Assembly (NCBI GenBank): GCA_017475265.1
Contig: JAFVFY010000008.1
Location: forward strand, 1 to 41,742
Direction of reading: 5' to 3'
Origin: Prevotella sp.
Lineage (GTDB): Bacteria; Bacteroidota; Bacteroidia; Bacteroidales; Bacteroidaceae
DNA: 41,742 nucleotides
The translations under genes and the position numbers were made by a program. The notes beneath the pieces are model-generated. The model had not been told where the DNA came from and searched no databases. It saw only the letters and a program-made list of their open reading frames with translations. This document shows positions 1 through 41,742 of this stretch, in pieces; position 1 is the first letter of the stretch, and every line of letters starts with the position of its first letter.

Positions 1-1205
1 GCACTAAGCTTCTGCGAAATGTTCGCGCTTACTATCTGCATGGCACGGGCCACAGGCATGAAGATGCCGCCCTTAATGCCTACGGGCTTGCGGAAATAGA
101 GATGCACCAGTTCCTTTTCCATTCTGGGTGCCTCGAACTGGCTGTTGTGCTGCTGCAGCCGCACGATCTCCTCCTGCGTGAACCAGTAGCGGAAGCCCTG
201 CTGGTAGAGCGCATACGCCTGCGAGTAGATGCCCTCGTAGTCGAAGGGATGCTCGCGGGGCGACTCTATCGACTCCACCTCGAAGGGCAGCCAGCGGCGG
301 TTGCCCGTGGGGTCAGAGAGGAACTGCACGTTATTGCCTGTGCCGCAGAACGAGGCGATATGCTTGCGGTGCTCATGGAAATGGGCGTATGCCGCCCGCT
401 CGTCAATCGAGGGCATCGTCACCGCCGCCTTCAACTGGTTCAGTTCGCGGGCGTTCATCGTGTCGAGCTCTTCGCAGCATACGAGGCCATACTGCGCCAG
501 TGTCAGCAGGTCGTCGCGCCCCATGCGACTCGCGTTGGTCTTCGTGTAGAAATACTGTCGCAGTTCCGGCGGCAGCAGGTAGTTGAACCACGTCGTCTTG
601 TACGATCCCTGCTCGCCGATGAGCACCAGGATCACGTTGTTCACCACCGTCTCGTCAATCCATCCGGCCACCATGCCCACCAGCCACTTCGTCAGGTACT
701 CCGCGAAGAGCATCTGCTCCTGCACGTCGCCCTTCACGCTCACCGAGACCGACATCGCCAAGATATGGTTCTGCCCGTCCCATCGCGGCAGGTGCTCCAA
801 GTAATAGCGGAACGGGTGATACGTCGGCACGAAGTCGCTCTCAATGACGCGGTACATGTCCTGCACACGCACAGGTTTCTGCTGCGACAGTTCTGCCCAC
901 AGCGAGTTGACGATACGGTCGTTAATGGGTTGCCACAAGCCCCCTAAGTTAGGGGGTTCTTTGCATAGCAAAGCGGCAGAGCCGAGCGGGGGGTCTGAAC
1001 AAGCGCAGAACATTTCCCCGTTCGAATCCCTGTCGGAGTCGAGCACTCTGCACTCCACCCTTCCCGTAATCACATTGTGCCGCAGGAAAATCCTGTCACT
1101 GAGGAACGCCTTGATGTCCTCCACCGAGGCATACACCTCGCGCCAGTTTTTCTTCCGTTCCTTCTGCTCGCCGTCGGCCTTCTTCTTTTTCTTCTTCTCC
1201 TCCAT
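1..1205 (-). CDS. VirE/D5-like primase-helicase domain protein (partial, C-terminus beyond left edge)
   Basis: About 400 residues are visible from the ATG at 1205-1203, and the frame stays open to the window edge. The N-terminus is very basic (a run of Lys). A P-loop of the form GEQGSYKT is followed by an acidic strand (LVCCEELD) and a GTGNNVQFLSDPTGNRRW segment. Together these are typical of the VirE/virulence-associated protein E family, superfamily 3/D5-like ATPases found in mobile elements and prophages of Bacteroidetes. By family it would unwind or prime DNA during element replication. The start is supported by a well-spaced promoter 40 bases upstream. Residues about 67-89 are encoded by an inserted REP-like repeat (938-1005) that keeps the frame. 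Family assignment is fairly sure; the exact element type is unknown. Confidence 0.8.
   Translation of the reverse strand, partial: MEEKKKKKKADGEQKERKKNWREVYASVEDIKAFLSDRIFLRHNVITGRVECRVLDSDRDSNGEMFCACSDPPLGSAALLCKEPPNLGGLWQPINDRIVNSLWAELSQQKPVRVQDMYRVIESDFVPTYHPFRYYLEHLPRWDGQNHILAMSVSVSVKGDVQEQMLFAEYLTKWLVGMVAGWIDETVVNNVILVLIGEQGSYKTTWFNYLLPPELRQYFYTKTNASRMGRDDLLTLAQYGLVCCEELDTMNARELNQLKAAVTMPSIDERAAYAHFHEHRKHIASFCGTGNNVQFLSDPTGNRRWLPFEVESIESPREHPFDYEGIYSQAYALYQQGFRYWFTQEEIVRLQQHNSQFEAPRMEKELVHLYFRKPVGIKGGIFMPVARAMQIVSANISQKLS
938..1005. repeat. REP-like element (family A, extended form) inside the virE-like gene
   Basis: The element has the palindrome CCCCCTAAGTTAGGGGG at one end and GGGGGTCTGAACAAGCG at the other. 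The same two blocks form the intergenic doublets at 22484-22597 and 30515-30640. Here about 30 extra bases lie between them and contain two small hairpins (CTTTGC/GCAAAG and CGGC/GCCG). The element is read through in frame by the minus-strand gene. Confidence 0.8.
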
Positions 1206-1244
1206 AGCTTTATGTCCTTATGTTGTTCTGTCAAATATCAGCTA

Positions 1245-1275
1245 CAAAGGTACACATAAAAAACAAGCCCGTCAA
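1245..1275 (-). promoter_or_regulatory. Bacteroidetes-type promoter for the virE-like gene
   Basis: On the minus strand a TTG (1275-1273) is followed 20 bases later by TACCTTTG (1252-1245), matching the Bacteroidetes -33/-7 consensus. The start codon lies 40 bases downstream. Confidence 0.7.
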
Positions 1276-1291
1276 GGGCATCCTTGTCGGG

Positions 1292-1335
1292 TTAATCGTC
1301 TGGTTAAGAAGTTAAGCGTCTGGTTAATCGCCTGG
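1292..1335. repeat. Three copies of a 12-bp repeat TTAAKCGYCTGG
   Basis: Units lie at 1292-1303, 1312-1323 and 1324-1335, with an 8-bp TTAAGAAG between the first two. They fill the space between the stop of the 242-aa gene and the virE promoter. No function is evident. Confidence 0.6.
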
Positions 1336-1342
1336 TAAAAAA

Positions 1343-2071
1343 TTAGTGTTTTTCAGGTGTGGTGAGCAGAATTATTAACCGCTCCACTATCGCCACCATG
1401 CGGTCGTAGGGTTCACGGCGTTTCATCAGTCCCGGATCGTAATGCCACTTTATGAAAGGCTTGTTGAACAGCGTCTGGCTGATGTTCTTCACCGATGAGC
1501 GCGAATATGCAGCGTTCACCCTGCACGGCATCACCCGTTTCATCAGCCGGTCGAAGGCGTCGAAGTCATCGTCGCCGTACATCCCCGCATCGCTCAGCAA
1601 TCGGAACACCGCCTGCCAGTGGCTCTTCTGGTTGAACAGCATCTCCTCCGTCCCGTTGTATCGCTCCTCCATCAGCCGCTCCAGACAGTAGTATATATGA
1701 CCGTCGGAAAGGTCAGCACCCTTCAGCAGTGCCGTGTCAGCACCCGTCGCCTTGTCAGGAACCATCTGCTGCATCACCGTCTGCTGTGCCACGCCCATCA
1801 TCGCCGTCATCATTTCACCCAGCCTGCGCTGCTCGCGCTCCTCATGTTTGCGCTGTTCAGCCCTCTCTGCAAGCTCTATCCTGGCCAATGCGTTGCGGTA
1901 TGCGCCTGGCCATTCGTCCATGAAGGAAAACGTGGCCGCCAGCCCTCTGATTTCATTACGCGCAACAGCCGGCCCGCCATTGGCCAGGTAGAACTCGACC
2001 GTCTCGTCCACCATCTTCTGAATGGTGGAGAACCCCGTGGGGCTTGCTCGTGTCTGTTGCTGCTGTGCCAT
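1343..2071 (-). CDS. Hypothetical protein, 242 aa, mobile-region type
   Basis: An intact minus-strand frame upstream of the virE-like gene, with which it could be co-transcribed despite the latter having its own promoter. I do not recognise a domain. The protein is predicted soluble. It has a charged, probably helical middle (ERAEQRKHEEREQRR, about residues 68-82) followed by an alpha-rich region ending near LLTTPEKH. There is no signal peptide or membrane segment. Codon use looks like a real gene and the opposite-strand frames look like shadows. Its neighbours suggest a role in an accessory element, but this is inference only. Confidence 0.65.
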   Translation of the reverse strand: MAQQQQTRASPTGFSTIQKMVDETVEFYLANGGPAVARNEIRGLAATFSFMDEWPGAYRNALARIELAERAEQRKHEEREQRRLGEMMTAMMGVAQQTVMQQMVPDKATGADTALLKGADLSDGHIYYCLERLMEERYNGTEEMLFNQKSHWQAVFRLLSDAGMYGDDDFDAFDRLMKRVMPCRVNAAYSRSSVKNISQTLFNKPFIKWHYDPGLMKRREPYDRMVAIVERLIILLTTPEKH

Positions 2072-2231
2072 AAGGCTGATGGTATTTATAGTTTTCTTTT
2101 GGATTGATGAGTGTCCTTAGTTCTGGTTTGTTTATTGATATGGCGGCATGATATAGCACGACACTGCCGACAGCCCTGCTTCTGCTGGCAGTGCCGCTGT
2201 TTATTCCGTTCTTCTTGGGTGTCATGTTCAT
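1956..2231 (-). CDS. Possible small protein upstream of the 242-aa gene (91 aa)
   Basis: Starting at the MNMTPKK methionine, this frame runs 91 residues and overlaps the 242-aa gene by 116 bases in another frame. For it: a promoter-like box lies just upstream (2261-2292), and the first 50 or so codons look coding (SINKPELRTLINPKENYKYH). Against it: the C-terminal third is antiparallel-looking filler inside the next gene. It could be a genuine short gene, the real N-terminus of a frameshifted longer gene, or chance. Confidence 0.3.
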   Translation of the reverse strand: MNMTPKKNGINSGTASRSRAVGSVVLYHAAISINKPELRTLINPKENYKYHQPYGTAATDTSKPHGVLHHSEDGGRDGRVLPGQWRAGCCA

Positions 2232-2260
2232 AGTTTTCAGACCGTGTGCGTAAACAGCTG

Positions 2261-2292
2261 CAAAATTACTAAACTTTTCCGACATTCCACAA
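2261..2292 (-). promoter_or_regulatory. Promoter-like element upstream of the minus-strand hypothetical genes
   Basis: TTG at 2292-2290, a 21-base spacer, then TAATTTTG at 2268-2261 on the minus strand. It would serve the small ORF starting at 2231 and the 242-aa gene at 2071. The stretch from 2293 to 2537, between this and the hsdM promoter, is A/T-rich; I see no gene, RNA or clear repeat in it. Confidence 0.5.
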
Positions 2293-2537
2293 TACTTTAA
2301 CAAGATTTTTTCTTTACCTCGTTGTGCATGAAAAATGTAAAAACTTTCACTTTGATTGACCTCGAGCCATTAATCCTAAATCATTGTTCCTGAAAGTCCA
2401 CTTTCCGTTTTCACTTTCTCATTTTTCCACCCGTTTTCGTAAACAAAAGTTTTTTTACCATCACCCTTGGTCACCTGCCAGATAATGACGTCCACAAGAC
2501 TTACGAAACCGTTTTTCCGCAATTTCTCCACAAATTA

Positions 2538-2569
2538 TTTGTTCGTTTCAGTATTTCTTTTTATCTTTG
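2538..2569 (+). promoter_or_regulatory. Promoter of the type I restriction-modification operon
   Basis: TTTG at 2538-2541, a 20-base spacer and TATCTTTG at 2562-2569. This is a close match to the Bacteroidetes consensus. It lies 36 bases before the leader ORF and about 125 bases before hsdM. Confidence 0.75.
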
Positions 2570-2605
2570 CAGCACAATGCAGTAGAAGTTACAAATAGGA
2601 CGATT

Positions 2606-2692
2606 ATGGCCACATGGAATAAAGAAACCTTGCCAAGAGAGAACGTGGCTGACCACATTATTGAGATTACTGAATTGCAATTAAAGGCTTGA
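2606..2692 (+). CDS. 28-residue leader ORF just upstream of hsdM
   Basis: An ATG (2606) 37 bases after the operon promoter opens a 28-codon frame, beginning MATWNKETLPREN and ending in TGA at 2690-2692. The hsdM ATG follows after one base (2694). The arrangement suggests translational coupling or a small regulatory peptide. The purine-rich AGGACG before its ATG is a plausible ribosome site, whereas hsdM has none of its own outside this ORF. No homology is recognised. It could be a remnant of a longer gene or a chance frame. Confidence 0.4.
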   Translation: MATWNKETLPRENVADHIIEITELQLKA

Positions 2693-2693
2693 T

Positions 2694-4208
2694 ATGGCAA
2701 AGAAGAAAAATGAAAACACCACCTCCATCGGTTTTGAGGATGCGATATGGCGGGCGGCTGATAAGCTCCGAGGCAACCTGAATGCTTCGGAATATGAAGG
2801 CGTGGTGCTGGGACTGATATTCCTGAAGTATATCAGCGACAAGTTCGAGGCGAAGTACCAGGAACTGCTGCAGGAGCCGGATGCAGACATTGAGGACAAG
2901 GACGAATACGAGGCCGACAATGTGTTCTTCGTTCCTCAGGAGGCTCGTTGGCAGGTCATCAGCCTTGCAGCCCATACGCCCCAAATAGGCAAGGTGATTG
3001 ATGATGCGCTGGAGGCTATCGAGCGCGAGAACACCAAGCTGAAGGGTGTATTGCCAGGCAACTATGCCCGTCCCGAGTTGGACAAGCGCCGCCTGGGCGA
3101 CGTGGTGGACCTCTTTACCAACATCCACATGCTGGCATCGGGCGACGAAAAGGATTTGCTGGGCCGTGTCTATGAATACTGCCTGCAGAAGTTCGCCTCG
3201 ATGGAGGGCAAGAACGCCGGGGAGTTCTATACGCCCAGCTGCATCGTGCGTACCATCGTCGAGGTGCTGCAGCCCTACGAAGGCCGTGTCTATGACCCCT
3301 GCTGTGGCTCTGGCGGCATGTTCGTGCAGAGTGCGAAGTTCATCTATAACCACCAGAAGGACATCAATAACATCAGCGTCTATGGCCAGGAGGCTAACCC
3401 CTCGACATGGAAGATGGCGCACATGAACGTTGCTATCCGTGGACTGGAGGCCAATCTCGGCAAGAGCTATGCCGACACCTTCTTCAACGACCAGCACCCC
3501 ACGTTGAAGGCTGACTTCATCATGGCCAATCCTCCTTTCAATCTCAGCGACTGGGGCGCAGACAAGTTAGAGAAGGATGCCCGCTGGAAGTTCGGACTGC
3601 CGCCCGCAGGCAATGCCAACTTCGCTTGGATGCAGCACATGATTCACCACCTCTCGCCCATTGGACGCATCGGCTTGGTATTGGCCAATGGCGCATTAAG
3701 CAGTCAGACAGGAGGTGAGGGCACTATCCGCCAAAAGATAGTAGAGGCCGACTTGGTAGAGGGTATCATCGCCCTGCCTTCGCAGTTGTTCTATTCGACT
3801 GGTATTCCCGTATCGCTGTGGTTCCTCTCGCGCAGCAAGCAGCAGAAGGGTAAGGTACTGTTTATCGATGCTCGCAATATGGGTACAATGGTCACCCGTG
3901 CCGTTCGTGAGCTGATGGAGCCAGACATCCGAAAGATTGCTGACACCTTTGAGGCCTTCCGCAATGGCACCCTTGGCGATGAGGCAGGCTATTGTGCCGT
4001 CAAGACCTTACAGGACATCGCAGCGCAGGACTACATTCTGACTCCAGGCCGTTATGTAGGAATAGCCGAGCAGGAAGATGATGGCGAGCCGTTTGCGGAG
4101 AAGATGCAGCGGCTCACCTCAGAACTCAGCGGACTATTTGTAGAAAGTCACCGCTTGGAGGATGAGATTAAGAAGCAGTTAGGAAATATTGGATTTAAGA
4201 TTGAATAA
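2694..4208 (+). CDS. hsdM: Type I restriction enzyme, methyltransferase subunit HsdM
   Basis: The 504-aa length is typical for HsdM. The N-terminal helical HsdM_N domain occupies about residues 10-140 ([15 protein letters not shown]...). The N6-adenine methyltransferase core follows, with GEFYTP at 176-181, the SAM-binding loop DPCCGSGG at 201-208 and the catalytic NPPF at 279-282. With HsdS it methylates adenines in the bipartite target; with HsdR added it restricts unmodified DNA. It is first in the operon after the small leader ORF. All catalytic motifs are intact. GC content is clearly higher than in the four genes that follow. Confidence 0.97.
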
Positions 4209-4218
4209 AAAGGATACA

Positions 4219-5052
4219 ATGAAGAAAGAAATCATAGAACAGTTATACAGCGCTTTCGAGCAGGCTGCGCTTGAAGTAGATGGTGTTGAATGTTGGAGTG
4301 CAAGAGAGTTACAGACATTGCTTGGCTATAGCCTTTGGCAGAACTTTACTAAAGTTATAAATAAAGCCAAAGTCGCTTGTGAGAATGTTAATCAGTCAAC
4401 ATCCGACCATTTTATTGACGCCAATAAAATGGTTGAACTAGGTAGTGGCGCTCAGCGTGAGATAGAAGACATGATGCTTACACGCTATGCCTGCTATTTG
4501 GTGGCTCAAAATGGAGACCCACGTAAAGAGCAGATTGCCTTTGCACAGACCTATTTTGCCGTGCAGACGCGTAAAGCAGAACTCATAGAGAAACGCCTGC
4601 TGGAAGTGGAGCGTGTAAAGGCTCGTGCCAAGTTACAAGAGACAGAGAAGATACTTTCAGGTGTATTGTATGAACGTGGTGTCAACGATAAGAGTTTTGC
4701 TGTCATACGCTCGAAAGGCGACCAAGCCTTGTTTCGTTTGAATACAGCTACATTGAAGCGAAAGATGGGTGTTCCTGCCAGTCGTCCATTGGCAGACTTC
4801 CTTCCTACTATCAGCATTAAGGCCAAGGACTTTGCTGCTGAAATGACGAGCGTCAATGTCCAGGCAAAGGACTTGCAAAGTGAGACGATGATAGCCAAAG
4901 AGCATATTGACAACAACGCTGCAGTTCGCCGTATGCTCTTGGAACGTGGCATCGTGCCAGAAAACCTTCCCGCTGCTGAGGATGTGAAGAAGGTGGAACG
5001 CAGGCTGGCCAGCGAAGAAAAGAAGGCTATAGAGAACAAGAAGAAAAAGTAA
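4219..5052 (+). CDS. dinD: DinD-like DNA damage-inducible protein
   Basis: 277 residues from the ATG at 4219, chosen because it follows hsdM by 10 bases and has an AAAGGA ribosome site seven bases upstream; a longer frame would overlap hsdM. The signature [13 protein letters not shown] (about 25-37), a DHF segment, then [13 protein letters not shown] and [10 protein letters not shown] match E. coli DinD, an SOS-induced protein reported to disturb RecA filaments. The C-terminus is Lys/Glu-rich and probably helical. In this operon it could modulate repair of restriction breaks or act as an accessory regulator. That is inference; co-location of dinD-type genes with type I systems is known from other bacteria. 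Confidence 0.88.
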
Positions 5053-5062
5053 ATTCCCATTT

Positions 5063-6226
5063 ATGGAAGAGAAAAAGAATATAGCAAATAAAACAGCGAC
5101 ACCATCGTTTGTGTATCGTGACGGGATGACTGCTGACAATGAGTATATAGAATGGCTGGCGGATGTAAAAGCGCGATTTCGTCAAAGCCAGATAAAGGCT
5201 TCTGTCAGAGTGAACACTACTATGCTTGAATTCTATTGGAGCGTAGGACGTGACCTGGTACGTTTGCGGGCAGAAGAGCGATGGGGTGCAGGAGTCGTGA
5301 AGCAGTTTGCCCTCGATATGCGTCAGGCATTTCCTAATGAAACCGGCTTCTCAGACACCAATGTAAAGTATATGAAACGTTGGTACTCGTTTTATTTTGA
5401 AAGAGTTACAAAAGGTCAGCAAGTTGCTGACCAATTAGCAGGGGATGAAAAAAGCCAACGACTCGTTGGCCAAATTGAGGTTGCAGAAAAAGGTCAGCAA
5501 GTTGCTGACCAATTGGAAATGCCGGAATCGTTTGGAAAAGTTCCCTGGTTTCATCATGTCCAAATCTTCTGTCATTGCGCTACTCTCGACGAGGCTCTCT
5601 TCTATATAAATAAGGTAATAGAAGAGGGATGGAGCCGCAGTTGGTTGGAAGATCAAATAGCTGCCAACCTCTTTACATCACAAGGTTCAGCCATTACGAA
5701 TTTCAATCAGACCCTTCCTGCGCCACAAAGCGACTTGGCCAATGAACTGCTGAAAGATGAGTACAACTTTGAATTCCTCACAATGAAAGCAAAATACGAC
5801 GAGCATGACTTGGAAGAAGCTCTTGTCGCCAATATAACCCGGTTTTTGCTAGAATTGGGCAAGGGCTTTGCATACGTTGGTCGTCAGATGGAGCTGCGTA
5901 TGGACGAAGAAACGACCTTCTTTCCTGATTTGGTGTTCTATCATATCCCACAGAAGCGGTATATTATCATTGAACTGAAAGCTGTGAAGTTTATGCCAGA
6001 GTTCGCAGGTAAGTTAAATTTTTATGTGACAGCTGCAGATAAATTACTAAAATGTGCAGATGATAATCCATCTGTAGGACTACTGATTTGTAAGACTGCT
6101 AAGAAAACCATCGTAGAGTGGTCGCTGCAGGATATACAGAAGCCTCTGGGTGTCGCTACTTATCAGTTGCAAGAGGTTGTCGAACGCACCATCGCAGAGT
6201 TAGAAAGCAGAAAGAATGTAGAATGA
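5063..6226 (+). CDS. YhcG/DUF1016 family protein with PD-(D/E)xK nuclease domain
   Basis: 387 aa. The N-terminal DUF1016_N helical domain lies at about residues 25-125 (EIEWLADVK-like start, FYWSVGRDL, WGAGVVKQFALDMR). The C-terminal nuclease domain lies at about 150-375, with FPDLVFYH then YIIIELK as the putative D...ExK metal site, preceded by GFAYVGRQ. YhcG-like proteins are often found inside or next to type I restriction loci; their exact role is not settled. The linker between the two domains (about residues 116-152) is made of palindrome-encoded repeats with KGQQVADQL occurring twice. The last base overlaps the hsdS start (ATGA). Confidence 0.88.
   Translation: MEEKKNIANKTATPSFVYRDGMTADNEYIEWLADVKARFRQSQIKASVRVNTTMLEFYWSVGRDLVRLRAEERWGAGVVKQFALDMRQAFPNETGFSDTNVKYMKRWYSFYFERVTKGQQVADQLAGDEKSQRLVGQIEVAEKGQQVADQLEMPESFGKVPWFHHVQIFCHCATLDEALFYINKVIEEGWSRSWLEDQIAANLFTSQGSAITNFNQTLPAPQSDLANELLKDEYNFEFLTMKAKYDEHDLEEALVANITRFLLELGKGFAYVGRQMELRMDEETTFFPDLVFYHIPQKRYIIIELKAVKFMPEFAGKLNFYVTAADKLLKCADDNPSVGLLICKTAKKTIVEWSLQDIQKPLGVATYQLQEVVERTIAELESRKNVE
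5414..5510. repeat. Three perfect palindromes in the linker of the YhcG-like gene
   Basis: GGTCAGCAAGTTGCTGACC (9+1+9) occurs at 5414-5432 and again at 5492-5510. A different palindrome, GCCAACGACTCGTTGGC (8+1+8), lies between them at 5454-5470. All are read in frame and lie in the interdomain linker. Confidence 0.85.
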
Positions 6227-7440
6227 TGGAAGAGTGGAAGATATATAAGTTGGAGGATGTCTGCACTGCATTAAGTGACGGATTGCACAAAGCACCTAAG
6301 TTTATAAACGGAGGTGACTACATCTTTGTGAATGCGAAAAACATAAGCAATGGTTTTATCGTTGACAATGATCCAACCAAGAAGTCTACTTACGAAGAAT
6401 ATCTGAAGTATTCATCGCCACTAAATGAAACAACAGTTTTATATTCTATTGATGGTACAATTGGAAATATAGCATTGTATAGGGGAGAAAAATGTATTTT
6501 GGGGAAAGGCGCTTGCTACCTGAACGCCAATCCAGCGTTGTTAGACAGGATGTATCTTTATTATGAGTTACAGGCTCCACGCTTCAAGTCATATATAGAT
6601 AAGATGTCTACAGGCTCTACTATCAAGCATATTTCTCTAAAAACGATGAGAAATTATGAAATGAGAGTTCCTTCAACAAGTACCCAACAGCAGATTGTTT
6701 CCGTCCTCAAATCCCTTGATGACAAAATCGAGGTGAATAGGCGGATAAATGACAATTTAGAGCAGCAGGCACAGGCGTTGTTTAAGTCGTGGTTTGTGGA
6801 CTTCGAACCATTCAAGGATGGTGAGTTTATTGATAGTGAATTGGGAATGATTCCGAAAGGGTGGAGAGTAGGAACCGTATATGAATACATTGATGTTATT
6901 TATGGCGCTCCTTATAAATCTTCATTATTCAATGAAGAAAAAGACGGACTGCCTCTAATTAGAATCCGTGATTTAAAAACCAATGCACCTCAATTCTATA
7001 CTCCTGAGATACTGCCTAATACAGAATACATTGAGGCTGGTGATGTTGTCGCAGGAATGGATGCAGAGTTTGTCCCCTATCTATGGTTAGGTGATAAAGG
7101 TGTATTAAATCAACGATGTTGTAAGTTCAAAGGCAAGAATGACGCAATATGCAACTACTACATTCTTTTCCTTGTTAAGCCTGAACTTGAATATGTACAA
7201 AACTATAAAACAGGCACAACAGTAAGCCACTTGGGGAAATCAGATATTGACAGATTCAAATTGATAACCCCACCAATAGATGTAGTTTTGGCATTCTCGA
7301 AAATCGTAAATTCAATGAAAGAAGAAGTGGTGAACCGAGCTCTTGAATCCCGCCGCCTCGCGAATCTCCGTGACACTCTCCTTCCGAAGTTGATGTCAGG
7401 AGAACTAAAAGTAAATGAAGTAGAAAAAGAATTATCTTAA
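6223..7440 (+). CDS. hsdS: Type I restriction enzyme, specificity subunit HsdS
   Basis: The ATG at 6223 overlaps the previous stop by four bases, so translation is probably coupled; a second ATG follows directly. The 405-aa protein has the usual two-half layout. Target-recognition domain 1 spans about residues 1-150. A conserved helical spacer (VLKSLDDKIEVNRRINDNLE) and FKSWFVDFEPF follow at about 160-200. Domain 2 starts at GWRVGTVYEYI and ends in a second conserved helix (NLRDTLLPKLMSGEL). It sets the DNA sequence recognised by HsdM and HsdR. Only one hsdS copy is visible, with no inverted partner or recombinase, so shuffling-type phase variation is not supported within this window. It is strongly A/T-rich. 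Confidence 0.95.
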   Translation: MMEEWKIYKLEDVCTALSDGLHKAPKFINGGDYIFVNAKNISNGFIVDNDPTKKSTYEEYLKYSSPLNETTVLYSIDGTIGNIALYRGEKCILGKGACYLNANPALLDRMYLYYELQAPRFKSYIDKMSTGSTIKHISLKTMRNYEMRVPSTSTQQQIVSVLKSLDDKIEVNRRINDNLEQQAQALFKSWFVDFEPFKDGEFIDSELGMIPKGWRVGTVYEYIDVIYGAPYKSSLFNEEKDGLPLIRIRDLKTNAPQFYTPEILPNTEYIEAGDVVAGMDAEFVPYLWLGDKGVLNQRCCKFKGKNDAICNYYILFLVKPELEYVQNYKTGTTVSHLGKSDIDRFKLITPPIDVVLAFSKIVNSMKEEVVNRALESRRLANLRDTLLPKLMSGELKVNEVEKELS

Positions 7441-7447
7441 AATAGGA

Positions 7448-7476
7448 TTGATATTCATTATTTTTTCGTATCTTTG
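7448..7476 (+). promoter_or_regulatory. Internal promoter before fic
   Basis: TTG at 7448-7450, an 18-base spacer and TATCTTTG at 7469-7476, in the 52-base gap between hsdS and fic. It could give fic and hsdR expression independent of the methylase genes, which would allow methylation before restriction. Confidence 0.55.
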
Positions 7477-7492
7477 CAGTAGATAAAGAAGT

Positions 7493-8614
7493 ATGATGAG
7501 CGACGAACAGAAATATAATATCCAAGGGCTAGACGAGTACATCCGTCAGGGCGAGCCACAGCAACGTGAACGTAGTGAAGCGTGGAAGGTGGCTATAGGT
7601 TTGCAGCAGGTTGACAGGCTTCAGACCTCTGACTATTTGTTGGATACTGCCAAGCGCCATATTGAAGGCGATATCAGTATTGGCGAAGCAAAGCAACTGA
7701 TAGACTCTTATTATCAATCAGCCTCAGGGCGCAAAGATATAGAAAACGACCGTACAGAGGAGGCTGACAAGGTGGCTGCTCGCATCACAGAGCTGATAGA
7801 AGAAAAGACATTCTCTTTTACGCCAGCACAGCTGATTTCTATCCACCGCAGATTGTTTGAGGGCATCTATAAGTTGGCAGGCAGAATTCGTGACTATAAT
7901 ATCACCAAAAACGAATGGGTGCTGGGCGGTAAGACAGTATATTACGCCAGCTACGACACCATCAGCGAAACACTGGACTATGATATGGGGCAGGAACGCC
8001 AGTTTGATTATTCGTCCATGAATATCGATGAGACAATCCGTCATCTGACTCGTTTCTGTGCCAACCTGTGGCAGATACATGCTTTCTGTGAAGGAAACAC
8101 GCGTACAACAGCCGTGTTTATGATTAAGTATTTGCGCACGCTGGGATTTAACGTAGTTAACGATGTGTTTACAGAAAATTCTTGGTATTTCCGCAATGCA
8201 TTGGTAAGAGCAAACTATAGTGATTTGACTCAAGGTATTACAGAGACTACTGTTTATTTGGAGCGCTTCTTCCGCAGTATGTTACTTGGTGAAGAGCACG
8301 ATCTTAGGAATAGGATTATGCATGTGGATTGGGGTAAAGTAGAGGGTGAGACAACCCTTCAAAGTGCAAAACAGGAAGTCAAAAGTGCAAAAATAGGCGA
8401 AGAACTGCCTCCAAAGTGCAAAAATTGCACTTTAGAAGAGGTGGCAGTTCTCCGTATAGTGCAAAAGAATCGTTATGCCACCCAGAAAGAGATTGCCGCA
8501 GAGATAGGTAAGTCGGAACGCACTGTTAAATCTATTACCATCGCCTTGCAGGATAAGCAGATCCTGAAGCGAGTGAATGGTAAACGAAATGGATATTGGG
8601 AAATTGAAGAATAA
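7493..8614 (+). CDS. Fic-domain protein with C-terminal winged helix
   Basis: 373 aa. The Fic core is at about residues 100-270 with the motif HAFCEGNTRTT at 196-206. This corresponds to HxFx(D/E)GNxRxxR, but the last Arg is replaced by Thr. Known Fic enzymes transfer AMP or related groups to target proteins; loss of the second Arg may alter nucleotide handling. After a linker holding AAAGTGCAA repeats, a winged-helix DNA-binding domain follows at about 315-370 (YATQKEIAAEIGKSERTVK). The gene sits between hsdS and hsdR with its own promoter. It could regulate the operon or restrain restriction; this is inference. The start could also be the ATG three bases on. Confidence 0.88.
   Translation: MMSDEQKYNIQGLDEYIRQGEPQQRERSEAWKVAIGLQQVDRLQTSDYLLDTAKRHIEGDISIGEAKQLIDSYYQSASGRKDIENDRTEEADKVAARITELIEEKTFSFTPAQLISIHRRLFEGIYKLAGRIRDYNITKNEWVLGGKTVYYASYDTISETLDYDMGQERQFDYSSMNIDETIRHLTRFCANLWQIHAFCEGNTRTTAVFMIKYLRTLGFNVVNDVFTENSWYFRNALVRANYSDLTQGITETTVYLERFFRSMLLGEEHDLRNRIMHVDWGKVEGETTLQSAKQEVKSAKIGEELPPKCKNCTLEEVAVLRIVQKNRYATQKEIAAEIGKSERTVKSITIALQDKQILKRVNGKRNGYWEIEE
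8360..8433. repeat. AAAGTGCAA repeats and palindrome in the fic linker
   Basis: AAAGTGCAAAA-type blocks recur at about 8361, 8382 and 8413. The last forms a perfect 9+3+9 palindrome: AAAGTGCAA at 8413-8421 and TTGCACTTT at 8425-8433. It is in frame, exactly between the Fic and winged-helix domains. Confidence 0.8.
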
Positions 8615-8631
8615 CAACCAGAGGACAATCT

Positions 8632-11600
8632 ATGAGTACCTACAAGTTCACCGAAGACAGCTATGAGCATTCGTTGATTGCACTATTCCAAGAATTGGGC
8701 TACGCCTACGAATGTGGCTATGATGTGGAGCGTGACTACAGGAATCCCTACTATGAGGAGGACTTGCGGGACGTTCTGCAACGGCTAAACCCGATGCTGA
8801 GTGCGGATATACTGAACGAAGCCTTCCGACTGGTGACCCACGTCAACGAGGGAACGCTGGAGCAGCGGAACGAGCAGCTGATGGACTACGTGCAGAATGG
8901 TGTGGAGGTAAAGTACTCAGAGGACGGACGCCCGAAGACGGCACTCGTGAAGCTGGTGAACTACGACAGCCCCTTGCAGAACAAATTCAAGGTCTGCAAC
9001 CAGTGGACGGTTATAGAGTATGAGAAGATACGCTGCGATATGGTGGTTTTCGTCAACGGTCTGCCGATGGTGGTGATAGAATTGAAATCGCCCAGCAATG
9101 AGAATGTAGAAGAGGATGCTGCCTACCTGCAAATCAAACAGTATCAGCAGAAGTGCCCCTCGCTGTTTGTATATAACGCTTTCTCCGTCATCAGCGACCA
9201 ACTGGTTTCTAAGGCCGGCACCATCACCGCCAAGGAGAACCGCTACATGGAATGGAAGGCTCCGAGTGAACGAGCGCCATCAAGATTTCTTGAAATGGCC
9301 GAGTGTGAGGAGGCTCGACCGAAAGTCAAGAGCGTGGACGGAACGGTAGAATCAAGTTCGTTTGCCGACTACGAGACCTTCTTCAATGGCATCTTCAAGA
9401 AGGAACGCCTCATCGACATCCTGCAGAACTTCATCTGCTTCGACCATAAGGATGGGCGCACGGCAAAGATCATGGGAGCCTATCACCAGTACTTTGCCGT
9501 GAACAAAGCTTTGGTGAAGACAGACAAGGCCATTGGCGGTGACGGAAAAATTGGCGTGTTCTGGCATACGCAGGGCAGCGGCAAGTCGTTGTCTATGGTG
9601 TTCTATGTGCATCTTTTGGTGCAACGCTATCCGCAATGTACCATCGTGGTGGTGACCGACCGCAACGACCTGGACCAGCAGCTGTATGAGCAGTTTGCTG
9701 GCTGTCAGAGTTTCTTGCGTCAGGAGCCGCAGCGCGTAGGCTTCGACCTGAACGAAAAAGGCAAGCTCACCAAGACAGCAGGACGCGAGGACTTGGTGCG
9801 AAAGCTGAAAGACCTGCGGACGGGCGGCATCATCTTCACGACGATTCAGAAGTTTTGTGCAAGCCGAGAGGAGAGCGAGCTTGCTTGCTCTTCCGAGGCG
9901 CAGCCAAAACTCGCCAAAGGCAAGTTTGAGGAAGGCACAGGGCTGCTCTCCGACAGGGAGAACATCATCGTGATTACCGACGAGGCCCACCGCTCGCAAT
10001 ATGGCGATGAGCATTGGGATGAAAAGGCCGAGAAGATGAAGAAAGGCTTTGCGCTGCTGATGCGTGAAGCCCTGCCCCGAGCCTCGTTCATCGGGTTTAC
10101 GGGTACGCCCATTTCCCAACGCGACCGCGACACCAAGGAGGTGTTTGGCGACTATATCGACATCTACGACATGACGCAGGCTGTGGCCGACGGTGCCACG
10201 AAGGAAGTGTATTATGAGAGTCGTGTGGTGAAACTGAACCTGAACGACGAGGCCTTGCGGAAGCTGGACGAAGCGTTTGACGACCTTGTCACCGAGGGGG
10301 CTACCGATGAGCAAATACAGAAAGCCCGAAGGGATAACAGCGGACTGAAAGAGATATTGTGCCATCCTGACACGATTGACAGTCTGTGCCGGGACATCGT
10401 GGAGCACTACGAGAAGAACCGCCAGTATGAACTGACGGGCAAGGCGATGATTGTGGCCTACAACAAAGAGGCTGCCGTGAAGATGTACCGCCGGATGCTG
10501 GAGCTGCGCCCCGACTGGACGGAGAAGATGCACGTTGTGGCAAGTGCTGCCAATACCGACAAGGAAGAATGGCATGATGTGATAGATGCGCGGCGTAACA
10601 AGGAATATGCTGCGCTGTTCAAGGATGACGAAAGCCCGATGAAGATAGCCATCGTGGTGGATATGTGGCTCACAGGATTCGATGTGCCAAGCCTTGCCAC
10701 GATGTATGTCTATAAGCCTATGAAGGAACACAACCTGATGCAGGCCATAGCCCGTGTGAACAGAGTGTTCCCTGAAAAGGAAGGTGGTCTGGTGGTTGAC
10801 TATGTGGGAATAGCCAGTGCGCTGAAGAAAGCGATGCAGGACTATACGCAACGCGACAAGAAGCATTTTGGCGACCCTGACATTGCCAAGACCGCTCTGG
10901 TGAAGTTCCGGGAGAAATTAGAGATATGCCGCGACCAGCTGCACGGTTTCGACTACGAGGCGTGGTATGAAGGCTCTGACCCTGAGCGCAGCCGACTGAT
11001 AACGGCTGGCGTGAACTTCATGCTGGAACGTGACAAGGACGAAAGACGAAAGTCGTTCATAGAGCATAGTCAGTTGCTGCATAACGCCCAGACGCTATGC
11101 AAATCGCTGCTGACTGACCACGACAAGCGCGAGGTGGCTTTTATGGATGCTGTGAGGGTGATGCTGGTAAGAGTGAGTGCTACAGGCACGAAGATTTCCA
11201 AGCACGACATCAACGAGCGCATATCGCGACTGCTGGAGCAGAGCCTGCAAAGCCAAGGCGTGCAGGTGCTGACCAATGTAAAGTTCTCTCTCTTCCACGG
11301 TGCCTTCCTGGCAGAAATAAAGAACATGAAGGAGCGGAATCTTGCCCAGAAAATCCTGGAGGGCTTGATAAGGGAAAAGATTCGCAACTTTGAACGGACG
11401 AACATCGTACAGAGCCTGAAATACAGCGAGATGATGAACAAAGCCCTGTCAAACTATCTGAAAGGTCTGCTGACGAATGAAGAGGTCATTGCCGAGTTGC
11501 TGCGTATAGCAGAAGAAATAAGGAAGTGTGAGGAAGAGGGCAACGAACTGGGACTGACCATAGAAGAAAAAGCCTTCTATGATGCACTCAGTTCGCCTGA

Positions 11601-12126
11601 AGGTGTAAAAGATGCCTATACAAACGAAGAGTTTATCAAGCTGACAAAGGAACTGACAGAGCAGCTGCGCAAGAACCGCACCATCGACTGGTATCACAAA
11701 GATTCGGCACGTGCCAAGATGCGCGTGATGGTAAAGCGACTGCTGAAGAAATACAAATATCCGCCCGAAGGTCAGGAGCAGGCACTAAATACAGTGATGG
11801 CCCAATGCAACAAATGGGCTGACGACGAGGGCAACATATATGAGAGGAAGCTTTCAGCTATTGATGATGACCGTGATGTGCGCAATCTCATATTCAACCG
11901 TCTGCAAATGGATGCAACCATTAGTGACGGTGAATTACAGCGTGAAGCCATTGAGGTCTTTGGCGAAAAATATGCTGATATGACTTTGAACGACTGGAGA
12001 CACATCATCGAAGCTTATACCCCGATGGTAAGAGAAGCTACAAAACCCATAGCAAGAGAAATTTCTATGAAGCCAAAACAATATGACATGGCCGCAGAAG
12101 ATAGGACATCAGACGATTTAGGATAA
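8632..12126 (+). CDS. hsdR: Type I restriction enzyme, endonuclease/translocase subunit HsdR
   Basis: 1164 aa, somewhat longer than the usual 1000-1050. The N-terminal nuclease domain has D136 and ELK at 150-152, followed by a QIKQYQ segment. The superfamily 2 motor has GSGKS at 315-319, DEAHR at 450-454, GFTGTP shortly after, and late motifs including DMWLTGFDVPS and QAIARVNRV. The C-terminal helical region binds the methylase core. It translocates DNA with ATP and cuts when blocked. Part of the extra length comes from two in-frame palindrome-encoded inserts. One is after the nuclease domain (residues about 210-235). The other is just before the DEAH box (residues about 406-434, rich in Ser/Glu/Lys). 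Confidence 0.96.
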   Translation: MSTYKFTEDSYEHSLIALFQELGYAYECGYDVERDYRNPYYEEDLRDVLQRLNPMLSADILNEAFRLVTHVNEGTLEQRNEQLMDYVQNGVEVKYSEDGRPKTALVKLVNYDSPLQNKFKVCNQWTVIEYEKIRCDMVVFVNGLPMVVIELKSPSNENVEEDAAYLQIKQYQQKCPSLFVYNAFSVISDQLVSKAGTITAKENRYMEWKAPSERAPSRFLEMAECEEARPKVKSVDGTVESSSFADYETFFNGIFKKERLIDILQNFICFDHKDGRTAKIMGAYHQYFAVNKALVKTDKAIGGDGKIGVFWHTQGSGKSLSMVFYVHLLVQRYPQCTIVVVTDRNDLDQQLYEQFAGCQSFLRQEPQRVGFDLNEKGKLTKTAGREDLVRKLKDLRTGGIIFTTIQKFCASREESELACSSEAQPKLAKGKFEEGTGLLSDRENIIVITDEAHRSQYGDEHWDEKAEKMKKGFALLMREALPRASFIGFTGTPISQRDRDTKEVFGDYIDIYDMTQAVADGATKEVYYESRVVKLNLNDEALRKLDEAFDDLVTEGATDEQIQKARRDNSGLKEILCHPDTIDSLCRDIVEHYEKNRQYELTGKAMIVAYNKEAAVKMYRRMLELRPDWTEKMHVVASAANTDKEEWHDVIDARRNKEYAALFKDDESPMKIAIVVDMWLTGFDVPSLATMYVYKPMKEHNLMQAIARVNRVFPEKEGGLVVDYVGIASALKKAMQDYTQRDKKHFGDPDIAKTALVKFREKLEICRDQLHGFDYEAWYEGSDPERSRLITAGVNFMLERDKDERRKSFIEHSQLLHNAQTLCKSLLTDHDKREVAFMDAVRVMLVRVSATGTKISKHDINERISRLLEQSLQSQGVQVLTNVKFSLFHGAFLAEIKNMKERNLAQKILEGLIREKIRNFERTNIVQSLKYSEMMNKALSNYLKGLLTNEEVIAELLRIAEEIRKCEEEGNELGLTIEEKAFYDALSSPEGVKDAYTNEEFIKLTKELTEQLRKNRTIDWYHKDSARAKMRVMVKRLLKKYKYPPEGQEQALNTVMAQCNKWADDEGNIYERKLSAIDDDRDVRNLIFNRLQMDATISDGELQREAIEVFGEKYADMTLNDWRHIIEAYTPMVREATKPIAREISMKPKQYDMAAEDRTSDDLG
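9276..9299. repeat. Imperfect palindrome inside hsdR (insert 1)
   Basis: Arms GCCAT and CAAGA, a TT centre, then TCTTG and ATGGC. It encodes part of a stretch (APSRFLEMAE) that typical HsdR proteins appear to lack between the nuclease and motor domains. Confidence 0.65.
9851..9927. repeat. Long double palindrome inside hsdR (insert 2)
   Basis: A roughly 30-base arm (9851-9880) faces an imperfect reverse complement (9883-9911) around a TT centre. A second hairpin (AAACT...GCC/GGC...AGTTT, 9907-9927) overlaps its end. The encoded peptide interrupts the usually short link between the FTTIQKF and DEAH motor motifs. Confidence 0.75.
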
Positions 12127-12242
12127 GGGAAAGGATTTTCTAAGGACTGCTGGATTTGAACATGAAGTCACAATTTTACATCTCTATTTGGCAGAATTGC
12201 GTTAATTTTCCAAAATCGCTTTTTATTTACAACTTTTTTTCG

Positions 12243-12250
12243 TAATTTTG
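12243..12250 (+). promoter_or_regulatory. -7 box (TAATTTTG) of the Sel1-repeat gene
   Basis: A consensus TAATTTTG lies 25 bases before the ATG. No clear TTG occurs at the expected distance, only T-rich sequence. Confidence 0.5.
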
Positions 12251-12275
12251 CAGCGTAATATCAAACTGAGCAATT

Positions 12276-12746
12276 ATGAAGAGAATAATCCTTTCACTAT
12301 TGATGGTCGTGGTGGCGCTGGGCGCCATGGCGCAGAGTGCCGACAAGCTTTATGAGGAAGGCAAGAAGCTCTACGACGAGAAGAAGTACGAGCAGGCCTT
12401 CCCCTTGCTGAAGAAGGCTGCCGAGAAAGGCCACAAGAAGGCTCAGTACCGCCTAGGCCGCTGTTACGACAAAGGTCACGGCGTGGAGGAGGACAACAAG
12501 ACGGCCTTCATCTGGTATGAGAAAGCCGCCAAGCAGGATCATGCCAAGTCGCAATTCCAGCTTGCCCGCTACTACCTGAAAGGCAAAGGCGGCATCTCCG
12601 TAGACAAGGAGAAAGCCGCCAAGCTGCTGAAGAAAGCCGTAAAGGGCGGCAGCAAAAGCGGCAAAGAGATAGAAGAAGAGCTGAAAGCCGACGCCGCCAA
12701 AGGCGACGAGGAGGCCATTCAGCTCTTGGAACTACTAAAACATTAG
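12276..12746 (+). CDS. Secreted Sel1/TPR-like repeat protein
   Basis: 156 aa. The N-terminal signal peptide (MKRIILSLLMVVVALGAMAQ, about 20 residues) predicts export. It is followed by tandem Sel1-like repeats of about 36 residues: AFPLLKKAAEKGHKKAQYRL, then AFIWYEKAAKQDHAKSQFQL, then AAKLLKKAVKGGSKSG. Such proteins are protein-interaction scaffolds in the envelope. It is very lysine-rich. It stands alone with its own promoter, convergent with the DUF4353 gene 23 bases on. A specific partner cannot be named. Confidence 0.85.
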   Translation: MKRIILSLLMVVVALGAMAQSADKLYEEGKKLYDEKKYEQAFPLLKKAAEKGHKKAQYRLGRCYDKGHGVEEDNKTAFIWYEKAAKQDHAKSQFQLARYYLKGKGGISVDKEKAAKLLKKAVKGGSKSGKEIEEELKADAAKGDEEAIQLLELLKH

Positions 12747-12769
12747 GATTTTACCTACAGGGCGTATTC

Positions 12770-15322
12770 TTACTTTGCAGTGAACGAGGTGACATCGGTG
12801 TTGCCCACTGCCGAGGAGCCGAGATAGATGCCGTGGAACGACTCTGTGGTGTCGGTGGGTGCCGAGGTGCTACTCTTGATAGTGTAGTCATTGTCTTTCA
12901 CCATGCCCTTGGCGGTGATGATAGAGTGTTTGTTGCTCACCGTGGCATCGAACTTGTAGGTAAGCAGGTTATTGCCCTCGGAGTCGGCCAGCGTGTAGTA
13001 GTTGGATGACGAGTAGCTGCTGGGCGAGCTGGTGATGGCATAGCCCTGTGAGGCATTGCTGATGCTACTGCTGGAGGAGCCTCCCCATCCGCCGCCATCA
13101 CCTTGCTGTCCACCAGCGCTGATGACGTATCCGTTGCCAGATATCTGAATGTAGGAGTCGTTGTCGCAATCCAGGCCTTCCTCGGGGTCGCCCTTTGTAG
13201 TGTAAGCGAAGACGAGTCCGTCGCCGATGGTGACTGCACCAGTCTTTCCGTAGTTGCTGTCCACCGCATCATTGCCAGTGCTGTGGCAGATGGTGATGCC
13301 ACCGTCGAAGACGATTGCTCCTGCTGAGTTAAGGCAGTCGTCGTAGCACTTGAAGTAGTGGTTGCCACCCTCGATATTGATGCCTGTCTTAGATTCCAGA
13401 CCCTCAGCCTCATCGTTCTTCGTAGTCACCTCGGTGGTGCCGCCGTAGATGTTGATGGCGCAGATGGCCTTGATGGCCTTTGCCGATGATGAGCTGTAGG
13501 AACTGCCCGTGGTGTTGACGGTGAGCACAGGTCCGGTTCCGTCTTCCAAGCCCTGTGTGTAGCTTCCCGTAACATTGCTCCAAGTAGTGCTGCCACCACC
13601 AGGACCACCACCTCCCGGAGGTCCCCAACCACCAGGGCCACCAGGGCCGGAGTTGCCACCAGAAGTCGATTTCGTTCCATCGCCACAACGTATACCCTTG
13701 CCAGCATTACCGCTCATATTGATGGTGATGGTTCCTGCGTTAAGGGCCATGTTGAGGGCCTTCAGTCCCTTTGCTCCCTTCACGTCGCTAGAGATGGTCG
13801 TGGGGGTAGCACTATTATTGATGGTAAGTTCGCCACCGTTGGTCTCGATGTCGTAAGCCTTTACGCCACGTCCGGCAATACCTTTGACGGTGATAGTGAT
13901 GTCGCCATCGTTCTGCACGAACTTACCACCGCTGATGGCAGCTACGTAGCTGGGGTCGGAAGCGTCGCTACTGTCTACGCGGCCACTGGCATTCAGTGTC
14001 AGGCTACCACCATTGACAACTACGGTGCTGTCGGCCTTGAGGCCCTTGGCTCCGTTGGCAGTCGTTGTGACAGAGAGCTTGCCGCCCTCGATGTAGATGT
14101 TGCCCGAGTCCTCCTCCTCGTGGTCTTCGGTCTCGCCGGTGTTCACCGTTCCGTCGAGGTCCACCTGTATACCGTCGTCGCCCACGCCACTAATGTTCAG
14201 CTCGCCACTCTCCATGAGGAAGTATTCGTTGGCCGAGATGCCGTCCTTCACGGCAGAGAGAATGTTCACCGTACAGTTCTTCATCGACGTGTAGTCGCCA
14301 CTTTTGATAGCGTGAGCCGTATTTCCCGAGACGTTGAGCGTACCCTTTCCCTTCAGCTCCAAGTGTCCCTTGCAATAGAGTGCAGCCTTCTGTTCACCGT
14401 CCTCTCCGTCGACGAGGGTGTTCACCGTGCCGTTCTTCACGCTGAGGGCAATACGCTTGCCATTGGTAATGTTGATGGCAGCACCGCTGGGGTTGGTCAA
14501 TGTCAGGCCACGCAGTTCGACGGTGGCCTTGATAGAGCCCGACATGGCAAACTCGCCATCACTGCAGGAGCCTCCCAGACCGTAGGTGACCTCGAAGGGC
14601 AGCTCGCTGTCCTGTGCAATATTGACATGGCCGCCCGTGACATCGACGGTGAGATACTGTGCCACATTACCGGCTACGAATACCTGTGCGCCCTCGTCGG
14701 TATAGCTGATAGTAACGGTGGAGTCCTTCACTTCGGTTTCATCAACGTACATCTTGCTAATGTCCGTCAGGGTGAAAATCTTGTCCATGATGGTCAGCGT
14801 CTGGCCGTCCTCATAAATCATCTCCCCAGCCTGTGAAGCAGGTATCTGGTAGATAGCCTGGCTATCCACCACGTTGAGGGTCTGATTGACTGTGAGGTCT
14901 GTATTGTTTCCATTGGCCATCGAGGTAATCACGGCTGATATGTCGGCGACATCGACAACCCCATCACCGTTGACATCGGCTTTCGGATAGGCATCCACCT
15001 CATCAGAGGCCATGATAGTAATGACGTTGGAGATATCGGCCACATCCACTGCCTTGTCTCCGTTCACGTCGGCAACGAGATCTGTAGCGTCAGCCGACTC
15101 GTCAAAAGCCATCTTCATAAGGTCAGTGAGTGCAAAGGTCGTGGTACCCTCCCCGTTAGTTGCCGTAAGGTTGCCATTGGCTGTGGTAAGCTTCAATCCC
15201 TCGGTTGCCAAGCGGGTCTGTGTGCCGTCACTTGTAGTGAACACCAGATACATGGAGGTGTAGTCGGCAGCATAGACCTGAATGGCTACGATGGCCATCA
15301 GACACAAAAACCATTTCTTCAT
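12770..15322 (-). CDS. Secreted DUF4353/Cthe_2159-like beta-helix protein with dockerin-like repeats
   Basis: 850 aa. A signal peptide covers about residues 1-19 (MKKWFLCLMAIVAIQVYAA). Two dockerin/EF-hand-type calcium loops follow, DVNGDKAVDVADISNVI at 85-101 and DVNGDGVVDVADISAVI at 116-132. The rest is rich in short beta-strand repeats (GTLNVSGN, GGKLSVTT, GGSLTLNASG) and matches the DUF4353 family, whose Cthe_2159 member folds as a calcium-dependent beta-helix that binds polysaccharide. A Gly/Pro-rich insert (GPGGPGGWGPPGGGGPGGG, about 553-571) interrupts it. It is probably a surface polysaccharide-binding or adhesion protein; catalytic activity is not indicated. Confidence 0.85.
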   Translation of the reverse strand: MKKWFLCLMAIVAIQVYAADYTSMYLVFTTSDGTQTRLATEGLKLTTANGNLTATNGEGTTTFALTDLMKMAFDESADATDLVADVNGDKAVDVADISNVITIMASDEVDAYPKADVNGDGVVDVADISAVITSMANGNNTDLTVNQTLNVVDSQAIYQIPASQAGEMIYEDGQTLTIMDKIFTLTDISKMYVDETEVKDSTVTISYTDEGAQVFVAGNVAQYLTVDVTGGHVNIAQDSELPFEVTYGLGGSCSDGEFAMSGSIKATVELRGLTLTNPSGAAINITNGKRIALSVKNGTVNTLVDGEDGEQKAALYCKGHLELKGKGTLNVSGNTAHAIKSGDYTSMKNCTVNILSAVKDGISANEYFLMESGELNISGVGDDGIQVDLDGTVNTGETEDHEEEDSGNIYIEGGKLSVTTTANGAKGLKADSTVVVNGGSLTLNASGRVDSSDASDPSYVAAISGGKFVQNDGDITITVKGIAGRGVKAYDIETNGGELTINNSATPTTISSDVKGAKGLKALNMALNAGTITINMSGNAGKGIRCGDGTKSTSGGNSGPGGPGGWGPPGGGGPGGGSTTWSNVTGSYTQGLEDGTGPVLTVNTTGSSYSSSSAKAIKAICAINIYGGTTEVTTKNDEAEGLESKTGINIEGGNHYFKCYDDCLNSAGAIVFDGGITICHSTGNDAVDSNYGKTGAVTIGDGLVFAYTTKGDPEEGLDCDNDSYIQISGNGYVISAGGQQGDGGGWGGSSSSSISNASQGYAITSSPSSYSSSNYYTLADSEGNNLLTYKFDATVSNKHSIITAKGMVKDNDYTIKSSTSAPTDTTESFHGIYLGSSAVGNTDVTSFTAK

Positions 15323-15367
15323 AATTACAATTAGTTATTTGGTTAGACATGTTTCCTTTTTGCGCTG

Positions 15368-15375
15368 CAAAAGTA
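15368..15375 (-). promoter_or_regulatory. -7 box (TACTTTTG) of the DUF4353 gene
   Basis: Minus-strand TACTTTTG lies 45 bases before the start at 15322. The upstream TTG element is poorly spaced, so only the -7 box is claimed. Confidence 0.5.
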
Positions 15376-15492
15376 CTAAACAAGAGCGAAACAAGAAAAA
15401 TCATTCAGCAAACCATTCATTTTTTTCAGCGAAACAACTACGGACATGCCCCACGTAGCCCACGTAAATGTGTTAATCTTCCCAAAATAACC

Positions 15493-15521
15493 TTGTTTTT
15501 GCAAACTAATTAGTAACTTTG
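15493..15521 (+). promoter_or_regulatory. Promoter of guaA
   Basis: TTG at 15493-15495, an 18-base spacer and TAACTTTG at 15514-15521. The ATG lies 39 bases downstream. It may also serve the beta-galactosidase gene, which has no clear promoter of its own. Confidence 0.6.
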
Positions 15522-15560
15522 CCAACGATATAACAAATAAACGAACAAACAGATAAAATT

Positions 15561-20655
<5,095 letters not shown>

Positions 20656-20670
20656 CCATCTAAGCTCTAT

Positions 20671-20754
20671 AGTCTAAAGTCTAAAGTCTGAAGTCTAAAG
20701 TCTGAAGTCTAAAGTCTATAGTCTAAGGTCTAAAGTCTGAAGTCTAAGGTCTGA
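20671..20754. repeat. Twelve tandem heptamers AGTCTRA
   Basis: Twelve units in exact 7-bp register, with small base changes (AGTCTAA, AGTCTGA, AGTCTAT, GGTCTAA). They occupy the 124-base gap between the beta-galactosidase and the cation exporter and end 25 bases before the exporter ATG. No promoter box is seen in this gap. Confidence 0.9.
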
Positions 20755-20779
20755 AGTCAATCATCTATAGTCAACACAC

Positions 20780-21664
20780 ATGACTCGTGAGAAAGAGATA
20801 TACATGGTGACCTTGTTGGGCAGTATGGGCAACGCTGCACTGCTCACCATGAAGTTCATCGCAGGTATTCTGGGGCATAGCTCGGCGATGGTTGCCGATG
20901 CTGTCCACTCGCTGTCTGACTTCCTGACAGACATCGTCGTACTGGTGTTCGTCAGCATCAGCGCCAAGCCCCGCGATGCCTCCCACGACTATGGTCATGG
21001 CAAATTTGAAACCATTGCCTCGTTTCTCATAGGCCTTGCCTTGGTGGCTGCCGCCACGGGCATCATGGTATCTGGTGCCCTGAAGTTCATCGACTGGTGG
21101 AAGGGCGAAGAGCTGGAATCGCCAGGATGGATAGCCCTTTGGGCTGCCATCCTGTCGATTATCGTTAAGGAACTGCTCTATCAATATACGATAAGAAAGG
21201 GTCGTGAACTCGACTCGAAGGTCATGGAGGCCAATGCATGGCATCACCGCAGCGATGCCTTCTCGTCCATAGGAGCAGCCATCGGTATCGGAGGAGCCAT
21301 TCTCATAGGCCAACGCTGGACGGTGCTTGACCCACTGGCATCGATCGTCGTGGGACTGATGCTGTTGAAGGTGGCGTTGGATTTGCTGAAGACGAGTACC
21401 GGCGAACTGACGGAGTGCTCGCTGCCATTGGAAACGGAACAGGAGATAGAGCAAATCATACAGTCGTTCCCCGACGTGCAGGAGCCACACAACCTACGCA
21501 CCCGACGCATAGGAAACCGTATTGCCATTGAGGCTCACGTCCGTATGGATGGCAACCTCCCATTGCAGGTAGTCCATGACCGCTGCACCACCATTGAGAA
21601 CAAGCTGATGGAACGCTTCGGGAGGAGGACGCACGTTACCCTGCACATGGAACCTATTAAATAG
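20780..21664 (+). CDS. CDF-family divalent cation exporter
   Basis: 294 aa with six predicted membrane segments in about residues 8-200 and a soluble C-terminal domain (205-294). The metal site is formed by D40, H43 and D47 in ADAVHSLSD, followed by H155/D159 in HHRSD. These are usual for cation diffusion facilitators that export Zn, Fe, Co or Mn by proton exchange. The metal cannot be chosen from sequence by eye. The C-terminal domain ends with RTHVTLHMEP, as in ferredoxin-like CDF tails. Expression probably depends on read-through from upstream or on the heptamer array region. Confidence 0.9.
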   Translation: MTREKEIYMVTLLGSMGNAALLTMKFIAGILGHSSAMVADAVHSLSDFLTDIVVLVFVSISAKPRDASHDYGHGKFETIASFLIGLALVAAATGIMVSGALKFIDWWKGEELESPGWIALWAAILSIIVKELLYQYTIRKGRELDSKVMEANAWHHRSDAFSSIGAAIGIGGAILIGQRWTVLDPLASIVVGLMLLKVALDLLKTSTGELTECSLPLETEQEIEQIIQSFPDVQEPHNLRTRRIGNRIAIEAHVRMDGNLPLQVVHDRCTTIENKLMERFGRRTHVTLHMEPIK

Positions 21665-21689
21665 AGTAACCTGCCTTATTATAAGGTAA

Positions 21690-21806
21690 AACAACGGATT
21701 AAAACTGATTTCACGGATTATTTATTCTCTCCACATCGAATCTGAAAAAAATCTGTGAAATCAATTATAATCTGTATAATCTGTGCAATCCGTAAAATCC
21801 GTTGTT
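21690..21806. repeat. Inverted repeat made of 9-mers (AATCYGTNN)
   Basis: Four exact-register 9-mers (AATCTGTAT, AATCTGTGC, AATCCGTAA, AATCCGTTG) at 21769-21804 face a shorter inverted copy at 21690-21717; the ends AACAACGGATT and AATCCGTTGTT are perfect complements. It fills the space between two convergent genes and could act as a bidirectional terminator or stability hairpin. Confidence 0.75.
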
Positions 21807-21823
21807 GAAAAGAGTCTGTAAAA

Positions 21824-22474
21824 TCAGAGCGACTCTACGAAAGTGCGGGTCACCTGGAAAGAGTTTTGGGCAATGGTGTTCCAGAAGTCGTGATACTGCG
21901 AGGCATCGGTGTCGCGTAGGGGAATGTCGCTGATGACACGGAAGGATATGAAGGGCACCTTGTTCAGGTAACACGTCTGGGCGATGGCACACGACTCCAT
22001 GTCTACTGCACGGGCTTCGGGGAAAAGACCCACTATCTCACGCATCTTCTCCTTGGTATCGACAAACCAGTCGCCAGTGACGATAAGGCCGGGGTGAATT
22101 GACAATTGAGTATTGGCAATTGACAATTGCTGCGCCTTACCCAACAGGTAGGGGTCTGCCTTGAAGCGAGCGGGGCAACCCTGCACCTGTCCGTAGACGG
22201 TGGTGTCATCAATGGCCTTGCCGCAATACACATCGTGATAGCATAGCTCTGTGCTCACCACCACGTCTTGAATGTTCACTTCGTCGCCATTGCCCCCAGC
22301 ACATCCGCTGGAGATAATCACGTCGGGCTTTTCCTCGTTGATGAGCTGCTGCGCCCCAAGGGCAGCGTTAACTTTACCGATGCCGCTCTTACGCACGAAT
22401 ACCTGACTGTCTGCAAATACTTGGCGGAGCTGCTCCAGCTCCTTGTCCATAGCTACAATGATTCCGATTTTCAT
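21824..22474 (-). CDS. mtnN: 5'-methylthioadenosine/S-adenosylhomocysteine nucleosidase
   Basis: 216 aa, slightly short for the family. E12 in MDKELE is the usual catalytic acid position. SSGCAGG (about 56-62) binds ribose/adenine, AVDMESCAIAQ carries the substrate-binding Glu, and ISDIPLRD has the catalytic Asp. It cleaves MTA and SAH (and 5'-deoxyadenosine), recycling adenine and relieving methyltransferase inhibition. It is last in a minus-strand operon behind nhaC and the CoA-transferase. About eleven residues (QLSIANTQLSI) come from an AATTGAC heptamer array. The sequence before the start is a REPIN-like doublet whose AGGGGG lies 11 bases from the ATG. Confidence 0.93.
   Translation of the reverse strand: MKIGIIVAMDKELEQLRQVFADSQVFVRKSGIGKVNAALGAQQLINEEKPDVIISSGCAGGNGDEVNIQDVVVSTELCYHDVYCGKAIDDTTVYGQVQGCPARFKADPYLLGKAQQLSIANTQLSIHPGLIVTGDWFVDTKEKMREIVGLFPEARAVDMESCAIAQTCYLNKVPFISFRVISDIPLRDTDASQYHDFWNTIAQNSFQVTRTFVESL
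22097..22129. repeat. AATTGAC heptamers inside mtnN
   Basis: AATTGAC, AATTGAG, TATTGGC, AATTGAC, AATTG in 7-bp register, 33 bp (11 codons), so the frame is kept. It lies in the loop before the GLIVTGD strand. Confidence 0.8.
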
Positions 22475-22483
22475 AATTCTCTT

Positions 22484-22597
22484 AGCCCCCTAAGTTAGGG
22501 GGTTGGGGGTCTGAACAAGCGAATATCAGACATTATATTGTTATACTTACAGGGACTCTGCGCCTGTTCAGACCCCCTGCCCCCTAACTTAGGGGGT
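22484..22597. repeat. REPIN-like doublet, family A (nhaC-mtnN gap)
   Basis: Two inverted 37-38 bp halves (22484-22521 and 22561-22597), each with CCCCCTAAGTTAGGGGG, a G-run and CTGAACAAGCG-type end, flank a 39-bp unique A/T-rich centre. It fills the gap: it starts 3 bases after the nhaC stop and ends 9 bases before the mtnN start. Confidence 0.9.
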
Positions 22598-22600
22598 AGT

Positions 22601-23875
22601 TCATGAATAGCGCCTGGGGTAGCGCAGGATGATGGCCAGGAGGGCTGCAATGCCGATGGCCATAGGATAATAAAGGTAGGGGATGATGCTCACGGGGTTG
22701 ATGCTGGCCAGTCCTGCGGCCATAAGCAATTGTGCTCCGTAGGGAATAATTCCCTGGGCGGTGCAGGAGAAAGTGTCGAGCAGCGAGGCGCATTTCCGAG
22801 GGTCAAGATGGAAGCGTTCGCCAATCTGACGTGCTATGCCACCCACGGTAATGATGGCCACGGTGTTGTTCGCCGTGCAGAGGTTCACCACTGCCACCAG
22901 TGCGCCAATGGATAGCTCAGCCCCTCGCTTGCCATTGAGATGGCGGGTCATACGGCTGATGATGAAGTCTATGCCGCCCATCTCACGCACCCTCTCCAGC
23001 AGTCCACCGGCAAGCATGGTGATGATGATGAGCTCGCCCATGGAGACGATGCCCTCGCCCATGGACTGCATCCATGCGTAGACATCGGCGAAGGCTCCCG
23101 TAGCAAGTCCCACAACTCCCGTGAGCACGATACCCAGCGTGAGTACAGCCATGACGTTCATGCCAAAGATGGCCGTGACGAGCACCACCAGATAAGGCAT
23201 TACTAACCAGAAGTCGGCTATCCCTGTGTCGGTCGGTGCACTGATATTGCTGCCCAGAATGACATAGAGAAAAAGGATGACGATGGCTGCGGGAATGACA
23301 ATGAAGGAGTTGACACGGAACTTATCGCTCAGGAGGCATCCCTGCGTCTGCGTGGCGATGATGGTGGTATCGCTGATGAACGAGAGGTTGTCGCCGAAGA
23401 ACGAGCCGCCGACGACGGCCGCCGTTATCAAGGCTACATCGGCTCCCGTCTGCTGGGCAACTCCAGCGGCGATGGGTGTAAGGGCCACGATGGTGCCAAC
23501 ACTTGTACCAATGCTCAACGACACGAAGCAAGCGGCCATAAACAGGCCGGAGAGAAGCATGTGGGACGGTAGCACAGACAAGGTGAGCTGCACGGTGGCG
23601 TCAACGCTTCCCATCACCTTAGCCGAGTGGGCAAAGGCTCCTGAGAGCACGAATATCCACACCATGAGCATCATCTGACTGTTGCCCGCCCCCCGGCTGA
23701 ACAGTTCGATGCGCTTACGAAGTGACCCCCGTCCGATGCACACGGCATAGACGGAGGCCACTAGGAAAGCTACGGTGATAGGGACGCGGTAGAAGTCTCC
23801 CGCAACAATGCTCGTCACAAGATAGAGCGTGACGAACACAAGGAGTGGAGAAAGGGCCAGCAGTCCACGTTTCAT
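22601..23875 (-). CDS. NhaC-type Na+/H+ antiporter family protein
   Basis: 424 aa from the ATG at 23875; an upstream TTG directly before it is less likely. About eleven hydrophobic segments. Family-like sequences include GTSVGTIVALTPIAAGVA, GGSFFGDNLSFISDTTI (about 157-173) and CTANNTVAIITVGGIA. By family it exchanges sodium (or a dicarboxylate/amine in some members) for protons across the inner membrane. It lies 18 bases after the CoA-transferase, the gap being only TTGAGAA heptamers, and is co-transcribed with it. The pairing with an acid-producing enzyme suggests pH or sodium balance, which is inference. Confidence 0.88.
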   Translation of the reverse strand: MKRGLLALSPLLVFVTLYLVTSIVAGDFYRVPITVAFLVASVYAVCIGRGSLRKRIELFSRGAGNSQMMLMVWIFVLSGAFAHSAKVMGSVDATVQLTLSVLPSHMLLSGLFMAACFVSLSIGTSVGTIVALTPIAAGVAQQTGADVALITAAVVGGSFFGDNLSFISDTTIIATQTQGCLLSDKFRVNSFIVIPAAIVILFLYVILGSNISAPTDTGIADFWLVMPYLVVLVTAIFGMNVMAVLTLGIVLTGVVGLATGAFADVYAWMQSMGEGIVSMGELIIITMLAGGLLERVREMGGIDFIISRMTRHLNGKRGAELSIGALVAVVNLCTANNTVAIITVGGIARQIGERFHLDPRKCASLLDTFSCTAQGIIPYGAQLLMAAGLASINPVSIIPYLYYPMAIGIAALLAIILRYPRRYS

Positions 23876-23893
23876 CAATTCTCAATTCTCAAA
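23876..23893. repeat. TTGAGAA heptamers filling the CoA-transferase-nhaC gap
   Basis: On the coding (minus) strand the whole 18-base gap reads as TTTGAGAATTGAGAATTG, directly followed by the nhaC ATG. No Shine-Dalgarno sequence is present. Confidence 0.7.
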
Positions 23894-25396
23894 TCATTTC
23901 AAGTATTCCGAGAAATCGGTGAGGTGCATGTCACCCTTGCGAGCCAGCGTGTCGTGCATGGCGAAGGCAGCAGTGAGACAGTGGCGGGTGTGACCGCCGG
24001 TGCCCAGCTTCAAGTATTCGCGCAGCAACGGACGGTAGTCGGGATGTGCACAGTTCTCGATGATGGCCTCGGCACGCTGCATGGGGCTCTTGTGGCGCAA
24101 GTCGGCGATACCTTGCTCGGTGACGATGATATTCACATCGTGCTCGGAAGAATCCTGGTGGGTCACCATAGGCACTATCGACGAAATGAAGCCGCCCTTG
24201 GCCGTCGACGGACAGGTGAAGATGCTGAGATAAGCGTTGCGCTCGAAGTCGCCCGAGCCACCGATGCCGTTCATCATCTTCGTACCGCTGATGTGCGTAG
24301 AGTTCACGTTGCCATAAAGGTCCACCTCAATGGCGGTATTGATGGCGATAACGCCCAAGCGGCGGATAACTGCTGGGTGATTTGATATCTCACTCTGGCG
24401 TAGCGTCAGGTGGTCTTTGAAGTAGCCGATGTTGTCATAGACCTGCATCAGACACTCGTTGGAAACGGTAAGTGAGCAGGCACTGGCATCCTTCACACGA
24501 CCATGGAGCATCATCTCGATGACGCTGTTCTGGATGACCTCCGTGTAGATATTGAAGTCAGGAACGTGCTTGTCCTCGCCCAGCGCGCCAAGGATGGCGT
24601 TGGCCGTGCTTCCCACGCCGCTCTGCAAGGGCAGGAACTCCTTGGGGATGCGTCCGGCATGAAGCTCGGAAACCAAGAACTCTGCTGTCAGATAGCCAAT
24701 CTTGTCGGTCACGGGATCGCTGTCTTTGAAGGCACGGGCCTCATCGGGCAGGTTACATTCCACGACACAGGCAATCTTCTCACGAGGAATCGACACGTAG
24801 GGCTTGCCGATGCGATCACCAACATTGAAGATGGGAATGGGCTTGCGGTAAGGCGGGTCGAGGGGCTCGTAGACATCGTGGATGTACTTTGCGTTGGGGC
24901 TGTGGAAGGCATTCAGTTCAAGGATGACCTTCTTGGCCAGACGGGCAGCCGTGGGACTGATGCCACCAGCAGCGGTGAGGTAGACACGTACCTCGTCGCC
25001 AACCTCCTCAATGTCGCAGACCTCGAGGATGGCCCAGTCGATGTCGCCATAGAAGCCATAGCGCAGCTCCTGTGCCATGTGGCTCAGGTGAAGGTCGTTG
25101 TAGGGAATCTCACCCAGATTCACATGCTTGCGGAAGTCGGGATTCGTCGTGTAAGGCGCACGGTAGAGGATGGCCTGAGCGTTGGCCAGGTCGCCGTCGG
25201 TAGACTGTCCCGTAGAGGCACCTGTGTAGATGGCCACCTTAAACTCACGACCGGCCTCATGCTCAGCCTGGGCAATCTTGGCCAGTTCCTTTGTTGTTGC
25301 CTTGGCCACGCCAGCAGGCGTGAAGCCGCTCATGGCGATTTGTTCGCCATTCTTGATAAGTGATGCTGCCTCAGCAGCGGTCATACGTGTAATCAT
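23894..25396 (-). CDS. Acetyl-CoA hydrolase/succinyl-CoA:acetate CoA-transferase family enzyme
   Basis: 500 aa, full length for the family. The N-terminal part begins MITRMTAAEAASLIKNGEQIAMSGF. QSGVGSTANAILGAL is followed by the putative active-site Glu in TEVIQN (about residue 286). GNVNSTHISGTKMMNGIGGSGDF and VTEQGIADLRHKSP are typical of class I CoA-transferases of the YgfH/AarC/Cat1 type. In Prevotella and Bacteroides such an enzyme can move CoA between succinate, acetate and propionate in succinate/propionate fermentation. Exact acceptor preference cannot be read by eye. It is the first gene of the minus-strand operon and has its own promoter. Confidence 0.9.
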   Translation of the reverse strand: MITRMTAAEAASLIKNGEQIAMSGFTPAGVAKATTKELAKIAQAEHEAGREFKVAIYTGASTGQSTDGDLANAQAILYRAPYTTNPDFRKHVNLGEIPYNDLHLSHMAQELRYGFYGDIDWAILEVCDIEEVGDEVRVYLTAAGGISPTAARLAKKVILELNAFHSPNAKYIHDVYEPLDPPYRKPIPIFNVGDRIGKPYVSIPREKIACVVECNLPDEARAFKDSDPVTDKIGYLTAEFLVSELHAGRIPKEFLPLQSGVGSTANAILGALGEDKHVPDFNIYTEVIQNSVIEMMLHGRVKDASACSLTVSNECLMQVYDNIGYFKDHLTLRQSEISNHPAVIRRLGVIAINTAIEVDLYGNVNSTHISGTKMMNGIGGSGDFERNAYLSIFTCPSTAKGGFISSIVPMVTHQDSSEHDVNIIVTEQGIADLRHKSPMQRAEAIIENCAHPDYRPLLREYLKLGTGGHTRHCLTAAFAMHDTLARKGDMHLTDFSEYLK

Positions 25397-25400
25397 GATT

Positions 25401-25430
25401 TATAATTTACAGATTTACGATTTACAATTT
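25401..25430. repeat. GTAAATY heptamers in the CoA-transferase leader
   Basis: On the coding (minus) strand AAATTGTAAATCGTAAATCT-type units lie between the -7 box (25436-25443) and the ATG at 25396, so they are transcribed as the 5' leader. Confidence 0.75.
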
Positions 25431-25435
25431 GAGTG

Positions 25436-25443
25436 CAAAGGTA
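25436..25443 (-). promoter_or_regulatory. -7 box (TACCTTTG) of the CoA-transferase operon
   Basis: A perfect TACCTTTG on the minus strand, 39 bases before the start codon. No convincing TTG at -33. Confidence 0.6.
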
Positions 25444-25506
25444 TAAAGTTTTAAGGAGTTAAGAGATATTTCATGGGGGTGTTTAACGCAGATTAACGTA
25501 TGTCGC

Positions 25507-25537
25507 TTGGTGGTGTACCTACTTTTGCGTAATTTTG
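25507..25537 (+). promoter_or_regulatory. Promoter of the AmpG-like gene, with two overlapping -7 boxes
   Basis: TTG at 25507-25509, 20 bases, TAATTTTG at 25530-25537. A second possible box, TACTTTTG, lies at 25520-25527. It is divergent from the CoA-transferase promoter. Confidence 0.65.
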
Positions 25538-25552
25538 CACCGCTTATAATCT

Positions 25553-25581
25553 ATCGTAAATCGAAAATTCGTAAATCGAAA
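25553..25581. repeat. GTAAATC-type repeats abutting the AmpG-like start codon
   Basis: GTAAATCGAAAATTC followed by GTAAATCGAAA runs directly into the ATG at 25582, downstream of the promoter. The array is therefore the 5' leader, in the same orientation as in the CoA-transferase leader. Confidence 0.75.
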
Positions 25582-26856
25582 ATGAAAACCCGTCGTTCTC
25601 CCTGGTCGTGGATTCCGACCCTTTACATGGCCGAGGCCCTGCCCTACGTGGCGGTGATGACCATCTCGACCATCATGTATAAAAAATTGGACATCTCGAA
25701 CACCGACATTGCCCTCTATACCGGCTGGCTCTACCTGCCTTGGGTCATCAAGCCTTTCTGGAGTCCTTTCGTAGACCTGGTCAGAACGAAGCGCTGGTGG
25801 TCAGTCACCATGCAGTTCCTCATCGCCATCGGCTTTGCAGCCATCGCCTTGGCCCTGCCCACGTCGATGTTCTTCCGCCTCACGCTGGCAGCCTTCTGGC
25901 TCGTGGCCTTCACATCGGCCACCCACGACATTGCCGCCGACGGCTACTACATGCACGCCCTCGACGACCACGAGCAGTCACTCTACGTAGGCATACGCAG
26001 TACGTTCTATCGCATTGCCTCCATCTTGGGACAGGGACTTTTGGTTGTCCTTGCCGGACACCTGGAGGACTCTACGGGCGACATACCATTCGCTTGGACC
26101 GTCACTTTCAGTGTGATGTCGGCTTTTTTCCTGCTTACCGCCCTCTACCATCAGTTCATCCTGCCACGTCCAGCCTCTGACCATGCTGCTACCGACATGA
26201 AGGCCAGCACCATAGCCCGCGACTTCCTCGATACATTCAAGACCTTCTTCACGAAGGAGAATGCCCTCGTAGCCATTCTCTTCATGCTGCTCTACCGTCT
26301 GCCGGAGGCTCAGCTGGTGAAGCTCATCAACCCCTTCATGCTCGACCCCGTGGACAAGGGCGGACTGGGACTGACCACCGAACAGGTAGGTATCGTCTAT
26401 GGTACCGTGGGCATCATCGGACTCACTATTGGCGGCATCCTCGGAGGCATAGCAGCAGCACATGGAGGACTGAAACGCTGGCTGTGGCCTATGGTTTGCG
26501 CTATTACCCTACCCGACCTCGTCTATGTCTACCTGAGCTACGTACAGCCCGACAGCCTGCTGATGGTGAACGCATGTGTCTTCATCGAGCAGTTCGGCTA
26601 CGGCTTCGGCTTCACCGCCTATATGCTCTACCTCATCTACTTCTCCGAAGGCGCGCATAAGACCGCACACTATGCCATCTGTACCGGCTTCATGGCTCTG
26701 GGCATGATGCTCCCTGGTATGATGGCTGGTTGGCTCCAGGAAACCATCGGATACCCGCACTTCTTCCTCTGGACCATCGTCTGCTGCGTAGCCACCTTCG
26801 CCGTGACAGCACTTATCAAAGTCGACCCAGAGTTCGGAAAGAAGAAACGACCATAG
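25582..26856 (+). CDS. MFS transporter, AmpG-like (muropeptide permease family)
   Basis: 424 aa from the ATG at 25582; a longer frame would begin inside the promoter. Twelve predicted membrane segments. The start (PWSWIPTLYMAEALPYVAVMTISTIMYKKL) and THDIAADGYYMHALDDHEQSLYVGIRST resemble AmpG permeases, which import anhydro-muropeptides for cell-wall recycling. A soluble loop of about 30 residues follows segment 6 (PRPASDHAATDMKA...). Bacteroidetes carry several AmpG-like permeases, and this one may use another substrate. It is followed by folA with no promoter between, so the two are probably co-transcribed. Confidence 0.85.
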   Translation: MKTRRSPWSWIPTLYMAEALPYVAVMTISTIMYKKLDISNTDIALYTGWLYLPWVIKPFWSPFVDLVRTKRWWSVTMQFLIAIGFAAIALALPTSMFFRLTLAAFWLVAFTSATHDIAADGYYMHALDDHEQSLYVGIRSTFYRIASILGQGLLVVLAGHLEDSTGDIPFAWTVTFSVMSAFFLLTALYHQFILPRPASDHAATDMKASTIARDFLDTFKTFFTKENALVAILFMLLYRLPEAQLVKLINPFMLDPVDKGGLGLTTEQVGIVYGTVGIIGLTIGGILGGIAAAHGGLKRWLWPMVCAITLPDLVYVYLSYVQPDSLLMVNACVFIEQFGYGFGFTAYMLYLIYFSEGAHKTAHYAICTGFMALGMMLPGMMAGWLQETIGYPHFFLWTIVCCVATFAVTALIKVDPEFGKKKRP

Positions 26857-26862
26857 AACATT

Positions 26863-26939
26863 TTAGACCTCAGACTTTAGACTTCAGACTTTAGACTTTA
26901 GATTTCAGACTTTAGACTTTAGACCTCAGACTTTAGACA
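26863..26939. repeat. Eleven tandem heptamers TYAGACY before folA
   Basis: Exact 7-bp register (TTAGACC, TCAGACT, TTAGACT and so on), ending two bases before the folA ATG. It is the reverse complement of the AGTCTRA array before the cation exporter, so its orientation relative to the downstream gene is opposite. Confidence 0.9.
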
Positions 26940-26941
26940 TT

Positions 26942-27493
26942 ATGACCATAAATATTATTGCTGCCGTGGCCCGCAACCGCGCCATAGGCTTTCAGAACAA
27001 GCTGCTTTACTGGTTGCCCGACGACATGAAGCGTTTCCGTCAGCTCACCACCGGTAACACTATCCTCATGGGGCGCCGCACCTTTGAGAGCCTTCCCATG
27101 CGTAGTCAAATAATAAATGGTCAAACAGTAAATACTCGCGCCCTACCCCATCGCCGCAACTGTGTACTTACCCGCACTATTACGGAACTGCCTGGTTGCG
27201 AGTGTTTCCTAGATTGGGAGTCGTTCATCGCCACTTGCCGTGAGGATGAGGATATATATATAATAGGTGGAGCGAGCATCTACGCCGCGCTCCTCGACAA
27301 GGCAGACCGCCTATGCCTTACAGAGGTCGACGACACCCCAGAGGTTGCCGACGCTTTCTTCCCCGCAACCAAACTATGCAACTGGAAAGAAACCTTTCGC
27401 GAGCACCATCCCGCCGACGAGCGCCACGCCTACCCCTTCGATTTCGTAGACTATCAGCGGTTTTTTGACTTACCTGCCTCAGTGGCAGAATAG
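26942..27493 (+). CDS. folA: Dihydrofolate reductase
   Basis: 183 aa. INIIAAVARNRAIGFQNKLLYWLPDDMKRFR gives the active-site acid (D27 in LPDDM) and the nicotinamide loop. MGRRTFESLP binds NADPH. IIGGASIYAALL and TEVDD complete the fold. It makes tetrahydrofolate for thymidylate and purine synthesis and is the trimethoprim target. Compared with usual DHFRs an insert of about 12-14 residues (RSQIINGQTVNTR) separates ESLP from ALPHRRN; it is encoded by a repeat-like stretch. The 3' end overlaps the convergent exbD gene by 40 bases. The start codon lies two bases after a heptamer array and has no Shine-Dalgarno sequence. Confidence 0.95.
   Translation: MTINIIAAVARNRAIGFQNKLLYWLPDDMKRFRQLTTGNTILMGRRTFESLPMRSQIINGQTVNTRALPHRRNCVLTRTITELPGCECFLDWESFIATCREDEDIYIIGGASIYAALLDKADRLCLTEVDDTPEVADAFFPATKLCNWKETFREHHPADERHAYPFDFVDYQRFFDLPASVAE
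27103..27136. repeat. GTCAAAYARTAAAT repeats inside folA
   Basis: AGTCAAATAATAAAT and GGTCAAACAGTAAAT are two approximate copies in direct orientation. They encode the additional loop of the reductase. Confidence 0.6.
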
Positions 27494-27963
27494 TTAATGC
27501 GTAGGGCAAAGCTTTGTTGTAATGTCTGTTTGATTTCAGCGATGATGCTCATGGGCACGTCGCGGTCAGCCTTCAGGCTCACCACCATGCGGCTGCGGTC
27601 TTCTTCGTTCATACGCGACCGTTCCTCTTCCACATAGTCACGAATGTCGGCTATAGTGGCCAGTCGGTTGTTCAGTTGAATGAAGAAGGTGTCTCGATTG
27701 ATTTGAGAATTACGGTTTGAGGATTGAGATTTGAGGTTTGCCTGGCGTCCTACGTATATCTGGGTAACAGCCGACTTATGAGCTAGTTTCTGTACCTCCG
27801 TTCCATTCGGCAAGTCATAGTGCACGAGCAAATCCACATCGCGCATGTGGGTGACAATCATAAAGAAGAAAAGCACGGTGAAGATAAGGTCGGGCAACGC
27901 CGCAGTGTTCAACCCCGGCATCTTGCGCTCCCGCCTACGAAATACTCCACGTCTTAACTTCAT
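27454..27963 (-). CDS. exbD: ExbD/TolR-type biopolymer transport protein (second copy)
   Basis: 169 aa. A single N-terminal membrane helix (ALPDLIFTVLFFFMIVTHM, about 22-40) carries the conserved Asp (D25) that conducts protons with ExbB. A periplasmic domain follows, with the usual VSLKADRDVPMSIIAEIKQTL near the end. The start overlaps the upstream exbD stop by four bases. A heptamer-derived peptide (NLKSQSSNRNSQIN) sits in the periplasmic domain at about residues 76-89. The last 13 codons overlap folA on the other strand. With ExbB it would energise TonB or another envelope partner; no tonB is in the window. Confidence 0.9.
   Translation of the reverse strand: MKLRRGVFRRRERKMPGLNTAALPDLIFTVLFFFMIVTHMRDVDLLVHYDLPNGTEVQKLAHKSAVTQIYVGRQANLKSQSSNRNSQINRDTFFIQLNNRLATIADIRDYVEEERSRMNEEDRSRMVVSLKADRDVPMSIIAEIKQTLQQSFALRINYSATEAGKSKNR
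27697..27739. repeat. TTTGAGR heptamer-like repeats inside exbD
   Basis: On the plus strand TTTGAGA, TTTGAGG, ATTGAGA and TTTGAGG units, partly out of register. They are read on the minus strand as CTCAAAT and encode a Ser/Asn-rich peptide. Confidence 0.7.
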
Positions 27964-28556
27964 TTACGCTTTTCGATTAGTTGTTTCTCTTCAACTCTTT
28001 CGCTGATACGTTGGGGATATACCATTGCTACAACCTCGCGCTGCTCCTGCGTACAATCCATGTAGTCGTGGCCGAAGGACTTTTGTGCCAACTCGTTGCG
28101 CAGGTGTGAGTAGGCAGCGACAATAGCGTTCTGCATCTGGAAATAGGCATCGTAGGTAGCCTCCGGGCTTACCTCGAGAAAGATGACGTGGCGGTCGCTC
28201 ACCCGACAACGTCCCAGCAGGTGCACCTCACGCTCGCTGCGTTCAGGCTTCTGAGGGTCGTCGGAAGCATTGGCTACGAAATCCTCTATACGGCTGGTCA
28301 ATGCATCGGCATTAAGAGTGTCGCCGTCACAGGTAAAACGCCCGTCAGCATCAAGGCGCAGCTCCATCACGTTTCGACGCTTCACCACCAGTTCCTGTTC
28401 CTCCGTCTGGTCCTCGGGCATGGGCAACTGACGGGCAAGTCCCTTGTCGGTATCCATCGAAGAGGTGACGAGGAAGAATATCAACAGCATGAACGATATG
28501 TCAGCCGTCGATGTGGTGTCCAAGCCTGGAGTTTCGCGTTTCTTTCTGCCAAACAT
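27960..28556 (-). CDS. exbD: ExbD/TolR-type biopolymer transport protein (first copy)
   Basis: 198 aa. A GLDTTSTADISFMLLIFFLVTSSM membrane helix (about 11-34) carries the conserved Asp (D19). A long periplasmic domain follows, including SPEATYDAYFQMQNAIVAAY. It differs strongly from the second ExbD; paired unequal ExbDs are common in Bacteroidetes. Translation is coupled to the next exbD by a 4-base overlap. The leader directly upstream is a GTAAATY heptamer array. Confidence 0.9.
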   Translation of the reverse strand: MFGRKKRETPGLDTTSTADISFMLLIFFLVTSSMDTDKGLARQLPMPEDQTEEQELVVKRRNVMELRLDADGRFTCDGDTLNADALTSRIEDFVANASDDPQKPERSEREVHLLGRCRVSDRHVIFLEVSPEATYDAYFQMQNAIVAAYSHLRNELAQKSFGHDYMDCTQEQREVVAMVYPQRISERVEEKQLIEKRK

Positions 28557-28560
28557 CGAA

Positions 28561-28596
28561 TTGATTTACAATTTACGAATTTACAATTTACGATTT
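28561..28596. repeat. GTAAATY heptamers before the first exbD
   Basis: On the coding (minus) strand the units read AAATCGTAAATTGTAAATTC and onward, ending a few bases before the ATG at 28556. The first unit also supplies the stop codon (TAA) of the small membrane ORF. Confidence 0.8.
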
Positions 28597-28692
28597 GTCG
28601 CGGCACAGAAACTGGTGGGCCAGCGACCATACGGTCAGGGCTACCGCAAGCCCCAACATAAAATATATTGTATACAATAATATATCAACCAT
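28588..28692 (-). CDS. Small single-span membrane protein between exbB and exbD (34 aa)
   Basis: A short frame, ATG at 28692-28690 and TAA at 28590-28588, in the gap between exbB and the first exbD. The peptide is almost entirely one hydrophobic helix (ILLYTIYFMLGLAVALTVWS, about residues 4-23) followed by AHQFLCRDKS, giving a polar tail with the positive charges expected on the cytoplasmic side. The position inside the proton-channel operon suggests a small accessory subunit, which is inference. Its stop codon is made by the adjacent heptamer repeat, so the original C-terminus may have been different. Confidence 0.55.
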   Translation of the reverse strand: MVDILLYTIYFMLGLAVALTVWSLAHQFLCRDKS

Positions 28693-28720
28693 AATCACTC
28701 TATTCAATAAGTATTGTCCC

Positions 28721-28797
28721 TTTAACTCCCCTTTAACTCCCCTTTAACTCCCCTTTAACTCCCCTTTAACTCCCCTTTAACTCCCCTTTAACTCCCC
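28721..28797. repeat. Seven tandem 11-mers TTTAACTCCCC
   Basis: Perfect units at 28721 through 28797 with ragged ends on both sides. The array covers the 3' end of exbB, where it encodes the last residues (GVKGELKGS) and the stop, and continues toward the small membrane ORF. Confidence 0.95.
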
Positions 28798-29617
28798 TTT
28801 TGGAAAGGATGTCCATCAGCGTGATGGCTGCCTCTTCCATCTGCTCCGTAAGATGGTCTATCTTGGCAATGATAAAGTTGTAAAAGACCTGCAGGACGAG
28901 TGCCACGATGATTCCAAAGATGGTGGTGATAAGTGCCACCTTCATACCCTCAGCTACAATTCTTGGCGATATGTCGCCAGCTTCCTGAATATTGTCGAAG
29001 GCCATCACCATGCCAATCACCGTTCCGAGGAATCCCAGCGAAGGAGCAATGGCGATGAAGAGCCTTATCCACGAGCAACCACGCTCCAGGCGTGCCGCCT
29101 GAAGACTGCCGTAGCTCACAATGTTCCTCTCCACAGTCTCCATGTCTTCGCCAGCGTGCAACAGGCCTTGGTAACACACAGATGCAACAGGTCCCCGAGT
29201 ATTGCGGCACAGGCTCTTCGCCCCTTCCAGGTCGCCCTGTTCTATATGGCGGTCAATGTCCTCCATCAAGCGTCGCGTCTTTATCTCCGAGAGCGTAAGG
29301 TAAATGATTCGCTCTATGCAGAACGCCAAACCCAGTACGAGGGCTATGGCAACGAGCGACATAAACTCCGTCTTTCCTTCCACGAACTTTGTCTTCAGCT
29401 GTTGGTGCAGTCCTGTCTCCAAGGTAGCCATCTCCTCCAGGGCCTCCATCTCGTCATCGCTCACCACCTGACTGATATCCATTTCAGGCACAAGACTGTC
29501 ACTGCCTACAACGACGGAAGAAACACCGGCACTATCGGAAAGAAGACTGTCGGTCTGCGCCATGGTCGACAAGAAGCCAAGCACGGCAAAAACCATTGCA
29601 AAAAGTAATCTATTCAT
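28766..29617 (-). CDS. exbB: ExbB/TolQ/MotA-family proton channel protein
   Basis: 283 aa. The signal-like N-terminus (MNRLLFAMVFAVLGFLSTMAQ) is followed by a periplasmic acidic stretch. A first membrane helix is near 84-104 (SLVAIALVLGLAFCIERIIYL). A cytoplasmic loop follows, then two helices (RLFIAIAPSLGFLGTVIGMVMAF, about 192-214, and VALITTIFGIIVALVLQVFYNF, about 235-256) with the family's GLLGTV-like motif. It forms the pentameric channel that ExbD enters. The last residues and stop codon are encoded by the 11-mer array, so the natural C-terminus has been replaced or extended. Confidence 0.92.
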   Translation of the reverse strand: MNRLLFAMVFAVLGFLSTMAQTDSLLSDSAGVSSVVVGSDSLVPEMDISQVVSDDEMEALEEMATLETGLHQQLKTKFVEGKTEFMSLVAIALVLGLAFCIERIIYLTLSEIKTRRLMEDIDRHIEQGDLEGAKSLCRNTRGPVASVCYQGLLHAGEDMETVERNIVSYGSLQAARLERGCSWIRLFIAIAPSLGFLGTVIGMVMAFDNIQEAGDISPRIVAEGMKVALITTIFGIIVALVLQVFYNFIIAKIDHLTEQMEEAAITLMDILSKRGVKGELKGS

Positions 29618-29640
29618 CGCATTTATTTAAAAATCGGGGG

Positions 29641-29648
29641 CAAAGGTA
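29641..29648 (-). promoter_or_regulatory. -7 box (TACCTTTG) of the exbB operon
   Basis: Perfect TACCTTTG on the minus strand, 24 bases before the exbB start. The -33 element is not clear. Confidence 0.55.
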
Positions 29649-29688
29649 GCAATAAAAACGGGAATAAAGTTATAAAAGTCGTTAATTA

Positions 29689-29720
29689 TTTGGCAGTATC
29701 GGAAAAAAGCAGTACTTTTG
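29689..29720 (+). promoter_or_regulatory. Promoter of the tRNA-Val/tRNA-Leu unit
   Basis: TTTG at 29689-29692, a 20-base spacer and TACTTTTG at 29713-29720. The mature tRNA-Val begins at 29752. Confidence 0.75.
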
Positions 29721-29751
29721 CACCCGAAAATAAAAAAGACACACCAAATTT

Positions 29752-29825
29752 GTCGGCATAGCTCAGTTGGTTAGAGTATCACCTTGACATGGTGGGGGTC
29801 CTTGGTCCGAATCCAAGTGTCGACA
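29752..29825 (+). tRNA. tRNA-Val (anticodon GAC)
   Basis: The acceptor stem GTCGGCA pairs with TGTCGAC (one G-T), with discriminator A at 29825. The D arm GCTC/GAGT and anticodon stem TCACC/GGTGG enclose the loop TTGACAT, giving anticodon GAC. The T stem CTTGG/CCAAG closes the loop TCCGAAT; the second loop base is C where nearly all tRNAs have T (pseudouridine 55). CCA is not encoded. Confidence 0.93.
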
Positions 29826-29830
29826 CACTA

Positions 29831-29864
29831 AAGAGCGATGCACCCTTTGCACCGCTCTTTTTTC
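29831..29864 (+). terminator. Terminator-like hairpin between the two tRNAs
   Basis: AAGAGCG pairs with CGCTCTT, extended inside by GCA/TGC, and is followed by a T-rich run. It lies 5 bases after tRNA-Val and 11 before tRNA-Leu. It could cut tRNA-Leu off from the promoter, or act mainly as a processing hairpin. Confidence 0.7.
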
Positions 29865-29875
29865 TTTACTGTAAT

Positions 29876-29957
29876 GCGCCTGTGGCGGAATTGGTAGACG
29901 CGCTAGACTTAGGATCTAGTTTCTCCCGAAGTGCAGGTTCGAGTCCTGTCAGGCGCA
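29876..29957 (+). tRNA. tRNA-Leu (anticodon TAG)
   Basis: The acceptor GCGCCTG pairs with CAGGCGC, discriminator A. The anticodon stem CTAGA/TCTAG holds the loop CTTAGGA (anticodon TAG). A long variable arm follows, as in class II tRNAs, with T loop TTCGAGT. CCA is not encoded. No separate promoter is evident. Confidence 0.95.
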
Positions 29958-30043
29958 CTTACATCGGTTGAGAATCGGTTGAAAATAAAGCAATTACAAA
30001 ATTCTAAGTCCAAAACTGTCAATCGATTGTCAACCGAAACTTT

Positions 30044-30175
30044 TTAGCACATCTAACTAGCATACTTAGCACATCTAACTAGCATACTTAGCATATCTAA
30101 CTAGCATACTTAGCATATCTAACTAGCGCACTTATCACAGCTAACCCACGCACTTAGCTCAGCCTCGTCAGCTGG
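30044..30175. repeat. Tandem 22-bp repeat downstream of tRNA-Leu (six units)
   Basis: Units start at 30044, 30066, 30088, 30110, 30132 and 30154. The first four are nearly identical, sharing TTAGCAYATCTAACTAGC; the last two are decayed (TTATCACAGCTAACC, TTAGCTCAGCC). They lie in a 690-base gap before gyrA. The bases before them (29958-30043) contain ATCGGTTGA twice and an inverted TCAACCGA. Confidence 0.85.
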
Positions 30176-30432
30176 TTAGCTCAGCAAAAGGATATGGGTA
30201 TGTTCAACAAGAGTACTGACAGCCATTTCAGTATTATATATTGAACGCAGAGCCGCAGAGGAGAAAAGAGTATACTCTGGATGGAATGTGTGAAGAGACA
30301 GAGAGCGGCAAAGTCGGGGTTTAATCGAACCAAAGCGGGGTTTTGACGGCTCAAAGTTTGAGAGAGTGTGGCCAGAACTCCTCTAGTGGGTTAAAAATTG
30401 CTTAAATCTTTTTCTATTAGCGGAAAAAGTAG
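30176..30432. other. Non-coding stretch between the 22-mers and the gyrA promoter
   Basis: No convincing reading frame, tRNA or repeat is seen. A GAACGCAGAGCCGCAGAGG segment near 30243 and a purine-rich region follow. It may be simply spacer or decayed repeat. Confidence 0.4.
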
Positions 30433-30440
30433 TACCTTTG
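30433..30440 (+). promoter_or_regulatory. -7 box (TACCTTTG) upstream of gyrA
   Basis: Perfect TACCTTTG about 207 bases before the gyrA ATG; no well-spaced TTG. The implied leader of about 200 bases contains a whole REPIN-like doublet. Confidence 0.5.
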
Positions 30441-30514
30441 TCGGCGGTTTGAAAAAGGGGAAAACGCAACAGCGGCCATTTAAAGTGCCTCTACGGCGAT
30501 TTTCCCGCCATATA

Positions 30515-30640
30515 AGCCCCCTGAGTCAGGGGGTTGGGGGTCTGAACAAGCGCAGGCTCCGAAAAGATATAAAACTAAATTTAATTAAATGGGGATGACT
30601 AACGCTTGTTCAGACCCCCAACCCCCTAACTTAGGGGGCT
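30515..30640. repeat. REPIN-like doublet, family A (gyrA leader)
   Basis: Inverted halves at 30515-30552 and 30603-30640 flank a 50-bp A/T-rich centre. The left palindrome is a variant (CCCCCTGAGTCAGGGGG). The right half ends seven bases before the gyrA ATG and contributes AGGGGG at 9-base spacing. Confidence 0.9.
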
Positions 30641-30647
30641 CAGAAAA

Positions 30648-33239
30648 ATGGATCAGACGTTTGACAACGACAGGATTTTAAAGATTAACATTGAGGAGGA
30701 GATGAAGTCTTCCTACATCGACTATTCGATGTCGGTGATTGTGGCCCGTGCCCTCCCCGATGTTCGTGATGGATTCAAGCCCGTGCACCGCCGCATACTC
30801 TACGGTATGCAGGAGCTGGGCAACACTAGCGACAAGCCTTATAAGAAGTGCGCCCGCGTGGTGGGCGACGTGCTTGGTAAGTACCACCCCCACGGCGACA
30901 GTTCCGTGTATGGCGCTCTAGTGCGTATGGGTCAGGAGTGGAACATGCGCTACACGCTCGTAGACGGACAGGGTAACTTCGGAAGTGTGGACGGCGACTC
31001 TCCGGCTGCCATGCGATATACCGAGTGCCGCCTCTCGAAGATGGGCGAACACATCATGGACGACCTCGAAAAAGAGACCGTGGACATGGATCCCAACTTC
31101 GACAACACTTTGGTAGAACCCAGCGTGATGCCGACGAAGGTGCCCAACCTGCTGGTGAACGGCGGTAACGGCATCGCCGTGGGTATGGCCACGAACATCC
31201 CGACGCACAACCTCGGTGAGGTCATCGACGGCTGCTGTGCCTTCATCGACAATCCCGACATCGACACCGACGGGCTGATGGAGTACATTCCCGGTCCTGA
31301 CTTCCCCACGGGTGCATATATATATGGTATACAAGGCGTGCGCGATGCCTACGAGACAGGACGTGGGCGCATCGTCATGCGTGCCAAAGCCGAGATTGAG
31401 GCCGGCGAGACGCACGATAAGATTGTCGTAGGAGAGATTCCCTACGGCGTGAACAAGGCCGAACTGGTGACCTACATCGCCGAGCTGGCCAACCAGCACA
31501 AGGTCGAGGGCATAGCCAACGTGAACGACGAGAGCGGTCGTGACGGTATGCGCATCGTGGTAGATTGCAAGCGCGACGCCAACGCCAATGTCATCCTGAA
31601 CAAGCTGTTCAAGATGACGGCCCTGCAGAGCTCGTTCTCAGTGAACAACATCGCCCTGGTGCCCATCAAGACTAGCGACGGCACACGCCTCCGTCCGAAG
31701 CTGCTCTCACTGCGTGAGTGCATACGCTACTTCATTGACCACCGTCACGAGGTGACCATCCGTCGCACACAGTACGACTTGAAGAAAGCACAGGAGCGCG
31801 CCCACATTCTGGAAGGACTCATCATCGCCGTGAACAACATCGACGAGGTGGTGCACATCATACGTAACTCGAAAACTCCTACCGATGCCCAGCGCAATCT
31901 GGAGGCACGCTTCGATTTGGACGAGCTGCAGTCACGTGCCATCGTTGACATGCGTCTGGCTCAGCTCACAGGTCTGCGTGTGGAGCAGCTGCACCAGGAG
32001 TATGACGACCTGATGAAGCTCATCGCCGACCTGCAGGAAATACTCGACAACCCTGAGCGCTGCAAGGAAGTGATGAAGCAAGACCTGCTGGAGGTGAAGG
32101 AGAAATACAGCGACGAGCGCCGCACGGAGATTATCCCCTTCGACCACGAGTTCAACGCCGAGGACTTCTACCCCGACGACCCCGTGGTCATCACCCTCTC
32201 GCACATGGGTTACATCAAGCGCACACCGCTCTCAGAGTTCCACGCCCAGAGCCGTGGCGGCGTGGGAGCCAAGGGTGCCCGTCATCGCGACAACGACTTC
32301 ACCGAGTATATCTATCCCGCCACGATGCACAATACGCTGCTCTTCTTCACCCAGAAGGGACGCTGCTACTGGCAGAAGTGCTACGAGATTCCCGAGGGCG
32401 ACAAGAACTCGAAGGGGCGCGCCATACAGAACATGCTCAACATTGAGAGCGACGACGCCATTAACGCCGTGCTGCGCATCAAGAACTTCAACGACGAGGA
32501 CTTCCTGCGTTCTCACTACGTGGTGTTTGCCACCAAGCAGGGCGTCATCAAGAAGACCCGCCTCGATGCCTACAAGAATGTACGTGCCGCCGGTGTGCGT
32601 GCCATAGTCATCAACGAGGGCGACGAGGTGGTTGGCGTGCGCCTGACCAACGGCAAAAACGAGATAGTCATGGCCAACCGCAACGGACGTGCCGTGCGCT
32701 TCAATGAAGACCAAGTGCGCTCCATGGGCCGCGTGGCAACGGGTGTGACGGGCATGAAGCTCGACGATGGCGATGACGAGGTAGTTGGCATGGTGTGCAT
32801 CAACGACCCGCAGAAGGAGACCATCATGGTCGTCTCGGAGAACGGCTACGGCAAGCGCTCCGACATTGAGGACTACCGCAAGACCCGGCGTGCCGCCATG
32901 GGCGTGAAGACCATGAACATCACTGAGAAGACCGGCCGTTTGGTAGCCATCAAGGTAGTGACCGATGAGAACGACCTGATGATCATCAACAAGAGCGGTA
33001 TCCTCATCCGCCTGAACGTCAGCGAGGTACGTGTCATGGGTCGTGCCACGCAGGGTGTGCGCCTCATCAACCTCACGAAGAAGAACGACACCATCGCCAG
33101 CGTCTGCAAGGTGCAGAAAGCCACCGAGGAAGAACTGGCTGAGGAGGCTTTGCCCGCAGAGGACATAGAAAGCACGGAGGTGACTGAGGCCCCAGAGAAT
33201 GATGCCCCAATGGTGGACTTCGAGGAACCTGCTGAATAG
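30648..33239 (+). CDS. gyrA: DNA gyrase subunit A
   Basis: 863 aa, full length. The winged-helix/tower core starts at [20 protein letters not shown]. The catalytic Tyr is Y124 in [10 protein letters not shown]. The quinolone-determining region reads [17 protein letters not shown] with D84, S85 and G89 (E. coli 82, 83, 87). The C-terminal pinwheel with [12 protein letters not shown]- and [11 protein letters not shown]-type blades spans about 510-820, followed by an acidic tail ([18 protein letters not shown]). With GyrB it introduces negative supercoils. It has no Shine-Dalgarno sequence apart from the one in the REPIN. A typical Ser at the main quinolone position suggests no classical resistance there. 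Confidence 0.98.
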
Positions 33240-33243
33240 AAGT

Positions 33244-33305
33244 AACAAATCCTAAATTGTAAAAAGTAACAAATCGTAAATCGTAAATTCGTAAATCGTA
33301 AATAG
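33244..33305. repeat. GTAAATY heptamers between gyrA and the TPR gene
   Basis: Units reading AAATCGTAAATCGTAAATTC and onward lie upstream of the ATG at 33324, in the same orientation relative to the downstream gene as at the CoA-transferase, AmpG-like and exbD genes. The whole 84-base gap is occupied. Confidence 0.8.
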
Positions 33306-33323
33306 TATTAACCTTTAATTTAT

Positions 33324-34580
33324 ATGCAAATGAAAAAGTTTTTGACTATGGCCCTGATGGCAGCCTTTGCCACCACGAGCTTTGCACAGGACGCCACCGT
33401 AAAGGAGGCAAAGAAACTGTTTGGTAAGGGCGACTTCGACGCTGCCGCCCAGATGCTGACCCCGGCTCTCACCTCTGGCGAGACACTCGACAAGGCCGCT
33501 GCTTGGAACCTACTATCAGAAATCATGTATGGCAAATGGAGCGCCATTTCGTCCAAACAGATGGAAAACCAGGTGAAGAAGCTCAACGAGGAAACCGACA
33601 CCCTCGGCATGCACCAGGCTGCCGTCGCTGCATGGGAAGCCGTTCAGAAGTGTGACGAGTTCGACCAGCTGCCCGATGCCAAAGGCAAGGTGAAGATGAA
33701 GTTCCGCTCACCCGCACAGACGAAGTACAAGAACTTCGGCGTATCGCTCGTGCAGGCCGGACAGTACTTCTACCAGAAGAAGGACTACAAGGCTGCCCTT
33801 AACGCCTGGCAGGCTTACCTGAACATGAAGAATACGCCTATCTTTGCCGAAGTGGCCGATTTCCCCAAGGATAACTTCTACGATGACATTGTTTATTATG
33901 TCTCGTTCCTGGCCTATCAGGAAAAGGACTATACTACAGCCATGAAGTTTGCCCAGCAGCTTGCCGCCAACCCCGAGAAGGCTGACGAGGCCAACGAAAT
34001 CCTGCTCTTCTCGAAGAAGGAGACCCTCAAGTCGAAGGCTGACTCCCTGGAGTATGTAGCCCTGGTAAAGGACCTTCACAAGGCCAATCCTGAGAGCGAG
34101 CGCTACTTCAACCTCCTCGTGGATTACTACAACCATGTCGATGCTGCCGAGAAGCTGGCATGGGTGGAGGAAGAGATTGCCGTCAACCCGAAGAACAAGA
34201 TGCCTTGGGCCATCAAGGGTGAGGCAATGATGAACGCCGAGAAGTGGGACGAGGCTGTCGAAGCCTTCAAGAAGGCTGTGGAGATTGACCCCGAGTGGGT
34301 GCCCTGCCTCTTCAATACCGGCATCAGCCTCAACTCGAAGGCCATCGCCCTCAACGACCAGCTGATGGACAAGAAGACCATGGGTCTGACACCTGAGAAC
34401 CTGGAGAAGGTGAAGGACGTGCTCCGCGAGGCACAGATATACCTGGAGAAGACCCGTGAGTATGACCCCGACCAGCTGCAGACCAAGTGGGGCTATCCCC
34501 TCTACCGCATCTACTACTCGCTTGGTAACAAGGAGAAGATGGCTGAGCTCGAGGCACTCGACCCCACGCTGGCACAGTAA
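33324..34580 (+). CDS. Secreted TPR-repeat protein
   Basis: 418 aa; a second ATG six bases later could also serve. The signal peptide (about MKKFLTMALMAAFATTSFAQ) predicts export to the periplasm. The rest is helical TPR-like repeats, clearest in the C-terminal half (NPKNKMPWAIKGEAMMNAEKWDEAVEAFKKAVEIDPEWVP). It is lysine-rich and highly expressed-looking in codon use. TPR proteins of this sort are common in Bacteroidetes and scaffold envelope complexes; no partner can be named from context. Confidence 0.85.
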   Translation: MQMKKFLTMALMAAFATTSFAQDATVKEAKKLFGKGDFDAAAQMLTPALTSGETLDKAAAWNLLSEIMYGKWSAISSKQMENQVKKLNEETDTLGMHQAAVAAWEAVQKCDEFDQLPDAKGKVKMKFRSPAQTKYKNFGVSLVQAGQYFYQKKDYKAALNAWQAYLNMKNTPIFAEVADFPKDNFYDDIVYYVSFLAYQEKDYTTAMKFAQQLAANPEKADEANEILLFSKKETLKSKADSLEYVALVKDLHKANPESERYFNLLVDYYNHVDAAEKLAWVEEEIAVNPKNKMPWAIKGEAMMNAEKWDEAVEAFKKAVEIDPEWVPCLFNTGISLNSKAIALNDQLMDKKTMGLTPENLEKVKDVLREAQIYLEKTREYDPDQLQTKWGYPLYRIYYSLGNKEKMAELEALDPTLAQ

Positions 34581-34603
34581 TCACACAACCTTTATTCTGA
34601 ACT

Positions 34604-34640
34604 CAACCGGGATGTTGCTGCTAAGGCGGCATCCCGGTTG
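34604..34640 (+). terminator. Strong hairpin after the TPR gene
   Basis: A perfect 11-bp stem, CAACCGGGATG and CATCCCGGTTG, around a 15-base loop. There is no T run after it, so it may be a terminator of unusual type or an mRNA-stabilising hairpin. Confidence 0.6.
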
Positions 34641-34658
34641 AAATGCTTAAAAACCAAC

Positions 34659-35780
34659 ATGAAACTATCGGTCGTCATCGTCAGCTATCGTGTACGATAC
34701 TATCTGGAGCAGTGCATCATGAGCGTGGAGCGGGCCACGGAAAACATCGACCGCGAGATTGTCGTGGTGGACAACCATTCCAATGATGGTACCGTGGAGT
34801 ACCTCAAGGAACGCTTCGCCGACCGCATAACCCTCATTGAGAGCAATCATAACCTGGGATTCTCGAAGGCCAACAACATCGCCATACGCCAGACGATCAG
34901 CGAGTACGTGCTGCTCCTTAACCCCGACACTTTCGTTGACGAAGACTGTCTACACAAGGTATTGCAGTTCATGGACGAACATCCCAAGTGTGGAGGATGT
35001 GGCGTGATGATGCACAATGCCGACGGTAGCATAGCACGGGAATCACGACGAGCTATACCCACGCCCTGGGTGTCGCTGTTGAAGATGCTGGGACGCTCCG
35101 ACCGATATTATATGAGTCACCTGCCATGGGACAAACCAGCACAGATAGAGGCCATGAGCGGCGCCTTCTGCATGTTGCGGCGTGAGGCACTTGACAAGGT
35201 TGGGCTGCTCGACGAGGACTTCTTCATGTATGGCGAGGACATCGACCTGAGCTACCGTCTGCTGCAGGGTGGCTATGAGAACTGGTATTTACCAGTGAAC
35301 ATCGTACACTACAAGGGCGAGTCAACACAAAAGTCGAGTTTCCGCTATGTCCATGTGTTCTACCAGGCCATGCTTATCTTCTTCCGTAAGCACTATGGAC
35401 ACGCTTCGTGGCTCATCACCCTACCCATAAAGACAGGCATTTACCTGCGGGCACTACTGGCCCTGTTCCAGATGCTTTACTGGAACCTCCGATTGTCACT
35501 TGGTTTCATCGACAGGGATGCCGTCCAGCCCGACTACGTCTTCATAGGTAGTGACACAATGCTTGACGAGTGCCGTCAGCTGGTTCGCCGCAAAGGCCTT
35601 AATGCCACTTTCGCTCCATCATCGCTTTCCCTATCCCCTTCCACGTGTATCGTCTATGACACCAACACGTACTCCTTCGGAGAAATCATCGACATGGCAT
35701 CGAAGAACAGCCCTGCACGCATTGGCACCTACTCGCCTAAGACCCACATACTCATCACTCCTTCAGAAATAATACAATGA
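34659..35780 (+). CDS. Family 2 glycosyltransferase (rhamnosyltransferase-like)
   Basis: 373 aa from the ATG at 34659, giving the usual GT2 start KLSVVIVSYRVRYYLEQCI; an upstream ATG falls in the hairpin. NHNLGFSKANN and LLNPDTFVDED provide the nucleotide-sugar/metal site, and the acceptor region has EDIDLSYR (about 206-213). One or two membrane-associated helices follow near 260-290. The last about 85 residues are unlike usual GT2s and resemble a separate nucleotide-binding-like end. Such enzymes build surface polysaccharides. It overlaps the GNAT gene by four bases. Confidence 0.88.
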   Translation: MKLSVVIVSYRVRYYLEQCIMSVERATENIDREIVVVDNHSNDGTVEYLKERFADRITLIESNHNLGFSKANNIAIRQTISEYVLLLNPDTFVDEDCLHKVLQFMDEHPKCGGCGVMMHNADGSIARESRRAIPTPWVSLLKMLGRSDRYYMSHLPWDKPAQIEAMSGAFCMLRREALDKVGLLDEDFFMYGEDIDLSYRLLQGGYENWYLPVNIVHYKGESTQKSSFRYVHVFYQAMLIFFRKHYGHASWLITLPIKTGIYLRALLALFQMLYWNLRLSLGFIDRDAVQPDYVFIGSDTMLDECRQLVRRKGLNATFAPSSLSLSPSTCIVYDTNTYSFGEIIDMASKNSPARIGTYSPKTHILITPSEIIQ

Positions 35781-36313
35781 ATGACACTCCGTCCAAGGGA
35801 AACAACAATCCCCGCTCAGTGCGTCTTCGTGCAATGGAGCCTGAAGACCTCGACCTGCTCTACCGCATAGAGAACGACCAGGAACTGTGGTGCCTGGGAA
35901 GCACCAACGTGCCCTATTCACGATACACGCTCCACGACTATGTGGCCAACAGCACCGGTGACATTTATTCAGACAAACAAGTGCGCCTTATCATAGAGAA
36001 TGAAGACCATGAAACCGTCGGACTTGTAGACCTCACTAACTTTGACCCCAAGCACTTGCGTGCTGAGATAGGTCTCGTGATAGAGAAACCCATGCGCCGC
36101 CGAGGCTATGCCTCTGATGCCTTGACACTACTACATCAATATGCCCGACACACACTTCACCTTCATCAGGTGTTTGCCATCGTAAGCACAGACAACACCG
36201 GAACCATAAGACTCTTAAGCAATCAGGGCTACGAAGAGACTGCGCGGCTGCAGCAATGGATATATGACGGCATAGGCTTTCACGACGCAGTAATGATGCA
36301 GAAATTCCTCTGA
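35777..36313 (+). CDS. GNAT-family N-acetyltransferase (RimJ/RimL-like)
   Basis: 178 aa. The GNAT fold with RLRAMEPEDLDLLYRIEND at the start, a central beta-strand VGLVDLTNFDPKHLRAEIGLVI, and the acetyl-CoA loop RRRGYASDA (about 106-114). The end (SNQGYEETARLQQWIYDGIGFHDAVMMQKF) is like RimL/SpeG-type enzymes. The substrate (a protein N-terminus, amine or sugar) is not clear. Its overlap with the glycosyltransferase suggests co-translation and perhaps a sugar or envelope substrate. Confidence 0.88.
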   Translation: MNDTPSKGNNNPRSVRLRAMEPEDLDLLYRIENDQELWCLGSTNVPYSRYTLHDYVANSTGDIYSDKQVRLIIENEDHETVGLVDLTNFDPKHLRAEIGLVIEKPMRRRGYASDALTLLHQYARHTLHLHQVFAIVSTDNTGTIRLLSNQGYEETARLQQWIYDGIGFHDAVMMQKFL

Positions 36314-36380
36314 AACCCACAAAACGGCATAATAAGTGTTAAATATTTGTATTTCCTTATGCCGTGTAAGGAAAAATGCG

Positions 36381-36388
36381 TAACTTTG
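36381..36388 (+). promoter_or_regulatory. -7 box (TAACTTTG) of the glycogen cluster
   Basis: TAACTTTG 50 bases upstream of the GH133 start; no TTG at the expected spacing. Confidence 0.55.
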
Positions 36389-36438
36389 GACGATTATTTA
36401 TGTAACCTTAAATTAATAAAACCAATAACAACGGAACT

Positions 36439-38388
36439 ATGAGTTATTTGCGATTCGAAAAAGCCGTGATGACGAACCTTGAGGAGAGTCTGCGCCGCGA
36501 ATTGCTCCGTACCAACCGTTCAGGTGCTTACAGCGCGTCGACGCTCGTCGACTGTAACACTCGTAAGTACCACGGTCTGCTGGTAGTGCCCGTACCTGAG
36601 ATTGACGACGAGAACCATGTGCTCTTGTCGTCATTTGATTGTACTGTGGTGCAGCACGGAGCCGAGTTCAACCTGGGCCTCCACAAGTATCAGGGCAACA
36701 ATTTCAGCCCGAAAGGGCACAAGTACATCCGTGAATTCGACGCTTCACTGGTGCCTACCACGACCTACCGTGTGGGCGGTGTCATTCTGAAGCGCGAGAC
36801 CATCTTCCAAGCCTACGAGGACCGCATCCTCATCCGCTACACGCTGGTCGATGCCCACTCAGCCACTACGCTTCGCTTCCGCCCCTTCCTGGCCTTCCGC
36901 TCGGTGAGGCAGTTCACGCACGAGAACAGCGTGGCCAGCCGTGAGTATCACGAGGTGGAGAACGGCATCAAGACCTGCATGTACGCCGGCTATCCCGACC
37001 TCTACATGCAGTTCAACAAGAAGTGCGAGTTCATCTTCCAGCCCGACTGGTACCGTGGCATCGAGTACCCGAAGGAGCAGGAGCGTGGCTACGCCTCCAA
37101 CGAGGACCTCTACGTGCCAGGCTATTTCGAGATTCCCATCAAGAAGGACGAGAGCATCGTCTTCTCCGCCTCGACGAAGCCCATCAAGACGCGCACGCTG
37201 AAGAGCCTTTTCCAGGAGGAGATAGACCTGCGCGTGCCCCGCGACAACTTCTACCATTGTCTGGTCACCGCCGCCCACCAGTTCCACAACCGCGAGGCCG
37301 ACGACACGCGCTATCTGCTGGCCGGCTATCCGTGGTTCAAGTGCCGCGCCCGCGACACCTTTATTTCCTTACCCGGCCTGACGCTGGCCATCGACGAGGC
37401 CGACTACTTTGAGCTGGTGATGAATACCGCCGAGCGCGGTCTGCGTGAGTTCATGGAGGACAAGCCCCTGAGCGTAAAAATCTATGAGATGGAGCAGCCC
37501 GACGTTCCCCTCTGGGCCGTGTGGGCCATCCAGCAGTATGCCAAGTATGTGGGGCGCGACAAGTGCTTCGAAAGATACGGCAAGTTGCTGCAGGACATCG
37601 TCAACTACATCGAGGAGGGCGGGCATCCCAACCTGCGCCTAGATGAAAACGGCTTGCTCTACTCCAACGGCCGCGACCACGCCGTGACGTGGATGAACTC
37701 GTCGGCCAACGGACGGCCCGTGGTGCCCCGTAGCGGTTACATCGTGGAGTTCAACGCCCTGTGGTACAACGCCCTGAAGTTCTGTGCATCGATGGCCGCC
37801 GACAAGGGCGACACCACCGCTGCCGTGCATCTTGAGGAGCTGGCAGCCAAGACCAAGCAGAGCTTCGTAGAGACATTCGTCAATGAGTATGGCTATCTGC
37901 TCGACTATGTCGATGGCAACATGATGGACTGGTCGGTGCGCCCGAACCAGATCTTCGCCGTGGCCCTCGACTACTCGCCTCTGAGCCAGCAGCAGATGAA
38001 GAGCGTAGTAGATATATGTACGCGCGAACTATTGACTCCCAAGGGCCTGCGCTCGCTGTCTCCGAAGAGCGGCGGCTACAACCCGATGTACGTCGGCCCG
38101 CAGACGCAGCGTGACTATGCCTACCATCAGGGCACGGCATGGCCGTGGCTCGGCGGCTTCTACATGGAGGCCTGCCTGAAGCTCTACAAGCGCACACGCC
38201 TCTCCTTCGTGGAGCGCCAGATGGTGGGCTACGAGGACGAAATCGACTACCACGCCATCGGCACCATCTCAGAGCTCTTCGACGGCAACCCGCCCTTCCA
38301 CGGACGCGGCGCCATGTCCTTCGCCATGAATGTGGCCGAGATCCTGCGCACGATGAAACTGCTTGAGAAATATTCGTATCAGAAATGA
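36439..38388 (+). CDS. Glycogen debranching enzyme (GH133, amylo-alpha-1,6-glucosidase type)
   Basis: 649 aa. The bacterial GDE N-terminal domain (about 20-240) contains NRSGAYSASTLVDCNTRKYHGLLV. The C-terminal (alpha/alpha)6 catalytic domain (about 270-640) contains LLAGYPWFKCRARDTFISLPGL, RSGYIVEFNALWYNAL and HQGTAWPWLGGFY. It should remove alpha-1,6 branches of glycogen in the cytoplasm. The common FGDWGRDT of homologues here reads FKCRARDT. First of three clustered glycogen genes (GH133, GT4, GH57), as in Bacteroides. Confidence 0.92.
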   Translation: MSYLRFEKAVMTNLEESLRRELLRTNRSGAYSASTLVDCNTRKYHGLLVVPVPEIDDENHVLLSSFDCTVVQHGAEFNLGLHKYQGNNFSPKGHKYIREFDASLVPTTTYRVGGVILKRETIFQAYEDRILIRYTLVDAHSATTLRFRPFLAFRSVRQFTHENSVASREYHEVENGIKTCMYAGYPDLYMQFNKKCEFIFQPDWYRGIEYPKEQERGYASNEDLYVPGYFEIPIKKDESIVFSASTKPIKTRTLKSLFQEEIDLRVPRDNFYHCLVTAAHQFHNREADDTRYLLAGYPWFKCRARDTFISLPGLTLAIDEADYFELVMNTAERGLREFMEDKPLSVKIYEMEQPDVPLWAVWAIQQYAKYVGRDKCFERYGKLLQDIVNYIEEGGHPNLRLDENGLLYSNGRDHAVTWMNSSANGRPVVPRSGYIVEFNALWYNALKFCASMAADKGDTTAAVHLEELAAKTKQSFVETFVNEYGYLLDYVDGNMMDWSVRPNQIFAVALDYSPLSQQQMKSVVDICTRELLTPKGLRSLSPKSGGYNPMYVGPQTQRDYAYHQGTAWPWLGGFYMEACLKLYKRTRLSFVERQMVGYEDEIDYHAIGTISELFDGNPPFHGRGAMSFAMNVAEILRTMKLLEKYSYQK

Positions 38389-38390
38389 AT

Positions 38391-38548
38391 GGAGTGAAAG
38401 GGAATTGAAAGGGGAGTGAAAGAGGAGTGAAAGGGACGATACCTTCACGACTCCACTCTCAACGAAGGAAGTAACCCAACTATCCAAGGAAAGTAACGTC
38501 ACTTTCACTCCCCTTTCACTCCCCCTTCACTCCCTTTTCACTCCCCTT
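38391..38548. repeat. Inverted arrays of 11-mers (GGAGTGAAAGG / CTTTCACTCCC)
   Basis: Four GGAGTGAAAGG-like units (38391-38436) face about four reverse-complement units (38500-38548) across a 63-base centre. RNA from it could fold into a long imperfect hairpin. It fills the gap between the debranching enzyme and GT4 genes. The unit is one base class away from the AACTCCCCTTT unit near exbB. Confidence 0.85.
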
Positions 38549-38562
38549 AAAGAAAAAGAGAT

Positions 38563-39834
38563 ATGAAAGTACTAATGTTTGGATGGGAGTATCCCCCGCA
38601 CGTGTTCGGAGGACTCGCCACTGCAAATTACGGAATATCGGAGGGCTTGAAGGCCCAGGGCGACATCGAGACGGTGCTCTGCCTGCCGCACCCCTTCGGT
38701 GATGAGAGCCAGCACGCCTGCCGCATCGTGGCCATGAACGCCGTGCCCATCGCATGGCGCGACGTGAGCTACGACTACGTGCAGCAGCGCGTGGGCAATA
38801 TCATGTCGCCCGACTACTACTTCAAGTGCCGGGAGCACCTCTATGCCGACTTCAACTACATGCACGTCAACGACCTCGGCGCCATGGAGTTCGCCGGCGG
38901 CTATCCCGGCAACCTGCACGAGGAAATCAACAACTACTCCATCATTGCCGGCGTCGTGGCCCGCACGGAGGAGTTCGACATCATCCACGCCCACGACTGG
39001 CTGACCTTCCCCGCCGGCATCCACGCCAAGCAGGTCTCAGGAAAACCGCTGTGCATACACGTCCACGCCACCGACTTCGACCGCTCGCGCGGCAAGGTGA
39101 ACCCCACAGTCTACTCCATCGAGAAGAACGGTATGGACAACGCCGACTGTATCATGTGTGTCTCCGAGTTGACACGCCAGACGGTCATCAACCAGTATCA
39201 TCAGGATCCGCGCAAGTGCTACACGGTGCACAACGCTGTCTATCCCCTGCCGCAGGAGTATCAGGACATCCCGCGTCCCGACCACACGGGCAAGGACAAG
39301 GTGGTGACCTTCCTCGGACGTATCACCATGCAGAAGGGTCCAGAATACTTCGTCGATGCCGCCACGATGGTGCTCCACCGCACCCGCAACGTGCGCTTCT
39401 GCATGGCCGGTAGTGGTGACATGATGGACGCCATGATCTACATGGCAGCCGAGCGCGGCATCGCAGACCGTTTCCACTTCCCCGGCTTTATGCGTGGCAA
39501 GCAGGTGTACGAGTGTCTGAAGGACTCCGACGTCTATGTCATGCCGTCGGTCTCCGAGCCGTTCGGCATCTCGCCCCTGGAGGCCATGCAGTGTGGCACA
39601 CCGTCGATTATCTCCAAGCAGAGTGGCTGCGCCGAGATTCTCGACAACTGCATCAAGGTCGATTACTGGGACGTGCACGCCCTGGCCGACGCCATCTACA
39701 GCATCTGCATGAACGACTCGCTCTTCCACTACCTCCAGGACGAGGGCAAGCGCGAGGTCGACCAGATCACCTGGGAGAAGGTTGGCACGTGGATACGGAC
39801 ACTGTACCGCAGAACGCTGGGCTGGGAGGAATAA
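38563..39834 (+). CDS. GT4-type glycosyltransferase, probable glycogen synthase
   Basis: 423 aa, GT-B fold. The start MKVLMFGWEYPPHVFGGLATA provides the glycine-rich nucleotide-sugar loop. DIIHAHDWLT follows at about 140. VTFLGRITMQKGPEYF opens the second lobe. The EPFGISPLE motif (E-x7-E, about 332-340) binds the sugar nucleotide. Position between a debranching enzyme and a GH57 enzyme, as in Bacteroides, points to alpha-1,4-glucan synthesis; another alpha-glucan acceptor is possible. The ribosome site AAAGAGAT is weak. Confidence 0.9.
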   Translation: MKVLMFGWEYPPHVFGGLATANYGISEGLKAQGDIETVLCLPHPFGDESQHACRIVAMNAVPIAWRDVSYDYVQQRVGNIMSPDYYFKCREHLYADFNYMHVNDLGAMEFAGGYPGNLHEEINNYSIIAGVVARTEEFDIIHAHDWLTFPAGIHAKQVSGKPLCIHVHATDFDRSRGKVNPTVYSIEKNGMDNADCIMCVSELTRQTVINQYHQDPRKCYTVHNAVYPLPQEYQDIPRPDHTGKDKVVTFLGRITMQKGPEYFVDAATMVLHRTRNVRFCMAGSGDMMDAMIYMAAERGIADRFHFPGFMRGKQVYECLKDSDVYVMPSVSEPFGISPLEAMQCGTPSIISKQSGCAEILDNCIKVDYWDVHALADAIYSICMNDSLFHYLQDEGKREVDQITWEKVGTWIRTLYRRTLGWEE

Positions 39835-39989
39835 CCCACCCCCACCCCCTCCCCAAGGGAGGGGAGGCTATATAGATTTGCTTCTAATAGAATAACAAAG
39901 AATAGTTTAACAATTAAATAATGGAGACCACATTCAACCCCAGAAACTAATCAAACACCCCTCCCTTGGGGAGGGGCTGGGGGTGGGTT
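39834..39989. repeat. REPIN-like doublet, family B (GT4-GH57 gap)
   Basis: Inverted halves at 39834-39866 and 39957-39989, nearly perfect complements containing CCCTCCCTTGGGGAGGGG-type palindromes and GGGGGTGGG, around a 90-base A/T-rich centre. The left half begins at the last base of the GT4 stop; the right half ends four bases before the GH57 ATG. Confidence 0.92.
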
Positions 39990-39993
39990 GCTT

Positions 39994-41388
39994 ATGAAAA
40001 CAATTTGCTTATATTTTGAGATACATCAGATCATCCATCTGAAGCGCTACCGTTTCTTCGACATCGGTACTGATCACTATTACTACGACGACTACGAGAA
40101 CGAGCGCAGCATCAGCGACATCGCCGAGCGCTCGTACATGCCCGCCCTGAACACGCTGCTGCAGATGATCAAGGACAACGGCAAGTATTTCAAGGTGGCC
40201 TTCTCGCTCTCTGGCACTGGCATTGAGCAGTTGGAGATGCACGCCCCGCAGGTGCTCACCAAGCTGCAGGAGCTGAACGAGACCGGCTGCGTGGAGTTCC
40301 TCGCCGAGCCTTACAGCCACGGACTCTCCTCGCTGGCCAACCCCGACAGCTTCGCCCGCGACATGAAGAAGCAGGTGCAGAAGATGGAGGAGTACTTCGG
40401 ACAGACCCCGAAGGTGGCCCGCAACTCGTCGCTCATCTACAGCGACGACATCGGCGCACAGATTGCTGCCCTGGGCTTCAAGGGCATGCTCACCGAGGGT
40501 GCCAAGCACGTGCTCGGATGGAAGTCGCCCCACTATGTCTACCACTGCAACATGGCTCCGAACCTGAAGCTGCTGCTGCGCGACGTGGAACTCTCCGACG
40601 ACATCTCCCTGCGCTTCAACAACGCCGAGTGGGAGGGCTATCCCCTCTTCGCCGATGCCTACATCGATCGCATCGCCCGTCTGCCCGAGGAAGAGCAGTT
40701 CATCAACATCTTCATGGAACTCTCCGCACTGGGCATCGCTCAGCCGCTCAGCTCCAACATCCTCGACTTCATCCGCGCCCTGCCCGTCTGCGCCAAGGAG
40801 AAGGGCATCACCTTCTCTACGCCGACCGAAATTTGCATGAAGGTGAAGAGCGTCGGCCAGCTCGACGTGCCCGACACCCTGTCGTGGGTCGACGAGGAGC
40901 GCGACTGCTCCTGCTGGCTCGGCAACGCCATGCAGCGCGAAGCCTTCCAGAAGCTCTACAGCGTGGCCGACCGTCTGCTCATCGCCGACGACCCGCGCAT
41001 CATGCAGGACTGGGACTACCTACAGGCCTCCAACAACTTCCGCTTCATGACCACTAAGGCCAGCAACGTGGGTCTCGACCGCGGCATCTACAGCGGACCC
41101 TTCGACGCCTTCACCAACTACATGAACATTCTCGGCGACTTCATCAATCGCGTCAACGCCCTCTATCCCTTGGAGATTGAGAACGAGGAGCTGAACTCCC
41201 TGCTCACCACCATCCGCAACCAGGGCGACGAGATAGAGCTGAAGGACAAGGAGATAGAGCGTCTGAAATCACGTCTGGAGAAGCTCGACCCCACCTTCAA
41301 GGCCAGTGAGGAGGCTCCCGCCGCCGAGGCTGCTCCCAAGAAAAAGAGTGCCCCCCGCAAGAAGAAAGAGGCTCCCAAAGCTGAATAA
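39994..41388 (+). CDS. GH57-family alpha-glucan enzyme (alpha-amylase or branching-type)
   Basis: 464 aa from the ATG at 39994. The start KTICLYFEIHQ...KRYRFFDIG and EFLAEPYSHGLSSL (about 105-118, probable nucleophile Glu) fit GH57 enzymes of the Bacteroides glycogen cluster. These cleave or transfer alpha-1,4-glucan chains. The usual HQP of motif 1 is HQI here. A coiled coil (GDEIELKDKEIERLKSRLEKL, about 411-431) and a Lys/Ala/Pro-rich basic tail (PKKKSAPRKKKEAPKAE) extend the C-terminus; the tail may bind an acidic partner or be repeat-grown. A strong terminator follows. Confidence 0.9.
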   Translation: MKTICLYFEIHQIIHLKRYRFFDIGTDHYYYDDYENERSISDIAERSYMPALNTLLQMIKDNGKYFKVAFSLSGTGIEQLEMHAPQVLTKLQELNETGCVEFLAEPYSHGLSSLANPDSFARDMKKQVQKMEEYFGQTPKVARNSSLIYSDDIGAQIAALGFKGMLTEGAKHVLGWKSPHYVYHCNMAPNLKLLLRDVELSDDISLRFNNAEWEGYPLFADAYIDRIARLPEEEQFINIFMELSALGIAQPLSSNILDFIRALPVCAKEKGITFSTPTEICMKVKSVGQLDVPDTLSWVDEERDCSCWLGNAMQREAFQKLYSVADRLLIADDPRIMQDWDYLQASNNFRFMTTKASNVGLDRGIYSGPFDAFTNYMNILGDFINRVNALYPLEIENEELNSLLTTIRNQGDEIELKDKEIERLKSRLEKLDPTFKASEEAPAAEAAPKKKSAPRKKKEAPKAE

Positions 41389-41406
41389 GCAGCCTCACTT
41401 ATCACC

Positions 41407-41443
41407 ACGGCCTGTCCCCACAATGAGGACAGGCCGTTTTTTT
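41407..41443 (+). terminator. Intrinsic terminator after the glycogen cluster
   Basis: Perfect 11-bp stem (ACGGCCTGTCC with GGACAGGCCGT), 9-base loop, seven T residues. It starts 19 bases after the GH57 stop. Confidence 0.95.
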
Positions 41444-41465
41444 CTGCATCTCCCCTCCTGTTTGA

Positions 41466-41588
41466 GAAAGGATAGTTCCTTCTGTGGGAATAAGCCGTTC
41501 TTTCCCATCGAAAGAGCCGTTCTTTCGATTCGAATAAGCCGTTCTTTCGATTCGAATAAGCCGTTCTTTCTAAAAGAGAAAGCCGCTC
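41466..41588. repeat. Tandem 22-bp repeat near the right edge (5.6 units)
   Basis: Units start at 41466 (decayed), 41488, 41510, 41532, 41554 and 41576 (partial). The shared core is AAGCCGTTCTTTC with GAATCGAAAG-like joints. It lies between the glycogen-cluster terminator and the transposase promoter. No gene is supported in 41444-41708. Confidence 0.9.
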
Positions 41589-41673
41589 AAACGGAACGTG
41601 TCTCCTGTTTTCCGCGCCCCTTTGCCTCAAATTTTAAACTATCCTAAAAATCAGGCAGTTGTGTGCCGAAAAG

Positions 41674-41704
41674 TTGGAAAAGTGAGTGACCCGTGCTAAC
41701 TTTG
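41674..41704 (+). promoter_or_regulatory. Promoter of the right-edge transposase-like gene
   Basis: TTG at 41674-41676, 20 bases, TAACTTTG at 41697-41704. The ATG is only four bases on (41709), so the transcript may be leaderless or nearly so. Confidence 0.65.
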
Positions 41705-41708
41705 CATC

Positions 41709-41742
41709 ATGTTTATCCGCAAGAAGCCTAACAAGTCAGGGA
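41709..41742 (+). mobile_element. Start of a probable IS transposase (partial, IS1634-like)
   Basis: Only eleven residues are in the window (MFIRKKPNKSG). This basic start resembles the N-termini of IS1634-type transposases, which often begin MFxRxKxNKSGS. The assignment rests on this short stretch and the strong promoter in front. If right, the element's left inverted repeat should lie between 41589 and 41708. It could instead be an ordinary small gene. Confidence 0.4.

Follow-up and report, generated by a model that had tools for sequence, protein, structure and literature searches.

Repeat patches in the reading frames of the window

The DNA analysed here, referred to as the window, comprises 41,742 nt of the Prevotella sp. 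contig JAFVFY010000008.1, and all coordinates are window positions. It contains the genes of a type I restriction operon, among them yhcG, fic and hsdR, together with a virE-like gene, lacZ, mtnN, folA and exbD (Table 1). A sequence-only reading had placed at least eleven repeat patches inside these genes without a break in frame, and all eleven are there, in place or displaced by a few bases, each within an open frame. The patches are of two different kinds: one class consists of dispersed or repeat-like inserts, and the other, held by yhcG, fic and hsdR, of palindromes private to their gene.

Recurrence was judged by a BLAST search with every patch against 1.23 Mb sampled from the 4.75-Mb genome (E<=0.01), while private status rests on a search of the whole genome for yhcG and hsdR insert 2 and of the sample for fic and hsdR insert 1. 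The sample was built from contigs with known REP hits, so that the array and repeat densities derived from it are biased. Matches elsewhere in the sample numbered 81 for virE, 39 for the lacZ heptamer array, 29 for exbD, 4 and 6 for the lacZ REP-B halves, 5 for folA and 4 for mtnN, against none for the C-terminal lacZ patch, fic and hsdR insert 1, and one weak match each for yhcG and hsdR insert 2. Thus, the reading of the patches as repeats that recur in the genome is supported for virE, the lacZ REP-B halves and heptamer array, exbD, mtnN and folA (the latter with fewer matches), and membership in the families of the intergenic gaps fails for yhcG, fic and hsdR, for which the lack of recurrence that the same reading had named as contrary evidence was found, save for the two weak matches. 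A single phenomenon behind all patches was rejected, since the virE, lacZ and exbD types recur and the yhcG, fic and hsdR palindromes are private.

Table 1. Genes and in-frame repeat features of the window
Feature	Position	Strand	Remarks
REP-A insert in virE-like gene	938..1012	-	minus-strand frame open 3-1217, runs off window
yhcG, inside type I RM operon	5063..6226	+	DUF1016_N PF17761 residues 34-205; YhcG_C PDDEXK nuclease PF06250 228-370
yhcG dyad 1, AAAAGGTCAGCAA-G-TTGCTGACCAATT	5410..5436	.	perfect arms 5414-5432; exact match genome-wide only in yhcG
yhcG dyad 2, GCCAACGA-C-TCGTTGGC, half-site differs from dyad 1	5455..5471	.	
yhcG dyad 3, matching dyad 1 at all 27 nt	5488..5514	.	perfect arms 5492-5510
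Fic protein with winged HTH (PF02661, PF13412)	7493..8614	+	Pfam
fic palindrome AAAGTGCAAAAATTGCACTTT, in frame, lying between the Fic domain and the HTH domain	8413..8433	.	further half-sites 8361-8371, 8382-8392
hsdR insert 1, in-frame, 72 nt; weak palindrome including CATCAAGATTTCTTGAAATG	9256..9327	+	relatives compared
hsdR insert 2, in-frame, 72 nt; hairpin with AAGTTT at each end	9850..9921	+	same site in L204 and distant HsdR L225
lacZ REP-B half 1 (CCCCCACCCCATCCGAAGGAGGGG)	17434..17462	+	L387 has same loop
lacZ REP-B half 2 (CTCCCCTCCTTTGGAGGGG)	17535..17564	+	L387 has same loop
lacZ heptamer array (NSNLKSQIS)	19779..19811	+	longer array at same site in L383
lacZ C-terminal REP-A-like remnant	20487..20550	+	71% to REP-A head; absent in 17 relatives
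mtnN loop heptamer array (QLSIANTQLSI)	22097..22129	-	period-7, BLAST matches in sample
folA 36-nt in-frame insert (MRSQIINGQTVN), 15-nt near-duplication	27097..27132	+	relatives compared
exbD loop heptamer array (NLKSQSSNRNSQI)	27697..27740	-	period-7, BLAST matches in sample

Dispersed repeats, and the palindromes of fic and hsdR

The REP-A and REP-B families consist of paired palindromes found in spacers and in some genes. The REP tail GGGGGTCTGAACAAGCG has 86 sites with at most two mismatches in the 4.75-Mb genome versus one for its reversed control, and REP-B has 25 sites in the 1.23-Mb sample; the virE and lacZ REP-B patches belong here by their many copies with a palindromic head. The likeness to REP/BIME elements lies in these two families, and yhcG, fic and hsdR have no part in it.

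The heptamer arrays of exbD, mtnN and lacZ show a period of 7 above the shuffled control (TRF; lag-7 p<0.001 for all three), and 14 of 42 distinct mtnN loops, the one in the window included, are period-7 at p<=0.01. The count of coding versus intergenic copies proposed by the sequence-only reading was made for period-7/14 arrays, of which the 1.23-Mb sample holds 261: 108 are intergenic, 53 touch a gene end, 24 are weakly supported and 76 lie strictly within genes, where they are spread over 61 genes and made of many different units. A few of the latter are ordinary coding repeats, e.g., at 10624-10650 in the window. Arrays of this kind go by the name of STRR. The published TAACTGA heptanucleotide arrays are, in the available text of the source, mostly intergenic, and heptamers outnumber every other class in most of the repeat-rich genomes that it cites (PMC4679880); the patches of the first class resemble them in their period of 7, while this genome differs from that account in having 76 of 261 arrays strictly in genes and many different units. 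With about 62 in-gene arrays per Mb of a REP-biased sample, the genus is well suited for studying how simple repeats feed protein loops.

In comparison with relatives, only some of the patches are clean indels of a multiple of three, the check that had been suggested: folA carries 36 additional nucleotides (50 matches, of which all 49 alignable at the site are without the insert) and the hsdR inserts 72 each, whereas exbD and mtnN have stretches of variable length. The folA insert was rejected as a heptamer-type array (lag-7 p=0.24), its sequence being a 15-nt near-duplication. Relatives are empty or carry other arrays at the sites of the heptamer and REP-like patches and of folA, in agreement with the view of tolerable insertions, a view that does not extend to the conserved and gene-specific yhcG dyads. 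Heptamer and REP patches are dispersed repeats tolerated in variable stretches, and separate from the dyads of yhcG.

Regarding the other two genes of the restriction operon, the palindrome of fic has a single occurrence in the 1.23-Mb sample and is restricted to the closest group of homologues (9 of 28 Fic ORFs); situated beside a winged-HTH domain, it may work like the yhcG dyads. Insert 1 of hsdR is absent from all 27 relatives that span the site, among 29 compared. Insert 2, a clean in-frame palindromic insert, is present in two of 29 relatives and missing in 27, with hairpin z scores of -2.1, -3.5 and -3.7 across the window, L204 and L225; its 21-nt core has one site with at most three mismatches genome-wide and no dispersed copies. 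It has the look of a mobile palindromic element of rare occurrence. The likeness to Rickettsia palindromic elements that the patches had been credited with thus extends to hsdR insert 2 in its clean palindromic insertion and not in dispersal, and to the yhcG dyads in neither respect.

In-frame dyads of yhcG across phyla

The window gene belongs to the YhcG/DUF1016 nuclease family (108.3 bits for PF17761 and 176.3 bits for PF06250, with cut-offs of 32.8 and 32.5) and corresponds to the PADLOC candidate PDC-S02; 7253 related proteins came through a search for the family. Its sequence GGTCAGCAANTTGCTGACC has two exact sites in 4.75 Mb, both within yhcG, and the next best site in the whole genome has three mismatches, the same as for the reversed control. 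In each of the two genomes or species examined, the dyads are private to their own gene. An AlphaFold model built with 24 close homologues reached a mean pLDDT of 44, too poor to use, and a search for a solved relative of YhcG in the PDB found none.

A set of 77 distinct yhcG genes was drawn from Bacteroidota, Proteobacteria including E. coli K-12, Actinomycetota, Cyanobacteriota and a Wolbachia phage. Phage relatives were taken from the phages collection, and none was confirmed in viral_contigs when sought by peptide pattern. In 73 of the 77 genes, one or more in-frame dyads of at least 19 bp lie ahead of the nuclease domain in a single length-variable stretch at 20-45% of the ORF. Copy number varies among homologues from one to four, with two to four dyads in 34 of the 73 dyad-bearing genes, and the dyad length of 19 bp often extends to 27 bp, where AATT stands at each end. 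The four genes without a unit in the stretch are the genome's own paralogues L282 and L283 and those of Nocardioides and Nostoc 5183; L282 has two even-centred palindromes there. Three plasmid genes have RM or BREX genes as neighbours; a unit is missing from one of them and a perfect palindrome from another.

The 77 genes contain 133 units, 119 of them in the stretch, versus 16.9 under synonymous shuffling (10 shuffles), and the excess is confined to dyads centred at codon position 1, with positions 2 and 3 near the null (25 vs 21.2 and 15 vs 15.8). When palindromes with arms of at least 8 are counted, 62 genes have 67 versus 3.7 after shuffling (200 shuffles per gene); 64 of these sit between 20 and 40% of ORF length, with the remainder of the genes nearly empty, and by a stricter measure 44 of the 62 genes reach p<=0.05. 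The same detector, applied to 646 ORFs of this genome, gave 0.32 units per 1000 codons in that phase versus 17 in the yhcG stretches, and 0.72 and 0.64 in the other two phases, while arms of at least 12 occur in 16 of 66 yhcG genes versus one of 646 ORFs. Protein sequence alone does not account for the upkeep of the yhcG dyads, which are a conserved gene-specific feature instead of a tolerated dispersed repeat. In homologues from distant phyla the equivalent peptides sit at this position and are specified by other DNA, once more palindromic, a finding that had been named in advance as speaking against inserted repeats. No earlier report of in-frame yhcG dyads was found in the literature.

Possible readers of the yhcG dyads

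Between genes, the two arms of the dyads change in concert. The copies in any one gene have a common half-site and genes differ from one another, with a half-site distance of 1.36 of 7 nt within genes (60 pairs) versus 3.90 between genes. In 34 representatives with less than 60% nuclease identity, whose units were picked for pairing at positions 2-9, every one of these pairs uses three or four Watson-Crick types. Positions that had no part in the picking pair as well: the +-1 pair is complementary in 20 of 34 versus 12.3 expected (P=0.0024), and positions +-10, 11 and 13 are paired in 60, 61 and 72% versus 32, 32 and 37%. Judging from these sequence patterns, there is an even chance that the dyads are double-stranded DNA sites for a symmetric protein, possibly a dimer of YhcG itself.

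A function of the palindromes as hairpins in mRNA or single-stranded DNA, for instance as a signal for self-cleavage, stability or translation pausing, is considered unlikely. Hairpins would indeed form, the arms reaching 17 bp around a centre of 1 or 3 nt, and the +-1 pair is non-complementary in 14 of the 34 representatives, as a 3-nt loop would allow. However, an RNA hairpin judged by an excess of G.U was rejected, as G.T mismatches do not exceed A.C in the 77 genes (20 vs 33, plus 14 others) or in the representatives (7 vs 6), and a loop could not form the +-1 pair, which is complementary more often than codon usage predicts. Thus, the lack of a G.U bias and the pairing next to the centre favour a duplex DNA site over an RNA hairpin.

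If a symmetric protein reads the dyad as duplex DNA, its reader might be the N-terminal domain of YhcG, DUF1016_N, which we take to be helix-turn-helix-like, and binding might repress or time transcription from inside the gene; yhcG, which moves between restriction and BREX operons, would thereby take its control site along. Site distance correlates more closely with that of the nuclease domain (partial r 0.32) than with that of the N-terminal segment, at 0.09 (P=0.036, partial Mantel), too weak for this segment to be accepted as a clear determinant of the site. No copy of the site was found upstream of yhcG, where the gene's own upstream region scores 10.81 of 18 positions versus 10.68 for those of other genes (69 genes), and ordinary promoter autoregulation is therefore not supported.

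Slightly less probable than hairpins is that the dyads are a substrate and not an operator, YhcG cutting or nicking its own palindrome, as cruciform or duplex, with self-limitation or a homing-like gene exchange as the outcome. The nuclease domain is related, by profile and by weak fold recognition, to archaeal Holliday-junction resolvases according to the available part of PMC1189080. In E. coli, yhcG has been truncated next to transposase genes in two ways (L354; L355/L356), with the break inside the 33-nt palindrome or at its border, although these breakpoints amount to two events and may be due to chance. Likewise, over a block comprising the dyads and the preceding segment, the E. coli alleles L359 and L361 diverge from that of K-12 by 28-40%, compared with 0-12% elsewhere; the block, which counts for the duplex-site reading as well, holds both because they adjoin. 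The allele L360 has the same block and is frameshifted. Partial BLAST matches in E. coli were rejected as domain swaps, being the truncations beside transposase genes. Against a substrate it can also be argued that cleavage of the gene by its own product should carry a cost.

Quasipalindrome correction by template switching turns imperfect palindromes into perfect ones and alters both arms together, and it could thereby hold an old, functionless palindrome symmetric. Such neutral upkeep would account for the joint change of the arms, but it is improbable given that 73 of 77 genes from several phyla have dyads in one and the same stretch, with the rest of each gene nearly devoid of palindromes, that the AATT flanks and the +-1 pair are kept too, and that other ORFs do not show dyads. 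The proposal that every patch is a dispersed repeat inserted in frame and tolerated, like the Rickettsia elements, fits the heptamers and REPs, with their 76 strictly in-gene arrays, and the clean folA insert, but is very improbable as a general account, since the palindromes of yhcG and hsdR insert 2 occur nowhere else in the genome at the limits searched, that of fic occurs once in the sample, and the position of the yhcG dyads is conserved across phyla.

Operators of the C proteins of restriction-modification systems and the intragenic lac O2 are dyad sites bound by an HTH dimer, the former serving the self-control of a restriction-related gene. The yhcG dyads resemble them as dyad sites with a putative role in such self-control, and differ from both by lying inside the reading frame of their putative reader and being absent upstream. 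Rickettsia palindromic elements, described in the accessible text of PMC4316617 as dispersed families, about 100-150 nt long and present both in genes and in spacers, share with the dyads that palindromic DNA is read in frame without breaking genes; the dyads, in contrast, measure 19-27 bp, are confined to their own gene where checked, keep their place over phyla, and lack a presence/absence pattern of insertion. The PARCEL elements (palindromic amphipathic repeat coding elements, DUF285), as far as the source's available sections go, are tandem 75-nt coding repeats with dyad symmetry and variable sequence, many of them in membrane proteins (PMC2996958). Coding repeats with dyad symmetry and variable sequence are common to both, but those of yhcG are short and lie in a nuclease gene for which Pfam gives only DUF1016_N and YhcG_C, and no DUF285.

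More tentatively, each YhcG nuclease may carry a private recognition sequence in its own gene, with a single reading frame joining reader and site; new specificities might then originate and spread among bacteria and phages as a self-matched cassette. Genes of this unassigned candidate defence family (PDC-S02) are widespread and can sit in both kinds of operon, and the literature, in the parts available, gives no function for E. coli yhcG. A conserved in-gene DNA site offers a specific handle on the role of YhcG, the likely ligand being readable from each gene's sequence, and covariation across a dyad at synonymous positions may prove a route to protein-binding sites hidden in coding sequences. 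At the peptide level, 120 close proteins contain 317 motif-matching units, which fall into Q-A/V (176) and H-G (140), with one H-A and no Q-G.

Two classes of in-frame patch

The sequence-only reading placed all eleven patches inside intact reading frames, where they were indeed found, and regarded them all as tolerable insertions of repeats, which holds for the repeat-like patches (class 1) and fails for the private palindromes of yhcG, fic and hsdR (class 2): the patches form two classes with different histories. The sample taken from the 4.75-Mb genome comprises the window and 60 further stretches, 1,234,765 bp in all, with a coding fraction of 0.816 according to a simple gene caller. The recurrence expected of the repeats was found by BLAST at other places in this sample for the patches of virE (81 matches), the lacZ heptamer array (39), exbD (29), the two lacZ REP-B copies (4 and 6), folA (5) and mtnN (4). 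With whole patches as queries it was missing for the lacZ C-terminal patch, fic and hsdR-1 (0 each) and reduced to one match each for yhcG and hsdR-2.

Since the sampled contigs were picked for carrying REP-A sites, the following densities are biased. REP-A itself (43 heads, 37 tails) is never strictly inside a gene, and REP-B is so at 8 of 25 sites. Of 261 period-7/14 arrays, 108 lie between genes, 53 touch one end of a gene, 24 are weak and 76 are strictly inside 61 genes, the last including a few ordinary coding repeats. Three heptamers span 21 nt, so that an array without stop codons in one frame has none in the other two frames of its strand either, which would favour the survival of such arrays in genes. 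In contrast to the heptamers, period-11/22 arrays are mostly intergenic (101 of 128, with 12 strictly inside genes), and those of the window lie mostly in spacers.

A clean indel of a multiple of three, as had been proposed, is evident in folA, where the window reads FESLP-MRSQIINGQTVNT-RALPHRRN and its additional 36 nt are absent from all 49 relatives alignable at the site (FESLP-KGALPNRRN or near; 50 hits, one row being a wrong fragment). This insert is a 15-nt near-duplication without heptamer array, resembling five places in the sample. The exbD site is a loop of variable length across the best 80 relatives, all Prevotellaceae and many from rumen genomes; in the closest of them, L031 (87%), the piece is shorter, and L056 and L066 carry another repeated peptide at the equivalent position. 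For mtnN, 14 of 42 distinct loops in the genus, including the window's, have period 7 at p<=0.01, with several distinct repeat units as judged by eye. The 91-residue mtnN loop of genome G066 (L261) holds several heptamer-like arrays split by GCTACCGC/GCGGTAGC inverted repeats, with the frame open. Among 17 aligned lacZ relatives (15 covering the first site), L387 alone shares both REP-B positions, L389 and L392 have heptamer-like arrays (by eye) in the second REP-B loop, L383 shows a heptamer array at the 19.78-kb site that is longer than the window's, and none of the 17 has the C-terminal remnant. The genome has three Y1 transposase matches, two of them weak; the best, L409, is a candidate REP mobiliser (RAYT), and a REP-A pair lies ~36 kb from it on the same contig.

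Positions of individual features (window positions unless stated)
Feature	Position	Setting
PDC-S13 gene (PADLOC candidate)	4189-5052	between hsdM and yhcG
Heptamer array	25553-25588	5' edge of transporter gene, at/before start
11- and 22-bp arrays	28718-28800, 30044-30158, 38391-38548, 41488-41585	mostly spacer
Y1 transposase L409	7392-7733 (contig C37)	own genome
DUF1016_N match (Pfam)	residues 34-205	YhcG
Nuclease domain	residues 228-370	YhcG
E. coli yhcG truncation, L354	1501 (of L354)	within/at edge of 33-nt palindrome, beside IS1 or other transposase gene
E. coli yhcG truncations, L355/L356	~2906 (of L355/L356)	as for L354

Dyads in yhcG genes

The yhcG palindromes occupy a common stretch in nearly all yhcG genes examined (ORF obtained at 68 of 69 loci), namely a length-variable insertion inside the DUF1016_N match and before the nuclease domain. 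Palindromes with arms of at least 8 number 67 in 62 distinct genes, against 3.7 expected with protein and codon set fixed; 64 of them lie at 20-40% of the ORF, and 44 of the 62 genes are individually significant (p<=0.05). Looser units, with 7 of 8 pairs at ±2 to 9, amount to 133 in 77 genes against 16.9 expected. Centres at codon position 1 account for the excess, and counts in the remaining phases are near the null (25 vs 21.2 and 15 vs 15.8). Inside the stretch fall 119 of the 133, at least one in 73 of 77 genes (39 genes with one unit, 24 with two, 8 with three and 2 with four). This amounts to 17 units per 1000 codons, compared with 0.32 in that phase (0.72 and 0.64 in the others) in 646 own-genome ORFs, a control set that includes one yhcG paralogue. 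The stretch of L282, an own-genome paralogue of yhcG, has even-centred palindromes with arms of 11, which the odd-centre detector misses.

The genes comprised the best 30 loci from 150 genomes searched for the genus, with own paralogues added, the best 30 from 118 genomes for the phylum, three of seven aligned E. coli alleles, and 12 plasmid genes and one phage gene hand-picked for taxonomic spread. A unit lies in the stretch in 11 of these last 13, the two lacking it being Nocardioides and Nostoc 5183; in six it is perfect with an arm of at least 8 (Paraburkholderia, Roseomonas, Curtobacterium, Nostoc TCL26-01, Pseudomonas ANT_J16 and Wolbachia phage WO). The K-12 palindrome, AAAGATTTGGCAGACGCTGTCTGCCAAATCTTT, matches 3526 of 5426 E. 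coli genomes at 7053 places, in nearly all one site read on both strands; the 30 matches listed are all within yhcG or its fragments, although BLAST at this length would overlook short or degenerate copies. In E. coli strain L363 a second dyad is perfect whose K-12 counterpart is imperfect. An antisense RNA, G0-10703, activated in stationary phase, overlaps the E. coli yhcG 5' leader (PMC7967276). The accessible literature on DUF1016, YhcG, COG4804 and PDC-S02, largely without subscription papers, gave no pointer to the palindromes; the related papers considered were PMC1189080, PMC4316617, PMC7967276, PMC4679880 and PMC2996958.

Duplex site or hairpin, and a candidate reader

By eye, the dyad reads AATT (left AAAA in many), eight variable positions, one position, the centre, and the mirror image ending in AATT. 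Among 34 representatives below 60% nuclease identity, whose units were chosen for pairing at positions 2-9, each of these pair positions has three or four Watson-Crick types. Half-sites differ at 1.36 of 7 positions between copies in one gene and at 3.90 between genes. Co-varying arms entail coupled residues in the peptide: in 317 motif-matching units from 120 close proteins, Q occurs with A or V 176 times and H with G 140 times, with H-A once and Q-G never.

In a hairpin, the bases beside a one-base centre cannot pair, and G.U is tolerated. Of the 34 representatives, 20 have complementary bases at ±1, above the 12.3 expected from codon usage (P=0.0024), and G.T mismatches are not in excess over A.C (20 G.T, 33 A.C and 14 other; 7, 6 and 2 in the representatives). 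Both points disfavour a hairpin and favour the reading of the dyad as a putative double-stranded DNA site. The constant position of the palindromes across phyla is not easily accounted for by neutral symmetric correction.

If the dyad is such a site, the likeliest guess for its reader would be YhcG itself. No upstream copy of the dyad was found in 69 yhcG genes. Variation in the site across 73 genes is tied more closely to the nuclease domain (partial r 0.32) than to the N-terminal segment (0.09, P=0.036). In E. coli, a block with the dyads and the preceding segment is 28-40% divergent between K-12 and the alleles L359 and L361, against 0-12% elsewhere, which suggests that the two move together, with the caveat that they adjoin each other. 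Three of the 12 plasmid genes adjoin hsdS/hsdR or BREX pglX/pglZ, and to yhcG genes so placed a built-in control site may be useful; among these, the Nostoc 5183 gene lacks a unit and the Methylomonas gene lacks a perfect palindrome.

Private palindromes of the restriction operon

The operon runs hsdM, a dinD-like gene (PDC-S13), yhcG, hsdS, fic, hsdR, with private palindromes in three genes; its candidate defence cargo consists of three genes, PDC-S13, PDC-S02 and PDC-S72. The yhcG palindrome has two exact genomic copies, both within yhcG and none outside; the next best match has 3 mismatches, and when that many are allowed the reversed control also gives 3 hits per strand. The palindrome of fic and the core of hsdR-1 are each single in the sample, and the 11-nt fic half-site occurs three times in fic and three times elsewhere in it. 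The fic palindrome is present in 9 of 28 Fic ORFs, all in the closest group, and is significant under synonymous shuffling in eight carriers including the window (p<=0.017), the remaining one giving p=0.083; because the carriers' palindromes are nearly identical, co-variation is barely informative. Insert 1 of hsdR folds weakly (z -1.5). Insert 2, with AAGTTT at each end, is absent from 27 of 29 relatives, and its 21-nt core has a single genome site at <=3 mismatches (control 0). L204 has it at the matching position, as does L225 (33% identical), whose outer and inner stems are both altered by paired changes. In its behaviour insert 2 resembles a rare mobile palindromic element.
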